NCBI GenBank assembly: GCA_003987775.1
Contig: RXJD01000036.1
Location: 1 to 64,000, forward strand
Direction of reading: 5' to 3'
DNA length: 64,000 nt
Source: Mycobacterium sp.
GTDB taxonomy: Bacteria; Actinomycetota; Actinomycetes; Mycobacteriales; Mycobacteriaceae
Shown here: positions 1 through 64,000 of the stretch, piece by piece
Numbering within the stretch: the stretch's first letter is position 1
How the letters are laid out: each line of letters starts with the position of its first letter
Notes under the pieces: model-generated
Seen by the model: the letters and a program-made list of their open reading frames with translations, nothing else
Told to the model about the DNA's origin: nothing
Database searches by the model: none
Made by a program: the position numbers and the translations under genes

Positions 1-143
1 CAGCTTCACCCCAGAACCACGAAAAGCCACGAGGCAACACCACTCTCCAACGAATCAGGTGTTGCAGCGATCACTTGAGCCCAAGGGCCGAAAATGCGCC
101 GTGGGCGCAGAGTCAACGCCCGAAAACCCGCCGCAAAAGCACG

Positions 144-168
144 AATCCCCGGCGCGTGGCCGGGGATT
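144..168 (-). terminator. Hairpin downstream of tRNA-His
   Basis: An inverted repeat (AATCCCCGG / CCGGGGATT, 7-nt loop) lies just past the 3' end of the tRNA. On the minus strand it is followed within about 6 nt by a short T run (CTTTT). This is the arrangement of an intrinsic terminator, although the T run is short. Confidence 0.55.
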
Positions 169-174
169 TGTGTG

Positions 175-251
175 TGGGGTGAGTGACGGGACTCGAACCC
201 GCGACATTCAGGATCACAACCTGACGCTCTACCAACTGAACTACACCCACC
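175..251 (-). tRNA. tRNA-His(GTG)
   Basis: The minus strand folds as a complete cloverleaf. The acceptor arm is GTGGGTG paired with CACTCAC. The anticodon arm is TCAGG-TTGTGAT-CCTGA with anticodon GTG, and the T loop is TTCGAGT. The base before the acceptor is G and it faces a C discriminator, the extra G(-1):C73 pair specific to tRNA-His. The 3' CCA is encoded. It lies just downstream of orn on the same strand. Confidence 0.95.
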
Positions 252-300
252 ATGGCCGCCGACAGGCCCTCATAGAACCTAACGCGCGGCGACGTCGATA

Positions 301-957
301 CTAACCGCTCGAGCGCTCCTCGGCCGAATCGATTTCCTCCGGAGTGTCCGTTTCGCCCTGAAGATCGGCCACCACCGCCGCAATTTCGCTGGTCGCAGGG
401 CCGGGCTGGGGTACGAACGCGGTTCGGCGGTAGTACTGCAACTCGCGGATGGACTCGTGGATGTCGGCCAGGGCGCGGTGCGCCAGCCCCTTGGGCGGCT
501 GCCCGAAGTAGATGCGCGGGTACCAGCGCCGGCAGAGTTCCTTGATCGAGCTGACGTCGATCATCCGGTAGTGCAGAAACGAGTCCAGGGCCGGCATGTC
601 GCGGGCGATGAAGGACCGGTCGGTGGCGATCGAATTACCGGCCAGCGGCGCCGTCTTGGGCTGTTTGACGTGTTCGTGGATGTAATCGAGGACCATGGCC
701 TCGGCGGTGGCCAGGTCAACGGTGGATGCCCTGACCTCGTTGGTCAGCCCGGATCGCGCGTGCATGTCTCTGACCACGTCGATCATGGAGGACAGCGCTT
801 CGTCATCGGCGTGGATCACCACGTCGATGCCCTCGCCCAGCACGTTCAGGTCGGCGTCGGTGACCAGGGCGGCGATCTCGATCAACTTGTCCGACCCGAT
901 ATCGAGCCCTGTCATCTCGCAGTCGATCCACACCAGTTCGTCACGCACAGCGCTCAC
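301..957 (-). CDS. orn: Oligoribonuclease
   Basis: A 3'-5' exoribonuclease of the DEDDh family that degrades 2-5 nt RNA fragments and, in bacteria, pGpG from cyclic-di-GMP turnover. The 218-aa protein opens with the exonuclease I motif [10 protein letters not shown] (D12, E14). It then has [15 protein letters not shown] (exo II) and HRALADI (exo III with the catalytic His and Asp), and the conserved [22 protein letters not shown] stretch, quoted here only as a landmark. The acidic tail after about residue 185 is typical of mycobacterial Orn. The start is a GTG at 957; a second GTG three codons downstream is also possible. It is divergent from the ATPase gene at 1058, as in Mtb Rv2511/Rv2510c. 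A cyclic-di-GMP enzyme is encoded at 58868-60691 in the same window. Confidence 0.95.
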
Positions 958-1057
958 ACTAAGCCCACGCGCAGCTCAGGTAAGCCCTGCCCCTGCCCGC
1001 CACGGGGAAGTAGTGTGTTGCTTTGCCCAAGGGCAACTACTCGGGAAGAGGGCCGCG

Positions 1058-2599
1058 GTGAGCACTGAATCGGACGCCGGGGGACCTGCGCAGCGGATCG
1101 CGGCAGGCTATGCCGTGCAAGGCCAGGCGCTGGAACTGGGCACCGTCGTCGTCGACGGCCAATCCGACCCGACCGCGCAGATCCGCATCCCGCTGGCCAC
1201 CATCAACCGGCACGGCCTGGTGGCGGGGGCCACCGGAACCGGCAAGACCAAGACGCTGCAGCTGATCGCCGAACAGCTCAGTGCCGCGGGGGTGCCGGTG
1301 TTCATGGCCGACGTGAAGGGCGACCTGTCCGGGTTGTCCCGTCCCGGTGAGGCCAACGACAAGACCGCCGCGCGCGCCAGGGACACCGGGGACAACTGGG
1401 AGCCGTCGGGGTTCCCGGTCGAGTTCCTGTCGCTGGGCACCGGCGGCATCGGGGTGCCGGTGCGCGCGACGGTGGACAGCTTCGGCCCGGTACTGCTGTC
1501 GAAGGTGTTGGGCCTCAACGCGACTCAAGAGTCGACGCTCGGGTTGATCTTCCACTGGGCCAAGGAGAACAACCACCCGCTGGTGACCCTGGGCAATCTG
1601 CGGACCGTCATCAGTCACCTGGCCGGCGACGAGGGCAAGGCCGACCTGAAATCCCTCGGCGGGGTGTCGGCCACCACGGCGGGCGTCATCCTGCGGGCTC
1701 TGGTGAACCTCGCCGGCGAGGGCGGTGACACCTTCTTCGGCGAGCCCAAGCTCGACCCGAACGATCTGCTCCGCACCGACTCCCACGGCCGCGGCACCAT
1801 CAGCCTGCTCGAGTTCAGCGGCCAGTCGTTGCGTCCGGTGATCTTCTCGACGTTCCTGATGTGGCTGCTGGCAGACCTTTTCGCGCAGTTGCCGGAAGTC
1901 GGCGACATCGACAAACCCAAGCTGGTGTTCTTCTTCGACGAGGCGCACCTGCTGTTCGCCGACGCCTCCAAGGCGTTCCTCGAGCAGGTCGAGCAGACCG
2001 TCAAACTCATCCGGTCCAAGGGTGTCGGGGTGTTCTTCTGCACCCAGTTGCCCACCGACCTGCCCAACGACGTGCTGTCCCAGCTGGGTGCCCGCGTCCA
2101 GCACGCACTGCGGGCGTTCACCCCCGACGATCAGAAGGCGCTCAGCAAAACGGTTCGCACCTACCCGAAAACCGATGTCTACGACCTGGAATCGGCGTTG
2201 ACGTCACTCGGCATCGGCGAGGCCGTCGTCACGGTCCTGTCCGAGAAGGGCGCACCCACGCCAGTGGCCTGGACACGGATGCGGGTGCCGCGGTCGCTGA
2301 TGGGGGCCATCGGCACCGACGAGGTCATCAAGGCGGCCAAGGCGAGTCCGTTGCAGGCCAAGTACGGGCAGACCGTCGAGCAGCCCGAGCCGGCCCTGAG
2401 TTCGCAGAGTCCGTCGTCTCCGGCGCCGCCGGCCCGGCAGGGTGACTACGAGCTACCGCCCATGCCGCCGCCGTTCGAGCCGAAGGGCCCCGCCATGTGG
2501 GAGGAAGTGCTGAAGAACCCCACCGTGAAAAGCGGCATCAACACGGCCATACGCGAGGCGGTGCGCAGCATTCTGGGCAGTGGGCGCCGCCGTCGGTAG
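1058..2599 (+). CDS. HerA/DUF853-type P-loop ATPase
   Basis: A 513-aa protein of the DUF853 (bacterial HerA-helicase-like) family, orthologous by context to Mtb Rv2510c. The Walker A motif GATGTGKTKT is at about residue 58. The Walker B motif LVFFFDEAHLLF is followed by FLEQVEQTVKLIRSKGVGVFF, typical of HerA/FtsK-type ATPases. The C-terminus is proline-rich, then basic (GSGRRRR). The open frame reaches back to 695, but that part lies inside the antisense orn gene. The GTG at 1058, with GAAGAGG just upstream, gives the family length. The DNA or protein substrate of this family is not established. Confidence 0.85.
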   Translation: MSTESDAGGPAQRIAAGYAVQGQALELGTVVVDGQSDPTAQIRIPLATINRHGLVAGATGTGKTKTLQLIAEQLSAAGVPVFMADVKGDLSGLSRPGEANDKTAARARDTGDNWEPSGFPVEFLSLGTGGIGVPVRATVDSFGPVLLSKVLGLNATQESTLGLIFHWAKENNHPLVTLGNLRTVISHLAGDEGKADLKSLGGVSATTAGVILRALVNLAGEGGDTFFGEPKLDPNDLLRTDSHGRGTISLLEFSGQSLRPVIFSTFLMWLLADLFAQLPEVGDIDKPKLVFFFDEAHLLFADASKAFLEQVEQTVKLIRSKGVGVFFCTQLPTDLPNDVLSQLGARVQHALRAFTPDDQKALSKTVRTYPKTDVYDLESALTSLGIGEAVVTVLSEKGAPTPVAWTRMRVPRSLMGAIGTDEVIKAAKASPLQAKYGQTVEQPEPALSSQSPSSPAPPARQGDYELPPMPPPFEPKGPAMWEEVLKNPTVKSGINTAIREAVRSILGSGRRRR

Positions 2600-2605
2600 C
2601 GGCGG

Positions 2606-3412
2606 CTACCCGCCGCCGAGCTTCTTGTAGAAGGCACCCACGATCGGCGCCACGATGGCCCGCGGCGCATACCCGCTGGCCACCGACATCGCCTTGGACG
2701 TCAGGCCTGGGACGATGCGCATCTTGTTGCGCTCCAACGCATCCAACGAGACCTGCGCGGTGTGCTCGGTGGAGATCCACAGGAAGTCGGGCACCAGCTT
2801 CTCCACCAGGGACCGTTCGTCGCCCTCGGGCAGGTCCGTGCGCACCGGTCCCGGCGCCAGCAGCGTGACGTGCACGCCGTGCTTGCGGACTTCTCCGCGC
2901 AGCGATTCGCTGAAGGTGTTCGCGAAGGCCTTGGTGGCCGCGTAGGTCGCGTTGTAGGGAATCGGCGAATTGCCCGCCGCCGAGCCGGAAATCAGGATGC
3001 CGCCGGCGCCGCGCGCGATCATGCCCGGCAGCACCGCCAGCGTAAGGTCATGCACCGCAACGGCATTCAGCTGCACCTGAGCCTTTTCGCCGGCCGGGTC
3101 CAGGTCGGCGACCGCGCCGAAGGTCGCGGTGCCGGCGTTGGCGCACAGGATCGAGATGGGCCGGGTCGCCAGTTCGTCGCAGAGCTTGGTGCGCTCGGAC
3201 GGGTCGGCGAGGTCGGCCGGGCGCACCTCGACCGTGACGCGGTACTTGTCCGTGAGCCGGGCGGCGAGCTGGTTGAGCAGGTCCTCGCGGCGCGCGGTGA
3301 TGATCAGGCTGTGGCCCCGCGCGGCCAGCTCGGTGGCCAGTGCTTCGCCGATGTTCTGCGAAGCTCCGGTGACAACCGCGCGCGCGTCTGGGCTGGGAGC
3401 GGGTATCGGCAT
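2606..3412 (-). CDS. cmrA: Short-chain dehydrogenase, mycolate-reductase (CmrA) type
   Basis: A 268-aa short-chain dehydrogenase, the same length as Mtb Rv2509. In Corynebacterineae this family reduces the beta-keto group of the newly condensed mycolate precursor. The cofactor-binding TGASQNIGEALA motif is near the N-terminus. NAGTA and the catalytic SGSAAGN / YAATK (Tyr-x3-Lys) residues are intact. The start chosen is the ATG at 3412 (MPIPAPSPDARAVVTG); the open frame continues upstream but lacks family similarity there. It is convergent with the ATPase gene, with 6 bp between stops, and divergent from the MFS gene, the order seen at Rv2508c-Rv2510c. Confidence 0.85.
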   Translation of the reverse strand: MPIPAPSPDARAVVTGASQNIGEALATELAARGHSLIITARREDLLNQLAARLTDKYRVTVEVRPADLADPSERTKLCDELATRPISILCANAGTATFGAVADLDPAGEKAQVQLNAVAVHDLTLAVLPGMIARGAGGILISGSAAGNSPIPYNATYAATKAFANTFSESLRGEVRKHGVHVTLLAPGPVRTDLPEGDERSLVEKLVPDFLWISTEHTAQVSLDALERNKMRIVPGLTSKAMSVASGYAPRAIVAPIVGAFYKKLGGG

Positions 3413-3477
3413 GCAGACGATCGTAGACACGGCATCGGGCAGACCGGCTCCCCGCCACAACTAATAGAGTTCCGTGC

Positions 3478-4851
3478 ATGACTGAGCCGCAGCCGGGCGC
3501 CACCGACCGCCAAGGCGCCGTGGCCGCGAATGCGCAGCCGGCCCGGCAACGCTCCTCACGAACCCGGATTGTGGCCTGGGCGTTGTGGGACTGCGGTTCG
3601 ACCGGCCTGAACGCGATCACCGCGACCTTCGTCTTCTCGGTCTACCTGACCAGCAGCGTGGGGGAGGGCACCCCCGGTGGTGCCACTCCGGAGAGCTGGT
3701 TGGGGCGTTTCGCCGCCGTCGCCGGAATCGTGGTCGCGTTGCTGGCACCCGTCGTCGGCGTGTGGGTGGTCTCTCAGCATCGGCGGCATGTCGCTCTGGG
3801 AGTGCTGACCGCTTGCGCGGTCGCGACGACGTGCGCAATGTCACAGATTCACGATCGGCCCGGTTATTTCTTCGCGGGCCTGGCGCTGCTGGCCGCGACC
3901 GCCGCGTGCGGCGACCTGGCCAGCGTTCCCTACAACGCGATGCTGCGGGAGTTTTCGACGCCGGCAACGGCCGGACGCATCTCCGGATTCGGCTGGGCAG
4001 CGGGATACGTCGGCAGTGTGCTGCTGCTGATCCTGGTCTATCTGGGCTTCATGACCGGCAACGGCGACGAGCGCGGCCTGCTGCACGTGTCGACCAACGA
4101 CGGGCTCAATGTGCGGGAGGCGATGCTGCTGGCCGCAGCGTGGCTGGCGATCCTGGGGCTGCCGCTGCTGTTCGTCGCCCATCGCGTGCCCGATGGCCAG
4201 ACGGCGGAGGCCGTTCCCCAGACCAGCCTGCTGGGCGGCTACCGCAGGCTCTGGATCGACATCTCCTCCGAGTGGCGGCGCGACCGCAATCTCGTCTATT
4301 TCCTGCTGGCCAGCGCGATCTTCCGGGACGGCCTGGCGGCGATCTTCGCGTTCGGCGCGGTCCTCGGGGTCAACGTCTACACGCTGTCGAAGGCCGATGT
4401 GCTCATCTTCGGGGTCGCCGGAAGCGTGGTCGCCGCGATCGGTGCCGTGCTGGGCGGGTTGGTCGACCACCGGGTGGGATCCAAGCCCGTCATCGTCGTG
4501 TCGCTGACCGCGATCCTCGCCGCGGGGCTGAGCCTGCTGGCTCTTTCCGGGGCGTTGGCTTTCTGGGTGTGCGGGCTGCTGCTGTGTCTGTTCATCGGGC
4601 CGTCGCAGTCGTCGGCGCGGGCGCTGCTGTTGCGCATGGCGCAGCACGGCAAGGAGGGCGTGGCGTTCGGCCTCTACACGATGACGGGCCGCGCCGTGGC
4701 GTTCCTGGCGCCGTGGCTGTTCTCCGTCTTCGTCGACATCTTCGGCGTCGCCCGGGCCGGTCTGGGCGGCATCTGCCTGGTGCTGTTCGTGGGACTGTTG
4801 GCGATGCTCAAAGTGCGGGTTCCGCGGTACGCGGTGACGGAAAGCCGCTAG
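3478..4851 (+). CDS. MFS transporter (Rv2508c-like)
   Basis: A 457-aa polytopic membrane protein with about 12 hydrophobic segments, for example IVVALLAPVVGVWVVS and GAVLGVNVYTLSKADVLIFGVAG. The fold and the phrase ACGDLASVPYNAMLREFSTPATAGRISGFGWA are those of the UMF1/Atg22-like branch of the major facilitator superfamily; this phrase is given only as a landmark. The substrate is unknown. The first 30 residues are polar and cytoplasmic. The stop codon overlaps that of the convergent proline-rich membrane protein gene by 4 bp. Context matches Mtb Rv2508c. Confidence 0.8.
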   Translation: MTEPQPGATDRQGAVAANAQPARQRSSRTRIVAWALWDCGSTGLNAITATFVFSVYLTSSVGEGTPGGATPESWLGRFAAVAGIVVALLAPVVGVWVVSQHRRHVALGVLTACAVATTCAMSQIHDRPGYFFAGLALLAATAACGDLASVPYNAMLREFSTPATAGRISGFGWAAGYVGSVLLLILVYLGFMTGNGDERGLLHVSTNDGLNVREAMLLAAAWLAILGLPLLFVAHRVPDGQTAEAVPQTSLLGGYRRLWIDISSEWRRDRNLVYFLLASAIFRDGLAAIFAFGAVLGVNVYTLSKADVLIFGVAGSVVAAIGAVLGGLVDHRVGSKPVIVVSLTAILAAGLSLLALSGALAFWVCGLLLCLFIGPSQSSARALLLRMAQHGKEGVAFGLYTMTGRAVAFLAPWLFSVFVDIFGVARAGLGGICLVLFVGLLAMLKVRVPRYAVTESR

Positions 4852-5630
4852 CGCGGAGCGTCGCAGATGGTCAGGCCCTGGCCGGTGCGCTGCCGCACCT
4901 GAACCCCGGCCACCGTGACCGAGCAGGTGATCTCGTGGCCGATATTGACCACCGTGACGCTCGCCGGGGCTTTCGCCGAGGTGGACAGGCTGACCTGCTT
5001 GGTCCACGGCAGGGCCACGTTGAACTCGGTCTGGATCATGTCACCGGCATCCATGTACATGACGCTGATGGCGCGGCCCTCACCGGAGACGCTGTAGACG
5101 ACCGTCTGCATGGCCCCTGGGGTGTTGGGAACGCCGGGAGGCGTGGTCGTACCCGGCGGGGCGGTCGTCGTGGTGCGCGGCGCCCTGCGGGTGGTGGTGG
5201 GCGGCGTCGTCAGGGTTGTCGGAGGAGCCACGGTGGTGCTGGGCACCGGCGGCAGCGGCTCGATCGCGGTCTGCTGTTTCAGCGACCCGTTGGCGATGAC
5301 GAGCGCCACGACCAACCCGATGACGAGCAACACCGCCGCGCCGGCCACGAACCACAACCACCGGGGTGAACGGGGCGGCCCTTCGGGCGGCTCCTCGTTT
5401 TTCGGCGGTCCCTGCGGCTGCCAGTACTGGGGCGGCAACTGTTGGGTGGGATTGGGCGCGTATCCGCCCGGCGACCACGCCGAACCACCCCCGCCGTAGC
5501 TGGCGTACGGCATCTCGTCGGCGTAGGCGGGGTAGTCGATCGGCTCCGAATTCCCAGGGTGCTGCGCCCATGACGAACCAGACCCCGGTTGAGGGGGACC
5601 GAATTGCTGGGTGCGACGTGGATCGTTCAT
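4848..5630 (-). CDS. Proline-rich single-pass membrane protein with MmpS-like domain
   Basis: A 260-aa protein (Rv2507-like). It has a Pro/Gly/Gln/Tyr-rich cytoplasmic N-terminus and one transmembrane helix (WLWFVAGAAVLLVIGLVVAL) near residue 100. A Pro/Thr-rich linker follows, then a C-terminal domain of about 85 residues starting at VVYSVSGEGRAISVMY. That domain has the beta-sandwich pattern and single disulfide-capable Cys pair (ITCSV, LTICDAP) of the MmpS/DUF4333-type extracellular domain. The ATG at 5630 (MNDPRRTQQ) is preferred to the upstream ATG at 5702, because the extra residues have no family character and would overlap the regulator gene. The function is unknown. Confidence 0.75.
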   Translation of the reverse strand: MNDPRRTQQFGPPQPGSGSSWAQHPGNSEPIDYPAYADEMPYASYGGGGSAWSPGGYAPNPTQQLPPQYWQPQGPPKNEEPPEGPPRSPRWLWFVAGAAVLLVIGLVVALVIANGSLKQQTAIEPLPPVPSTTVAPPTTLTTPPTTTRRAPRTTTTAPPGTTTPPGVPNTPGAMQTVVYSVSGEGRAISVMYMDAGDMIQTEFNVALPWTKQVSLSTSAKAPASVTVVNIGHEITCSVTVAGVQVRQRTGQGLTICDAPR

Positions 5631-5691
5631 ATCCACTTCGAAGGGTACCGGGCATTGCGGCGGAGGGGTTTCGCGACCGGCACCCCAACGG

Positions 5692-6333
5692 CTATCGACC
5701 ACCGGCGGTCAGCGCCGCGAGGGTCATTGCCCGCATGACCGCGCGCGAGCGCGCCGCCCGCGCCGACTTGGTGTCGGCCGACTTCATGCTGTGCGGCGTG
5801 GAGTTCAGCAACCCGAACGCGGCGTGCGCCATCAGCCGCGCGTCGGCTTCGGCGAGATCGGGATTCAGCTCGCGCAGCACGCCCACCCAGATCTCGACGT
5901 ACTGCCGCTGCGCGCGGCGCACCTGCCGTTCGGCGGCCGCGGGCAGGTGCGCGAGGTCACGGTCCTGAATCCTGATGAGATCGGGTTCGCCGAGGGCGAA
6001 ATCGAGGTGGAAATCGATCAACCCGTCCAGGGTCGCTGCCGCGTCGACACCGCGGTCCTGTACGGCGCGCGCACCGGCGAGCAGGCCGGCGCTGATGCCC
6101 ACCAGCAACTCGACCAACAGCGACTCCTTGTTGGGGAAGTGCCGGTAGATGGCGGGACCGCTGACGCCGGCGGCAGCGCCGATGTCTTCCAGCCGCACCG
6201 CGAGGAATCCGCGCTCGGCGAACAACCGCTCGGCGGCCGACAAAAGTTGTTGGCGCCGGTCGGACTTCAACTGGCTGCGTCGATTTGGCGGCTCCGGCTG
6301 CCCGGGTTCGCTGTCCGGGGCGGACGCTGGCAT
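5692..6333 (-). CDS. bkaR: TetR-family repressor of branched-chain keto-acid operon
   Basis: A 213-aa TetR-family regulator orthologous to Mtb Rv2506 (BkaR), which represses the adjacent branched-chain keto-acid operon. The N-terminal helix-turn-helix reads RQQLLSAAERLFAERGFLAV...VSGPAIYRHFPNKESLL. The C-terminal ligand domain is variable. The ATG at 6333 follows a strong AGGAGG at 5-nt spacing. The longer GTG start at 6366 would run into the palindrome at 6355-6370 and is disfavoured. It is divergent from fadD35 with about 66 bp between starts, so one operator can serve both promoters. Confidence 0.82.
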   Translation of the reverse strand: MPASAPDSEPGQPEPPNRRSQLKSDRRQQLLSAAERLFAERGFLAVRLEDIGAAAGVSGPAIYRHFPNKESLLVELLVGISAGLLAGARAVQDRGVDAAATLDGLIDFHLDFALGEPDLIRIQDRDLAHLPAAAERQVRRAQRQYVEIWVGVLRELNPDLAEADARLMAHAAFGLLNSTPHSMKSADTKSARAARSRAVMRAMTLAALTAGGR

Positions 6334-6354
6334 GACGGCCTCCTGGACATGTCG

Positions 6355-6370
6355 GTTAATCGTCACTAAC
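6355..6370. promoter_or_regulatory. Candidate BkaR operator 1
   Basis: GTTAATCGTCACTAAC lies in the 66-bp gap between the divergent TetR gene and fadD35. It is an imperfect palindrome with GTTA/TAAC ends and shares 12 of 16 positions with the palindrome before scoA (8096-8111). The location, symmetry and second copy make it the likely binding site of the adjacent TetR repressor. Confidence 0.65.
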
Positions 6371-6399
6371 GTAGCACCCGATCACCGGCCGGAGGAACC

Positions 6400-8031
6400 G
6401 TGGCAACCACCGAAGCCGCAGAACCCGAACCGCTTTCCTACGAACGCGGTCCGGACACTCCCGCGTTGCTGGAGACGACCATCGGCGCGAATCTTGCTGA
6501 CACCGCAGCGTTGTTCGGAACCCGCGAGGCGCTCGTCGATGTCGCGGCGGGCCGGCGGTGGAGCTATACCGAGTTCGTCGCCGACGTGCGCCGGTTGGCG
6601 ACCGGGCTGTTGCGGGCCGGCATCGGCCCGGGCGACCGGGTCGGTGTCTGGGCGCCCAACCGGTGGGAATGGGTCCTTGTCCAATACGCCACCGCCGAGA
6701 TCGGGGCGATCCTGGTGACCATCAACCCCGCCTACCGTGCGCGCGAATTGCTCTACGCGCTGCAGCAATCCGGCGTTGCGATGGTGATCGCCGCCGCCGG
6801 GTTCAGGGATGCCGACTACCTGTCGATGCTGAACGAGGTCAGGCCGGACTGTGGTGCGCTGCGCGACGTGGTGATCATGGGCACCGGTCGCTGGGACGAG
6901 TTGGCCACCACGCCTGCCGACCTGACCGCGCCAGCGACACCGCGGCCCGTCGATCCGATCAACATCCAATACACCTCCGGCACAACGGGTTACCCGAAAG
7001 GTGTCACGCTCAGTCACCGCAACATCCTCAACAACGGCTTCCTGGTGGGGGAGTTGCTCGAGTACACCGAGCATGACCGGATCTGCATCCCGGTGCCCTT
7101 CTACCACTGCTTCGGCATGGTCATGGGCAACCTCGCGGCGACCAGCCACGGTGCCTGCATGGTGATCCCGGCGCCGGGCTTCGATCCCGCGGCGACCCTG
7201 CGCGCGGTGCAGGCCGAACGCTGCACGAGCCTGTACGGGGTGCCGACGATGTTCATCGCCGAACTCGGCCTGCCCGACTTCGCCGACTACCGGCTGGACA
7301 GCCTTCGCACCGGGATCATGGCGGGCGCCCCCTGCCCCGTCGAGGTGATGCGTCAGGTGATCGAGCGCATGCACATGCCCGGGGTCTCGATCTGCTACGG
7401 CATGACCGAAACGAGTCCCGTCAGCACCCAGACTCGCACCGACGACGCGCTGGAGCGGCGCGTCGGCACCGTCGGGCGCGTCGGTCCGCATCTGGAAGTC
7501 AAAGTGGTGGAACCCGATACCGGCCGGACGCTGCCCCGTGGCGTGTCCGGCGAGTTCTGTACCCGCGGCTATTCGGTGATGTCGGGGTACTGGAACGACG
7601 AGGCGAAGACGGCGGAGGTGATCGACGCCGACGGCTGGATGCACACCGGAGACCTGGCCGCGATGGACGACTGCGGCTACGTGCAGATCACCGGTCGCAT
7701 CAAGGACATCATCATGCGCGGCGGCGAGAACATCTCGCCGCGCGAGATCGAGGAATTCCTCCATACCCATCCCGACATCGCCGACGTCCACGTCATCGGG
7801 GTGCCGGACGAACGCTACGGCGAGGAGATCATGGCGGTCGTCAGGCTCCGCGACGAGGCGGCGGAGTTGACCATGGATGCGCTGCGGGAGTTCTGTGCCG
7901 GCCGCATCGCCCGGTTCAAGATCCCGCGGTACCTGCGACTCGTCGCGGAGTTCCCGATGACGGTGACCGGCAAGGTTCGCAAAGTCGAGATGCGTCAGGC
8001 GGCGATCGAGTGGCTCGCCGGCGGTCCATAG
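6400..8031 (+). CDS. fadD35: Acyl-CoA synthetase FadD35
   Basis: A 543-aa ATP-dependent acyl-CoA ligase that activates a carboxylic acid as acyl-AMP and transfers it to CoA. The AMP-binding P-loop is [18 protein letters not shown] (about residue 190). The YGMTETSP motif, [34 protein letters not shown] and the C-terminal catalytic lysine context [10 protein letters not shown] are all present. The start is a GTG at 6400 preceded by GGAGGA. It is the first gene of the catabolic block and corresponds to Mtb Rv2505c. It is separated from scoA by about 100 bp carrying its own operator-like palindrome. Confidence 0.9.
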
Positions 8032-8094
8032 CCGCTGCTGAGCGGCCCACCCACCCTGGACGCGCCCGGTCAGGAATGGTATTCTCACTGCCTG

Positions 8095-8112
8095 AGTTAA
8101 TGATTATTAACT
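8095..8112. promoter_or_regulatory. Candidate BkaR operator 2
   Basis: AGTTAATGATTATTAACT is a perfect inverted repeat (7-bp arms, 4-bp spacer) 22 bp before the scoA start codon. The inner 16 bp match the palindrome at 6355-6370. The region just upstream (GGTATTCTCACTGCC) could hold a promoter. This suggests that scoA-to-citE can be transcribed and repressed independently of fadD35. Confidence 0.7.
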
Positions 8113-8134
8113 GAAATCGGAGGCTCTGCGACAC

Positions 8135-8878
8135 ATGGACAAGGTGGTGGCGACCGCTGCGGAGGCGGTCGCGGACATAACCGACGGCTCCTCCCTGGCC
8201 GTCGGGGGATTCGGGCTGTGTGGCATCCCGGAAGCCTTGATATCGGCGCTGGCCGACCTCGGAGTCACCGATCTGGAGACGGTGTCCAACAACTGCGGAG
8301 TCGACGGGATCGGACTGGGAGTGCTCTTGCAGCACAAGAGAATCCGCCGCACCGTCTCGTCCTACGTGGGCGAGAACAAGGAATTCGCACGCCAATTCCT
8401 CTCCGGTGAACTGGAAGTGGAGTTGACCCCGCAGGGCACCCTGGCCGAGCGGCTGCGGGCCGGCGGGATGGGCATTCCCGCCTTCTACACCCCGGCAGGG
8501 GTGGGCACCCAGATCGCCGACGGCGGCCTGCCGTGGCGCTACGACGCCTCGGGGGAGGTGGCGATCGTGTCGCCGCCCAAGGAGACCCGCGAGTTCGACG
8601 GCGTCACCTACGTTCTCGAGCGGGGAATCCGCACCGATTTCGCTCTGGTGCACGCCTGGAAGGGCGACCGGCACGGCAACCTGGTGTACCGCTACGCCGC
8701 CGGCAACTTCAACCCCGAATGCGCACCCGCCGGCCGGATCACCATCGCCGAGGTCGAACACCTTGTCGAGCCCGGCGAGATCGATCCGGCCACCGTGCAC
8801 ACGCCGGGTGTTTTCGTGCAGCGCGTGGTGCACGTGCCAGATCCGGAGAAGCGAATCGAGAAGGAGACGGTGCGGTGA
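8135..8878 (+). CDS. scoA: 3-oxoacid CoA-transferase subunit A
   Basis: The 247-aa alpha subunit of a succinyl-CoA:3-ketoacid CoA-transferase, which moves CoA from succinyl-CoA to a 3-oxoacid such as acetoacetate. The family signature GGFGLCGIPEALI is near residue 27. Other family segments are SNNCGVDGIGLG, SSYVGENKEFARQFLSGELEVEL (landmark) and the FYTPAGVGT loop. The ATG at 8135 follows GGAGG. The catalytic Glu lies in the partner subunit, ScoB, so the pair must act together. It corresponds to Mtb Rv2504c. Confidence 0.92.
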   Translation: MDKVVATAAEAVADITDGSSLAVGGFGLCGIPEALISALADLGVTDLETVSNNCGVDGIGLGVLLQHKRIRRTVSSYVGENKEFARQFLSGELEVELTPQGTLAERLRAGGMGIPAFYTPAGVGTQIADGGLPWRYDASGEVAIVSPPKETREFDGVTYVLERGIRTDFALVHAWKGDRHGNLVYRYAAGNFNPECAPAGRITIAEVEHLVEPGEIDPATVHTPGVFVQRVVHVPDPEKRIEKETVR

Positions 8879-8892
8879 GGGCTGCCGGTTTG

Positions 8893-8950
8893 GCCGAGCG
8901 TGAGGCTGGCCGCACGCTCGGCGACGAATGTGAAGCTGGCCGCACACTCG
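8893..8950. repeat. Tandem hairpin-forming repeat between scoA and scoB
   Basis: Two related units of about 30 bp sit in the 91-bp gap. The first contains perfect 10-bp inverted arms GCCGAGCGTG / CACGCTCGGC (8893-8902, 8913-8922). The second repeats GTGAAGCTGGCCGCACACTCG (one letter longer than quoted elsewhere) with partly decayed pairing. Related GAGCGTGA wording recurs at about 14372 at the start of the MaoC-like gene. It may be a small interspersed intergenic repeat or an mRNA-stability hairpin. Confidence 0.55.
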
Positions 8951-8969
8951 CGGGGGAAAGGGGCAAGCT

Positions 8970-9617
8970 GTGACCTGGACGAGGGACGACATGGCGGCTC
9001 GCATCGCCTCCGAGTTCACCGAGGGTCAGTACGTCAACCTGGGCATCGGTATGCCCACGCTGATCCCCAACCACATCCCAGACGGAGTGCATGTCGTCCT
9101 GCACTCGGAGAACGGGATCCTCGGCGTGGGGCCCTACCCGAAACGGGAGGACGTCGACGCCGATTTGATCAACGCCGGCAAGGAGACGGTGACCGTCCTG
9201 CCCGGCGCGTCGTTCTTCGGGTCCTCCACCTCGTTCGGGATCATCCGCGGCGGCCACCTCGACGTGGCGGTGCTCGGGGCCATGCAGGTTTCGGTCACCG
9301 GTGACCTCGCCAACTGGATGATCCCGGGCAAGATGGTCAAGGGGATGGGCGGTGCGATGGATCTGGTGCACGGCGCCCGCAAGGTGATCGTGATGATGGA
9401 GCACGCCGCCAAGGACGGTAGCCCGAAGATCCTGGAGCGCTGCACCCTGCCGTTGACCGGCGTGGGCTGTGTCAACCGGATCGTCACCGAGTTGGCCGTC
9501 ATCGACGTCCGCGACGACGGCCTGCATCTCATCGAGACCGCCCCGGACGTCTCGGTCGACGAAGTAACTGCCAAAACCCAGCCGCCGCTTATTCTTTCGG
9601 ACCTGGTGGCGCGGTGA
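8970..9617 (+). CDS. scoB: 3-oxoacid CoA-transferase subunit B
   Basis: The 215-aa beta subunit of succinyl-CoA:3-ketoacid CoA-transferase. The active-site glutamate is in the conserved [13 protein letters not shown] segment (about residue 52), followed by [21 protein letters not shown] (landmark) and the [20 protein letters not shown] region. The start is a GTG at 8970 with AAGGGG upstream. The stop codon overlaps the accD1 start by 4 bp (GTGA), which implies translational coupling. It corresponds to Mtb Rv2503c. Confidence 0.92.
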
Positions 9618-11191
9618 CGACGATCGCACCGACTTTCGCCGATGAACATCGCCGATTGGTCGCCGACCTCAACGAGAAGCTGGCCGCGGCCGCCCTCGGC
9701 GGTAACGAGCGGGCCCGCGAGCGTCATGTCAGCCGCGGCAAACTGTTGCCGCGCGAACGGGTGGACCGCCTGCTCGACCCTGGCAGCCCGTTCCTCGAAC
9801 TCGGCGCGCTGGCCGCCAACGGCATGTATGGCGACGAATCTCCGGGCGCGGGAATCATCACCGGGATCGGGCGGGTGTCGGGGCGCGAGTGCGTCATCGT
9901 CGCCAACGACGCCACCGTCAAGGGCGGCACCTACTACCCGATGACGGTCAAGAAGCACCTGCGCGCGCAGGAGGTCGCCCTGCAGAACCTGCTGCCGTGC
10001 ATCTACCTCGTCGACTCCGGCGGCGCCTTCCTGCCCCGCCAGGACGAGGTCTTTCCCGACCGCGAGCACTTCGGCCGGATCTTCTACAACCAGGCGACCA
10101 TGAGCGGCAAGGGAATTCCGCAAGTCGCTGCGGTTCTCGGGTCGTGCACGGCGGGTGGCGCGTATGTGCCGGCGATGAGCGACGAAGCCGTCATCGTCCG
10201 CGAGCAGGGCACGATCTTCCTCGGTGGCCCACCCCTGGTGAAGGCGGCCACCGGCGAGATCGTCACGGCTGAAGAACTCGGCGGCGGGGATCTGCACTCC
10301 CGGGTGTCCGGCGTCACCGACCATCTGGCCGAGGACGACGAGGACGCGCTGCGGATCGTCCGTTCGATCGCGGCAACGTTCGGACCACGGGAGCCGGCGC
10401 AGTGGGACATCGCGCCGACGGTGGACGCTACATTCGACCAGACCGACCTCTACAGCGTGGTGCCCCCGGATCCGCGGGTGCCCTACGACGTTCACGAGGT
10501 GATCGTGCGCCTGGTCGACGGCGGCGAGTTCAGCGAGTTCAAGGCCAATTACGGCAAGACACTGGTGACCGCCTTCGCGCACATCCACGGCCACCCGGTG
10601 GGCATCATCGCCAACAATGGCGTGCTGTTCAGCGAATCCGCGGTCAAGGGAGCGCATTTCATCGAGCTGTGCGACAAGCGCCGGATCCCGCTGCTGTTCC
10701 TGCAGAACATCGCCGGGTTCATGGTGGGCCGCGACTACGAGGCCGGCGGCATCGCCAAGCACGGCGCGAAGATGGTGACGGCGGTGGCGTGTGCGCGAGT
10801 CCCGAAGCTGACCGTGGTGATCGGCGGATCCTATGGCGCGGGCAACTATTCGATGTGCGGACGGGCGTACTCGCCGCGATTCCTGTGGATGTGGCCGAAC
10901 GCGCGCATCTCGGTGATGGGCGGCGAACAGGCCGCCTCGGTGCTGGCCACCGTGCGCGGTGAACAGCTGTCCGCCTCCGGCAAGCCCTGGTCGACCGAGG
11001 AGGAAGAGGCGTTCAAAGCGCCGATCCGCGAGCAGTATGAGGACCAGGGCAATCCCTACTATTCGACCGCCCGTCTGTGGGACGACGGCGTCATCGACCC
11101 TGCCGATACCAGAACGGTTGTCGGGCTGGCGCTTTCGGTGTGCGCCCATGCCCCGCTGGAATCGGTCTCCTACGGCGTCTTCCGGATGTGA
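9614..11191 (+). CDS. accD1: Acyl-CoA carboxylase beta (carboxyltransferase) subunit
   Basis: A 525-aa carboxyltransferase subunit that transfers carboxyl from biotin to an acyl-CoA. It has the two crotonase-like halves of the family: the N-terminal [15 protein letters not shown] / [12 protein letters not shown] region and the C-terminal [11 protein letters not shown] / [11 protein letters not shown] region with oxyanion-hole glycines. In Mtb the AccA1-AccD1 pair (Rv2501c/Rv2502c) carboxylates 3-methylcrotonyl-CoA in leucine degradation. The order here is the same: scoB overlaps it by 4 bp and accA1 starts 1 bp after its stop. Confidence 0.92.
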
Positions 11192-11192
11192 C

Positions 11193-13181
11193 ATGTTTGA
11201 CACTGTTCTAGTGGCCAACCGCGGCGAGATCGCGGTGCGGGTGATCCGCACGCTGCGCCGGCTGGGTATCCGCTCGGTCGCCGTCTACAGCGACCCCGAC
11301 GCCGATGCGCGGCACGTGCAGGAGGCCGACACCGCGGTGCGGCTGGGACCTGCGGCGGCCCGCGAAAGCTACCTCGACATCGCGAAGGTGATTGACGCCG
11401 CGACGCGCACCGGGGCGCAGGCGATTCATCCCGGCTACGGATTCCTCTCGGAGAACGCGGAATTCGCGGCGGCGTGTGACCGCGCCGGGGTGGTGTTCCT
11501 GGGGCCCCCCGCGCACGCGATCGAAGTGATGGGCGACAAGATCGCCGCCAAGAACGCCGTCGCCGCGTTCGAGGTGCCGGTGGTGCCCGGGATCGCGCGA
11601 CCGGGACTGACCGACGACGAGCTCATCGCGGCGGCCGGCGACGTGGGATACCCGGTGCTGGTGAAGCCGTCGGCCGGAGGCGGCGGCAAAGGCATGCGGA
11701 TGGTCGAGGAACCCGCCCGGTTGCGAGATGCACTGGTGAGCGCGCGGCGCGAGGCCGCCTCGGCTTTCGGTGACGACACGCTGTTCCTCGAACGTTTTGT
11801 GTTGCGGCCCAGGCACATCGAGGTGCAGGTGCTCGCCGACACGCACGGTAACGTGGTGCATCTCGGCGAGCGCGAATGCAGCCTGCAACGGCGCCACCAG
11901 AAGGTGATCGAGGAGGCGCCCTCGCCGTTGCTGGATGCGGCGACGCGCGAGCGGATCGGCGCCGCCGCGTGCAACACCGCCCGCAGCGTCGACTACGTCG
12001 GCGCCGGCACCGTCGAGTTCATCGTGTCCGCCGCACGCCCCGACGAGTTCTTCTTCATGGAGATGAACACCCGGTTGCAGGTGGAACACCCGGTCACCGA
12101 GGCGGTCACCGGGCTCGATCTCGTCGAGTGGCAGCTACGAGTGGCCGCCGGCGAGAAGCTCGCGTTCGCCCAGGACGACATCGAACTGCGCGGGCATGCG
12201 ATCGAAGCCCGGGTGTACGCCGAGGATCCGGCGCGCGGGTTCCTGCCCACCGGGGGCCGGGTACTACAGGTCGTCGAGCCGTCCGGACCCGGTGTGCGCG
12301 TGGACTCTTCGCTGTTGGCCGACACCGTGGTCGGCAGCGACTACGACCCGATGCTGAGCAAGGTGATCGCGCACGGCAGTGACCGGACGCAGGCGCTGGC
12401 ACGGCTCGATCAGGCACTGTCACGAACCGCGGTGCTCGGTGTGCAGACCAACGTCGAGTTTCTGCGGTTCCTGCTGGCCGACGAACGGGTGCAGGCCGGC
12501 GACCTCGACACCGCCCTGCTCGACGAGCGGCTGGGTGACTTCGAACCGCTGGCGGCGCCTGACGATGTGTTCGCCGCGGGTGGTCTGTATGTCCAGTGGG
12601 CTCTGCAGCGGCGCGCACGCGGCAGCCTGTGGGCCGCCCCGACCGGATGGCGGATCGGAGCCGCCGCCGCGCCGGTGCGCACCGCGATGCGCACTCCGCA
12701 GCGCACCGAGACCGTCTCGGTGTGGGGCCTGCGGGATGCGGCCGAGGTGCAGGTCGGCGAGGGTGAAACCGTCACTGCCAGTGCGCAGATCGTGCCGGGG
12801 CGCATGAGCGTTGCGCTGAACGGTGTGCGCCGGGACTATCGGTGGGCCGAAGCCGGCCGGCACCTGTGGATCGCCGACGAGCGTGGCACCTGGCATATCC
12901 GGGAGGCTGAGGAACACCGGATCCACCGTGCGGCAGGCGAGCGCCCCGCAGAGGTCGTCAGCCCCATGCCCGGCAGTGTCATTGCGGTACAGGCGGATTC
13001 GGGCACCGAGGTTTCGGAGGGCGACGTGGTGGTGGTCGTCGAGGCGATGAAGATGGAGCACTCGCTGGCGGCACCGGTCTCCGGGCAGGTGGAGGTACTG
13101 GTGTCGGTCGGCGACCAGGTGACCGTCGATCAGGTCTTGGCCCGGCTGGTCCCGGGCACAGCAACAGAAGGCAAGGAATAG
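11193..13181 (+). CDS. accA1: Acyl-CoA carboxylase alpha subunit (biotin carboxylase + BCCP)
   Basis: A 662-aa biotin-dependent carboxylase subunit. From N to C it has a biotin carboxylase domain ([15 protein letters not shown] at the start, ATP-grasp glycine loop [14 protein letters not shown], the [10 protein letters not shown] and [14 protein letters not shown] motifs), a linker domain, and a C-terminal BCCP domain with biotinyl Lys620 in EAMKMEHSL. The start is the ATG at 11193, directly after the accD1 stop. The open frame extends upstream only as a shadow of accD1. Its partner is AccD1, probably acting on methylcrotonyl-CoA. Confidence 0.93.
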
Positions 13182-13187
13182 CGAATC

Positions 13188-14354
13188 ATGACGACAACGA
13201 TTCCCGCAGGGACCATCCCCAAGGAATACGAGGACCTCCGCGACACGGTGGCCGACTTCGCGCGCACCGTCGTGGCGCCGGTCTCGGCCAAACACGATGA
13301 GGAGCACAGCTTTCCCTACGAGGTCGTCGCCAAGACGGGGGAGATGGGCCTGTTCGGCCTGCCCTTCCCGGAAGAGTACGGCGGCATGGGCGGCGACTAC
13401 TTCGCTCTTTCGCTGGCGCTCGAGGAACTCGGCAAGGTCGACCAGTCGGTGGCCATCACCCTGGAGGCGGGCGTCGGTCTGGGTGCCATGCCGATCTTCC
13501 GCTTCGGCACCGAGGAGCAGAAGCAGCAGTGGTTGCCCGATCTGCTTGCCGGACGGGCGCTGGCCGGGTTCGGGCTTACCGAACCGGGCGCCGGCTCCGA
13601 CGCCGGCAGCACGCGCACCACGGCGCGCCTCGAGGGTGGCGAATGGATCGTCAACGGCAGCAAGCAGTTCATCACCAACTCCGGCACCGATATCACCTCA
13701 CTGGTCACCGTCACCGCCGTCACCGGAACCATCGCGGACGGCAAGAAGGAGATCTCGACCATCATCGTGCCCAACGGCACACCGGGATTCATCGTCGAGC
13801 CGACCTACAACAAGGTCGGCTGGAACGCCTCGGACACCCATCCGCTGACCTTCGACGACGCGCGGGTGCCCGAGGAGAATCTGCTGGGCACCCGCGGCAA
13901 GGGCTACGCCAACTTCCTGTCGATCCTCGACGAGGGCCGCATCGCGATCGCCGCACTGGCCACCGGGGTGGCACAAGGCTGCGTGGACGAGAGCGTCAAA
14001 TACGCCAACGAGCGGCAGTCCTTCGGCCAGCCGATCAGCTCCTACCAGGCGATCAGCTTCAAGATCGCGCGCATGGAAGCGCGCGCACACGTCGCGCGCA
14101 CCGCGTACTACGACGCGGCGGCAAAGATGCTGGCCGGCAAGCCTTTCAAGAAGGAGGCGGCCATCGCCAAGATGATCTCCTCGGAGGCGGCGATGGACAA
14201 CGCCCGCGACGCCACCCAGATTCACGGCGGCTACGGATTCATGAACGAGTACCCGGTCGCCCGTCACTACCGGGACAGCAAGATTCTGGAGATCGGCGAG
14301 GGCACCACGGAGGTGCAGTTGATGCTGATCGCCCGCTCGCTGGGGCTGTCGTGA
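13188..14354 (+). CDS. fadE19: Acyl-CoA dehydrogenase FadE19
   Basis: A 388-aa flavin acyl-CoA dehydrogenase. It has [15 protein letters not shown] (FAD/substrate loop), FITNSGTDI, the [16 protein letters not shown] motif and the C-terminal [10 protein letters not shown]. Given leucine-pathway neighbours it probably oxidises isovaleryl-CoA or another branched short acyl-CoA, as proposed for Mtb Rv2500c. It starts 6 bp after accA1, and its TGA overlaps the next start (GTGA). Confidence 0.92.
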
Positions 14355-14929
14355 CGGCGGAGACACCCGCCGAGCGTGAATCCGGCGACGCTGCACCGGC
14401 GAGTCGCGTTGCAGATTCCACAGTCGGCGAGTCGGCGGGGGAAGCGGGAAGGCGAGTCGTCCAGCGCGGCCTGTGGTTCGAAGAGTTCGAGGTGGGGACG
14501 ATCTATCTGCACCGGCCCGGGCGCACCGTGACCGAGGCCGACAACGTACTCTTCACCACGCTCACCATGAACACCCAATCGCTGCACCTCGATGCGGCGT
14601 GGGCCGCCGACCAACCGGGCTTTCGCGGTGAGCGGCTGGTCAATTCGATGTTCACGCTCTCCACGCTGGTCGGGCTGTCCGTCGCGCAGCTGACGCTGGG
14701 CACCATCGTCGCGAATCTCGGCTTCTCGGAAGTGTCGTTCCCCAAGCCGATGTTTCACGGCGACACGCTGTACGCCGAGACCGTGTGCACCAACAAGCGG
14801 GAGTCGAAAAGCCGCCCGGGTGAAGGCATCGTGACGCTGGAGCACACCGGGCGCAACCAGCACGGCGATGTCGTGGCAAAAGCGGTGCGCACAACGCTCG
14901 TGCAGAAGCGCCCCGCCGGGGAGGCCTGA
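14351..14929 (+). CDS. MaoC-like (R)-hydratase (Rv2499c-like)
   Basis: A 192-aa hotdog-fold hydratase of the MaoC/NodN family. The fold begins at about residue 40 ([29 protein letters not shown] region). N-Q-S-L-H-L-D (the hydratase 'D-x-N/H' catalytic site) and the [14 protein letters not shown] segment are present. The first 35 residues are low-complexity ([12 protein letters not shown]) and may have grown from the GAGCGTGA-type repeat. The start is the GTG at 14351 overlapping the fadE19 stop; the much longer open frame in the same phase is a fadE19 shadow. With CitE it would hydrate mesaconyl-, itaconyl- or methylglutaconyl-type CoA esters. Confidence 0.82.
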
Positions 14930-15756
14930 TGAGTCTGCGTGCTGCCGGGCCGGGATGGTTGTTCTGCCCGGCCGATCGTCCCGAACGTTTCGCGAAGGCG
15001 GCCGCGGCCGCCGACGTGGTGATCCTGGACCTGGAAGACGGTGTCTCGGCGGCGGAGAAAGCGGCCGCACGCCAGGCATTGCGGGACACCCCGCTGGACC
15101 CGGAGCGCACGGTCGTGCGGATCAACGCCGCCGGCACCGATGACCAGGCCCGCGATCTGGAAGCCTTGGCGCACACCGCGTACACGACGGTGATGCTGCC
15201 CAAGACCGAGTCGGCGGCTCAGGTAGCGGCGCTTGCGCCGCGCGACGTGATCGCTCTGGTGGAGACTGCGCGGGGCGCGTTGTTCGCTGCCGAGATCGCG
15301 GCGGCCGAGCGCACCGTCGGGATGATGTGGGGTGCGGAGGATCTGATCGCCACCCTGGGCGGCAGCTCCAGCCGGCGCGCGGACGGCACCTATCGCGATG
15401 TGGCGCGCCATGTCCGCTCCACACTCCTGTTGGCGGCCAGTGCGTTTGACCGCTTGGCGCTCGATGCCGTGCATCTGGACATCCGGGATGTGGAAGGCCT
15501 GCAGACGGAGGCGGTCGATGCCGTGGCGGTCGGATTCGACGTAACCGTGTGCATCCACCCCAGCCAGGTGGACGTGGTGCGCAGGGCGTACCGGCCTAGC
15601 GACGAAACCCTGGACTGGGCACGCCGGGTACTGCTGGCGGCCAAGACGGAGCGCGGGGTGTTCGCGTTCGAGGGGCAGATGGTGGACTCACCGGTGCTGC
15701 GGCATGCGGAGGCGATGCTGCGGCGGGCGGGGGAGCCCCTTTCAGACGCCGGTTGA
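14929..15756 (+). CDS. citE: CitE-like beta-hydroxyacyl-CoA lyase
   Basis: A 275-aa HpcH/HpaI-type aldolase with the CitE pattern: [27 protein letters not shown] (landmark, Asp/Glu metal ligands in DLEDGV), [10 protein letters not shown] and [14 protein letters not shown]. Mtb Rv2498c, its positional ortholog, is not a citrate lyase but cleaves citramalyl-CoA/HMG-CoA-type substrates in itaconate and leucine breakdown. The other citrate-lyase subunits are absent here too. The start codon shares one base with the previous stop. The bkdABC genes that follow in Mtb are missing; a PE_PGRS gene comes next. Confidence 0.88.
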
Positions 15757-15901
15757 TCGGGACCCCCGCAGAGCGAAACACCGAAACCTCAAATATTTCT
15801 CGTTCCGAAGGCACGCACATTCGGCATACGATGCTGGCTGTCTGTGTTCTCGGCGGTTGCCGTTGCACGCCGGGTGTCCTGTTCGGGTGAGGAGATCGGG
15901 C

Positions 15902-17776
15902 ATGTCTTTTGTGACGGTCGTATCGGAGTCGGTGGCGGCGGTGGCGACCGACCTGGCAAATGTCGGTTCGGCTGTCAACGCGGCCAGTGCGGCGGCGGCA
16001 GCCTCGACCACGGGAGTGGTGGCTGCGGGCGCGGACGAGGTATCCGGCGCCATTGCGGCGGTCTTCGGCGCACACGCCCAGGGGTACCAAACCCTCAGTC
16101 GACAGGCCGCCGCCTTTCACGCGCAGTTCGTGCGGGCACTGAGTACCGGTGCGGACCTGTATGCGGCGGCCGAAGCAGCCAACGTGTCACCTCTGCAGGC
16201 GCTGGAGCAGGGTGTGGCCGGCATCGTCAACGCGCCGACTCAGCTGCTGCTCGGACGTCCGCTGATCGGAAACGGTGCCGACGGGACGGCGCCGGGGCAG
16301 GCCGGCGGGCCGGGCGGGCTGTTGTTCGGCAACGGCGGGAACGGCGCGCCCGGCGCCTTCGGCCAGCCGGGAGGTGCCGGCGGCGCCGCCGGGTTGTTGG
16401 GCAACGGCGGTGCGGGCGGGGCCGGCGGTGCCGGCGCGGCCGGCGGTGCGGGCGGATCCGGCGGATGGTTGTACGGCAATGGCGGTCCGGGCGGGACCGG
16501 CGGTGTCGGGGTGGCCGGCGTCAATGGCGGGATGGGAGCGGCCGGGGGCACCGGCGGAAATGCCGGCTTGATCGGCGCCGGAGGCAACGGTGGCACCGGC
16601 GGCGTCGGCGCCGCCGGAACCGCAGGCAACCCAACTCCCGGCCCCGCGGCCGGTGCCGGCATCAGCCCCCCGGATGTCAGCGGCCCGGGCAGCCGGACCG
16701 GTTCTGTTGGCGGCACCGGCGACGCCGGGGTTGGCCTGACTCCTACCGGCGGTGCGGGTGGCGACGGCGCGAGCGCGACATCCACGTCTGGAACCAGCCT
16801 GGTCACCACGGGCGGCGCCGGGGGCAATGGCGGTGTCTCGATCGCGGGCGGAGCCGGCGCTGACGGCGGTGCCGGGGGTGACGCGACGATAACCAGTGTG
16901 AACGGCACCGCTATCGGCGGTAACGGAGGCAACGGGTCCGCAGGGGTGGCCCCGGGCAGCAGCGGCGGCGACGGTGGCGCCGGGGGCAACGCACTCACCG
17001 CCTCCGGCGTCGGTGCCACCAGGGGAGGAAGCGGCGGCTCCGGGGCCGGCGGCGTGACCGGCGTTTCCGGCGGAAACGGCGGTGCCGGCGGCGCGGGCGG
17101 CGCCGGAGGGAGCGGAGGCACCCTGTTCGGCAATGGCGGCAACGGCGGCGTAGGTGGTGCGGGCGGTGCCGGTGGCAACGGCGCCGCCGGGGGCGGCGGT
17201 GGCCTCGGCGGCAACGCCGGAAACGCGACCGTCAACAGCACCAGCAGTTCCTCGGGTATCACGGCAACCGGCGGAGCCGGTGGCGCCGGCGGCGACGGAG
17301 GCAACGGCGGGAACGGTGGCAACGGCGGGGCAGGCGGTGTGGGTGGCAATGGCGGTGCGGCCGTAGGGCTGTTCGGCAGCGGTGGCAACGGCGGGAGTGC
17401 CGGTACCGGGGGGATCGGCGGGTTGGGCGCTGCCGGAGGGGCGGGTGGTGACGCCGGCACCGGCGGCAAAGCAGTCGGCGTGCCAGGGGTCACCACCTTC
17501 GGTGGTGCCGGTGGCGCAGGTGGTGATGCCGGCAACGGCGGCGACGGCGGGAACGGTGGCGCCGGCGGTATTCCCGGTGGAGTGGGCGGACGTGGTGGGC
17601 TCCTGGGCGGTGCTGCCGGCACCGGCGGGGCGGCTGGATCGGGTGGTGCCGGCGGCACGGGCGGTGGCGCCGGCACGGTCGGCGCCGGCGGTGCGAGTGG
17701 CAGCGGGGGAGTCACACCTCCGTCTGGCCCTAACGGCAACCCGGGCACCCAGGGCGCGAACGGAACAGCCGGGTAG
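15902..17776 (+). CDS. PE_PGRS family protein
   Basis: A 624-aa protein with an N-terminal PE domain (about residues 1-95: [20 protein letters not shown], then the YxxxD/E-type ESX secretion region near [10 protein letters not shown]). A linker contains [16 protein letters not shown], a motif typical of PE_PGRS proteins. About 500 residues of GGAGG-x/GGNGG-x repeats follow. It is presumably exported by an ESX system (ESX-5 in most cases) to the cell surface. The ATG at 15902 has GAGGAG upstream. The repeats are interrupted by Thr/Ser-rich spacers. No C-terminal catalytic domain is present. The strand-antisense long open frames here are composition artefacts. Confidence 0.93.
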
Positions 17777-17885
17777 TGGGGCTTCGGGTGCCATCGTGGT
17801 GCCGTCTAAGTGCCCGGGGCGATAGTCCCTCGTGACGACTCAACGGCAGAACCGCGACGGGCCGGCTGCCTACAGATTCCGGGGC

Positions 17886-19061
17886 TCAGCAGCGGACTTG
17901 GCGGACCCGATCGCCGACGTCGATCGCCGCTTCGGGCCGGACCGGCTGCGCGTCGGACTTGGCGGTCGCGATCTTCTCGCGAACGAAAGTCGGTTCGGCG
18001 AACTCGTTTTCGAGCATTCTGCTGAGTGACTCGTCGCTGAAGTCGAAGGTCCCGACCTCCCCTGCGGCGCTCAGCGAGTACATGCTCATCGCCGGGTAGG
18101 CGACCAGTGCGGGAGTCGACGTGCGGAAGGTCACCGCACGCGAGAATTTCGGTTGCACGTCAACGACTTTGACGCGCAGCTTTTCGGCGGGCAGTTCGCC
18201 GATCACCGCACCCGTCTCGGGGTCGACAATCGGATCACCCCCGTCTGCCAGTACCGCGAAGACCATATCCGGCCGTATACCGTGCACCGCGCCGCGATTG
18301 AGGATCACGGTGTACTGGTCTTCCACCCGCGCGACGCTGCCGCTGATGAACTCGCCGTCGGTCGTGGCCCGGGTCACCGAAGAGCCGCGGGTTTCCCCGG
18401 CGGCCTGGACCGCGCGTGCCGAATCCCACTGCCGTGGCCGGACTTCCGAAACACCGAGGGACAATTCGGTCGCGGTCCTGGCGCGCACTATCTCGATCAG
18501 CGCACCCTCGTCGCCGCCGCTCTCGAGGTGAGTCTGCGCCGCGGAAAGACGTTCGTCGACGTAGTGGACGGTTTTCCGCAATTGCAGGGTGGTATGGACC
18601 GCCGTCTGAGTGGCTCGGATCAGGTGCTGATCGAGTCCTTGCCCGACGTGCCAGCGCGTGCCGTAGACGCCGATGGCGATACAGAGTCCGGGAACGAAAG
18701 CGATGACACACGCCTGTCCGATCGGATTGGCCGGAAACGCCAGCGCTCCAAAGATACTCGCCGCGGCAAGTCCGCTGAGCAGGGCGAGCTTCTGTAGCGG
18801 CGTGGGTTTGATCTCACCGAGGCGCGCGAGGCGCCTGCCCAATCGGGCCAGCCACCGGCCCAGCTGGGTCAGCCACCGACCGAGGTGAGTCAGCCCGGTG
18901 GCCAGGTGTCCCGGCAGGGCAGCGAACAACATTTTCCATGTTGTCTTTACCGGCCTGGTCGCCGTGGGTGCGGGCGCCGGCGCTGCCGCGGGAGGTGGTC
19001 CAGCGGAAGCCGATTGTTCGGGTGCGCCGGAGACTTCTGAGGGTGTTTCGCCGTCAGCCAC
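17886..19061 (-). CDS. Uncharacterised membrane protein with FlgT/MreC-like beta domain
   Basis: A 391-aa protein I do not recognise as a named family. In order: an Ala/Pro-rich N-terminus (about 35 aa); an amphipathic heptad-repeat stretch (LGRWLTQ, LGRWLAR, LGRRLAR; about residues 60-85) encoded by 21-bp DNA repeats; two hydrophobic segments (LALLSGLAAASIFGALAF and ACVIAFVPGLCIAIGVYG); a possible coiled coil (LDQHLIRATQTAVHTTLQLRK); and a C-terminal beta-rich domain. The last includes GSVARVEDQYTVILNRGAVHGI, then IVDPETGAVIGELPAEKLRVKVVDV, quoted as landmarks. Its pattern resembles the FlgT C-terminal or MreC-like OB/beta-barrel modules of envelope proteins. The soluble part may sit outside the membrane. 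It lies alone between PE_PGRS and the PucR regulator. Confidence 0.6.
   Translation of the reverse strand: MADGETPSEVSGAPEQSASAGPPPAAAPAPAPTATRPVKTTWKMLFAALPGHLATGLTHLGRWLTQLGRWLARLGRRLARLGEIKPTPLQKLALLSGLAAASIFGALAFPANPIGQACVIAFVPGLCIAIGVYGTRWHVGQGLDQHLIRATQTAVHTTLQLRKTVHYVDERLSAAQTHLESGGDEGALIEIVRARTATELSLGVSEVRPRQWDSARAVQAAGETRGSSVTRATTDGEFISGSVARVEDQYTVILNRGAVHGIRPDMVFAVLADGGDPIVDPETGAVIGELPAEKLRVKVVDVQPKFSRAVTFRTSTPALVAYPAMSMYSLSAAGEVGTFDFSDESLSRMLENEFAEPTFVREKIATAKSDAQPVRPEAAIDVGDRVRQVRC
18820..18903 (-). repeat. Four tandem 21-bp units inside the membrane-protein gene
   Basis: Four consecutive 21-bp units (18820-18840, 18841-18861, 18862-18882, 18883-18903) share the core CAGCCACCG/GGTCAGCC wording with substitutions. 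They encode the 7-residue repeats LGRWLTQ / LGRWLAR / LGRRLAR of an amphipathic helix. In-frame 21-bp expansion is the simple explanation. Confidence 0.7.
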
Positions 19062-19429
19062 CTCGTCATCATCCCACTGAGAGGGCCGAACCGGGGTACT
19101 GGACGCGGCGCAGTTCGCCGGCCACAGCCTGACGAATCAAAGAATGCGCGCCCGCAATGCCCGGCCGCGAAGCGAAGTCGCCAGGGCCCGGATCCCGCGT
19201 GCGCGATCGATGGTCTGCGCATGCGGACCACAACGACGCACGCGGCGTCCCGGGCCTCTCGCGAGCGCAACCCGAACGCGCATGTTCCAGCGCTGTAATG
19301 GTTTTGAATTTTAGGGTCCCCCGACCCCTGAGTTTGGGTCCCCCGACCCTGAAATGAACACTAACGGCTCTTGTCTGCGGCCGCAGGGGATTCGCGAAAT
19401 TCAATAAAGATCGCGCCGACCCGAACTCG
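19062..19429. promoter_or_regulatory. Intergenic region with palindrome and doubled GGGTC-N4-GACCC boxes
   Basis: This 368-bp gap lies upstream of the membrane-protein gene (start 19061) and downstream of the PucR gene. It has no credible coding frame. It holds a near-palindrome TGGTCTGCGCATGCGGACCA (19211-19230). It also holds two identical 14-mers GGGTCCCCCGACCC (19314-19327 and 19336-19349), each with GGGTC/GACCC arms, spaced 22 bp start to start (two helical turns) in an otherwise AT-leaning stretch. These could be operator pairs or a transcription terminator; I cannot tell which. Confidence 0.45.
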
Positions 19430-20632
19430 CTACCGGCCACTCCAGCGCAGCACATCCAGTGCCACGGCTACGTTGACACTGCTCTGGGCAAGGGGCCGCG
19501 GCAGCAGTTCGTCGGCGCGCGCCAAGCGGCGCAACAGGGTGTTGCGATGGGTGTAAAGCCGCGCCGCCGCACGCGATGCGTTGCACTGCTCGTGGACGAA
19601 AACACGCACGTATTCCTGTAGTTCGCTTCCTGCCGTCTCCAGGTCGCCGAGCGCGTGGTGGATGAACTTGGTAGTGCGGTCGGTATCGGCGGTGATCAAC
19701 GCCACCAGCTCGACGTCGGCGAAAAGCGCGACGCGCTGCGGCGATTGCAGTCGCGCCATCATCTGTTGCGTCGTGATGGCGTCGAAGTGGCTGCGGCGGA
19801 ACCCGTCTATTCCCTCGGCGCACGGGCCGATGGCGACGCGGATGTCGGAATCGATCGAATGGCTCAGCGCGGCAGTGTCAATCGACCTGGCCGGCACCCA
19901 CACCCAACGAGTTGCGGCGCTGGCGAGGATGGTCAGCGGCCGGACTCCCGCGGCGTGGCCCAGCGCCTCTGCGGCCGCATCGAGCCGGGCCATATCGCCG
20001 GCAGGGTCGTCGCTCCAGATGACCGCCGCGGTGTGCGGCCCGGTCAGCGCATAGCCCAGCCGGGCCTCGGCACGCTTGCGGGTGATCGGGGCCCCCTCGA
20101 GGATCAGGGCGACGGTCTCGCGTCGCTCGGCGTGGGTCCCGCGGGTGAGGTCGTCGAGCTCCTGGTCGATCTGCTCGGCGATGCCCGCGAGCGTGCCCTC
20201 GATGAAGGCGCTGATCGACCGGGAACACACGTCCAGAAGTTCGTGCAGTTCGGCCGGATCCGAGGTCAGTTCGAAGGCGATCTCCATCAAGCGCCGCCAC
20301 GCCACGCCTTCGCCGACCCGGTAGGCATCCAGCGTGAAGGCCGTCAGGCCGCGGCGCGCCACTTCGCGCGCGATGTTGATCGGCTCGGGACCGGTGTTCG
20401 GCGGCACCGGCGCCCCGGGGTCGCGCACATTGGCCGCTCCCCAGAAGTACAGGTTGGCCCGATTGCTCCGGCTCACCGCCGCGGCCAGTTCCGGATCGGC
20501 GGCGATCGCGGGACTGGCGGCAAGCACTTCGGCGTCGAGTTCGTCGAGCCATTCGGCCCGGGGATTGACGCTGATCTGCGCGCACTGCCGAATCAGTTCC
20601 CTGACCGGCTCCGACGGGAGTTTCCAAACCAT
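19430..20632 (-). CDS. PucR/CdaR-family transcriptional regulator
   Basis: A 400-aa regulator. The C-terminal PucR-type helix-turn-helix (about residues 335-395) reads EQCNASRAAARLYTHRNTLLRRLARADELL. The middle part has the degenerate GGDEF-like/CdaR fold (RLGYALTGPHTAAVIWSDD; IGPCAEGIDGFRRSHFDA). The N-terminal 150 residues are a variable sensing region. It is divergent from the flavin monooxygenase gene, with a perfect 8-bp inverted repeat between them, so it very likely controls that gene. Such regulator-monooxygenase pairs are common in mycobacteria. The ligand is unknown. Confidence 0.85.
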   Translation of the reverse strand: MVWKLPSEPVRELIRQCAQISVNPRAEWLDELDAEVLAASPAIAADPELAAAVSRSNRANLYFWGAANVRDPGAPVPPNTGPEPINIAREVARRGLTAFTLDAYRVGEGVAWRRLMEIAFELTSDPAELHELLDVCSRSISAFIEGTLAGIAEQIDQELDDLTRGTHAERRETVALILEGAPITRKRAEARLGYALTGPHTAAVIWSDDPAGDMARLDAAAEALGHAAGVRPLTILASAATRWVWVPARSIDTAALSHSIDSDIRVAIGPCAEGIDGFRRSHFDAITTQQMMARLQSPQRVALFADVELVALITADTDRTTKFIHHALGDLETAGSELQEYVRVFVHEQCNASRAAARLYTHRNTLLRRLARADELLPRPLAQSSVNVAVALDVLRWSGR

Positions 20633-20649
20633 TTAGCCACAGTAAATTG

Positions 20650-20668
20650 GTGGTGCACTTTGCACCAC
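20650..20668. promoter_or_regulatory. Candidate PucR operator
   Basis: GTGGTGCACTTTGCACCAC is a perfect inverted repeat (8-bp arms, 3-bp spacer). It lies 18 bp upstream of the regulator start codon and 96 bp before the monooxygenase start. It is the only strong dyad in this divergent promoter region, so it is the obvious binding site for the adjacent PucR-type regulator. Confidence 0.65.
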
Positions 20669-20763
20669 AGAACCGGTCAGATTGGGCAGATCTTATCTTG
20701 GGCCGTTCGGTGCAAGCGGTCACGATGGAACACAACAGTTCACTCTTGTCAGGAGTCGAGACC

Positions 20764-22275
20764 ATGTCCTACACAGCCGTAGACACCACCATCGAGCATG
20801 TCGATGTGCTCATCATCGGGGCCGGCATCTCCGGTATCGGCGCCGCCTACTACCTGCAGCGCGAGCACCCCGGGCGCAGCTACGCGATCCTGGAGGCACG
20901 CGCGGCCACCGGCGGTACCTGGGACCTGTTCCGCTACCCCGGAATTCGCTCCGACTCCGACCTGCACACCTTCGGCTACGAGTTCAAGCCATGGCGCGAT
21001 GAGGACGCGATCGCGACCGCCGACAAGATCCTCGCCTACCTGCGGGAGACGGCCGCCGAGAACGGCATCGACCGCAAGATCCGGTTCCACCACAAGGTGC
21101 ACGGGGCGTCCTGGTCGAGCGCCGACGCCCGCTGGGTCGTCGACATCGAGCAGACCGACACCGGGACGCGGACCCAGATCAGCGCCAACTGGCTGTTCTG
21201 CGCCGGCGGCTACTACCGCTACGACGAGGGCTACACGCCACACTTCGAGGGTCGCGAGCGTTTCACCGGCCAGATCGTGCACCCGCAGCACTGGCCCGAG
21301 GACCTGGACTACACCGGCAAGAAGGTGGTCATCATCGGCAGCGGTGCCACCGCTGTCACCCTGTTGCCGGCGATGGCCGGGCGCGCCGGACACGTCACCA
21401 TGCTGCAACGCTCGCCGACGTACATCATGCCGGTGCCGTCGAAGGACGTCATCGCCAACACGGCGCAGAAGGTGTTCGGCGGCAAGCGCGGTTATGCCCT
21501 GGCCCGCCGCAAGAACATCCTCCAGCAGCGCGCGGTCTACGAGTTCTGCCAGAAGTATCCGACCGTGGCCAGGAAGGTCATCCGGTACCTCAACGCCAAG
21601 CAGCTGCCGGAGAACTACCCGGTCGACGAACACTTCGGCCCGACCTACAACCCGTGGGACCAGCGGCTGTGCGCGGTGCCGGACTCCGACCTGTTCAAGG
21701 CGATCAAGAACGGCAGCGCGTCGGTGGTCACCGATCGCATCGCAACGTTCACCGAAAAGGGCATTCTGCTGGAGTCCGGACGCGAACTCGACGCCGACAT
21801 CATCGTCACCGCAACGGGTTTGAACCTGCAGGCGTTCGGGGGTATTTCCCTCACCGTCGACGGCGAGCCGGTCAACATGCCCGACCACGTCGCCTACAAG
21901 GGCATGATGCTCTCCGACGTGCCGAACTTCGCGTACGCCATCGGCTACACCAATTCCTCGTGGACGCTGAAGGTCGGCTTGTTGTGCGAGCACCTGTGCC
22001 GGCTGCTGACGTACATGGACGCCCACGGCTACGACACCGCACGCCCGGTCCTCGACGACCCGGGCATGCCGACCCGTCCGTTGCTGGACTTCGGGGCCGG
22101 CTACGTCCAGCGCGCGGTTGATCAACTGCCCCGCCAGGGCGCCGGGCAGCCATGGCTGACGTCGATGAGCTACTACACCGACGTCAAGTCGCTGCGCGAC
22201 GGCGACGTCGTCGACCCGGCCCTGAAGCTGACCAGTTCGGCCGATGTGCCCAGCCGCGAGGTCGTTCCGGCCTGA
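20764..22275 (+). CDS. EthA/MymA-like FAD-dependent (Baeyer-Villiger) monooxygenase
   Basis: A 503-aa flavoprotein monooxygenase. The FAD-binding site is IIGAGISGIGAAYYLQ near residue 18. Next come GGTWDLFRYPGIRSDSDLHT and the BVMO-type fingerprint FEGRERFTGQIVHPQHWPED. The NADPH Rossmann motif is VVIIGSGATAVTLLPA (about residue 190), followed by MLQRSPTYIMP and ATGLNLQAFGG. It closely follows the sequence pattern of Mtb EthA and MymA, which oxygenate ketones or thioamides. The ATG at 20764 follows AGGAG; an earlier in-frame ATG at 20725 lacks a good ribosome site. It is divergent from the PucR regulator. Confidence 0.88.
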   Translation: MSYTAVDTTIEHVDVLIIGAGISGIGAAYYLQREHPGRSYAILEARAATGGTWDLFRYPGIRSDSDLHTFGYEFKPWRDEDAIATADKILAYLRETAAENGIDRKIRFHHKVHGASWSSADARWVVDIEQTDTGTRTQISANWLFCAGGYYRYDEGYTPHFEGRERFTGQIVHPQHWPEDLDYTGKKVVIIGSGATAVTLLPAMAGRAGHVTMLQRSPTYIMPVPSKDVIANTAQKVFGGKRGYALARRKNILQQRAVYEFCQKYPTVARKVIRYLNAKQLPENYPVDEHFGPTYNPWDQRLCAVPDSDLFKAIKNGSASVVTDRIATFTEKGILLESGRELDADIIVTATGLNLQAFGGISLTVDGEPVNMPDHVAYKGMMLSDVPNFAYAIGYTNSSWTLKVGLLCEHLCRLLTYMDAHGYDTARPVLDDPGMPTRPLLDFGAGYVQRAVDQLPRQGAGQPWLTSMSYYTDVKSLRDGDVVDPALKLTSSADVPSREVVPA

Positions 22276-22293
22276 GCGGGTGTAACTCCCGGT

Positions 22294-22331
22294 CCTACCG
22301 GTAGGCGGGGCTCGCGACGGGCGGGCCCCGC
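22294..22331 (+). terminator. Possible terminator hairpins after the monooxygenase gene
   Basis: A perfect 12-bp palindrome CCTACCGGTAGG (22294-22305) abuts a second hairpin with arms GCGGGGC / GCCCCGC (22305-22311, 22325-22331), starting about 20 bp after the stop codon. No T tract follows, so this is only a possible non-canonical mycobacterial terminator. Confidence 0.4.
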
Positions 22332-22365
22332 GACTGTGGAGGACCGATCAGATCGGCATCCCGTT

Positions 22366-22510
22366 GCCAGCGCGGATTTCGTTGGGCTGCTTGAGATCGA
22401 CGGGGGAGTGCTGTTGCTGCTGGGCCTGTTCACCCGCTTCATCAGCGTCCCTTTCCTGGTGGAGATGATCGTCGCGATGCTCCCGACCAAGATCGCCATG
22501 GTCCTGGGGT
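22366..22510 (+). pseudogene. DoxX-family gene remnant
   Basis: An open frame here reads FVGLLEIDGGVLLLLGLFTR, followed by FISVPFLVEMIVAMLPTKIA. This is the second/third transmembrane region of DoxX-family membrane proteins (typically about 130-150 aa). The frame then runs into Cys/Arg-rich sequence (RCRCLRCRHRPG) with no hydrophobic character, and the beginning and end of the family are missing. It is a decayed fragment. The rest of the 332-bp gap between 22276 and 22607 shows no other gene. Confidence 0.6.
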
Positions 22511-22607
22511 GTCGCCGCTGCCGCTGCCTCCGGTGCCGCCACAGACCGGGTTCTGGGCGGTGCTGCATGAACTGCGTTCGCTGACGAACGGACCGCGCGT
22601 GGCGGGG

Positions 22608-24044
22608 TCAGGCCGTCAGTGGCGGAATGTTGAGCGCGCGCAGCAGCGAGCCCAGTCCGGTGGTCACCGCAGACACCGCGGTGACGCCGGGCTGGCCGAG
22701 GTTGATGGTGAGCCCCGGATCAAGGGACGCAACGTAGGGATAGGTGTCGGGCAGGTATGACTGCGGCAGCACACCCGCCCACACCAGGTTGGCCTGAACC
22801 CCTTGCACGGTTCCCTTGATCAGGTAGCTGCCGACGTTGACCGGATTGATCACCGGGAACAGGCTGGCCGGGGTGGGCAGGTTCGCGAATTCGGTGTTGG
22901 CGCCGCCGATATCGCCGTATCCCATGTCGATCAGCACCCGCAGTGGCGGCTGTATCAGGTTGAGCACCGGCTGCGGCAGATTCAGCGGCCGCAACAGCGG
23001 CAGGTCCTGGCTCGGAATCATGTAGTACGTAGTGTTGCCGGGTGCCCCGGGGGATACCGGCGCGACGATCGCCGACGCAATCTGTGCGGCCGTGAGGTTT
23101 TCGTAGGCGGGAGTCGGGCTCAGGTGGCCGTAGTACATTCCGGCCAGGGCGTTGGCGTCGGCCAGCAGGTTGAGCGGGTAGCGGGGGAAGTGGGCGAACC
23201 CGTCGTACTGGATGGTGTAGATCGAGGTGGCATAGGCCGAATCCGGTGTCGCGCCACTGAATGTCTCGTTGACACCGGGGAGGTACAGCCCGACGAAGCG
23301 CTGGAACAAGCCGCCGTTGGGGTTATTCGGGTTGCCCGCCAGTATGAAGCTCAGGTCGGAGGGGGGCGGCCCGATGATAGAGCCGTTGGCAATGCCTTTG
23401 AGGTATTCGGTGATGATGGTGGCGCTTTGGGAGAAGCCGAACACGACGGTGTGCGTGCCCGGCGGTTGGGCGGAGATCGCCTGCTTCAGGATCTGGAATC
23501 CCTGCGCGACCGAGGTGTCGTAGGTCAGGCTGTTCAGCCCGGTCAGCGGGAAGCCCTGTTCGGGGGTCGTCAACCCGGTCGGAATGGCCGACTGCGGCGC
23601 GATGAGCGGGGCGATATAGGCGTTGTAGATGCTGTTGAGGTAGGTCGCGTTCGGGGTGGGGTTGCCGGTGCCGCCCATGATCAGCGTGCTGACGCCGCCA
23701 CCGAGCGGGCCGGACAGCGTCGTCTGCATCGTCGACGCGCTGATCGCCTCCGCACCGAGGTAGGAATTCGACGCCGCGTTCAGCAACCGGACCAGGTTCT
23801 GCTGAGCCGCGCTGACCCGCTCGCTGAGTGCCTGAAACTCCAGGCCGTAATCGGCGAAGAACTGTGCGATCGCGGCCGAAACCTCATCGGCCGCAGCCGA
23901 AATCACGCTGACGGTGGGGCCGGCGGCCGCCGCGTTCGCCGAGCCGAGCGCGGCACGGATCGTCTCCAGATCCGACGCCGCCGACGCGAGCGCCTCGGGC
24001 GTCACGGTGAGCAGGGACGCGCCGCCCCACCCTGGCCCGCTCAT
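22608..24044 (-). CDS. PE protein with C-terminal PE-PPE serine-hydrolase domain
   Basis: A 478-aa protein. The PE domain (about residues 1-105) starts MSGPGWGGASLLTVTPEALA and has a slightly longer N-terminus than usual. From about residue 150 comes a PE-PPE (PF08237-type) alpha/beta-hydrolase domain with nucleophile elbow VFGFSQSATI (Ser near residue 200). Further typical wording is LAGNPNNPNGGLFQRF and IQYDGFAHFPRYPLNL. Members of this family have esterase activity in the mycobacterial envelope. Its ATG overlaps the stop of the upstream PPE gene (ATGA), so the order is PPE then PE, the reverse of most PE/PPE pairs. Confidence 0.9.
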   Translation of the reverse strand: MSGPGWGGASLLTVTPEALASAASDLETIRAALGSANAAAAGPTVSVISAAADEVSAAIAQFFADYGLEFQALSERVSAAQQNLVRLLNAASNSYLGAEAISASTMQTTLSGPLGGGVSTLIMGGTGNPTPNATYLNSIYNAYIAPLIAPQSAIPTGLTTPEQGFPLTGLNSLTYDTSVAQGFQILKQAISAQPPGTHTVVFGFSQSATIITEYLKGIANGSIIGPPPSDLSFILAGNPNNPNGGLFQRFVGLYLPGVNETFSGATPDSAYATSIYTIQYDGFAHFPRYPLNLLADANALAGMYYGHLSPTPAYENLTAAQIASAIVAPVSPGAPGNTTYYMIPSQDLPLLRPLNLPQPVLNLIQPPLRVLIDMGYGDIGGANTEFANLPTPASLFPVINPVNVGSYLIKGTVQGVQANLVWAGVLPQSYLPDTYPYVASLDPGLTINLGQPGVTAVSAVTTGLGSLLRALNIPPLTA

Positions 24045-25654
24045 CGCGACCCCACCTCGCCGGACCCATCAGGCGTCCAGGTACTGGGTATCATCGGTGT
24101 GCTTGGGCCGCTGCCGAATTCGTCGCCCGCCAGCATGGTCAGGCCGGCGGCGTCGACGACGGCCGACCGTCGGGCGGTTGCGGCGAAGCCCATTCGTTGT
24201 GCTCCCAGGTCCGAGGCCGTCGTGGTGGGCGCCGCATCGGGACCGTGGCCGGCATTGTCGTTCAGGTTGTCGTCGAGGTCCATGTATTCGTAGCCCCGTC
24301 CGCGCACCTCCACCTTGGCTCGTCGCTGCCGGCGCGCTCGCGTTTTCTCCTGTATCGATGCGGCCGAAGCTGCTGGAATGTCGGCGATTTCGGGGGCCGG
24401 CGACTTCCTGTTCATCCTGGCCTTCGTGGTTGCCGGAGAAGCCATCTCAATCCAACCGCCCATCAGGTAGGGCAACGGTCCGGCGGGGGTCCCGCCCGGG
24501 GGCGGTGCGCCCGGCCCGGCGGGCGCCGCGGGTGAGGCAGGAGGCATCGGTGCGGCGGGCGCGGGAGCTGGCGTCAGGGCCGCCGGGGCCGGGGCCGCGG
24601 CCGTGGCGCCCGGCGCGGGCACCGGAGTCGGGCTCATGATGGCAGGGGCGGTCGGTCCGGTCGGGGCCGGTTCGGCACCCGCATGTACATGGGCAGCAAT
24701 CTCCGCGATCCCGACGCTGCCGGCGGCCGCCAGACCCGCCAGAGCCGGGCCGGCCACCAGGGGTGCCAGGCCCGCCGCCAACAGCGGAAAGGTCACCAGA
24801 AACTGGATGACCTGAATCGTCACGTCGTACACGATCGCCACTCCGCCGAATGCGTAGGCCGCGGCGATCAGTGCCGGGTTGTTGCCGGCCGCACCGACAA
24901 GCGCCTGCAACAGGGCGGGGTAACCGCTGGTGGGTGACGAGGCGACAGAGATGTCGTTGAGGATCAGGGACAGTGGATCCGTCCCAGGCGGGACGCTGAA
25001 CAGGTAGTCCAGCAGGGATTGGTTGCCGCCGCCACCTACTCTGTTGAAGATCTGCTCCACCTGCGTCAGAAACTCGGTCAGCGAAGACAGCGGGTCGGCG
25101 GAGGCCGCCGGACTGGCCTTGGAGATCGGCGGTGCTACCTCGGTGCGGGGTGTCGCGGTCACCGCCGCGGCCGAAACATTCTGGTAGACAGTCATTGTGG
25201 TGGCGGCCTGAACCCACATGCGGGCGTAGTCGGCTTCGTTGAGTGCGATCGGGATGGTGTTGATCCCGAAGAAATTCGTTGCCAGCAGCACCGCGTGAGT
25301 GGCGTGGTTGGCGGCCAGCTCACCGAGGGTCGGCATCGACGCCTGTGCGGTGGCGTAGCCGATGGCTACGGCCTCGTGCTGAGCTGCCGTCGCGGCCGCG
25401 TCGGCGGCCGCCCGGGTCAGCCATGCCACATAGGGGGCGTTGGCCGCCGCGTACGACCCCCCGGCAGAGCCCTGCCACGACTGTGTCTGGACGGCGGCGA
25501 CGAGCGTGGACAATTCTTCGGCCACCGCGGTGTACTCCGAGCTCAACGAGTTCCATGCCCCCGCCGCTGCCAGCAGTGGGCCCGGCCCGGGGCCGCTGCT
25601 GAGCAAGGCCGAATGAACCTCGGGTGGAAACGCCATCCAGACCGGCGCGGTCAA
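24041..25654 (-). CDS. PPE family protein, PPE-PPW subfamily
   Basis: A 537-aa PPE protein. The PPE domain (about 180 aa) contains FPPEVHSALLSSGPGPGPLL, SWQGSAG (WxG) and NFFGINTIPI. An Ala/Pro-rich middle follows. The C-terminus has the GFAAT...PMIPSTW signature (PxxPxxW) of the PPW subfamily. I place the start at TTG 25654, because it yields (M)TAPVWMAFPPE, the conserved family N-terminus; ATG 25636 (MAFPPE) is the alternative. It is translationally coupled to the PE-hydrolase gene downstream, and upstream it shares a divergent control region with the ABC transporter operon. Confidence 0.88.
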   Translation of the reverse strand: MTAPVWMAFPPEVHSALLSSGPGPGPLLAAAGAWNSLSSEYTAVAEELSTLVAAVQTQSWQGSAGGSYAAANAPYVAWLTRAAADAAATAAQHEAVAIGYATAQASMPTLGELAANHATHAVLLATNFFGINTIPIALNEADYARMWVQAATTMTVYQNVSAAAVTATPRTEVAPPISKASPAASADPLSSLTEFLTQVEQIFNRVGGGGNQSLLDYLFSVPPGTDPLSLILNDISVASSPTSGYPALLQALVGAAGNNPALIAAAYAFGGVAIVYDVTIQVIQFLVTFPLLAAGLAPLVAGPALAGLAAAGSVGIAEIAAHVHAGAEPAPTGPTAPAIMSPTPVPAPGATAAAPAPAALTPAPAPAAPMPPASPAAPAGPGAPPPGGTPAGPLPYLMGGWIEMASPATTKARMNRKSPAPEIADIPAASAASIQEKTRARRQRRAKVEVRGRGYEYMDLDDNLNDNAGHGPDAAPTTTASDLGAQRMGFAATARRSAVVDAAGLTMLAGDEFGSGPSTPMIPSTWTPDGSGEVGSR

Positions 25655-25778
25655 TGCCAGTCGGACACAATCGGATATCTCTGAGGAATCAGCCGAATCG
25701 TCATGGCGGCCACTCAGCTTTCTCCTCGCGCTACGGTGCCGGCGGGCCTCGCCCACCACCAGGCGACCCGAGCAATCT

Positions 25779-25808
25779 TGCGAAGTGTTTGCAGGTAGAA
25801 CTGTAGGC
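25779..25808. promoter_or_regulatory. Shared cluster element, copy A
   Basis: TGCGAAGTGTTTGCA (25779-25793) is a near-palindrome (5 of 6 arm pairs) followed by GGTAGAACTGTAGG. It lies midway between the divergent PPE operon and the YbtP/Q-like transporter operon. Copies B (31473) and C (32950) have the same core and the same GTAGTAA-type extension. Confidence 0.6.
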
Positions 25809-25939
25809 GTCAGCGTAACGCAGGTGGGCGCGACCACGCCAGCACAAATTGCGCGCGCGTATCCGGATTTCGCAGTCGCCGGCTTAGCGCATGATTACGG
25901 GGTCGGCCCGCAGCAGGACCGTTACGACGGAGGAGAGGC

Positions 25940-27712
25940 GTGGGAGAAGGCACTGAACCGAATGCCGCAGAGCCGCCGGGAATTCTGAAGCCGGCGCGGG
26001 TGACACTCGTTGCCTGCGGCCTGTTGTCGGCGGTCAGCTCGCTGGCCGGGATGGCGCCTCTGTTTGCAGTCGTGGAGGTGAGCAGGCGACTGCTCGCGGG
26101 CAACGCCGACGTATGGCCGATCATCATCATGGCCGTGGTGGCGCTGGCGGCAAAACAGTTAGGTGTCCTGACTGCCGGCGTGCTGACCCATCTGGCCGAC
26201 ATCCAGGTGTCGTTTCGAATCCGGCGCGAACTCTTGGTCAAACTGAGCAGAGTGCCACTCAGCTGGTTCAGCGACCGCAATTCCGGCATCGTGAAGAAAG
26301 CGGTGGAAGACGACGTGGCGGCGCTGCATCGCCTCGTCGCGCACTCGATCGTGGAGCTCAGCGCAGCGTCGGTGCCGCCGGTGGTGGCCTTCGTGTACCT
26401 GTTCGCCTTGGACTGGCGGATGGCATCGGCGACGCTGGTGCCGGTCATCGCCGGGTTCGCCGCATATCAGCGCGCCATGGCCAGCGCCGGTACCAAGTAT
26501 CCGGAGTTCATGGAATGGTTGGTACGCCTCAACAGCGCGGCAGTGGAATTCGTCAACGGCATCGGTGTGGTGAAGGCGTTCGGCACGCCAGGCACGCCGA
26601 GCCGCCGATTCCGGGACGTGTCACGGGCTTTCGCGCACTTCTTTCTCGACTGGGCCAAATCCACGAGCGTGGCCGCGGTGACGGCCGAGATCCTACTCTC
26701 GCCGCCGAGCATCCTGCTCGTCGTCGCAGCGACCGGCGCGTTTCTGACCGCCAACGGCGATCTGAGGCTGGAAGACTTCATCGCCTTCCTGGTGTTCGGT
26801 ACCGTCATCACCGCCGGCTGGATGACCGTGCTGATGTCGGTGCACCCGTTGGTCACCGCGGTGAAGGTCGCCCGGGAGATCCGTGAATTGCTCTCTACCC
26901 CAGAGCTTTCGGTACCCGACGCACCGGTGACACCCGACCCGGCAAGGGCCGGGCCGGTGGTGCGGATGCGCGACGTGCGCGTCACCTACGGCGACACGGT
27001 CGCGCTCACCGGGATCGACCTGTGTCTCGAACGCGGCACCATCACCGCGCTGGTCGGGCCGTCCGGTTCAGGAAAGTCGACGCTGGCCAAACTGCTGCCC
27101 CGGTTCGATGACCCCAGTACGGGCTCGGTCGAACTGTACGGAGTCGACCTCCGGCAGATCGATGCCGCCGCGCTGTACCAGCAGGTGGCATTCGTGTTCC
27201 AGGATTCACACCTGTTGTCCACCATGAGCATCCGCGACAATATCCGCCTGGGTTGTCCCGACGCCGGCGACGCGGCGGTACGCGCGGCCGCCGGCAAGGC
27301 CCAGATCCTGGCGAAGATCGAGGATTTGCCCCGCGGCTTCGACTCCGTGGTGGGCCAGGACGCGGCGCTGTCCGGCGGCGAACGGCAACGCGTCTGCATC
27401 GCCCGTGCGATTCTTGCCGACCGCCCGATTCTGGTGCTCGACGAGGCGACCGCCAGCGCTGACCCGGAGAACGAGGCGCGCATCCAGGAAGCGCTCAGTG
27501 CGGTCGCGCGGGACCGGACGGTCCTGGTCATCGCGCATCGACTCAGCACCATCCGGGGTGCCGACAACATCGTCGTGCTCGACAAGGGCCGGATCGCCGA
27601 ATCGGGAAGACACGCAGAACTTTTAGCCTCAGGCGGACACTACGCCCGGCTGTGGCAGCAGGAAAGGGACGCCGAGCGCGGCGTTATCGAGCAACTGGAG
27701 GCAGGGCGATGA
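25940..27712 (+). CDS. ABC transporter half-molecule, siderophore-importer (YbtP/IrtA) type
   Basis: A 590-aa permease-ATPase fusion. An N-terminal six-helix exporter-fold membrane domain (about residues 20-310) is followed by an ATPase domain. The ATPase has Walker A VGPSGSGKST, Q-loop VFQDSHLL, signature ALSGGERQR, Walker B ILVLDEATA and the H-loop AHRLST. In YbtPQ and IrtAB, proteins of this architecture import ferric siderophores. The N-terminal siderophore-interacting flavin domain of IrtA is absent, so YbtP is the better model. The start is a GTG at 25940 after GGAGGAGAG. The stop overlaps the next start (ATGA), indicating a heterodimer. Confidence 0.85.
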   Translation: MGEGTEPNAAEPPGILKPARVTLVACGLLSAVSSLAGMAPLFAVVEVSRRLLAGNADVWPIIIMAVVALAAKQLGVLTAGVLTHLADIQVSFRIRRELLVKLSRVPLSWFSDRNSGIVKKAVEDDVAALHRLVAHSIVELSAASVPPVVAFVYLFALDWRMASATLVPVIAGFAAYQRAMASAGTKYPEFMEWLVRLNSAAVEFVNGIGVVKAFGTPGTPSRRFRDVSRAFAHFFLDWAKSTSVAAVTAEILLSPPSILLVVAATGAFLTANGDLRLEDFIAFLVFGTVITAGWMTVLMSVHPLVTAVKVAREIRELLSTPELSVPDAPVTPDPARAGPVVRMRDVRVTYGDTVALTGIDLCLERGTITALVGPSGSGKSTLAKLLPRFDDPSTGSVELYGVDLRQIDAAALYQQVAFVFQDSHLLSTMSIRDNIRLGCPDAGDAAVRAAAGKAQILAKIEDLPRGFDSVVGQDAALSGGERQRVCIARAILADRPILVLDEATASADPENEARIQEALSAVARDRTVLVIAHRLSTIRGADNIVVLDKGRIAESGRHAELLASGGHYARLWQQERDAERGVIEQLEAGR

Positions 27713-29493
27713 TCATCGTCATCCGCTACCTGCTCGAACTGCTCGACAGGCGTGGGCGCCGAAGACTGCGCACGATGCTGATACTGCAAGGCGCGCAGGG
27801 GATTCTGCAAGGCCTGGGTTTCCTGTTCGTTGTCCCGCTCATCGGCGCACTGGTTCAGAGACCTGCGAATCACGGACAGCTCTGGTTCGCGGTCGCCGCG
27901 ATCGGCGTGACGGTGGCGGTGCATCACGTGCTGCTGGCATGGAGCACATCACTGGGCTATCTGGTCGGCACGGACGCGCTGACCGGATTTCACGCGCGGA
28001 TCGGAGAGCACCTGGCCCGGTTGCCGATCGGATGGTTCGGGGCCGACCGCACCGGGCCCGTCGGACGCCTGGTCGCCAAAGACGCAATCGACGTCGCGGA
28101 CTTCCCGTCCCATCTGCTCCGCCACGTGATCGTCGGTGTGAGCACGCCGCTGACCCTGATCATCGGAAGCTACCTCAGCGACTGGCGTATCGGGCTCGCG
28201 CTGACCGCGGGCGCCGTGTTGTGCGCGCAGTCGGTGCGGATGTTCATGGGCATCGTGCACCGCAACGACGGCGACTACGAACACGATATCGGTGTCACCG
28301 CGTCACGGATCGTCGAGTACGCGCGCATGCAGCCCACGCTGCGGGCATACGGTGTCCTGGGCCGCCGGGAGCTGGGCACACTCGAAGAATCCCTGACAAG
28401 GCAACAACATTCGCAGTCGAAGCTGACCATCCGCGGTGCCTGGGGGCTGATCGGATGCTTCGGCACGCTGCAGCTGGTGTTGACGGCCGTCATCGCCTTG
28501 GCCGTCCTGTTGACGCTGCGCGGCGAGCTTGCGCTGCCCACCATGATCGGTCTGCTCGTCATCACCCTGCGCATGATCGATCCCATCTCTCAGCTGGGCG
28601 ATCTCGCCGGGCACGTCCAGGTGACCGCCGACGCGATCATCCGGGTGCGTGAGCTGCTCGCGGTCCCGGCCCTTCCGGAGCCGGAGACCGAAAGTCCGGC
28701 ACCCGTCGACCACGACGTCGAGATACGCGGTGTGCGTTTCGGTTACCGCGACGGAGAAGCCGTCATTCACGGCGTCGACGCGGTCCTCCCGGCGGGCAGT
28801 CTCACCGCCATCGTGGGCCCGTCCGGGGCGGGCAAGACCACCCTGCTGCGACTGATCGGCAGGTTCTTCGACGTCGACGACGGCAGCATCCTGATCGGCG
28901 GCCACGACGTGCGTCAACTCGGAACCCGCAGGGTTGCAAACGTGACCGCACACGTCTTCGAAGACGTCTACCTCTTCGAGGGGACCATCGCCGACAACCT
29001 CCGGATGGCTGCTCCGGACGCGACGGATACCGCGCTCGACCGCGTGGCGGCCATCTCCCGGTTGGACGAAGTGATCGACCGTCTCCCCGACGGCTGGGAA
29101 ACCCGGGTCGGCGAAGGAGGATCGGCACTGTCGGGGGGAGAGCGGCAGCGGGTCGCCATCGCGCGGGCACTCCTCAAGGACGCCCCCGTCGTGCTTCTGG
29201 ATGAAGCGACCGCGGCGCTGGATGCCGTCAATGAGGCGGCAATCGCCGACGCCATTCGGGAACTGGCTGCTGACCGCACCGTTATTGTTGTCGCACATCG
29301 ACTTTCGACGGTGATGCAAGCCGACCAGATCCTGGTGCTGGAAAATGGACGCATCACCGCGCGCGGCCGCCATGATCAATTGTTGTCCGACGGTGGCACC
29401 TATGCCCGATTCTGGCGGGAGCGCCTGCAAGCCCGCGGCTGGCAACTGCGAGCCGAAAATCAGGTAGCGGCCCTGAACACGTTGAATTTGTAG
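27709..29493 (+). CDS. ABC transporter half-molecule, siderophore-importer (YbtQ/IrtB) type
   Basis: The 594-aa partner of the preceding half-transporter. A membrane domain (about residues 1-300) is followed by an ATPase with VGPSGAGKTT, ALSGGERQR, VVLLDEATA and AHRLST. The usual Q-loop Gln is replaced by Glu (HVFEDVYLFEG), so the two nucleotide sites of the heterodimer are probably unequal. The start is the ATG at 27709, overlapping the previous stop; upstream in-frame codons belong to the first transporter's coding region. The last 34 bp overlap the antisense methyltransferase gene. It likely imports the metal-loaded NRPS product. Confidence 0.85.
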   Translation: MIIVIRYLLELLDRRGRRRLRTMLILQGAQGILQGLGFLFVVPLIGALVQRPANHGQLWFAVAAIGVTVAVHHVLLAWSTSLGYLVGTDALTGFHARIGEHLARLPIGWFGADRTGPVGRLVAKDAIDVADFPSHLLRHVIVGVSTPLTLIIGSYLSDWRIGLALTAGAVLCAQSVRMFMGIVHRNDGDYEHDIGVTASRIVEYARMQPTLRAYGVLGRRELGTLEESLTRQQHSQSKLTIRGAWGLIGCFGTLQLVLTAVIALAVLLTLRGELALPTMIGLLVITLRMIDPISQLGDLAGHVQVTADAIIRVRELLAVPALPEPETESPAPVDHDVEIRGVRFGYRDGEAVIHGVDAVLPAGSLTAIVGPSGAGKTTLLRLIGRFFDVDDGSILIGGHDVRQLGTRRVANVTAHVFEDVYLFEGTIADNLRMAAPDATDTALDRVAAISRLDEVIDRLPDGWETRVGEGGSALSGGERQRVAIARALLKDAPVVLLDEATAALDAVNEAAIADAIRELAADRTVIVVAHRLSTVMQADQILVLENGRITARGRHDQLLSDGGTYARFWRERLQARGWQLRAENQVAALNTLNL

Positions 29494-30278
29494 GTGTCGA
29501 CCATCGACGGCAGCAGCCGCGCCAGCACCGACATCCCGATCCGCCGCTGCATCGGCCAGGATTTGGCGATCTCCGGCTGTGGGGTGGCCAGCGTGCGCGT
29601 GTCGAGCAACTCCAGTCCGCAGGGCTCGACGTCGCGCGGATCGTCGCAGACCCAGCGCAGCCGGGCCTTCACCTTCGCCAGCGACCGGTTGCGGTCCTGC
29701 CCGGCAACCATCCGGGCGCCGGCGGTGTCGAAAGCCAGTAAGGAGCCTGGAAACCGTTGCGCCAGTTGGGTGAGAGCGCGACGCACGTCTTCGTCGCGGA
29801 GATAGATCAGGACCGCTTCGCTCAGAAACAGGTGCGGTCCAGGGGAGGCGGCCACCACGTCCAGCCAGTCGGTGTCCAGCACGGAACCCGCCAGCATCAT
29901 GCACCGCTCGCTGTCGCTGAAGAACCGCCGGCGCAGGGCGATCGTGTCCGGGAGGTCGAGATCGAACCAGTGGATGCGGCCGTTGTCGAGCCGCTCGAAT
30001 CTGGTGTTCAGCCCGGTTCCGATCTCGACGACCGTGCCGCCGGGGTGCTCGTCGATGAATCGAGCCGCCCAGGCGTCGAAGATCGACGATCGATACACCG
30101 AACCGGACAACGATGAACCGCCGAATCCACTGAAGTCGTAGTCGATGGTCTCGACGAGTTCGCGTGCCCGGCGGTCGCCGAGCACGGGCCGTCGTGATGA
30201 GGCGTCACAGGCTCTGGCGTAGAGCGGAATCAGCAATGTTTCTTGGACCTCGCCCAGGTCCGGAACGGTGCTGCTCAT
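29460..30278 (-). CDS. SAM-dependent methyltransferase, LCMT/TcmP type
   Basis: A 272-aa class I methyltransferase of the leucine carboxyl methyltransferase (PF04072) superfamily. It has an N-terminal YRSSIFDAWAARFI segment and the SAM site TVVEIGTGLNTRFERL. Asp residues follow in HWFDLDLPDTI, then GSVLDTDWLD and LFLSEAVLIYL. Relatives in secondary-metabolite clusters O-methylate polyketides or carboxylates. It lies 31 bp downstream of a PE gene on the same strand, forming a PE-methyltransferase operon under control element B, and is tail to tail with the importer operon. Tailoring the metallophore (for example its terminal carboxylate) is a guess. Confidence 0.8.
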   Translation of the reverse strand: MSSTVPDLGEVQETLLIPLYARACDASSRRPVLGDRRARELVETIDYDFSGFGGSSLSGSVYRSSIFDAWAARFIDEHPGGTVVEIGTGLNTRFERLDNGRIHWFDLDLPDTIALRRRFFSDSERCMMLAGSVLDTDWLDVVAASPGPHLFLSEAVLIYLRDEDVRRALTQLAQRFPGSLLAFDTAGARMVAGQDRNRSLAKVKARLRWVCDDPRDVEPCGLELLDTRTLATPQPEIAKSWPMQRRIGMSVLARLLPSMVDTYKFNVFRAAT

Positions 30279-30309
30279 GAGCTCACCTTGCCAGTTGTCC
30301 AGCCAGGCA

Positions 30310-31410
30310 TCAGAGGGTGCCGCCCAAGGCGTGCCCGAGAATGCTGAGCAGACCCGCGGTGGCCCCGATCGGACCCACCGGTATGGGGGGAATGCTCAGG
30401 GCGCCGCCGGCGAAGTCGTCCGGCGGATAGAAGCTGAATTCGAGTCCCAGGGCGTTGAGCATGGAGCCGCCGGTGCCGTAATACAGCGGTCCGCTCGCGC
30501 CGCTCACCACCTGTCCCGGGCTGAACAGGCCGCCGAACGCGTAGCTGAGGCCATCGAGTCGCTCGCCGCCCGCGGACCCGGCAGTGACGAACGGGCCGAA
30601 AATCGGCGCCAATGGATCGAGGTTGAGGGTGGCCCCGTTGCAGAACGCGTCGGCGACGCGGGCGGGTGTGTCGAGCAGATGGCCGAGGGCCGCCGCCGGG
30701 GCTCCGCCGGTGAGGTCGGCGACGATGCTGCCCGCACTGTTCCACAACGCGACGCCCGGGCTGACGAAGGGCCCGATGGCTCCGAGCAGCACCCCGCTGG
30801 CCGGCGACGCGGCGAGATTGGTCAGACCCGTGACGAACGCCGACTCCAGGGTTGACCCGGTCTGGAAGTCCGCCAGGCCGACGAGACCCTCGTAGAGCTG
30901 GACATGCACGTCGTTGACGGGGACGACCTCGGGAGGCGTGACACTTCCGTTGGTCGCCTGAGTGACGCCACCCAGGGTGCGCTGCACGACGGCTGATGCG
31001 ACGTCCTGCGGAGCGCCTATCAGGAACACGGATTGTGCTGCGGTCTGCAGGTTTCCGAGGAACGTCGCAGGATTCGTGGCGAGCTGGCGAAGGCCCGTGG
31101 AGATCCCGGTGGCGAGAACCTGTTGAGCGTTGGCGCTTTCGGCACCCGCGTAGGCCGCCGCGCTCGATTGCAGGTCGCTGACGAATTGAGTGTGGAACGC
31201 CTGCGCTTGCGTGCTGAGAGCCTGGAATTGCCGGCCGAAGTCACCGAACAGTGCGGCAAGCGCGGTCGATACCTCGTCCTGTGCCGCAGCCGCGATCGCA
31301 GTCGTGGGACCCGCGACGGTTGCGGTGGCTTCGGCAAGGGACGAACCGATACTCGCCAAATCCCCGGCGGCACTGTGGACGAACCCCGCTGCCGCGATCA
31401 CGTACGACAT
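30310..31410 (-). CDS. PE protein with conserved C-terminal domain (copy 1)
   Basis: A 366-aa PE protein. The PE domain (about residues 1-95) starts MSYVIAAAGFVHSAAGDLAS and includes IAAAAQDEVSTALAALFGDF. A C-terminal region of about 250 aa ends in YYGTGGSMLNALGLEFSFYP, then PDDFAGGALSIPP. The same C-terminal wording occurs in the PE protein at 31664-32866, so they are paralogs. There is no nucleophile elbow of the PE-PPE hydrolase type. ATG 31410 follows AGGAG. It is cotranscribed with the methyltransferase gene, 31 bp downstream. Location in a metallophore cluster suggests an ESX-dependent role in uptake or export, by analogy with ESX-3 PE5/PPE4 and mycobactin. Confidence 0.85.
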   Translation of the reverse strand: MSYVIAAAGFVHSAAGDLASIGSSLAEATATVAGPTTAIAAAAQDEVSTALAALFGDFGRQFQALSTQAQAFHTQFVSDLQSSAAAYAGAESANAQQVLATGISTGLRQLATNPATFLGNLQTAAQSVFLIGAPQDVASAVVQRTLGGVTQATNGSVTPPEVVPVNDVHVQLYEGLVGLADFQTGSTLESAFVTGLTNLAASPASGVLLGAIGPFVSPGVALWNSAGSIVADLTGGAPAAALGHLLDTPARVADAFCNGATLNLDPLAPIFGPFVTAGSAGGERLDGLSYAFGGLFSPGQVVSGASGPLYYGTGGSMLNALGLEFSFYPPDDFAGGALSIPPIPVGPIGATAGLLSILGHALGGTL

Positions 31411-31472
31411 AGGCCGTGCTCCTGATCTCTCAGAGGTGACGCGCGCCGGTCAGTCGAAGCTCGCGCCTCTCC

Positions 31473-31500
31473 TGCATACGATTCGCATGTAGTAATCTGG
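31473..31500. promoter_or_regulatory. Shared cluster element, copy B
   Basis: TGCATACGATTCGCA (31473-31487) is followed by TGTAGTAATCTGG. It sits 63 bp before the PE start codon. On the minus strand a TTGACA hexamer (31518-31523) begins 31 bp from the core, exactly the spacing seen at copy C. A repressor bound here would cover the expected transcription start of the PE-methyltransferase operon. Confidence 0.6.
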
Positions 31501-31663
31501 TCGCAGGCGTTGCGGCTTGTCAAGCAAAAAGGCTCGCCTCATAGCGCGGTCTTCGGCTAGGTGTCCGCGTCGGTCATGCGTGAGTCGCGATCAAGTCGGT
31601 AGCGCTACATGTCACGGCAAACCCGTTGTGGTGCACATGCTTTGGCGATTCGCCGAAGCCGGA

Positions 31664-32866
31664 TCAGCTGAGCTGGCCGCCCAGGGCCAAGCCGATGACA
31701 TGGATCAGGCCCGCCGTGGCGGCTATCGGGCCTACCCCGATGGCGGGGATCTCGATGCTGCCGCCGGCGAAGTCATCCGGGGGCAGGAAACTGAGATCGA
31801 GACCCAGCGCGTTGAAGAGCGAGCCCCCGACGCCGTAGTACATCGGCCCGCCGGTGCCGTCGACCACTTGCCCCGGGCTGAACAGCCCACCGAAGGCAAG
31901 GCTGAGACCGGTGAGTTCTTCGGCACCGCCCGAACCGCTGCTGACGAACGGGTTGAACAACGGCGCCAGCGGATCCAGGTTGAGTGTGGCGCCGTTGAAG
32001 AAAGCGTCGACGACGTGGGCAGGCAGGCCGAGTACGCCGTTGACCGCCGCGGTCACATTCCCGGCAGTCGCATCAGCGAGGATGCTTCCGATGCTGTTGA
32101 GCAGCGCCACCGGCGGGCTGATAACGGGGCCCACCGCACCGATCATCACACCGCTCAACGGTGATGACGCGAAGTTGAGCACGGTGGAGAGCAGCAGGCC
32201 GTCGGGGCCGGACGGGATGTAACCGTCACCGACCAGGCCCGTGTACACCTCTCCATGCGCGTCGTTGACCAGAACCGGCAAGCCGTCCGGCCCACCCGTC
32301 GCATAGGTGACGCCCCCGAGGGTGTGCCGCAGCACGGAAAGCACTGTTTCGGGTGGCGCGCCCATCAGTGGCACCGACTGCAGCGCGGTGCGCACGTTGC
32401 CGAAAAACGTTGTGGGGCTGCTGATAAGCTGCCCTGCCCCGCTCGAGACGCCGCGGTACAGCGTATTCAGGGCCTGGTGATAGCCGCCCAATGCGCTACG
32501 GGCATTGTGATTCGTGGTGTCGACGACCTGCCGCCACGGTGCGATGGGATCCAGCGCTGCGGCGCCAGCGCCGATCGTGCGCGCGTTGGTGGTTTCGGCG
32601 CTGAGATACGCACCCGCGCTCACGTCGAGCAAGCTGACGAACTGCGCGTGGAAGGTGTGCGCCCGGGCGCTGAGAGTGTGGAATTCGCGACCGAAGTCAT
32701 CAAATAATGACGCGATCGCGACGGACACCTCATCCTGAGCCGCGGCCGCGATGGCGGTGGTGGGACCGGAAATCGACGCCGTGGCATCTGCCAGGGCCGA
32801 ACCGATCCCCGCCAACTGTGCGGCGGCGCCCTGCACCAGTTCGGGTGCAGCGCCCATGAACGACAT
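31664..32866 (-). CDS. PE protein with conserved C-terminal domain (copy 2)
   Basis: A 400-aa PE protein, paralog of the protein at 30310-31410. The PE domain starts MSFMGAAPELVQGAAAQLAG and contains IAAAAQDEVSVAIASLFDDF. The C-terminal part has MYYGVGGSLFNALGLDLSFL and PPDDFAGGSIEIPAIGVG, aligned with the same positions in copy 1. It has an extra stretch of about 30 aa (ALDPIAPWRQVVDTTNHNAR) after the PE domain. It is divergent from the first NRPS gene and shares the control region that carries element C. The function of the C-terminal domain is unknown to me. Confidence 0.85.
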   Translation of the reverse strand: MSFMGAAPELVQGAAAQLAGIGSALADATASISGPTTAIAAAAQDEVSVAIASLFDDFGREFHTLSARAHTFHAQFVSLLDVSAGAYLSAETTNARTIGAGAAALDPIAPWRQVVDTTNHNARSALGGYHQALNTLYRGVSSGAGQLISSPTTFFGNVRTALQSVPLMGAPPETVLSVLRHTLGGVTYATGGPDGLPVLVNDAHGEVYTGLVGDGYIPSGPDGLLLSTVLNFASSPLSGVMIGAVGPVISPPVALLNSIGSILADATAGNVTAAVNGVLGLPAHVVDAFFNGATLNLDPLAPLFNPFVSSGSGGAEELTGLSLAFGGLFSPGQVVDGTGGPMYYGVGGSLFNALGLDLSFLPPDDFAGGSIEIPAIGVGPIAATAGLIHVIGLALGGQLS

Positions 32867-32949
32867 GCGTACCGCCCTCAGCTCTCCAGGATGATGAACC
32901 GAGGCTTCCCGTCGGACGACCCGAAAACTTCACCAGGAAGAACCCGTGT

Positions 32950-32979
32950 TGCACATCGTTTGCAGGTAGTAACTTGCAT
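32950..32979. promoter_or_regulatory. Shared cluster element, copy C (divergent PE/NRPS promoter region)
   Basis: TGCACATCGTTTGCA (32950-32964, 5 of 6 arm pairs) is followed by GGTAGTAACTTG. It lies 84 bp before the PE start and 80 bp before the preferred NRPS start. A minus-strand TTGACA (32995-33000) begins 31 bp from the core, as at copy B. The 15-mer matches 11 of 15 positions of the actinobacterial Zur-type box TGAAAATCATTTTCA as I remember it. No IdeR-type TTAGGTTAGGCTAACC box is visible here. Confidence 0.6.
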
Positions 32980-33043
32980 TGAGAGCCAAGCGTTTGTCAA
33001 GGCGGCCGAGGCGCCGCGTCGGTCAGGATCGGAGGAAGAAGGG

Positions 33044-36000
33044 GTGGTGTTCACGGCGACTGGGACACCGAAACTTTGGTCCCGCGAGTCCGAACCCGTC
33101 CAGGCCAGTGCGCTAACCGATCATCGGCGCGTTCCCGACGTGATCGCCGAATGGGTGAGCGAGCGCCCCGAGGCCGTCGCGCTCCGCATGGTCGACCTGG
33201 CAGGTACGGAAGCCTGGACCTATCGGCGGCTATGGGAACGGGTCTGCCGCATTCGTGACGGCGCCTTCGGAGATCTGCCGGCCGGCTCGCGGGTCGTCAT
33301 GGCCCAGGCCGGTGACGCCGACTATGTGGCCGGGTTCGTTGCGGCCCTGGACGCCGGGCTCATCCCGGTTCCGCTGTTCCTGCCCGCCGCGGATGCGCCG
33401 GACAGATTTCTGCGGCGGGCACAGCACATTCTGCGGGACTGTGCACCCGCGGCTATCTACACGAGCGCCGACCTCGTCGAATCGCTGGACCGGGAGGCGC
33501 TGCTTGACGGGATCGCGCTGCGAACCCCGGACTCGAGCGTTACGGCGGCGCGGCGCACCGCCGCCGCGGGTGAGGTCGCCTTTCTGCAGTACACCTCGGG
33601 TTCCACCGGGGAGCCGAAGGGAATCGTCAACACCCACGAGTCGATGCTGTATCAGCGCGCGATCGGACTGGCCCTGTGGAACCACCCGGACGACATCCGA
33701 ACAGTCAGTTGGCTGCCGCTGTACCACGATCTGGGCATCTTCTGGGGGGTGTTGCTGGCCCTGGCCACCGGAGGGACGGCGACGGTCATCCCACCTTTCG
33801 ATTTCGTCCGTAATCCGCGCATCTGGCTGGAGACTGTCCAGGAGGTGCGCGGAAACTGGATCGCCGGACCGGATTTCGCCTATCGCCTCTGTATCGATGC
33901 CTTCGACGACGTCAGCGCCCAGTCCCTGGACCTTGGTTCGCTGCGCCTGGCCATCAATGGGGCCGAGCCGATTCGGCCCGCAACGCTGCGGGACTTTACG
34001 GAGAAATTCCGACCGGCGGGCCTGCGAGCCGACGTCATCGCGCCGCAGTACGGGCTCGCCGAAGCCGGACTGGCCGTGTCCGGCACCACACGTCCGCGGC
34101 CATGGGTGCAAACCGACTTCGATGCCGAGCAACTCAATCGGGGCCGCGCGGTCGAAATCGATGGCGCGGCGCCGGCGGATCGGCGCACCCACACCCTGGT
34201 CAGTTGCGGTGACAGCACACTGGGCTGGGACGTGCGCATCGTCGATCCCGAGCGGTGCGTTGTCCTGCCCGACGGCCACGTCGGCGAGATCTGGGTAGCC
34301 GGCACGGGCCTTCCGGCAGGATATTGGCGGCGGCCGGCGCAGACCGCGGAAACGTTCGGCGCCAAGACATCCGACGGAGCGGGACCGTACCTGCGCACGG
34401 GCGACGCGGGATTCCGCCTCGGCGGGGAGCTCTACATCTGTGGACGGTACCGCGATCTGATCATCGTCGGGGGCGGCAATTACTTTCCGAATGACATCGA
34501 GCTGACCGTTGAGGAGGCCGGTTGCGGTGTCGAGAGCGGCGGAGCCTGCGCGATTCAGTCGGGGTCATCGGCTGGGGAGTGGTGGTTGGTCGTCGAAACA
34601 GCTTCTCCGGCAGAAGATCTCGATGACCTCAGCCGCATCCTGCGCCGGCGCATTCTGGCTGTGCACCAGACCGCACCGGAGCGCATCATCTGGGTGCGAC
34701 AGCGGGTGCTGCCCAGGACAACATCCGGAAAGATCCGGCGGCGCAAGGCACTCGAGCTGCTCGTGGCGGGCAGATTGGATGTCCTACAACGGGTCGCGGC
34801 GAGGCCTGCGGCCGCGGCAACGGAGTTGGCGTTGCGCGTCGCGGATCTGCTCGGTGTGACGGTGCACGACCTTCGTGGTGATGCCGATCTGGTTGCGTCG
34901 GGCCTGACCTCGGCGATGACGGCACAGGTGGTGGAATGGTCGGCAGCGCGGTCACGACGCCTGAACTTTGCTGACCTTTATGCCGAACCGACACTTGACA
35001 ATTGGCAGCGACTCTACGACACCGCCACGCCGACACGCGCTGCGCGCATCCGCTCCGACGGATCGATGACGGCATTGCAACGCGCGTACTGGATCGGGCG
35101 CGGCGCCGAGCAACCCCTCGGCGGTGTGGGCTGCCAGACCTATTTCGAGCTGAGCGGCGTGGCCATGGATCCGGCTCGACTGGAATCGGCTCTGGACGCG
35201 CTGGCGCGCCGGCACCCGATGTTGCGCAGCACGTTTCCTGATGCGAGCCGGATCCGTATCGCGGCGCAGAACATCCACGCCCCGTTGCGGGTACACGATC
35301 TGTCCGGCGCCACCGGCGCCGACCGCAACCGGCACCTCGGCGAAGTCCGTAACCGTCTGCGCACCCACCGATTCGAGATCGAGACGGGAGACACCTGGCG
35401 GGTCGAGCTCACTTGTCTCGACGATCGGTACGTCCTGCACTTCGCGGTCGACCTCATCATCGCCGACCTGACCAGCATCGGCATCTTCCTGCGCGATCTG
35501 GCCGCGCTGTATCGTGGTGACGAATTACCCAGCATTGCAACCTCTTTCGAGGCGGTGTCCTCGAACTCCCCGTCGTCATGGACCAAGGTCGAGCCCTTGC
35601 CCGAAGGCCCGCAGCTGCCCCGGGCCGACGAGCGGGAGGTTGTTTTCCGGCGGAAGCACCGCGTGCTGAACCACGCCTCGATATCGGCGCTGGACGCGGC
35701 GTGCCGCGCCCACGGCGTGACCCGGGCCGCGGCCTTCCTCGCCGCGTATGCACTGGTATTGCAGCGCTGGAGCACCACGCATGACTTCCTGATCAACGTC
35801 ACGACTTTCGGGCGTCCGCCGGGTCTGGCTGACGTGATCGGTGACTTCACCGAGACCCACCTGTACCGAACCGGCGAGCATCGTGTGACCGGGTTTGCCG
35901 AGCAGGTGCGTCATACGCAACAAGGCCTGCGGGCCGCGCTCGCCTCGCCCGAATCCACCGATCTGCTGGCGGCCCAACTGCAGGCGGGTACCGGGCACAG

Positions 36001-39000
36001 CGGAATCGCCCCGGTGGTGTTCACCTATGCGGCCGACACCACCGTCCTGCGGCAAGCCGACGCCGACACTCTGGGTGAAGTCGGCGAAGTGGCGTCGAGG
36101 ACTCCCCAGGTGACCATCGACAACCAGGTCGGCGCGCTCGGCGAGGGCCTGATCGTGTCCTGGGATTACCGCGCGGGCTGTTTCCCGGATGGTGTCATCG
36201 CCGACATGTTCGCAGCCTACGTCGGGCTGCTGGAGCGCCTGGGCGCCCACGATTGGGCCGCCCCGGTGTCGATCGGGCTGCCGCAGCATTCTGCCCTGGC
36301 CCGCCAACGGCGCAACGCCACGACCGTGCCGGCGGCGCGGGGAGTCCTTTACCAGGCGTTCCGGGAGTACGCGCAACGCTGCCCCGCCGCGGTCGCGTTA
36401 CGCTGGGCCGCTGACGAATTCGGCTCAGCCCCGCACGGCGATCCGATCGCTGCCGATCACCCTCACCTGACGTACGCGCTGCTGGACGAGCTGGCATGCA
36501 GAGTCGCCGGTGCGCTGGCCGCTCGGCACGCGCCAGGCTCGATCATCGGAATACAGCTTCCCAAGGGACCCGCGCAGGTCGTCGCCGTGCTCGGAGTCTT
36601 GATGTCCGGCTGCAGCTATCTCCCCATCGGGGTCGACCAGCCCGGCGAGCGTTTCGCCCGCATCCGCGCGCTGTCCGGAATGGCGGGCCTGATTCGGTCA
36701 GCCGGCCAGGAGAGCAGCGCGATCGCCGCCGGGCCGGTGGTGTACGACATCGCGGCCATGTTGCGGACCGCGCCGGCCCCGCCGACTCCGGTGGAACCCG
36801 ACGACATCGCCTACGTGATCTACACCTCCGGCTCGACCGGCGAACCCAAGGGAGTCCTCGTCTCCCACGCGGCGGTGGTGAACACGATCGGCGATGTGAA
36901 CCGCCGGAACGACATCGGCGATGCCGACGTCCTACTGGCATTGTCGGCACTGGATTTCGATCTGAGTGTGTACGACATCTTCGGGCCGCTGAGCCGTGGC
37001 GCCAGCGTGCTGATGATCTCGGAGGCGCACCGTCGCGATGCGTTCCGGTGGAAGGCGTTGATCGCCGCATTCGGTGTGACCGTGTGGAACTCGGTTCCGC
37101 CGTTGATGGACATGTTGCTGATCGCGGTGGGAGACGAGCCTGCTGCGCTGTCAACCGTGCGTTCGGTGTTTCTCTCCGGGGACTGGATTCCGCTGGACAT
37201 GCCGCCGCGCCTGCGCGCCGTCGCCCCGCAGGCGCGACTGGTCGCCATGGGCGGTGCCACCGAGGCGGCGATCTGGTCCAACGAGTACGTCGTCGCCGGC
37301 GTAGATCCCGAGTGGACGTCGGTGCCGTACGGATATCCCTTGTGCAATCAGGTCTTCCGGGTCGTCGACACCAGCGGCCGGGACAGCCCTGACCATGTTG
37401 CCGGTGAACTGTGGATCGGGGGAGCGGGTGTCGCGCTCGGCTACCAGCGCTCGCCGGCGCTGACCGCCGAGCGGTTCGTGGCGGACGAGGCGGGCCGCCG
37501 GTGGTATCGCACGGGCGACCTCGGATGCTATCGCCCCGACGGCACACTGCAGTTTCTCGGCCGATCGGACGGCCAGGTCAAGATCAACGGCCACCGGGTG
37601 GAATGCGGTGAAATCGAACACGTGCTGCGGGGACATCCGGGGGTCGCCGGCGCCGTGGTGATCCCGATTCACCGCAACAGGGCGCTCGGTGCCGTCGTCG
37701 TCGGAGAGTGCGGCACTGCGGAACTGAGCGCCACCGACGTGCGTGAGTACCTCGAGTCCCGGTTACCGCAGTACATGATTCCGGCCTCCTTCCTTTTCGG
37801 CTCTTCGTTGCCGCTCAGCAGCAACGGGAAGGTCGATCGCCGCAAGGCAGCACTGGACGTCGAGGCCTGCGCACAGGCGGGATCGCGCGGGCTCGGTGCG
37901 CTGAGCGCGGTGGAACAGTTGGTCGCCGGCGTGTGGTCGGCCGTACTGGACTCACCGATCACCAGCCGCGAGGACAACTTCTTCCGGCACGGCGGGGACA
38001 GCCTGCGGGCAACGCAGGTCGCCCTGGAGCTGAAGCGCAGGGGTGTGCGCGGCGCAGATGTCGGTGAACTCCTCAAACGCCAAACGCTCGGCGAGTTCAG
38101 CGCAGTATGTGTCGCCGGCCGGCGCCCGGACGAAATGGCCGGACACGCCGCTGAGACGGTCGCGGCGGCGTTTCCATTGACGCGTCTGCAGCAGGCGTAC
38201 GTGCTTGGCAGTGCGGGACTGAATGGATCAGTCCGCGCCCCAACGTACTTCGCTGTCGTTCTGGCGGCCCGCGAGGCGGGAGACGACATCGACCCGGACC
38301 GCTTCGCCGCCGTCGTCGAGCGATGCGTCGACGAGTTCGACCTACTGCGCTGCGCATTGGATACCGCCACCGGACAACGCGTGCACCCCCACGCCGGGCA
38401 GCTTGTTGTCACGATGGTTGCCGGCAGCGATCCCGGCGTGCTGATGCAACGCATGGCCGGCGCGACGTTCGATCCGCACGCGGTGCCGGCCGTCCAGTGT
38501 TTCGCGCTCACCGGATCGTCGCGCCACATCGGGCTGCTGATCAACTACCTGAGCCTCGACGCGCGCAGTCTGACCGCGGTCATCGCGACGGTCGTCGCCG
38601 ACTATCAGCGCGCACCACGGCCCTTTCAGATTGAGCGCAGCGCAGCCGTTTTCGCACGGTTCGCCGGCGAGTCACCGCACCATGATTTCGCGGACTTCTC
38701 GCACGTCGCGCACCAGCACGGCCCACCGCCGATGCTGCCGCTCTGCCCTGGTGGTCCCGACCAGAACGCTCGGGTTCGCTTCGCGCGCTCCACCTTCACC
38801 CTGGACGCGAATGAACTCGGAGGTCTGCGCGAGCGGGCATCGCGCCTGGGCGTCACCCCCACCGCACTCATCTTCGAAGCTTTCGGCGCGGCGCTGTATG
38901 CGATGGGTGCCGGCCCCCGCTTTGCGGTGGTGGTGCCCGCATCACACCGGCCCGACTACGCGCCGGCGGACCGCGAGGTGCTGGGCAACTTCACCCGACT

Positions 39001-42000
39001 GATGCTGTGCGACCTCGACTACAGCGTCGCCGAACCCGGCTCCGAGGAGGCCGTCGCCGCCGCGCAGGAGCAGTTGTGGCGCGCGGTCGGCGACCTCGAT
39101 GATGCGACCGGACACCTTGCCGCGCTGCGGACACCCGGTTCGGCGGGGTATCCGGTCGTCTTCACCAGCACGCTGGGCCTGGTCCCGCAGGGCGCCGCCG
39201 AGTTGTCCAGCCTGTGCACCCTGACTCAAACTCCGGGGGTGTGGCTGGACTGCCAGGTTGAGGACCACGGGGAAGGTGCCCGGATCAGCTGGGACGTGGC
39301 CACCGGTGTCATCTCCGATCAGCCGTTGGCGCAGGCGTTTTCATACTTCGAAGGCGCCGTGCGGGACGGGCACGGTACCGGGCCGCGCCCGGAAACCGGG
39401 GACTCCGACTGGCCCGCCGCGGTGATCGTCGCAGCAAGACAGCTGTACCGCCCCGGGCAGGTGCGCCCGGAGTACGCGGATCTGGTTCGGCGGTGGGAAC
39501 ACGTGCGGAGCGACGGTGCTGCGGCCCACGACGACACGGATCGCGCGGCTCGTAGGTTGGCCGACATCGTCACCGGTGCGGCATCCCCGCAGACGTTGAT
39601 CGGTGACCCACGACTCGCCCCGGAGGCCCTGCTGCTCGCCGACGAGCGGCTGCAACGGGCGCTCGACGACCTCACCGAGCGCATTTTCGCGCATGCGCGC
39701 CAGGTCGGCCGGCGGCTTCGGATCCTGGAGATCGGCTCCCGGACCGGCTTGATCACCCAGCGACTCACCGGTCTGATCGGCGCGGTCGCCGAGGAGTACC
39801 TGTGCTTCGAGCCGAACCCCGTACTGGCCGGCATATCGGCCGGACGAAACATGGAAGCGGTTATCCGGCAACTCACTTCGGATCAGCAGATCGCCGCGGC
39901 CGAGGTGGATGTCGTGCTCTGCTGTGGCTCCCTGCACCAGCTCATGCATGCCGACTCGGTGCTCGACGCGGTCTACGTGACCGCCGACGGCTGGCTCTGG
40001 TTAGCCGAAGTCTGCGAGTTCACCGCGGCGACACTGGTCAGCGCGGCCGTGCTGAACCCCGGCCTTCTCTCGGCGGGGTCGTTGCCCGCGGCGCACGAGT
40101 GGTGGCAGTTTGTGGCGCAACGGCATTGGCAGCCGGTACAGATGACGCAGGACGGGCCCGGCCTGACGATCATCGCCCACCCCCGGCGCCGCGATCGGCG
40201 TTCGCGGCCGGCGCGCTGGTCCGGCTCCGCGCCGCCGGCGGTGGTGAAGCCGCGCGTCCGGGCCGTGGACGAGTCGGCGCTGGCGACGATTGCCGCAATC
40301 TGGCAGCGGCACTTGAACCCGGCCCGGTCTGCCCTACCGGCCGCCGCCGACGACTTCTTCCTGCTCGGCGGCGACAGCCTGGTGGCCACCCGGGTGTTCG
40401 CCGATCTGCAGCGCGCCGGCTTTACCCGGCTGTCCCTCGTCGACCTGTTCAATTATCCGGTGCTGGCCGACCTCGTCGAGCACGCCGGGACGCCCGCCGC
40501 AGCGCAACATGGACGGCAGCTGCCGGCCATCACGGCCGGTGACGAAATGTCGTTTCCGCTCACCGTCGTCCAGCAGGCGTACCTGGCGGGCCGGTTCGGC
40601 GGATTCATGCTCAGTGGCGTTGCGGCACACTGCTATTTCGAATTCGAGGTGCCCGCATTCGACACCGTGAAGTTCGAGAGAGCGGTACGGCAACTCATCG
40701 ACCGCCACCCCGGCCTGCGGACGACGGTGATGCCCGAGTCGGCGCGCTGGAAAGCGGTGGTGCATCCCGCCCCGATCGAACCGGTGGTCCGCGTCTGCGA
40801 CGATGTGCGGACAACAATGCTCGACCAGGTCATCGACCTCACGGCGCGGCCGGGGATCGACTTCGGTGTCCAGCTCTGTGAGGGCGGACCCGCCGTGGTG
40901 GGAATCAGCATGGACAACATCATGCTGGACGGCACCAGCATGATGCTCGCCCTGGCGCAGCTGGAATTCCTCTACCGAGGTGGCGGTATCGATCAAATAC
41001 CCTCGATACCAACAACATTCGCAAGCTATGTGGTCGCTCACCCCGAATTGTGGCCCGACGCCGACGAAAGCCTACTGCCCAAGCTGGCCGCCAGCCGTGA
41101 CTATTGGCGTGAACGCCTGCCGTCGCTGCCGGCGGCCCCGCAGTTGGCTGCCATGCAGGTGCTGCTCGACATCGACAAGCCGGTCTTCGCGCGGGTGAAC
41201 GCCACTGTCGAGTCAACCGACTGGCGACGAATCATGGCGGCGTGCCGCGCCGAACGGGTAACCGCTGCCTCGTTCTTGCTGGCTCACTACGCGCGGGTGC
41301 TCGGCCGGTGGTCGGGCGACCACCACTTCTGCGTCAATGTCACCCTGTTCGACCGGGATCCGGATGTGCCGGGGATCGAACACGTCATCGGCGACTTCAC
41401 CTCGTTGCTGCTCCTGGAATGCCACGCCGATGCGAGCGCGTCGATATGGGACCAGGCACGCCGGTTGCAGCAGCAGCTGGTCACCGACCTGCCCCACCGT
41501 GCCGCCGACGCGGTATGGCTGCAGCGCGAACTGTTACGCCATCACGGCCGGCCGGCCAAAGCCGTGTTCCCGGTGGTGTTCACCAGCGGGCTGGGCCTGA
41601 TCGACACGTCTGGTCAAGCGCCTTTCGAATTGGGCCGGCTGACATTTGGCCTCTCCCAGACTCCGCAGACGGTGCTGGACTTTCAGATGTGGGAGAACGC
41701 CGGGGGACTGTCGCTCTCGTGGGACTTCGTCACCCAGGCGATTCCGCCGGAAGCCGCGCGGCACCACCTCGACACGATGGTCGACGAGATGCTGTCGGCG
41801 ATCAACCCGGCCGCCATGCCGCCGGATGCCGTCGGCGATGAACTCAGCGAGAAGGTCCTGCGGGTATGCGCGGCTGCGCTCGGCATATCGCGTGTTGAGC
41901 CGGGAGACAACTTCTTTCGCCTCGGCGGAGACTCGGTGACCGCGACCAGAGTGGTGGAACAGCTCAGTCGCGACGTGTCGGCCGCCGCGACACTGCGACT

Positions 42001-42094
42001 GTTGTTCGAGTATCCGGTAATCGGCGATTTCGCGGCACAACTCAGGACGGTCGTCGACGGCGCCGAGTCGGACTTCGAAGAGGGCGTGCTGTGA
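33044..42094 (+). CDS. NRPS 1: FAAL-ACP-Cy-A(Cys)-PCP-Cy-MT-PCP-Cy-PCP
   Basis: A 3016-aa assembly-line enzyme. Domains: fatty-acyl-AMP ligase-like (about 20-580; YTSGSTGEPKG, WLPLYHDLGIFWG, INGAEPIRP, YGLAEAGLAVS); carrier (GLTSAM, Ser623); heterocyclisation Cy1 (about 675-1095; D803-x4-D808-x2-S811, GDFT); adenylation (about 1110-1620; pocket residues read as D-L-Y-N-F-S-M-I-W, a Cys code); PCP (Ser1653); Cy2 (about 1710-2120; motif degenerate, N1834-x4-D1839-x2-S1842, GNFT instead of GDFT); methyltransferase-like domain (about 2130-2390; LEIGSRTG); PCP (Ser2445); Cy3 (D2624-x4-D2629-x2-S2632); PCP (Ser2964). One Cys adenylation domain must serve several carriers, as in yersiniabactin HMWP2. 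The start GTG 33044 follows GGAGGAAG; the longer frame from 32891 would cover control element C. Its stop overlaps NRPS 2 (GTGA). Confidence 0.9.
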   Translation: MVFTATGTPKLWSRESEPVQASALTDHRRVPDVIAEWVSERPEAVALRMVDLAGTEAWTYRRLWERVCRIRDGAFGDLPAGSRVVMAQAGDADYVAGFVAALDAGLIPVPLFLPAADAPDRFLRRAQHILRDCAPAAIYTSADLVESLDREALLDGIALRTPDSSVTAARRTAAAGEVAFLQYTSGSTGEPKGIVNTHESMLYQRAIGLALWNHPDDIRTVSWLPLYHDLGIFWGVLLALATGGTATVIPPFDFVRNPRIWLETVQEVRGNWIAGPDFAYRLCIDAFDDVSAQSLDLGSLRLAINGAEPIRPATLRDFTEKFRPAGLRADVIAPQYGLAEAGLAVSGTTRPRPWVQTDFDAEQLNRGRAVEIDGAAPADRRTHTLVSCGDSTLGWDVRIVDPERCVVLPDGHVGEIWVAGTGLPAGYWRRPAQTAETFGAKTSDGAGPYLRTGDAGFRLGGELYICGRYRDLIIVGGGNYFPNDIELTVEEAGCGVESGGACAIQSGSSAGEWWLVVETASPAEDLDDLSRILRRRILAVHQTAPERIIWVRQRVLPRTTSGKIRRRKALELLVAGRLDVLQRVAARPAAAATELALRVADLLGVTVHDLRGDADLVASGLTSAMTAQVVEWSAARSRRLNFADLYAEPTLDNWQRLYDTATPTRAARIRSDGSMTALQRAYWIGRGAEQPLGGVGCQTYFELSGVAMDPARLESALDALARRHPMLRSTFPDASRIRIAAQNIHAPLRVHDLSGATGADRNRHLGEVRNRLRTHRFEIETGDTWRVELTCLDDRYVLHFAVDLIIADLTSIGIFLRDLAALYRGDELPSIATSFEAVSSNSPSSWTKVEPLPEGPQLPRADEREVVFRRKHRVLNHASISALDAACRAHGVTRAAAFLAAYALVLQRWSTTHDFLINVTTFGRPPGLADVIGDFTETHLYRTGEHRVTGFAEQVRHTQQGLRAALASPESTDLLAAQLQAGTGHSGIAPVVFTYAADTTVLRQADADTLGEVGEVASRTPQVTIDNQVGALGEGLIVSWDYRAGCFPDGVIADMFAAYVGLLERLGAHDWAAPVSIGLPQHSALARQRRNATTVPAARGVLYQAFREYAQRCPAAVALRWAADEFGSAPHGDPIAADHPHLTYALLDELACRVAGALAARHAPGSIIGIQLPKGPAQVVAVLGVLMSGCSYLPIGVDQPGERFARIRALSGMAGLIRSAGQESSAIAAGPVVYDIAAMLRTAPAPPTPVEPDDIAYVIYTSGSTGEPKGVLVSHAAVVNTIGDVNRRNDIGDADVLLALSALDFDLSVYDIFGPLSRGASVLMISEAHRRDAFRWKALIAAFGVTVWNSVPPLMDMLLIAVGDEPAALSTVRSVFLSGDWIPLDMPPRLRAVAPQARLVAMGGATEAAIWSNEYVVAGVDPEWTSVPYGYPLCNQVFRVVDTSGRDSPDHVAGELWIGGAGVALGYQRSPALTAERFVADEAGRRWYRTGDLGCYRPDGTLQFLGRSDGQVKINGHRVECGEIEHVLRGHPGVAGAVVIPIHRNRALGAVVVGECGTAELSATDVREYLESRLPQYMIPASFLFGSSLPLSSNGKVDRRKAALDVEACAQAGSRGLGALSAVEQLVAGVWSAVLDSPITSREDNFFRHGGDSLRATQVALELKRRGVRGADVGELLKRQTLGEFSAVCVAGRRPDEMAGHAAETVAAAFPLTRLQQAYVLGSAGLNGSVRAPTYFAVVLAAREAGDDIDPDRFAAVVERCVDEFDLLRCALDTATGQRVHPHAGQLVVTMVAGSDPGVLMQRMAGATFDPHAVPAVQCFALTGSSRHIGLLINYLSLDARSLTAVIATVVADYQRAPRPFQIERSAAVFARFAGESPHHDFADFSHVAHQHGPPPMLPLCPGGPDQNARVRFARSTFTLDANELGGLRERASRLGVTPTALIFEAFGAALYAMGAGPRFAVVVPASHRPDYAPADREVLGNFTRLMLCDLDYSVAEPGSEEAVAAAQEQLWRAVGDLDDATGHLAALRTPGSAGYPVVFTSTLGLVPQGAAELSSLCTLTQTPGVWLDCQVEDHGEGARISWDVATGVISDQPLAQAFSYFEGAVRDGHGTGPRPETGDSDWPAAVIVAARQLYRPGQVRPEYADLVRRWEHVRSDGAAAHDDTDRAARRLADIVTGAASPQTLIGDPRLAPEALLLADERLQRALDDLTERIFAHARQVGRRLRILEIGSRTGLITQRLTGLIGAVAEEYLCFEPNPVLAGISAGRNMEAVIRQLTSDQQIAAAEVDVVLCCGSLHQLMHADSVLDAVYVTADGWLWLAEVCEFTAATLVSAAVLNPGLLSAGSLPAAHEWWQFVAQRHWQPVQMTQDGPGLTIIAHPRRRDRRSRPARWSGSAPPAVVKPRVRAVDESALATIAAIWQRHLNPARSALPAAADDFFLLGGDSLVATRVFADLQRAGFTRLSLVDLFNYPVLADLVEHAGTPAAAQHGRQLPAITAGDEMSFPLTVVQQAYLAGRFGGFMLSGVAAHCYFEFEVPAFDTVKFERAVRQLIDRHPGLRTTVMPESARWKAVVHPAPIEPVVRVCDDVRTTMLDQVIDLTARPGIDFGVQLCEGGPAVVGISMDNIMLDGTSMMLALAQLEFLYRGGGIDQIPSIPTTFASYVVAHPELWPDADESLLPKLAASRDYWRERLPSLPAAPQLAAMQVLLDIDKPVFARVNATVESTDWRRIMAACRAERVTAASFLLAHYARVLGRWSGDHHFCVNVTLFDRDPDVPGIEHVIGDFTSLLLLECHADASASIWDQARRLQQQLVTDLPHRAADAVWLQRELLRHHGRPAKAVFPVVFTSGLGLIDTSGQAPFELGRLTFGLSQTPQTVLDFQMWENAGGLSLSWDFVTQAIPPEAARHHLDTMVDEMLSAINPAAMPPDAVGDELSEKVLRVCAAALGISRVEPGDNFFRLGGDSVTATRVVEQLSRDVSAAATLRLLFEYPVIGDFAAQLRTVVDGAESDFEEGVL

Positions 42095-45000
42095 GCGCCG
42101 CAGGGTTGATCGAGCGGGTGCGCAACCTGGGTGTGCAACTCTGGGTCGACGGCGCGAACCTGCGTTTTAGGGCTCCGCAGGGAGTGCTGGACGCCGAGCT
42201 GAAAGCGCAACTGTCTGCTGCCAAGTCAGACCTCATCGCGGAACTCAATCGCGAGACCGAGGTGCTGCGGGCACCGCAGGACAGGTTTGAGCCCTTCCCC
42301 CTCACCGACCTGCAGGCCGCCTATTCGGTCGGCCGCACCTCGGCCTTCCGGTGGGGTGGGGTGGGCTGTCACGGTTACGCGGAGTTCGCCGTCGATCACA
42401 CGGTGGCCAGACCCGACGCGCGGGCATACCGCAGCGCGTGGCGCAAAGTCGTGGCGGCCCACGACATGTTGCGCTGCGTCGTCCATCCCGACGGTCACCA
42501 GGTGATCAGTCCCGACCTCGCGGATGCTCTGACGGTCGTGGAGAGCGCCGACGACCAGCGAATCCTCGACGAGCGCGCACACATCGCGGCGAAACTGGCC
42601 CACCGGATCTACCCGCTGGGTGAAGGCCCGATGTACGACATCGTGGTGACCATCGGACCCCGCGACACGGTGGTGCACGTCTCGGTTGATCTACTGATCG
42701 CAGATTTCGTCAGCATCTCCGTCCTAATGACCGACTTCGGCCGGTCCCTGCTCGCGCTGGACAATCCCTTGCCCGCAGCCGATTTCAGCTTCCGCGAGTA
42801 TCTATTGAACCTCGTCCGCCATCGTGAGACGGATGCCGGCTCCTCGCGCCGGCAGCGCGATCTCGCCTACTGGCAGGCGCGTCTGGGCCAGCTTCCGGCG
42901 CCGGTTGCGCTGCCGCTGCGACCCGTCGATTCAGCGTCAGAGATCACACCGACTTTCACGCGGCGCTCCATGCGGCTGGCGGCCGACCAGTTCGCCGCAT
43001 TCAGCCACCTCGCGACGCAGCATGGTGCCACCGCCAGCGTCGCGATCACGGCGGCTTTCGGCAGCGTGCTGGGTCGCTACGGTGAGTCTGACCATTTCCT
43101 GCTGACGCTGACCACCATGAACCGGCATCCCTTCACCCCCGACGTCACCCGGCTGGTCGGGGATTTCACCGGGACGAGCCTGTTGGAGATCGACGTCCGT
43201 GACGGGCGCCCGTTCATTGATCTGCTCCGCACAGTGGGCGGACGTCTGTTCGAGGATATGGACCACGCCGCCGTCGGCGGCGTCGAGGTCGCGCGCATGC
43301 TGGCGCAGAGCGGTGAGAATCGCGGCGCGCACTCGCCCGTGGTGCTCACCTCGACACTCGGTGCCGGCATCCGGCCGGACCCGGGCGCCGGCGCGTCGTT
43401 CCTGCGCCCGATACCGGGGCGTGGCCTCAGCCAGACTCCCCAGGTGTTGTTGGACTGCCAGGTCTTCGAGATCGCTGGTGAATGCGAGATCAATTGGGAT
43501 ACCCGGGACGGGGCGATCAGCGACGAGGTCCTGGACCGGGCATTCGCCGACTTCCGCACCGTGCTGCAGACGCTGAGCACTGAACCGCCGGCCTGGCGCC
43601 ATCCCGCACTGGCGGTGCTCGCACCAGAACCCACCCCCGTGCCGGAGACCAGCGAAACCGCGCTTCTGCATTCCGGTTTCGTGCATCATGCCGCACACAC
43701 GCCGGACGCGGTGGCCATCCGGCAGGGTGAGGAGTCCACCACCTACGGTCAATTGATGGCCGCGGCCGATGCGGTGGCCGACGAGTTGTCAGCCGCTGGT
43801 GTCGGCGCTGGTGACTACGTCGCAATTCGCCTGCCGGAGGGCCGAAGTCAAGTCGCCGCGATTCTCGGGACCCTGCTGGCCGGTGCGGCCTACGTGCCGC
43901 TGGACGTCGAGTGGCCGGATCAGCGGGCGGCACAGATCACCCGCCAGTGTTCACCGGCCGTGGTCTGCGAACCCGGCGGGCCCATCGATGACCTACTGGC
44001 CGACCCGGCGGCCTGGTACCCGCGCACCCCGGTCACCCACCGGACGATGCCCGCACCCGAAGACATCGCGTATGTGATCTTCACGTCGGGGTCCACCGGA
44101 ATTCCGAAGGGAGTCATGGTCACTCACCGGGCGGCGATGAACACGGTGGCGGATATCAACGACCGCCTGGGCATCACAGCCCGCGACGCGGTGCTCGCCG
44201 TCTCGCAGCACACCTTCGATCTGTCGGTGTACAACATCTTCGGGCTGCTTGGGGCGGGCGGCATGATCGTGTTCGCCGAAGGCGGCGCGCGCAACGACCC
44301 GCAGGCGTGGGCCGATGCCATCGCAAAACACGATGTCACCGTGTGGAATTCGGTCCCGGCGCAGATGCAGCTGTTGCTGGACTATGCCGAGGGCCGCCCG
44401 CTGCCCACGCTGCGACAGATCATGTTGTCCGGCGACTGGATCCCGGTGTCCCAACCCAGACAGATCTCGTCGTTGGCGCCGCAGGCGTCGATGCTCAGTC
44501 TCGGCGGTGCGACCGAGGCGGCGATCTGGTCGATCTGCCACCCGATCGAGCCGCGCCGCTACCCCCGCAGCGTCCCGTACGGGACGGCGATGCGCAACCA
44601 AGCTGTCCATGTCCTGACACACCGCGGTGAGCCGGCCGCGCCGTGGCAGATCGGCGAGATTCACATCGGCGGAGCGGGTCTCGCGCAAGGCTATGTCGCT
44701 GACCCCGTCCTTACCGCGGCCGCGTTCATCACCCACCCCGTCAGCGGCGAGCGGCTGTACCGGACCGGTGATTTCGGCCGGGTCACCGACGATGGCGTGA
44801 TCGAGTTACTCGGACGGCGAGACAACCAGATCAAGATCCGAGGGCACCGAATCGAATTGGCGGAAGTGGAAGCGGCACTGAGCGCCCTGACGGGGGTGCG
44901 GGCCGCGATGAGTGCCGCCCTCGGCGTGGCCCCCCACGAACTGACCATCGCCGCGGCAGTGGTCGCGGACACCGCCGACGACGAGGAGCAGTCCCAGCGG

Positions 45001-47550
45001 CACCGCCGCGCGGCGGCGGTCCAACGCGCTCTGGACAAGGCGCACCACCATCAGATCGCCGATCTTGATGTCGACCAGGTGCTGCACTTCGCCTCCGCCG
45101 CCCGCGCGACCGCGTTGGCGAGCATGTCTGCCGCGCTGGGCGCGGCCGTGCGCCCCGGCGAACGTATCGGCGTCGACGCACTGGCGCGCCGGTTGTCGCT
45201 CCCCGACCGGTTGAACCGGTTGTTGCACCGCTGGCTTGACGCCCTTGCCGACGACGGCCGAGTCCGGCAGCTGGCCGGATCGCAGATTGAACTGCTTGAC
45301 CACCAGAGTCTTTCGGAGTGCATCGGTGACTGGCAGCGAGTCCGTGAGCTGGGCGCGGCGGTCGACTACGGCGACGATCTGCTGGCGTATGTGGGGGAAT
45401 GCATCGAGCACCTGCCCGGCCTGTTGGCGGGCACCGTCGACCCGCTGCAGCTCCTTTTTCCCGAGGGCACCGTGGACACCGCGACGGCGGCATACCGTGA
45501 CAACCTGCTCAGCCGATACACCAATGACGTGCTGATCTCCGGCATCACCGCGCGCGCCGGCCGGGCCACAGAACAACGGCCGCTACGAGTCCTCGAGGTG
45601 GGTGCCGGTGTAGGCGGCACGAGCGTGGGATTGGTGACCGCACTGGCGCCCTATCCCGTGCACTACACCTTCACCGACGTGTCCCATTTCTTTCTAGGCC
45701 GCGCTCGAAATCTGTTCGCACAGCATGATTTTGTCGACTACCGCCGCTTCGACCTCAATCGGCCACCGGCAGAGCAGGGCTTCGCTGCGGGCTCGTTCGA
45801 CGTCATCGTGTGCGCCAATGTGCTGCACAATGCGCTCGACATCGGCGACGCGCTCGTCATGCTGGATCGCCTCCTGGCGCCGGCAGGGTCACTGGTTTTC
45901 GTCGACGCCACGGCCGTCAACCATCCCTTGATGATCTCCATGGAATTCAAGGAAGGCTTGCACGGCTTCACCGACGTGCGCGCGCAGACGAACTCGGCAT
46001 TCCTTACCTATGCGCAGTGGCAGGACGCACTGCGGCGTTCACCATTCGGCGCGGTGCACAGTTTCCCGCCGCCCGAACATCCCCTGGGCATGCTCGGTCA
46101 GCACGTGTTCTGGTGCGAATCAACATCTCCCGCGCAGGCGCTGCGGCCCGCAGAACTGATCGAAGGTGCCCGGCGGGCATTACCGGGTTATATGGTTCCG
46201 CAGCAGCTGGTCTGTCTGCCGGCATTCCCGCTGACCGCCAACGGCAAGATCGACCGGCGCGCGGTGATCGCCGAACTCGAGGCGCTTCGGGTCGCGGCCC
46301 GGGCCAGCGGCGGTGCGGTGGGCGGCCGGTCAGCGGTTCTGGACGGAATGCAATCCCGCATCGCCGCCATCTGGGCGTCGGTGCTGGGGTTGAACGTGGA
46401 CCAGTTGTCGCCCACCTCAGACTTTTTCGCACTGGGTGGGGACTCGCTGCTGATGGCGCAGGCGATCGGGCGGATTCGCCGGGAGGTCCCCGAAGCCTCC
46501 GGACTGGCCTGGGATGAACTGCTCCGCGCGATGGTGGGCAATCCCACCTTGGCGGCTGCCGCCGATGCGGTGCGCCGCCCCGCGGCGGACTGCTCACCGG
46601 GTGCGTCCACGCCTGTTGCGTCGCCGCTGGTCTATCTCGGCGCGGGCCAGGGCTTTTGCAAGGGTGGCGAGATCGCGGTGCTGGTTCACGACGGGAGCGG
46701 GGGACTGGCCCCGTACGACGAATTAGTTCCGCACCTGCGGGCGAGCGAACAGGTACCCGACCTGTACGGGCTGCGCAGGGTGCCCGGTGACGGCTATTCC
46801 CAGATCCCGCCCGCTGAGCTGTTCACCACGCTGGCCGCCCGCTACAGCGAACCGGTTGTCGCCCTCGCACCGGAGAAGGTTCACCTGCTCGGCTACTGCA
46901 TGGGCGGCCTGCTGGCCGCCGAGATCGCAAAGCGACTCGAAGAGGCCGGCATCGTGGTCGAAACCGTAACCGTCGTCAGCTCATACCGGGTACCGATGGA
47001 CGTCGAAGACGACGACATCCTCGACTACTGCTTCGCCCAGATCCTGGGAGTGCCACCCGAAGTGCTCGGGATGCACGTCGACGAGGATGCGGTGCGCGGC
47101 GCGTTCACCCGCGCCCGGTCGCGTTATGCCGATGTCATACCGGCGGGAGCGCTGCGCAGCGTCGCCGAGCCCGTGCTTGCCGAGTGCCTGCAGCGAAGTG
47201 CAGAAGCCGGTCCGGCGCGGCTACGCCTGCTGGCGGAATCGGGAGCCTTGGGGCCGTCGTGGGACGTGGACTCCTTGAGCGAATTGCGGTCGGTGTTCGT
47301 GCACAGCCTCCGGGCGGTGGTGCACGGTGCGGCCGAGCCGTTCCTGGGCGATATCCACTTCCTCCGGCAGCGCGGTGACATCCACTTCCTGCCGACATTG
47401 CAGGAGGACATGACCGCGTTCTGGTCGGGCTACTGTTTGGGCACGTTGACCATCAGCACCATCGACGGTAACCATTTCGACTGTCTGACTGGCGACAACG
47501 CGCAATCCGTCGCCCGGCTGCTGGCGGATGCCTGGGCAACAGACTCGTGA
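42091..47550 (+). CDS. NRPS 2: docking-Cy-A(Cys)[MT]-PCP-TE
   Basis: A 1819-aa terminating NRPS. An N-terminal TubC-type docking domain (about 1-58; LIERVRNLGVQLWVDGANLR) presumably binds the end of NRPS 1. Then come Cy (about 69-510; FPLTDLQAAYSVGR, D200-x4-D205-x2-S208, GDFT) and a Cys adenylation domain with pocket D-L-Y-N-M-S-L-I-W (FDLSVYN at 709-715). A methyltransferase with intact LEVGAGVGGTS (1168 on) is inserted before the last adenylation motif ANGKIDRR, as in HMWP1/PchF. PCP has Ser1452. A C-terminal thioesterase has GYCMGG with Cys1603 where Ser is normal, and H1795 in DGNHFD. It should add and N-methylate the last cysteine-derived ring and release the product. Confidence 0.9.
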   Translation: MSAAGLIERVRNLGVQLWVDGANLRFRAPQGVLDAELKAQLSAAKSDLIAELNRETEVLRAPQDRFEPFPLTDLQAAYSVGRTSAFRWGGVGCHGYAEFAVDHTVARPDARAYRSAWRKVVAAHDMLRCVVHPDGHQVISPDLADALTVVESADDQRILDERAHIAAKLAHRIYPLGEGPMYDIVVTIGPRDTVVHVSVDLLIADFVSISVLMTDFGRSLLALDNPLPAADFSFREYLLNLVRHRETDAGSSRRQRDLAYWQARLGQLPAPVALPLRPVDSASEITPTFTRRSMRLAADQFAAFSHLATQHGATASVAITAAFGSVLGRYGESDHFLLTLTTMNRHPFTPDVTRLVGDFTGTSLLEIDVRDGRPFIDLLRTVGGRLFEDMDHAAVGGVEVARMLAQSGENRGAHSPVVLTSTLGAGIRPDPGAGASFLRPIPGRGLSQTPQVLLDCQVFEIAGECEINWDTRDGAISDEVLDRAFADFRTVLQTLSTEPPAWRHPALAVLAPEPTPVPETSETALLHSGFVHHAAHTPDAVAIRQGEESTTYGQLMAAADAVADELSAAGVGAGDYVAIRLPEGRSQVAAILGTLLAGAAYVPLDVEWPDQRAAQITRQCSPAVVCEPGGPIDDLLADPAAWYPRTPVTHRTMPAPEDIAYVIFTSGSTGIPKGVMVTHRAAMNTVADINDRLGITARDAVLAVSQHTFDLSVYNIFGLLGAGGMIVFAEGGARNDPQAWADAIAKHDVTVWNSVPAQMQLLLDYAEGRPLPTLRQIMLSGDWIPVSQPRQISSLAPQASMLSLGGATEAAIWSICHPIEPRRYPRSVPYGTAMRNQAVHVLTHRGEPAAPWQIGEIHIGGAGLAQGYVADPVLTAAAFITHPVSGERLYRTGDFGRVTDDGVIELLGRRDNQIKIRGHRIELAEVEAALSALTGVRAAMSAALGVAPHELTIAAAVVADTADDEEQSQRHRRAAAVQRALDKAHHHQIADLDVDQVLHFASAARATALASMSAALGAAVRPGERIGVDALARRLSLPDRLNRLLHRWLDALADDGRVRQLAGSQIELLDHQSLSECIGDWQRVRELGAAVDYGDDLLAYVGECIEHLPGLLAGTVDPLQLLFPEGTVDTATAAYRDNLLSRYTNDVLISGITARAGRATEQRPLRVLEVGAGVGGTSVGLVTALAPYPVHYTFTDVSHFFLGRARNLFAQHDFVDYRRFDLNRPPAEQGFAAGSFDVIVCANVLHNALDIGDALVMLDRLLAPAGSLVFVDATAVNHPLMISMEFKEGLHGFTDVRAQTNSAFLTYAQWQDALRRSPFGAVHSFPPPEHPLGMLGQHVFWCESTSPAQALRPAELIEGARRALPGYMVPQQLVCLPAFPLTANGKIDRRAVIAELEALRVAARASGGAVGGRSAVLDGMQSRIAAIWASVLGLNVDQLSPTSDFFALGGDSLLMAQAIGRIRREVPEASGLAWDELLRAMVGNPTLAAAADAVRRPAADCSPGASTPVASPLVYLGAGQGFCKGGEIAVLVHDGSGGLAPYDELVPHLRASEQVPDLYGLRRVPGDGYSQIPPAELFTTLAARYSEPVVALAPEKVHLLGYCMGGLLAAEIAKRLEEAGIVVETVTVVSSYRVPMDVEDDDILDYCFAQILGVPPEVLGMHVDEDAVRGAFTRARSRYADVIPAGALRSVAEPVLAECLQRSAEAGPARLRLLAESGALGPSWDVDSLSELRSVFVHSLRAVVHGAAEPFLGDIHFLRQRGDIHFLPTLQEDMTAFWSGYCLGTLTISTIDGNHFDCLTGDNAQSVARLLADAWATDS

Positions 47551-48608
47551 AGGCACTGCTGTTCGGCGCCACTGGGGCAGTGGGGAGAAGCTGCCTCGAC
47601 GTTCTGTTGGGAGCCGCGGATGCCTCGGTGGTGCTCGCCGGTCGCGACGAGGCGAGGCTGCGCGAGGTGGCTGCCGGCGCCCGGGGTGATATCAGCATCG
47701 CGCGCCTCGACGCGGTCGATGTCGCCTCGGTGACAGGCTGCGACGTCGTCATCAACTGCGCCGGGCCCTCACATCGGCTCAGCGCATCAGTCGCCGGGGC
47801 CGCCATCGCCGCCGGGGTGCCCTATGTCGACCCGGGTGGGGACCAGGCGCTACTGGACCGCCTCACCGCCGCCAGGCCCGCCGTTCCGGTGCTGCTGCAG
47901 GCGGGTGTCCAACCCGGCCTCTCCGGGCTGCTGCTGCGTGAGTTGGCGCGCGAGAAGGCCGACGAGGTCCACAGCGTCACCGCGTGGTGCGGCGGACTGC
48001 AGCAGTTGACGCCGGCATCGGTGCTCGAATACCTCGCGAGTCTCCAAGACCGGAGCAGCCATCCCGGTGCCGAGCTGTGCGGCGGCAGGATTCGGCGCGC
48101 GGATCGTGCCGAGCGCGAAATGCCGCCGGCCCCATACTTTCCCGGCTCGGTCACGGTGCATCCGCATCTGGATTCCGAAACCCTCTCGGCGGCTGCGTTT
48201 CTCGGTATCGAGGATGTCTTGTGGATGAATGTGTTCGACGGCGCGCACACCACCCGGGCGATGCAGGCGCTGGTGCTCGACGACCACGAAACGAGCGACG
48301 CCGATCTGAGTGCTGTGCTGGCCGCTGCCAAACTCGACATGTTCGGACGCCGAACGTATTTCGCGATCGTCTGTGTCGCCGGCATCAGGACGGTGGCATT
48401 CACCTGTCCGGACAGCTATCGCGTCACCGGGGCGACGACGGCGTACGCCGCGCGGCTCGCCGCGGGAATGCCGGCGGGGGTCCTGCCCTTCTGGCGCGTC
48501 GACGAGCCGCGGCGCGTGCTGGACTTCGTGACCGGAGTGGTGCCCGGAGCCGCGGTGACGTACGCCGATGACGCGGTGCCGCCCTTGATCGAGGAAGGGG
48601 CGCTATGA
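47547..48608 (+). CDS. Saccharopine-dehydrogenase-like NAD(P) oxidoreductase
   Basis: A 353-aa protein with an N-terminal Rossmann fold (LLFGATGAVGRSCLDVLLG, then VVLAGRDEARL, DVVINCAGPSH) and the VPYVDPGGDQALLDRL segment of the saccharopine dehydrogenase/trans-acting enoyl-reductase superfamily. It overlaps both neighbours by 4 bp (GTGA and ATGA), so it is translated as part of the NRPS operon. Its role is unproven. It may reduce a thiazoline imine or modify a released intermediate. Related folds also make opine metallophores (CntM/ODH type), but no partner aminocarboxypropyl transferase is present here. Confidence 0.75.
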   Translation: MKALLFGATGAVGRSCLDVLLGAADASVVLAGRDEARLREVAAGARGDISIARLDAVDVASVTGCDVVINCAGPSHRLSASVAGAAIAAGVPYVDPGGDQALLDRLTAARPAVPVLLQAGVQPGLSGLLLRELAREKADEVHSVTAWCGGLQQLTPASVLEYLASLQDRSSHPGAELCGGRIRRADRAEREMPPAPYFPGSVTVHPHLDSETLSAAAFLGIEDVLWMNVFDGAHTTRAMQALVLDDHETSDADLSAVLAAAKLDMFGRRTYFAIVCVAGIRTVAFTCPDSYRVTGATTAYAARLAAGMPAGVLPFWRVDEPRRVLDFVTGVVPGAAVTYADDAVPPLIEEGAL

Positions 48609-49696
48609 CTGCGCACAGGCGTCCGCGCGCGATCGTCGTCGGAGCGACCTTCGGCGCGATCTATGCCGAGGCGCTGGCGGCCGCTGACTCACCGGTGGAG
48701 CTGGTCGGACTGGTCTCCACGGGATCGGCTGCCTCGGCGGCACTGGCCGATCACCTCGGCATCGCGCTCTACCCGGACCTGGACGATCTGCCGCACGTCG
48801 ACCTCGCGTTCGTGGTGGTGCGCTCGGGCGTGGTGGGGGGAGACGGTGCCCAGATCGCCGAGCGGTTGCTGGCCCGCGGCATCCATGTGATGCAGGAGCA
48901 GCCGGTGCATGCCGATGAGATTCTGTCGCTGTTGCGCACCGCGAAAGCGCATTCCGCCTGTTACGCCGTCAACGACTTTTACAGCCGTGTTGCGCCGGTC
49001 CGTCAATTCATCGCTACCGCACAAGGTCTCGACAAACGTGCGCGTGTCCGTTACGTGCACGCGCGGTCGTCGATTCATGTCGTCTACCCGTTGTTCGCCA
49101 TCCTGAGTCACATCGTCGGACCGCTCACGCCGGCGCGAGTCTCGGTGCTTCGAGAACGCGGGCCCGGCCCGTTCGCCGCGGGCCGCCTGGTGCTCGGTGA
49201 TGTGACCGTCGACCTACTGGTGCAGAACGAGCTGTGTCCCAGCGACCCCGACAATCACGCACGACTGTTGCACGCCATCACCGTCGGATCCGACGCCGGC
49301 GAACTCGTCCTGACTCATACGCATGGGTCGACCTGGTGGCATCCCCGTCCTCGCGCCGAAGCGGCGATGGCAGACTGGCCCATCTCCGAATTGGTCGGTA
49401 TCGATTTCGAACCGACCACTGCGATGGTGCGAAAGCAGCTGTGGCCACAAGCCGTTCGGCTGGCGGCAGCTGACTTCATCGAGTCGATCCGCATCTCCGC
49501 ACCGCTGATCAACCAGCGGTTCATTCGGGCGACCCGACTGTGGTCAGAGTTCACCTCGGCGATGGGTCCAGTCGATCTGATCGAAAACCAAGCGGTGGAA
49601 CATGTCTCGGCGGCGGACTTGCTCACCCCGTCACTGGGCGCGTTCCTGCACGATCCGCGCGAGATCGAGGCGGTGGATCCGTCGCACCATCGGTAG
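48605..49696 (+). CDS. Thiazolinyl imine reductase (Irp3/YbtU/PchG type)
   Basis: A 363-aa NADPH reductase of the Gfo/Idh/MocA fold. AIVVGATFGAIYAEAL and VVVRSGVVGGDGAQIAERLL, then RGIHVMQEQPVHADEI, follow the yersiniabactin Irp3 sequence almost word for word (Irp3, as I remember it: IVVRSTVAGGTGTQ, RGVHVIQEHPLHPDDI). In yersiniabactin and pyochelin synthesis it reduces an enzyme-bound thiazoline to thiazolidine. Later residues HVVYPLFAILSHIVGP and LVQNELCPSDPDNH also fit. It is the last gene of the NRPS operon (ATGA overlap with the preceding gene). The stop lies 65 bp inside the convergent FtsX gene. It is the best single marker that this is a thiazolidine-forming system. Confidence 0.92.
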   Translation: MTAHRRPRAIVVGATFGAIYAEALAAADSPVELVGLVSTGSAASAALADHLGIALYPDLDDLPHVDLAFVVVRSGVVGGDGAQIAERLLARGIHVMQEQPVHADEILSLLRTAKAHSACYAVNDFYSRVAPVRQFIATAQGLDKRARVRYVHARSSIHVVYPLFAILSHIVGPLTPARVSVLRERGPGPFAAGRLVLGDVTVDLLVQNELCPSDPDNHARLLHAITVGSDAGELVLTHTHGSTWWHPRPRAEAAMADWPISELVGIDFEPTTAMVRKQLWPQAVRLAAADFIESIRISAPLINQRFIRATRLWSEFTSAMGPVDLIENQAVEHVSAADLLTPSLGAFLHDPREIEAVDPSHHR

Positions 49697-51961
49697 TTGA
49701 GCCAGCGCGGCCGCACACAAAATGGCGGATGCCACCACCATTGGTGTCGTCGCGTGCATCTCCAGGCGCAGCGGGTAGCCGAGGCTGTGATAGGTGGACA
49801 GCAAACGGTCAGCGAGTAGCACCCCGCCCGCCAGGCCGAACGGCAGTCCGATCACCGCGACAGCGACGTTCTCGGCGGCGATCAACCGGGACAGCATGCC
49901 GGCGTCCATGCCTTCGGCGTGCACCGCGCCGAGTTCACCGAGGCGCTCGGATACGTTGGCAGACATCGCGTTGTACAACAGTGCGGCGGCCATCACGGCA
50001 GCGAATACCAGCATGATGCCGACCAGGGTGTCATAGAGGCCGAACGCCTGCCGCATGGTCGAGGCGAGCGCCGTCGACGAGCGGTAGGCGACCACTCCCG
50101 GCAAGGCCGCTATCCGGTCACCGGCCACCCGCGCGTCAGATCCGGGACGCAAGGTGATCAAAATGCCGTTGACGGGTAGCGAATCGGTCTGCGCTCTCAG
50201 CTGATTCAGCGAAATATAGACGACGGGTGAGAACGGTTCGTCGACGAATCCGGTCACCCGTTCAGTGAGTCGCGCTCCGGACTGCGGTACCACCACCTCG
50301 ATGCGGTCACCCAGCGAGACCGCCAGCATCTCGCGCAGGCCCACTCCGAGCAGAACGCCGTCGTCTGACAGTCCGTTCGATCCCGATTCCGCTGGGAAAG
50401 AGTGCATTCGGCTCTGCGGCGCCAAGCCGATCAACTGGGTCTGGTATCGGTGCGTCCCAGTGGAAACAGACGCGCCATAAGCGCTGTACGGTTCGGCCGC
50501 GGCGACGTCGCGGTCTCTGAGCAGCTCTTCCGTGACCGCGTCGGCCGAACCGGACACGACGAGTTCGCCGTCCTGCTTCGCGATCTGCCCGAATTGACGG
50601 TCGACCATGCCGGGCAGGGTGTCGCGCATACCGGCGAACACCATCACCAACACCACGGACACAGCCACGCCCGTCACCGTGAACACCGTCCGGCGCCGGT
50701 TACGCAACAGCGACCGCAGCACCATCCGCCACCGTGCCGGGATGGGCCCGAGCGGCACGGGGCGTCCGTTCCCGCGGCGGCGGTGCTGAGACGGGGCCAC
50801 CCGCATCGCCTCCGCGGGTTGCATTCTCGCGGCGGCATTGGCCGGTGCCACGGCCGCTGACACAGCAACACCGGCGACGGCGACGGCTGCCAGCAGGTAG
50901 ATGAGCGGATGAATGGAGGTGAGATGCATCGGCAGCGCGATGGCCTCGGTGTATCTCGCCGTAATCCACTGCCCCAGGAGGTAGCCACCGAATAACCCCG
51001 GAGGAATCCCCACCGCGGCACAGGCGAGGCCGTAGCCCAGGTAGTGCCTGCGCACAGCGCTGGGCGAAAGCCCATTGGCCAGCAGGGTTCCGATGACTGC
51101 ACGCTGCGCGGTGACAATCCGGGAGAGCAGCACGTAGGTCCCGAGAACGACGGCGGCAAGGAACAGCCAGGGCAGAAGTCCAGCGAGACTGCCGAACTGC
51201 ATGACGTCGTCGCGCAGGGTATGGAATGACGGCTGCTGCTCACGCGGAAGAAATTGCAGCCCGCGCTCTTGCGCCAGCGCTCCAACGGACGCGGTCAGGG
51301 CCTCAGCTGCGGAACGGTCGCGCGCATACACGGCGAGTTGCTCCACCGGCCGCGGCAGGAGGCGCAGCAGTTCATCGTCAGGCAGGAAGATGACACCGAA
51401 GTCTTCAGGGGTGGTCAGAACCTCCTGCGGGGATCGTGCCGGCCACAGGTATTCCGTCGACAGAGCCGCGCCCGCGATCGTAAAAGGTTGCCAGCCTTGT
51501 CTTCCCAACACGTCAAGCATGTCACCGGAGGCGAGGTGATAGTGGTCGGCGAGGTGCTGCTCGACATCCACTTGTCCGGCGCGCGGCAGCATCCCGCTCC
51601 GCATGTCGAGCAATGACACGTTCGGCTGCCCGGAGCCGGGCACACCGATGGCGCGTCCGTACAGCGCGTGACCGTTGATCCGGATGCCGACGTCGGCCTG
51701 GTGCCGAACATCGACGAGCGGACTGCCTGCCATCGCGGCGACGACATCACGCAACCCGGCCGCACCGGGTCCGGACACGACCACGTCCGGCAACCGCTGA
51801 CCGGTGTAGGAACGCTCGAACGATTGATCCAGATTCTGGTAGCCGTCGGTGGCGGCCACGAAGACGGCGACGCCGATGGCCATGATCGTCGCGATCGCCG
51901 CGAAGCGCCACCGGGCCCGCCAGGCATCACGGCGCAGCTTGCGGCGCAGCGTGCGGCTCAC
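49631..51961 (-). CDS. FtsX-family ABC transporter permease
   Basis: A 776-aa membrane protein with two FtsX/MacB-type modules. It has an N-terminal helix (FAAIATIMAIGVAVFVAA), a long periplasmic-side segment, and the first core (LPWLFLAAVVLGTYVLLSRI onwards). A second half repeats this order (TVFTVTGVAVSVVLVMVFAG; periplasmic; TLVGIMLVFAAVMAAALLYN; C-terminal helix). The GTG start at 51961 overlaps the ATPase stop (GTGA); the longer upstream frame lies in the ATPase gene. The C-terminal end overlaps the imine reductase gene by 66 bp, antisense. Such transporters usually move substrates out of or away from the outer leaflet, so export of the lipophilic NRPS product is a reasonable guess. Confidence 0.83.
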   Translation of the reverse strand: MSRTLRRKLRRDAWRARWRFAAIATIMAIGVAVFVAATDGYQNLDQSFERSYTGQRLPDVVVSGPGAAGLRDVVAAMAGSPLVDVRHQADVGIRINGHALYGRAIGVPGSGQPNVSLLDMRSGMLPRAGQVDVEQHLADHYHLASGDMLDVLGRQGWQPFTIAGAALSTEYLWPARSPQEVLTTPEDFGVIFLPDDELLRLLPRPVEQLAVYARDRSAAEALTASVGALAQERGLQFLPREQQPSFHTLRDDVMQFGSLAGLLPWLFLAAVVLGTYVLLSRIVTAQRAVIGTLLANGLSPSAVRRHYLGYGLACAAVGIPPGLFGGYLLGQWITARYTEAIALPMHLTSIHPLIYLLAAVAVAGVAVSAAVAPANAAARMQPAEAMRVAPSQHRRRGNGRPVPLGPIPARWRMVLRSLLRNRRRTVFTVTGVAVSVVLVMVFAGMRDTLPGMVDRQFGQIAKQDGELVVSGSADAVTEELLRDRDVAAAEPYSAYGASVSTGTHRYQTQLIGLAPQSRMHSFPAESGSNGLSDDGVLLGVGLREMLAVSLGDRIEVVVPQSGARLTERVTGFVDEPFSPVVYISLNQLRAQTDSLPVNGILITLRPGSDARVAGDRIAALPGVVAYRSSTALASTMRQAFGLYDTLVGIMLVFAAVMAAALLYNAMSANVSERLGELGAVHAEGMDAGMLSRLIAAENVAVAVIGLPFGLAGGVLLADRLLSTYHSLGYPLRLEMHATTPMVVASAILCAAALAQLPMVRRIHRLDLARIVQERAQ

Positions 51962-52722
51962 CAGTTCAATTCCGATGCATCCACTGGGTTTTCGATCAAC
52001 TCGCTCTTGCTGATGGCACCCGAGTGCAGCCACAGCACTCGATCCGCCATTCGCGATATTTCATTGTTGTGGGTCACGACGATCACGGCTTGCCCGCTGT
52101 GACGGGCGAGGTCGCTCAGGACCGTCAGGACCTGACGGCCGGTGGCCAGATCCAGGCTTCCGGTCGGTTCATCGCAGAGCAGCAGTGGTGGCTGCTTGAC
52201 GATTGCTCTCGCGATGGCGACCCGTTGTTGCTGACCCCCGGAGAGTTGCGCGGGGAAGCGATCTGCGACGTCCCCTACTCCCACGCGGGTCAACGCGGCG
52301 GCGCTACGGGATTGCGTATCCGGTCCCGTCAGTTCGGCGAGCAGTTCGACGTTCTCGCGCGCGGTCAATGTGGGCACCAGGTTGAAGAATTGGAAGACGA
52401 AACCGACCTGCCGGCGCCGGTAACGCGTCCGAAGTTTGCGGTTGAGCGCTCCGATATCGCGGCCGGCGACTTCGATGGTGCCGTGAGACGGCTGATCTAT
52501 TCCGCCAATGATGTTGAGCAGAGTGGTTTTTCCCGATCCGGATGGGCCGAGTAGGACTACGAACTCGCCCGGCTGGATCTCCAGGTTGACCGATTCCAAT
52601 GCGATGACCCGGGTGGGTCCCGCGCCATAGGTTTTGCCCACGTCGGTCAAGCGCACCAGCGGCAGGCCGTTTCGAAGGTTCGGCTCCGAGTTCGCGTCAC
52701 CGCCATCCGGATGTGCGCTCAT
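51958..52722 (-). CDS. ABC transporter ATP-binding protein (LolD/MacB type)
   Basis: A 254-aa ATPase. It has Walker [15 protein letters not shown] (about residue 45), Q-loop [20 protein letters not shown], signature [15 protein letters not shown], Walker [13 protein letters not shown] and the H-loop VVTHNNEIS. The phrase [20 protein letters not shown] (a landmark) is typical of the LolD/MacB branch that pairs with FtsX-like permeases. Its stop overlaps the permease start (GTGA). It is divergent from the ATP-grasp gene at 52896. Confidence 0.9.
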
Positions 52723-52895
52723 GCCCTTACTATTTCATCTCCGTCCCGGCCCGCCGGGCAGTCCGTCCGCGCTCGCCCTCCGGCGCACCGGACCGGGGTT
52801 GCGGCACCCACATGTCCACATGGCCGTCGACGGGTCCACACTTGTGCAATGAACGTGACTGATTTCACCGCCGCAGCCCCCGCACAGGAGGCCTG

Positions 52896-54365
52896 ATGGC
52901 GCCCGGTGTCCCCGATCCGCGTCGCCCGCTCAACGGTCTCTCGGACGTCCGTGCTTTCTTTCACAACAACACCGTGCCGTTGTACTTCATCTCGCCCACG
53001 CCGTTCAACCTGCTGGGCGTCGACCGCTGGATCCGAAACTTCTTCTATCTCACGTACTACGACGCTTTCGAGGGCACACATTCGCGCGTGTTCGTGCCCC
53101 GGCGACGAGACCGCCGTGATTTCGACTCCATGGACGAGGTGTGCAGCCACCTGCTGTCCGATCCCGAGACGCTCGATTTCATCGAAGGTAAAGGCCCGGG
53201 CGGCAAGTGCTGCTTTGTGATGATGAATGAGGAGATCCAGGCGAAGGCGCGGGCGGCGGGGCTGGAGGTCATGCATCCGCCGATCGGCCTGCGCGAGCGG
53301 CTCGGCTCCAAGATCGTCATGACGCGGCTGGCCAACGACGCGGGTATCCCGAGCGTGCCCAACACGATCGGACGGGCCGGCTCGTATGACGAATTGCTGA
53401 CGCTCGCGCAGAACGCGGGGCTGGGTGATGATCTCGTCATCTCGATCGCGTACGGCAACGCCGGCAGTGGGACGTTCTTCGTGCACGGTCAGCGCGATTG
53501 GGACCAGCACGCCGGCGATCTGGTCGGGCAGGAACTGAAGGTCATGAAGCGCATCCGCAATGTCGAGGTGTGCCTCGAGGGTGCGGTAACCCGCCACGGC
53601 ACCGTGGTCGGCCCCGCGATGACGAGTCTCGTGGGTTATTCGGAGCTGACGCCGAGCCGGGGCAGCTGGTGCGGCAATGACATCTGGCACGAGGTGTTGC
53701 CGCCGGCCCAGACCCGCGCCGCGCGTCAGATGGTGACGAAGCTGGGCGACGTCATGCGCCGCGAGGGTTACGTCGGCTATTTCGAAGTGGACCTGCTCCA
53801 TGACCTCGACTCCGACGAGCTCTACCTCGGCGAGGTGAACCCCCGCCTCAGCGGCGCCAGCCCGATGACAAACCTCACGACGGAGGCCTACGCCGACATG
53901 CCGCTGTTCCTCTTTCATCTGCTCGAGTACATGGATGTGGAGTACGAGCTCGACATCGACGAGATCAACTCGCGCTGGGAGCGGGGCTATGGCGAAGACG
54001 AAGTCTGGGGCCAGGTGATCATCACGGAGACCTCGCCGGAAATCGAGATCTTCACCGCGACGCCGCGGACCGGCGTATGGCGTATTGACGACGACGGTCG
54101 CGTCTCCTTCGCGCGAACCGCCAACGACTGGGCCACCCTGCTCGACGGCTCCGAGGCGTTTTACATGCGGGTCGCGGCGCCCGGCGATTTGCGTTCCGAG
54201 GGTGCCCAACTCGGCGTGCTCGTCACCCGCGGCCACCTGCAGACCGATGACTATCAGCTGAGCGAGCGCTGCCAGCGCTGGGTCAAAGGAATGAAGGCGA
54301 AGTTCACCTCAACGCCCCTGACGCCCGCTGCGCCGATCGTCTCTCGGCTCGTCGCACGAGCGTGA
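52896..54365 (+). CDS. ATP-grasp (biotin-carboxylase-like) protein
   Basis: A 489-aa protein with an ATP-grasp core: ERLGSKIVMTRLANDAGIPS (about 130-150), VISIAYGNAGSGTFFV (nucleotide loop), and the metal-binding end YFEVDLLHDLDSDELYLGEVNPRLSGASPM (landmark; Glu and Asn ligands in GEVNPR). No biotin-attachment or carboxylase partner domain is present, so it more likely ligates a carboxylate to an amine or similar. The ATG at 52896 follows AGGAGG. It forms a coupled operon (GTGA overlap) with the serine hydrolase at 54362. It may belong to the metallophore locus or be a separate unit; I do not recognise a named gene. Confidence 0.75.
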   Translation: MAPGVPDPRRPLNGLSDVRAFFHNNTVPLYFISPTPFNLLGVDRWIRNFFYLTYYDAFEGTHSRVFVPRRRDRRDFDSMDEVCSHLLSDPETLDFIEGKGPGGKCCFVMMNEEIQAKARAAGLEVMHPPIGLRERLGSKIVMTRLANDAGIPSVPNTIGRAGSYDELLTLAQNAGLGDDLVISIAYGNAGSGTFFVHGQRDWDQHAGDLVGQELKVMKRIRNVEVCLEGAVTRHGTVVGPAMTSLVGYSELTPSRGSWCGNDIWHEVLPPAQTRAARQMVTKLGDVMRREGYVGYFEVDLLHDLDSDELYLGEVNPRLSGASPMTNLTTEAYADMPLFLFHLLEYMDVEYELDIDEINSRWERGYGEDEVWGQVIITETSPEIEIFTATPRTGVWRIDDDGRVSFARTANDWATLLDGSEAFYMRVAAPGDLRSEGAQLGVLVTRGHLQTDDYQLSERCQRWVKGMKAKFTSTPLTPAAPIVSRLVARA

Positions 54366-55531
54366 GCGCCCCGCCGGGCATTGCACTGGACAACTGGCTG
54401 GCGCCGCCGTACGCGAAGTGGTCGTTCCAGCACGTCGAAGACTTCGTGCCGACCGCGGTCATCTCGCGCGGGACCGGACCGGTGGCTGAGTTGCCCGTGG
54501 CCGGTGCTCCCTTGTCCGACATCCCGGTGCCCGGCACGGCCGGGGCGGCCACCACCGTCGGCGCGGTGATGGCCGCCACCGCCACCGACGGGTGGGCGGT
54601 GGCCTACCGCGGATCCCTGGTGACCGAGGAGTACCTCGACGGCATGCAGGCCCGGACGCGGCACCTGCTGTTCTCGGTGAGTAAATCGCTGGTGGCCGCC
54701 GTCCTCGGCGTGCTGCACCAGGCCGGTGCGATCCGGCTCGACGCTCCCGTCACGGAATTCGTTCCCGCTCTGGGGCATTCCGGGTACGCCGGAGCCACCG
54801 TGCGCGATCTGCTGGACATGAGGTCCGGTATCGCATTCTCCGAGAACTACGACGACCCGGCCGCCGAGATCCACCTTCTCGACCAGGCGATGGGGTGGGC
54901 CCCCAGGAGCCGTCCAGACGCACCCGCCACGCTGCGGGACTTCCTGGTGACCTTGCGCCGGAAAGCGCCCCATGGTGGGCCGTTCGAATACCGTTCGTGC
55001 GAAACCGATGTGCTCGGCTGGATCTGCGAGGTCGCCGGCGCTGCGCGGATGCCGGAGCTGATGTCGGAGTTGCTGTGGAGTCACCTGGGTGCTCAACGTG
55101 ACGCCACCATCGGCGTCGACGCGGCGGGAACGGGGTTTTTCGACGGGGGCGTCAACGCCTGCCTGACCGACATGATCCGGTTCGGGTCGCTGTTTCTGCA
55201 CGAGGGCGTCTCGTTGACCGGGCGGCAGGTGTTGCCGGCGGCGTGGATCGCCGACACGTTCGAGGGCGGTCCCGATTCCCGGCAGGCGTTCGCCGCGAAC
55301 CCCGACAACGACGAGATGCCCGGTGGCATGTACCGAAACCAGATGTGGTTTCCCGGTCCGGGCAGCAATGTCGTGCTGTGCCTGGGCATGTGCGGTCAGA
55401 TGATCTACGTCGACCGCTCGGCGCAGCTGGTGGCCGCCAAATTGTCCACGCAGGCGCACTCGCACGAGCCGCACATGCTGGCCACCCTGCGCGCCTTCGA
55501 AGCGGTGGCTCAGCAGCTGAGGTCCATGTAA
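54362..55531 (+). CDS. Beta-lactamase-fold serine hydrolase (class C/NylB type)
   Basis: A 389-aa hydrolase with the serine beta-lactamase/esterase fold. It has the SxxK motif in LFSVSKSLVAAV (about residue 103) and the Tyr motif in FEYRSCETDVLG (YxS). The closest remembered pattern is 6-aminohexanoate-dimer hydrolase (NylB): RDLLDMRSGIAFSENYDDP. It has no signal peptide, so it is probably cytoplasmic or attached to the membrane by its partner. The GTG start overlaps the ATP-grasp stop. A ligase plus hydrolase pair suggests making and cleaving the same amide bond, but this is inference. Confidence 0.8.
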   Translation: MSAPPGIALDNWLAPPYAKWSFQHVEDFVPTAVISRGTGPVAELPVAGAPLSDIPVPGTAGAATTVGAVMAATATDGWAVAYRGSLVTEEYLDGMQARTRHLLFSVSKSLVAAVLGVLHQAGAIRLDAPVTEFVPALGHSGYAGATVRDLLDMRSGIAFSENYDDPAAEIHLLDQAMGWAPRSRPDAPATLRDFLVTLRRKAPHGGPFEYRSCETDVLGWICEVAGAARMPELMSELLWSHLGAQRDATIGVDAAGTGFFDGGVNACLTDMIRFGSLFLHEGVSLTGRQVLPAAWIADTFEGGPDSRQAFAANPDNDEMPGGMYRNQMWFPGPGSNVVLCLGMCGQMIYVDRSAQLVAAKLSTQAHSHEPHMLATLRAFEAVAQQLRSM

Positions 55532-55975
55532 TCAGCTGTCCGGCAACATAATCAGTGCTCAAGAGTGCTGCGCCGGGCCGTCGTCAGCGACAACCGCCGG
55601 TCGCCGGTGAAACGTCCTACAATCCGAAGTGACCCGGACCCTATGGTCACGACAATCGCAGTGGCCTAATCACCCGCAGACGAGGCCATGAAAAGCGCTA
55701 TAACTCAATCTTCGACCGCACGGCACTCCCTTTCGGCAATTCCTCGGAACCGCGGGCTGTGACTGCGTCATGAGATCCGGTTCGCGCGGCCGGAAAGTCC
55801 GCGCAGAGTTTTACGTCCGGTTATTTTTAAAGTTCTCGGGCTGGCAAGAAGGGTCCTACCAGGGGATCCACTGACGGGCAACTTGGGCCTAACCTGCGGG
55901 ACAGGGTTGAATTCCGGGTAAACCATCTCAAGCACCGGAAATTCAACTGCCTCGCAGTCAACAGATTGGAGAATA
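55532..55975. other. 444-bp AT-leaning intergenic region before the GNAT gene
   Basis: No credible gene is seen. It contains overlapping TCCGG/CCGGA inverted repeats (55776-55780, 55790-55794, 55816-55820), the last followed by TTATTTTT. This may terminate the upstream operon. The region is visibly richer in A/T than the neighbouring genes. The last 70 bp carry the strong dyad listed separately. Confidence 0.4.
55906..55947 (+). promoter_or_regulatory. Long inverted repeat in the leader of the GNAT gene
   Basis: GTTGAATTCCGG (55906-55917) pairs with CCGGAAATTCAAC (55935-55947) over 12 bp with one bulged base and a 17-nt loop. It ends 28 bp before the ATG at 55976. It could be a two-site operator or a stable 5'-leader hairpin that controls the three-gene operon downstream. 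Confidence 0.55.
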
Positions 55976-56731
55976 ATGACCACCGCCGCTTGCGATTCCT
56001 TTGTCCCGCCGACATTGCCGTTTCAGGAAAGCCTGAGTTTGCGGTTGCCGGACGCAAATTGCAAACTCGTCGTATCGAATCCAGTACTGGACCCTACTTT
56101 ATGGACTGAGTACCTCGAAGGCGCTATTCGTAGCTATACCAAGCACGGTGTAGAACGTACTTTGAATATCGACGCGATCGCCGATGGCGCTGACACACGG
56201 CTGTTTTTCGCGGCGGTCGACAGTGTGGGCGATGTGGTAGGTGGGGCCCGTGTGGTGGGGCCACTCTGGTCGGCCGATGATTCGCATGCTGTGATCGAAT
56301 GGGAAGGTAGTCCGGGGGCGGTCGCGGTTCGCAAGATGATCGATGACCGGGTCCCGTTCGGCGTCGTCGAGGTGAAGTCGGCATGGGCTGACAGCGCGTC
56401 GCGTCATCGCGACGCGATTGCGACAGCCCTGGCGCGCACGGCGTTGCCGATCATGGCCCTGTTGGGGGTCCAGTTCGTGATGGCGACGGCGGCGGCCCAC
56501 GTGTTGGACCGTTGGCGTGCCTCGGGGGGAGTGGTGGCAGCGACGATCCCCGCGGTGGCGTACCCGGACGAGCGCTACCGCACCAAGATGATGTGGTGGG
56601 ACCGCAGCACGATGGCCAACCACGCTGACCCCAAACAACTTTCGAGAATGTACAAGGAGACGGGCGAGCTTATGCGGGACGCGGAGGCGTTGGGCGGCAT
56701 CGGCATGGCGAGCGCGGGCAGGGGCCGGTGA
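55976..56731 (+). CDS. GNAT/LuxI-fold protein (Rv1356c-position)
   Basis: A 251-aa protein with the shape of an N-acyltransferase of the GNAT/autoinducer-synthase superfamily. [24 protein letters not shown] corresponds to beta strands 2-4 of the fold (landmark). An acidic strand ([20 protein letters not shown]) follows, then a helix-strand pair ([20 protein letters not shown]). I cannot name its substrate. The ATG at 55976 follows TTGGAGAA. The stop overlaps the next start (GTGA). The trio with the MoeY-like and GGDEF-EAL genes matches the order of Mtb Rv1356c-Rv1354c. Confidence 0.65.
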
Positions 56732-58848
56732 ACAACGCGCTCGACGGTGACACCTGCCAGGCGGTCGTGCTCTGTGAAGGCGATCCCGACGATCGCCCTG
56801 TGCTCGATCGGCTCCGGTCCGATCCGGACATCCAGTGGATCGACAGGTTCGACGGGCAGCTCGACACCGCGCGACGCTCGCTGCCGCGGACCGAGCCTGA
56901 CCTGCCGGACCGGTGGTGGGCGTACTACCCGTGGCGGCGCTCGGCGGTCGCCATCCTAGGTCCCGAGGCGTTTCGTGCTGTGCGCCTCGACCGCAACCGG
57001 CATCTCATCACCGATGCGGAGCAGCGCACACTGAACGGGCTGCGGGTGGGTGTCGTCGGCGTGAGCGCCGGCCACGCGATCGCCTACACTCTGGCTGCCG
57101 AAGGTGCTTGCGGCACACTGCGACTAGCCGATTTCGACGAATTGGAGCTGTCGAATCTGAACCGGGTGCCGGCAACCGTCCTCGACATCGGCCTCAACAA
57201 GGCGATCGTCGCCGCCCGGCGGATCGCGGAGTTGGATCCCTATCTGGAAGTGGAGGTCGTTGCGACCGGGCTTTCGCCGCAGTCGGTCCAGGATTTCCTT
57301 GACGGGCTTGATGTCGTTGTCGAGGAATGTGACTCGCTGGATATGAAAGTGCTGCTGCGGCAGACGGCGCGCGCTCGCGGTATCCCGGTGCTGATGGCGA
57401 CCACCGACCGGGGCCTGATAGACGTCGAACGCTACGACACCGATCCCCGCAGACCGATTCTGCACGGCCTGCTGGGCGATATCGACGCGGACCGCCTCGG
57501 CGGCCTGACGACCCGGGAAAAGGTGCCGTACGTTCTCAACATTCTTGACAGCCAACAGCTTTCCGCGCGCGGTGCGGCCTCGCTGGTCGAGGTCGGCCAG
57601 ACGCTGTCGGGCTGGCCTCAGCTGGCCGGCGACATCTGGGTGGGAGCGGCCACGGTGACGAGCGCGGTACGGCGAATCGGTCTGGGAGAACCACTCGGTT
57701 CCGGCCGGGTGCGGGTGGATGTCAATGCCGCGCTGGATCGCCTCGAGGAACCCGTTGTGGCGGATGCCGTTCCGGCAGTGACACCCGGGTCGGCCACCGC
57801 CCCGCAGGCCCGGCAGCCGGTCAGCGAGGTCATAGCCCAGGCGGCCATCTGCGCGCCGTCCGGCGGTAATGCCCAGCCCTGGCATGTTGTGGCTGAACAG
57901 GATTCGCTGACCATCCGATTGGCGCCGGAACGCACCTCGATGATGGACATCGCCTTCCGCGGTAGCGCGGTCGCGCTCGGAGCGGCGATGCTCAATGCCC
58001 GGATCGCGGCAGCGGCGCACGAAATGCTCGGCCCCGTCGCATTCGACACGACACAGCCCGGCTCACCGTTACAGGCCACGCTGCGGTTCGGCAGCGGCGC
58101 CGACCCGGGTCTGGCCGCTCTCTACGAGCCCATGCGGCATCGGGCTACCAACCGGTACCACGGCACCCCCACTCCGATCGATCCGGCCACGGTGAAGCTG
58201 CTCGAAGACGCAGCGGAGACTGAAGGCGCCCGAGTGCGCCTCTTGTCCACACGCGACGAGATCGACCGGTCCGCAGCCATTCTGGCCGCCGCAGATCGGG
58301 TCCGCTATCTCACCCCCAGGCTCCACGAGGAGATGATCTCCGAGCTGCGCTGGCCCGGAGATCCGGCGGCCGAAACCGGCATCGACGTGGCCAGCCTGGA
58401 ACTCGGCCCCAGCGAGCTGCCGGTTCTGGGGTTGTTGAGCCGGCCGGATGTCGTTGCACGCCTGGCGCAATGGGATGCCGGCACCGCGCTGGGGAACAAC
58501 ATGGCCGAACGGGTCGCCGCGAGTTCGGCGCTCGCCATCGTCTATGTCGAGGGTGCCGAGCTCATCGACTTCGCCCGCGGCGGCTCGGCCATGCAGGCCG
58601 TGTGGATCGTCGCCCACCAATGCGGGCTCGCCGTGCAACCGGTATCCCCGGTCTTTCTCTACGGCTGCACAAAAGAGGATCTGCAGAAGGCGTCGCCGCA
58701 CTTCGGGGCGGAGTTGCACCGGCTGCAGCAGGAGCTGCGCGCCCTGGCCGAACCCGCGCAGGATGAGCACGAAGTGCTGATATTCAGGCTTTTTCACGCC
58801 CCGCCGCCGTCAGTGCGCAGCCGCCGGCTCCCGCTCGCAACCAACTGA
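56728..58848 (+). CDS. moeY: ThiF/E1-like domain fused to nitroreductase domain (MoeY-like)
   Basis: A 706-aa fusion matching Mtb Rv1355c (annotated MoeY). After an N-terminal region of about 100 aa comes an E1/ThiF-type adenylating Rossmann domain (about 105-330: [20 protein letters not shown], then [14 protein letters not shown] with the Asp and Arg that bind ATP). A nitroreductase-like FMN domain (about 365-690) has [34 protein letters not shown] and the [21 protein letters not shown] segment. The CxxC zinc pairs and catalytic Cys of MoeB/ThiF are not seen, so a true molybdopterin role is doubtful. The start is a GTG overlapping the GNAT stop. The GGDEF-EAL gene starts 20 bp downstream. 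Confidence 0.82.
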
Positions 58849-58867
58849 AAGTCGCGAACCTCGAGAA

Positions 58868-60691
58868 ATGCAGGACTACGCCACGCCGCACCGGCTCGAC
58901 CAGATAGTCACCGCCGTTGCCAACCAACTCATAGCTGCCGACGCCAGCACGTCGGTGGCGGTCAGTCAGCAGGTACTGGCCTACCTGGTCGATCAGCTCG
59001 GCGTGGACGTCAGCTTCCTCCGTCACAACGACCACGAGATCGATGCGACGAAACTCGTGGCCGAATGGCCGCCCCGCCACGACATCCCGGATCCCGATCC
59101 GCTTGCGGTGATCTACTTCGCCGATGCCGATCCGGTGTTCGCGTTGTGCAAGAACGCCAAGGAGCCACTGGTTGTGCGGCCCGAGCCGGCCTCGGACGAC
59201 TACCAGCAACGTATCCGGGAAGGCCGCCAGATCATGGCCACGTCGCTGGCTGCCGTGCCACTCATTTCCGCCGACGTCACCACCGGGGTGCTGGGTTTCG
59301 TCAAGTACGGCGACCGGGAATGGCAGCAGGCCGAACTCAACGCCCTGATGGCCATTGCCAGTCTGTTTGCCCAGGTGCAGGCCCGGGTGGCCGCCGAGAG
59401 GCAGCTCCGTCACCTCGCCGACCACGACGACCTGACCGGCCTGCACAATCGCCGGGCCCTGCTGCGGCATCTCGAGCAGCGGCTGGCGCCGGGTCAGAGT
59501 GGCCCGGTGGCCGCGCTGTTCCTGGACCTCGATCGCCTCAAGACCATCAACGATTACCTGGGCCATGCCGCTGGTGATCAGTTCATCGAGGTGTTCGCCC
59601 GGCGGCTGCGTTCGGCGTGCCTCAGCGACAGCCTGATCGCCCGACTCGGCGGCGACGAATTCGTCATCGTGCCGCCATCGCCGATGAGCGCCGAGGCCGC
59701 CGTGCACTTTGCCGAGCGGCTCAGCGCCCAATTCAAGGAACACGTGTCCATCGGGGGCGAGGTGCTCACCCGCACTGTCAGCATCGGCACCGCCTGCGCG
59801 ACGCCCGGCATCGACACCCCATCGAACCTCATCCGCCGGGCCGATCAGGCCGTCCTGGCGGCCAAGCATGCCGGCGGGGACGGCGTGGCCACCTTCACCG
59901 CCGACATGTCGCAACGCAGCGAGCTGCGCAACGACATCGAGCTGCACCTGCGCAGTGGCATCGAATCCGACGCCCTGCGCCTGGTCTACCTGCCCGAAGT
60001 GGACCTGCGCACCCGCTCGATCATCGGAGTCGAGGCCCTGGTCCGGTGGCAGCACCCGACCCGTGGACTGCTGCCGCCCGACTTGTTCATTCCCGTCGCC
60101 GAATCGGTCAATCTCGCAGGCGAATTGGACCGATGGGTGTTCCGTTCGGCCTGCCGGGAATTCGCGGAGTGGCGAGCTGCCGGGCTGGGTCGTGATCTGG
60201 TGCTGCGTATCAACGTCTCGCCCGGCCAGTTGGTGACCGGCGGATTCGTGGAGTTCGTTGCGGACACGATCAGCCGCCACGGCATCGGCGCCTCCTCGGT
60301 GTGTCTGGAGATCACCGAGAACGTCATCGTCCAGGACCTTCAGACCGCCCGCGCCACGCTGGCCGGGCTCAAAGACATCGGGGTCCAGATCGCGATCGAC
60401 GACTTCGGCACCGGCTACAGCGCCATGTCGCTGCTGCAATCACTTCCGATCGACACGCTCAAGATCGACAGAGGATTCGTGCGCCGGCTGGGAACCGACA
60501 CCAGCGACCTGGTCATCGTGCGCGGGATCATGGTTCTCGCCCGCGGCTTCAACCTCAACGTGGTGGCCGAAGGCATCGAGACCGAGAATGCCGCGCAGGT
60601 GCTGATCGATCACCAGTGTTACCGGGGCCAGGGCTTCCTCTATTCGCCGCCGGTGGCCGGCGGCGTGATGCGGCGCATGCTCTCCGGATAG
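58868..60691 (+). CDS. GAF-GGDEF-EAL cyclic-di-GMP enzyme
   Basis: A 607-aa bifunctional cyclic-di-GMP protein, ortholog by pattern of Mtb Rv1354c. The N-terminal GAF-like sensing domain spans about residues 1-170. The diguanylate cyclase domain has intact GGDEF at 261-265 and DHDDLTGLHNRRAL upstream. The phosphodiesterase domain has intact EAL at 389-391 (GVEALVRWQHP), the ENVIVQ Glu and IDDFGTGYS (DDFGTGYS loop), then VAEGIETENAAQ. Both activities therefore look retained. ATG 58868 lies 20 bp after moeY with a weak ribosome site, so it is probably cotranscribed. Orn at 301-957 would finish pGpG degradation. Confidence 0.92.
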   Translation: MQDYATPHRLDQIVTAVANQLIAADASTSVAVSQQVLAYLVDQLGVDVSFLRHNDHEIDATKLVAEWPPRHDIPDPDPLAVIYFADADPVFALCKNAKEPLVVRPEPASDDYQQRIREGRQIMATSLAAVPLISADVTTGVLGFVKYGDREWQQAELNALMAIASLFAQVQARVAAERQLRHLADHDDLTGLHNRRALLRHLEQRLAPGQSGPVAALFLDLDRLKTINDYLGHAAGDQFIEVFARRLRSACLSDSLIARLGGDEFVIVPPSPMSAEAAVHFAERLSAQFKEHVSIGGEVLTRTVSIGTACATPGIDTPSNLIRRADQAVLAAKHAGGDGVATFTADMSQRSELRNDIELHLRSGIESDALRLVYLPEVDLRTRSIIGVEALVRWQHPTRGLLPPDLFIPVAESVNLAGELDRWVFRSACREFAEWRAAGLGRDLVLRINVSPGQLVTGGFVEFVADTISRHGIGASSVCLEITENVIVQDLQTARATLAGLKDIGVQIAIDDFGTGYSAMSLLQSLPIDTLKIDRGFVRRLGTDTSDLVIVRGIMVLARGFNLNVVAEGIETENAAQVLIDHQCYRGQGFLYSPPVAGGVMRRMLSG

Positions 60692-60895
60692 TCCATTGCG
60701 GGACCGGCACGAGGGTTCCTCACCACCCGGCGCCCGGTGTGTTTGACACACGTGCAACGGGGTATTCGCGGTGCCACGGCTGAGGAGGAAGATGGTCACT
60801 CGCACTGGCCCGCGACGAGCCGCCGTCGGCTCGCGCACACCGCACACGTCACTGCAGTCACTCTCGTCACTGCAGGTCACAGACGCCCCAGTCGG

Positions 60896-60969
60896 CGCCC
60901 CCGGCACGACTCGAACGTGCGACCTAGGGATTAGAAGGCCCTTGCTCTATCCACCTGAGCTACGGAGGC
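60896..60969 (-). tRNA. tRNA-Arg(TCT)
   Basis: The minus strand folds as a tRNA. The acceptor is GCCTCCG paired with CGGGGGC (one G-T pair). The D arm is GCTC...GAGC. The anticodon loop CTTCTAA has anticodon TCT. The T arm is GCACG-TTCGAGT-CGTGC. The last base pair of the anticodon stem is a C/T mismatch. The 3' CCA is not encoded (G discriminator, then CCG). It lies between the GGDEF-EAL gene and lipQ, at the right edge of the segment that differs from the Mtb order. Confidence 0.9.
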
Positions 60970-61156
60970 AATGCGCAGGTCAGTCTATCGAAAGCCGAAA
61001 AATCAAGGGGCGCAGGCGACACAACGCGCCCGAAAAGAGTTTCAGTGCGCCGAAAATGGGCTATGGTGTGAGCCTCGACACACGTACAACACCGGCCGGT
61101 AATCGGCCGTTAACCGCAGCGTGGCGTGTGCCTGACGTCGAGGGGTGTGCTTAGCA

Positions 61157-62416
61157 ATGTGTATTGCAAGTGTGACCGCGCGGTGCTCGCAAGCGGGTGC
61201 CGAGGCGATGCGCCAGGGCGCGCAGCTCGCGGCCGATGCCCGGGGCATCTCCCGGGCCGGAGCCGTGCTGCTCCGTGGTTCGCCTTTCGCCGTCGGCTGG
61301 ATTGCCGGATGGCTGGCAACCGAGTTCCCGCCGCACGTACTGACCGGGCATGCGTTGTCCCGGGTCGCCCCGCCGGCGATCAACCGGGTCGGCACCACCT
61401 GGGCCGCGCAGCGCGCGGACCGTGCGCTCACCGCCGCCCTGGAGGATTCGTTCGGGTCGGATTTCCGTGAGCAGGTATTTCACCCGACCACCAACCCGGC
61501 GCTGAGCGTGCGCCGCGGCATTCTGCCCAAGCCCAAGCCCGGCCCGCACCGCCGCTACGCGGCCAAGACGTCGGACATCTCGTACGGCCCGGGCGGCACC
61601 GAGCATCTGCTCGACATCTGGCGTCGTCCCGACCTTGCCCCGGGTCACCGCGCCCCGGTGTTGATCCAGGTCCCCGGCGGCGCGTGGAGCGTCAACGGCA
61701 AGCGCCCGCAGGCGTACACGCTGATGAGCAAAATGGTCGAGCTGGGCTGGATCTGCGTCTCGATCAACTACAGCAAGAGCCCGCGCGCCAAGTTCCCCGC
61801 GCACATCATCGACGTGAAGCGCGCGATCGCCTGGGTCCGGGAGAACATCGGCGACTACGGCGGCGACTCCGACTTCATCGCCATCACCGGCGGGTCAGCG
61901 GGCGGGCACCTGGCTTCGCTGGCGGCCCTCACCCCGAACGACCCGAGATTCCAGCCCGGGTTCGAACGGGCCGACACCACGGTGCAGGCGGCGGCCCCGT
62001 ACTACGGCGTCTACGACTTCACCGACTTCGACAACATGCACGAAATGATGATGCCGTTCCTCGAGCACTTCGTCATGAAGACGAGGTTCGCCGACGAGCC
62101 CGAACGCTTCACCGCTGCCTCGCCGATCTCCTACGTGCACCGCCAGGCGCCGCCGTTCTTCCTGCTGCACGGCGACCGGGACCAGCTGGCTCCGATCGGC
62201 CAGGCCCGCGCCTTCTGCGCGGCGTTGCGGGGAGCCGGCGCCCCCACGGTCGCCTACGCCGAACTCGCCAACGCCCACCACGCGTTCGATATCACGCCGA
62301 CGGTGCGGTCCCGGCTGGCGGCCGACGCGGTCGCCGACTTCCTCGGTGTCGTGTACGGCCGGCGGGAAAGCGCGCTGATGGGCTCGCTGGCGCTGTCGGC
62401 CTCACCCGCCAGCTGA
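61157..62416 (+). CDS. lipQ: Alpha/beta hydrolase (carboxylesterase, LipQ type)
   Basis: A 419-aa hormone-sensitive-lipase-type esterase matching Mtb Rv2485c by context and length. VPGGAWSVNGKR replaces the usual HGGG oxyanion motif. The nucleophile elbow is ITGGSAGGHLA (GxSxG), Asp is in LLHGDRDQLAP, and His is in NAHHAFDI. The first 100 residues are a hydrophobic/basic extension with a possible membrane segment (GSPFAVGWIAGWLATEFPP). The ATG at 61157 has GAGGGG at good spacing; the GTG at 61145 is too close to it. It is followed in the same direction by the WS/DGAT gene, as in Mtb. Confidence 0.8.
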   Translation: MCIASVTARCSQAGAEAMRQGAQLAADARGISRAGAVLLRGSPFAVGWIAGWLATEFPPHVLTGHALSRVAPPAINRVGTTWAAQRADRALTAALEDSFGSDFREQVFHPTTNPALSVRRGILPKPKPGPHRRYAAKTSDISYGPGGTEHLLDIWRRPDLAPGHRAPVLIQVPGGAWSVNGKRPQAYTLMSKMVELGWICVSINYSKSPRAKFPAHIIDVKRAIAWVRENIGDYGGDSDFIAITGGSAGGHLASLAALTPNDPRFQPGFERADTTVQAAAPYYGVYDFTDFDNMHEMMMPFLEHFVMKTRFADEPERFTAASPISYVHRQAPPFFLLHGDRDQLAPIGQARAFCAALRGAGAPTVAYAELANAHHAFDITPTVRSRLAADAVADFLGVVYGRRESALMGSLALSASPAS

Positions 62417-62613
62417 GCATCCCGGCCTGTTTCCACGTTCGGTGAACCCGCGCGTCGGCCTCCCTGCGGCTGAGAGCATCCTCACTTTCACCACCGCCTC
62501 AACCGGACTAGCGTTGGGTTGGCATTCCGGTGGCGGGGCCTGATAGCAGGAGGTTTGATCAGCGGTGAGAGGGATGACGTGTCGGTTTGCCCGGCTCGCA
62601 GGGGGTCGTAGTC

Positions 62614-64000
62614 GTGGCTGACGCCGTGGGGTTGTCCGACGAACTCGGGCCCGTCGACTACCTGCTGCACCGGGGCGAGGCGAATCCGCGGACGCGCTCC
62701 GGGATCATGGCGCTGGAACTGCTCGACACCACGCCGGACTGGAACCGTTTCCGTTCCCGGTTCGAGAACGCCTCCCGCAAGGTGTTGCGGCTGCGGCAGA
62801 AGGTCGTGGTGCCGACACTGCCCACGGCGGCGCCCCGCTGGGTCGTCGATCCCGACTTCAATCTCGACTTCCACGTCCGGCGGGTGCGGGTCGCCGAACC
62901 CGGCACGTTGCGTGAGGTGTTCGATCTCGCCGAGGTGATGCTGCAGTCCCCGCTGGACATCTCGCGGCCGCTGTGGACGGCCACCCTGGTCGAAGGATTG
63001 GCCGACGGGAAAGCGGCCACGCTGCTGCACCTGAGCCACGCGGTCACCGACGGGGTCGGCAGCGTCGAGATGTTCGCCGAAATCTATGACCTGGAACGGG
63101 ATCCCGAGCCCAGGCCGCTGCCACCACAACCGATCCCGCAGGATCTGACCCCCAACGACCTGATGCGTCAGGGCATCAACCATCTGCCCATGGCGGTCAT
63201 CGGCGGTGCGCTGGGTGCGTTGACGGGTGCGGTGTCGGCGGCCGGGAAAGCGGTGCTGGATCCGCTATCCACGGTGTCCGGGATCCTCGGCTACGCCACC
63301 TCGGGCGCACGGGTGCTAAACCGGGCCGCCGAACCGTCCCCGCTGCTGCGCCGGCGCAGCCTCACGAGTCGCACCGAAGCGATCGACATCCGGCTTGCCG
63401 ACCTGCACAAGGCCGCCAAGGCCGGTGGTGGGTCGATCAACGACGCCTACCTGGCCGGCCTGTGCGGGGCGTTGCGGCGCTACCACGTCGCCCTCGGTGT
63501 CCCGATCAGCACGCTGCCGATGGCGGTTCCGGTGAACCTGCGCGCCGAAGGCGATGCGGCCGGCGGCAACCAATTCACCGGGGTCAACCTCGCCGCACCG
63601 GTCGGCACGGTCGACCCGGTCGCCCGGATCAAGAAGATCCGTGCGCAGATGACCCAACGCCGGGAAGAGCCGGCGATGAACATCATCGGGTCCATGGCGC
63701 CGGTGCTCAGTGTGCTGCCGACCGCGGTGCTGGAGGGCATCAGCAGTTCGGTGATCGGAAACGACGTGCAGGCCAGCAACGTCCCGGTCTACCCCGGCGA
63801 CACCTACATCGCCGGCGCAAAGATCATGCGGCAGTACGGTATTGGCCCGTTGCCGGGTGTCGCCATGATGGTCGTGCTGATTTCCCGGGGAGGGTGGTGC
63901 ACCATCACCGTGCGCTACGACAGAGCTGCGGTTCAGAAGGACGATCTGTGGGCCCAGTGCCTGCTGGAGGCGTTCGACGAGATCCTCGCGCTGGCCGGCG
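62614..64000 (+). CDS. WS/DGAT acyltransferase, 3' end outside the window
   Basis: A frame running from GTG 62614 to the window edge (over 460 codons, no stop). It encodes a wax ester synthase/diacylglycerol acyltransferase, which transfers an acyl-CoA chain to diacylglycerol or alcohol to make storage lipid. The N-terminus is typical (VDYLLHRGEANPRTRSGIMA; WWDD-type opening in place of MSPxDxxF). The catalytic HxxxD motif is in LHLSHAVTDGVG (about residue 145). Later NLRAEGDAAGGNQFTGVNLA and the DVQASNVPVYPGD segment fit the family. AGGGGG at 62600-62605 supports the start. Mtb Rv2484c (about 491 aa) is the positional ortholog, so about 30 residues are cut off. Confidence 0.88.
   Translation, partial: MADAVGLSDELGPVDYLLHRGEANPRTRSGIMALELLDTTPDWNRFRSRFENASRKVLRLRQKVVVPTLPTAAPRWVVDPDFNLDFHVRRVRVAEPGTLREVFDLAEVMLQSPLDISRPLWTATLVEGLADGKAATLLHLSHAVTDGVGSVEMFAEIYDLERDPEPRPLPPQPIPQDLTPNDLMRQGINHLPMAVIGGALGALTGAVSAAGKAVLDPLSTVSGILGYATSGARVLNRAAEPSPLLRRRSLTSRTEAIDIRLADLHKAAKAGGGSINDAYLAGLCGALRRYHVALGVPISTLPMAVPVNLRAEGDAAGGNQFTGVNLAAPVGTVDPVARIKKIRAQMTQRREEPAMNIIGSMAPVLSVLPTAVLEGISSSVIGNDVQASNVPVYPGDTYIAGAKIMRQYGIGPLPGVAMMVVLISRGGWCTITVRYDRAAVQKDDLWAQCLLEAFDEILALAG

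Follow-up and report, generated by a model that had tools for sequence, protein, structure and literature searches.

A mycobacterial gene cluster predicted to make a metallophore that responds to nickel/cobalt and descends from a zincophore

A gene cluster of an environmental mycobacterium, located on the 64-kb stretch of DNA that was analyzed (the window; Table 1), appears to direct the synthesis, export, and re-uptake of a fatty, sulfur-ring-containing molecule that catches metal. This molecule is predicted to be a metallophore that responds to nickel/cobalt and has a zincophore as its ancestor. The account as a whole, that is, a lipid-tailed thiazoline metallophore which responds to nickel/cobalt because a nicT-linked Fur paralog has replaced Zur in the clade of the window, is given even chances. 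Its narrower form, in which a tetra-cysteine metallophore of this kind is dedicated to nickel/cobalt and the Zur operators of the ancestral zincophore were replaced in place by TGC-N9-GCA, is put forward more tentatively. The metal served by predicted metallophores is seldom known, and a conserved cluster with either zinc-type or nickel/cobalt-type operators, depending on the species, constitutes a natural experiment. If the account holds, it would describe a nickel- or cobalt-controlled mycobacterial metallophore and a clear exchange of regulators at an orthologous operator.

A previous, sequence-only reading had listed two NRPSs, an imine reductase, transporters, methyltransferases, and PE/PPE genes, all of which are present where it had placed them. 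As it had also proposed, the assembly line opens with a FAAL domain and a carrier in the place of a salicylate ligase/ArCP; the FAAL domain additionally matches structures 7r7e, FadD23, FadD32, and FadD28. NRPS1 probably starts at the GTG at 33044, which follows GGAGGA, rather than at 32891. The adenylation domains A1 and A2 carry the codes DLYNLSMIWK and DLYNMSLIWK (both read by eye), which fit the cysteine code, in agreement with the assignment made before. In all four proposed heterocyclization (Cy) domains, the T and D residues of the cyclodehydration motifs are retained, as seen for NRPS1 in seven aligned orthologs and for Cy4 by eye, but Cy2 is atypical: its Pfam score (18.8 bits) is under the cut-off (30.6), and the motif reads N/SxxxxDxxS in place of DxxxxDxxS in 7/7 aligned orthologs. 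Ten rows had been entered into this alignment; G227, G006, and G271 were dropped for stops, which precede the start and leave frames open for 3017–3069 aa, and G202, whose NRPS1 matches are split over two frames, apparently by a frameshift within the FAAL region, was left out. PchE was the best PDB sequence match to NRPS1 and the top structural match to its methyltransferase-like domain, which may possibly be an epimerase-type domain as in PchE.

The Irp3/PchG-type assignment of the reductase was borne out (TIGR01761, 221.8 bits versus a cut-off of 188.8; YbtU/Irp3 4gmf, E 4.5e-37); Q99 and Y126 occupy the positions of Irp3 H101 and Y128. The LCM-type O-methyltransferase, possibly acting on a carboxylate of the product, is 61–92% identical in 7/7 same-genus loci first compared and 73% identical in M. 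intermedium. Features of the metallophore class are found in the Cy domains with intact cyclodehydration residues, the cysteine-type adenylation domain, and the imine reductase; a salicylate starter was not found, as neither a salicylate synthase nor a ligase or ArCP occurs among the window ORFs scanned, which were part of the total. Both half-transporters had been likened to YbtP/YbtQ. They are indeed present as a pair, but ABC1 scores higher against mycobacterial IrtA (389 bits) than against 6p6i_A (298), which we take to be YbtP, and ABC2 resembles YbtQ (291 bits) and IrtB (287) about equally, its top PDB scores being those of full-length P-glycoprotein-type chains. The expected FtsX-type permease was found together with its ATPase. 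The PPE protein probably starts near 25640, and the PE-PPE esterase gene also adjoins the PPE gene in G227, G006, G119, G023, M. intermedium, and, for the part of the locus covered, G202. An ORF at 52719–54236 (minus strand) has no Pfam match and is antisense to a conserved 489-aa ORF (95.9–97.5% identity in six matched loci from five genomes) and was, therefore, not counted in the system.

Table 1. Genes, domains, and putative operators of the cluster, with positions in the window.
Feature	Position	Strand	Basis
PE protein with PE-PPE esterase domain	22608..24044	-	domain search
PPE protein (PPE-PPW)	24041..25837	-	PPE 204.9 bits from residue 67, PPE-PPW C-terminus
Nur-type operator TTGCGAAGTGTTTGCAG, PPE/ABC1 divergent promoter, 162 bp before ABC1	25778..25794	.	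9.5 bits, 11-site matrix
ABC half-transporter 1 (ABC1), IrtA/YbtP-like, N-terminus shorter than that of IrtA	25940..27712	+	IrtA E 3.4e-115
ABC half-transporter 2 (ABC2), IrtB/YbtQ-like	27652..29493	+	domain and PDB searches
LCM-type O-methyltransferase	29460..30278	-	domain search
PE domain fused to GjpA-like porin region (1)	30310..31410	-	NF033942 123.8 bits, cut-off 100
Nur-type operator CTGCATACGATTCGCAT, ~60 bp before PE-GjpA 1	31472..31488	.	second best of 64 kb, 10.7 bits, 11-site matrix
PE domain fused to GjpA-like porin region (2)	31664..32866	-	145.7 bits, cut-off 100
NRPS1, FAAL-ACP-Cy1-A1(Cys)-PCP1-Cy2-MT/E-like-PCP2-Cy3-PCP3	32891..42094	+	domain searches, ortholog alignment
Nur-type operator TTGCACATCGTTTGCAG (TGC-N9-GCA), PE/NRPS1 divergent promoter	32949..32965	.	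top site of window, 15.0 bits
FAAL domain, fatty acid starter loading	33125..34780	+	PRK05850 398 bits, under model cut-off 775
Cy2, borders approximate	38198..39490	+	first Asp degenerate, cyclodehydration T and D kept
Methyltransferase-fold domain, Cy2-PCP2 interval	39488..40190	+	SAM motif EIGSRTG, R for G
NRPS2, TubC docking-Cy4-A2(Cys)-MT-PCP4-TE, PchF-like order	42091..47550	+	domain searches
Saccharopine-dehydrogenase-like NADP-binding protein, SrbE family as described for the sorangibactin cluster (PMC10127202)	47547..48608	+	
Thiazolinyl imine reductase, Irp3/PchG type	48605..49696	+	TIGR01761 above cut-off
FtsX/MacB-type permease, candidate exporter	49631..52033	-	domain search
ABC ATPase, partner of FtsX permease, DevA/MacB/LolD-like	51958..52722	-	domain searches

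The cluster is conserved but rare: the reductase occurs in 8/297 sampled genomes of the genus, that of the window included, and in Nocardia too. Both NRPSs, the saccharopine-dehydrogenase-like protein, and the reductase are kept in 9/9 relatives of the initial comparison as well as M. intermedium, and ABC1/ABC2 in nine of these ten. NRPS1 and NRPS2 align over almost their entire length in the same ten genomes, which places the gene set far beyond chance. The compound class, lipid starter, cysteine-derived rings, and linked transport claimed earlier are supported. The claim of novelty has to be shifted, as the chemistry is less new (coelibactin-, sorangibactin-, and pyochelin-like) and the regulation newer than had been thought. 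Coelibactin of S. coelicolor and sorangibactin are described as thiazol(id)ine chains made by NRPSs together with a saccharopine-dehydrogenase-like protein, as here (PMC10127202), and coelibactin as Zur-controlled (PMC3430247), as the clusters of several relatives appear to be. In contrast to their salicylate starter and P450, the window cluster has a FAAL starter, four cysteine modules, and no Zur box, and no P450 was found among the window ORFs scanned. NRPS2 shares the Cy-A-MT-PCP-TE order of PchF of pyochelin synthesis, and the links to PchE and to Irp3 of the yersiniabactin type are those given above; compared with both systems, the window cluster has a larger number of modules that form rings, its A1 has to charge three carriers, and a salicylate ligase/ArCP was not found among the ORFs scanned. 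Kupyaphore of M. tuberculosis, likewise a lipid-starting NRPS metallophore of mycobacteria and linked to zinc, is an isonitrile lipopeptide whose assembly is not known to involve Cy domains.

The earlier view that the sequence is silent on the metal served was over-cautious, as operators of Zur and Nur type bear on it. Fourteen promoters were scored and eight of them aligned (the NRPS1 promoter of Nocardia sp. BSTN01, L067, was left out). Zur boxes of 28–39 bits precede NRPS1 in M. simulans, Mycobacterium sp. 141, two N. cyriacigeorgica, and N. paucivorans; the control scan of 1.71 Mb of order-1 random sequence gave no site of at least 25 bits. No Zur box was found in the window or in the NRPS1 promoters of its closest relatives, and the NRPS1 promoter of N. 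arizonensis has neither a Zur nor a Nur-type site. M. alsense retains a Zur box upstream of the exporter. G202 is a relative still carrying both operator types in a single promoter, that of NRPS1, which fits a rewriting of operators; as its NRPS1 is split over two frames, this promoter may be under little selection.

The best Nur-type site of the window, TTGCACATCGTTTGCAG, lies where the Zur box of M. simulans falls in the promoter alignment. Nur-type sites precede NRPS1 in eight genomes (the window and seven relatives), and in five of the seven relatives they sit where this Zur box aligns. A site at -162 to -175 of the ABC1 promoter, in the window the third best with a 17-site matrix, is also present in G227, G006, G119, M. 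alsense, and M. intermedium. Among 24 nicT-fur loci, TGC-N9-GCA occurred in the 350 bp upstream of 20; after the GC-rich L192, L193, and L194 had been dropped, 17 were kept, 11 of which, from genomes without the cluster, gave an 11-site matrix of boxes between nicT, which encodes a Ni/Co transporter, and the divergent Fur gene. When the top three sites each of the window, M. intermedium, and M. alsense were taken, eight of nine fell in cluster promoters, compared with a mean of 0.76 and a maximum of six for 400 permuted matrices (0/400 reached 8/9), a test that is partly non-blind because the window's site had suggested the pattern and the promoter regions were drawn once the sites were known. 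Elsewhere, two of three top sites in G006 and three of three in G202, two being Zur boxes, fell in cluster promoters. The 15.0 bits at 32949 are unexceptional alone, since random 64-kb windows reach 16.6 bits, and genome-wide the pattern shows no excess (24 versus 24 for the backward control).

The Fur paralog, found in 93/297 genomes of the genus, is present in 8/8 genomes with Nur-type sites and in 0/2 Zur-only mycobacteria, counts in which the window, G227, G006, G119, and M. gordonae 8773 form a single clade and are phylogenetically non-independent. The survey left out Nocardia sp. BSTN01; one N. cyriacigeorgica with a Zur-type cluster has a Fur relative that is 56% identical. In M. intermedium, a second copy of the paralog, 78–80% identical, lies at the edge of the cluster, where ∼180 bp separate it from the PE-PPE gene end. 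The transporter divergent from the Fur gene scored 347 bits with NicO, and the divergent gene of 21/24 nicT-fur loci has a NiCoT motif. The paralog matched 3eyy, S. coelicolor Nur, with E 8.7e-6, 20th of 23 PDB matches and behind Fur, Zur, and PerR chains. As Nur is thus not its particular nearest match among PDB chains, the label "Nur-like" rests on the nicT neighbor and the box, whose geometry is that of the S. coelicolor Nur regulon operator, tTGCaa-N5-ttGCAA (PMC3919588). No metallophore under Nur was among the literature matches listed.

From these operators and the co-occurring Fur gene, we infer the regulator binding and the metal. In the clade of the window, the nicT-adjacent Fur paralog and not Zur would be the repressor and would bind the TGC-N9-GCA operators of three promoters, so that a lack of nickel (or cobalt) should induce the cluster; orthologous clusters in some other species would be induced by a lack of zinc. 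A zincophore throughout, still serving zinc uptake, with the TGC-type sites belonging to an additional tier of regulation or recognized by a variant Zur, is unlikely, albeit with points in its favor. The same genes stand behind Zur boxes in five relatives, Zur control is described for coelibactin, which is of a related class (PMC3430247), and M. avium subsp. paratuberculosis has a zinc-responsive island (mpt/sid, LSP14) with IrtAB-like ABC, NRPS, and PPE genes under Zur boxes (PMC4298942). The latter is likened here by description, and the passages on its sid NRPSs annotate thioester reductases without mentioning Cy domains. Against zinc speaks that the highest Zur score anywhere in the 64 kb of the window is 4.6 bits, compared with a 47-bit box that its own genome has in front of genes named by eye as ribosomal-protein-like, so that the host Zur presumably reads the usual box.

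A reading as a pyochelin/yersiniabactin-type iron siderophore would account for the domain order and reductase like those of PchE/PchF/Irp3 and for importers like IrtAB and YbtPQ, and IdeR-like matches of 14/19, just one short of the 15/19 at iron genes of the window's own genome, lie near cluster promoters of two relatives (G202 at 11311; G271/M. alsense at 33469 and 33493). Yet no phenolate starter was found among the ORFs scanned, and the window has no IdeR-like site of at least 14/19. In the window's own genome, a similar scan found the 15/19 sites before MbtA-like and bacterioferritin-like genes (named by eye), and mycobactin under IdeR, therefore, probably covers iron; the iron reading is improbable. 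Polythiazoline natural products without transport roles exist, and PE/PPE genes and FAAL chemistry are typical of envelope lipids too. A lipid-tailed polythiazoline acting as a signal, antibiotic, envelope lipid, or copper ligand, which none of the analyses favors directly, is nevertheless improbable, given the IrtAB/YbtPQ-like importers linked in 9/10 relatives and metalloregulator-type operators in two forms. With Zur, IdeR, and Nur-type operators compared, zinc in the Zur-boxed relatives and nickel/cobalt in the window are favored over iron, based on the Zur boxes, the Nur-type boxes, and the lack of an IdeR-like site in the window; Zur sites there and Nur-type sites here suggest one molecule shifted between the control of different metals.

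From gene content, motifs, and conservation, we infer the chemistry, substrate order, and transport roles of this predicted nickel/cobalt-responsive system. The FAAL domain would activate a fatty acid and load it onto the ACP, and the four Cy modules would add four cysteines, each cyclized to a thiazoline, with A1 charging PCP1 to PCP3 and A2 charging PCP4. The imine reductase would convert one thiazoline to a thiazolidine, to be N-methylated by the PchF-like MT; the TE would free the chain, the end of which may be methylated by the LCM-type enzyme. The FtsX permease and its ATPase would export the product, possibly assisted in outer-membrane passage by the PE-GjpA/PPE proteins, and the IrtAB/YbtPQ-like pair would bring the metal complex back in. 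A product with four rings and no phenolate may accommodate several divalent metals, which counts against the nickel/cobalt reading.

At the interval where the sequence-only reading had claimed adjoining biosynthesis and transport genes for a lipid-tailed thiazoline metallophore, a compact cluster was present. Its core is formed by two NRPS genes, the first of which probably starts at GTG 33044, and NRPS2 has the domain order of PchF. The adenylation-domain codes, read by eye, were DLYNLSMIWK and DLYNMSLIWK, both agreeing with the cysteine code. In an alignment of seven orthologues, the cyclodehydration T and D were kept in all three Cy domains of NRPS1, and the first Asp of the Cy2 motif DxxxxDxxS was absent throughout (7/7). 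NRPS2 overlaps the gene for a saccharopine-dehydrogenase-like (SDH-like) protein, which in turn overlaps that for the thiazolinyl imine reductase; an FtsX/MacB permease and its ATPase are encoded on the opposite strand, convergent with the NRPS operon. Located 5′ of the NRPS genes are IrtA/YbtP-like and IrtB/YbtQ-like half-transporters (ABC1 and ABC2), an LCM-type methyltransferase, two PE-GjpA fusions, one PPE, and one PE-PPE esterase. The fusions, which adjoin metallophore genes in 7 of 8 other Mycobacterium loci read (the exception being sp. 141), possibly provide an outer-membrane route. An ORF next to the ATPase gene was excluded from the system as spurious; it lies antisense to a 489-aa ORF with 95.9–97.5% identity across six matched loci from five genomes.

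Coordinates of features at the metallophore cluster
Feature	Position	Strand	Content
PE-GjpA fusion	30310-31410		PE domain, GjpA-like (outer membrane porin) region
PE-GjpA fusion	31664-32866		PE domain, GjpA-like (outer membrane porin) region
NRPS1	32891-42094	+	FAAL, ACP, Cy1, A1, PCP1, Cy2, methyltransferase-fold, PCP2, Cy3, PCP3
NRPS2	42091-47550	+	TubC docking, Cy4, A2, MT, PCP4, TE
Reductase	48605-49696		thiazolinyl imine reductase
Excluded ORF	52719-54236	-	
489-aa ORF	52896-54365	+	

By module logic, the product would be a fatty acyl chain carrying four cysteine-derived rings, one of them reduced and perhaps N-methylated, with ring 2 handled by an epimerase- or methyltransferase-like domain. 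The methyltransferase-fold domain of NRPS1, whose top structural match was PchE, tied with methyltransferases, has a degenerate SAM motif, E(I/V)GSRTG, in the aligned Mycobacterium rows, and E(I/V)GSGTG in Nocardia cyriacigeorgica. Residue 99 of the reductase (H101 in Irp3) is Gln in 9/9 orthologues, and Y126, corresponding to Irp3 Y128, is retained. This chemistry class is already known from pyochelin, yersiniabactin, coelibactin, and sorangibactin (for the latter two, PMC3430247 and PMC10127202). Among the matches listed in the literature, there was neither a FAAL-started four-Cys member with PE/PPE genes nor a precedent for the operator difference described below.

The reductase was found in 8 of 297 sampled genomes of the genus, including that of the window, and in 34 of 397 of the order, where identity exceeded 50% only in the window's own genome, G202, G006, and two N. 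cyriacigeorgica. In 9/9 relatives and in M. intermedium, the gene order NRPS1–NRPS2–SDH-like–reductase was conserved; ABC1/ABC2 were present in 9 of these 10, and were not found in the 55 kb of Mycobacterium sp. 141 read. FtsX and its ATPase were absent from the stretches read of G202, sp. 141, and both N. cyriacigeorgica. Among the best 80 of 127 relatives, the holders with a name are M. gordonae (two), M. intermedium, M. simulans, M. alsense, Mycobacterium sp. 141, N. cyriacigeorgica (two), N. arizonensis, and N. paucivorans. The FAAL domain (55–83% identity) occurred in 9 of 14 genomes searched, and the M. gordonae DSM 44160 locus was read directly; FAAL domain aside, the remaining cluster genes were present in Nocardia sp. 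BSTN01. In G202, NRPS1 (assembled locus 11272-20639) matched in two frames, split in the FAAL part, with a long open frame of only 2836 aa, an apparent frameshift or broken gene, or a sequencing error. Other reductase-bearing clusters looked at (G559, G316, G310, and G347) had differing NRPS layouts. A locus labeled as a Rhodospirillaceae MAG (L052), with a 70%-identical reductase, NRPS2, and part of NRPS1, is probably a mis-binned mycobacterial contig. Among plasmid records, an NRPS2 relative (41% identity over 92%, in three pieces) also lies in CP053317.1, a 206-kb unannotated entry labeled Salmonella enterica.

The holders differ in the operator at NRPS1. With a matrix of 19 Zur boxes of M. 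avium paratuberculosis (PMC4298942, Table 2), Zur sites scoring 28–39 bits were located in the promoter of NRPS1 in M. simulans, sp. 141, two N. cyriacigeorgica, and N. paucivorans, and one of 26.4 bits in that of G202. With this same table-derived matrix, no Zur box was detected in the window (best score 4.6 bits), order-1 random sequence totaling 1.71 Mb held no site of at least 25 bits, and a 47-bit box was located elsewhere in the window's genome, 5′ of ribosomal-protein-like genes (named by eye). When eight NRPS1 promoters were aligned, the M. simulans Zur site TTGTTGAAAACGATTTTCATGTTATAAATTGC corresponded to GTGTTGCACATCGTTTGCAGGTAGTAACTTGC of the window, and near-identical sites occupied this place in M. 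gordonae 8773, M. intermedium, G227, G006, and G119. Compared with the M. simulans Zur site, the window-type site has TGC in both half-sites; its dyad is retained, and so is the promoter-like sequence downstream. G202 combines a Zur box at the aligned place with a Nur-type site lying 23 bp farther upstream; the NRPS1 promoter of M. alsense, outside the alignment, has CTGCATATGATTCGCAT. The S. coelicolor Nur box, tTGCaa-N5-ttGCAA (PMC3919588), has the same TGC-N9-GCA geometry as the window's sites.

A Fur paralogue may point to nickel or cobalt as the metal sensed. In the window's genome, its gene diverges from that for a transporter with a NicO domain (347 bits), and TGCAAGTGACTTGCA lies in between; a NiCoT motif was found in the divergent gene at 21 of 24 loci of the Fur gene, and the box was retained at 17 of 24. 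A matrix of the 11 boxes from genomes without the metallophore cluster ranked 32949 first and 31472 second in the whole 64-kb window. When the three best sites were taken from each of three cluster spans (window, M. intermedium, and M. alsense), cluster promoters held 8 of the 9; 400 column-permuted symmetric matrices averaged 0.76, with 6 as the highest count. This test was not blind, because the boxes had been chosen by a window-suggested pattern and the promoter regions were delimited with the sites already in view. A single Nur-type score is nothing unusual (up to 16.6 bits in random sequence), and the pattern was not enriched genome-wide (24 versus 24, backward control). Of the 297 genomes of the genus, 93 encode the Fur paralogue, as do all eight with a Nur-type site, and it was not found in M. 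simulans or sp. 141; several of the compared genomes are close kin. M. intermedium has a second copy (78–80% identical) adjoining the PE-PPE gene at the cluster edge. The nearest PDB chains of the paralogue were Fur and Zur, not 3eyy (S. coelicolor Nur).

Nickel uptake has been reported for yersiniabactin. The metal, regulator binding, and product of the present cluster are predictions. Judged by the IdeR consensus, the window had no IdeR-like site of at least 14 of 19 positions, and 15-of-19 sites lay 5′ of MbtA-like and bacterioferritin-like genes elsewhere in its genome. Counter to a nickel or cobalt role, however, 14-of-19 matches occur near cluster promoters of G202 and M. alsense, where they lie close to Zur boxes (11245-11330 in the G202 NRPS1 promoter, together with the Nur-type site; 33303-33511 in M. 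alsense); multi-metal control is possible in these species. As for zinc, the NRPS2 tree had an unresolved Mycobacterium crown comprising the Nur-type clusters and M. simulans, with the Zur-type clusters from Nocardia and sp. 141 branching outside it; because of this placement, Zur control is probably the ancestral state. A further seven Zur boxes (21–46 bits) lie between the cluster's transporter and NRPS genes in M. simulans (locus 14280-21426), which suggests a larger zinc island. Elsewhere in genome G000 (C114:17667), a Nur-like dyad, AGCAAATCATTCGCA, lies ∼120 bp 5′ of another PE gene, a possible further regulon member.
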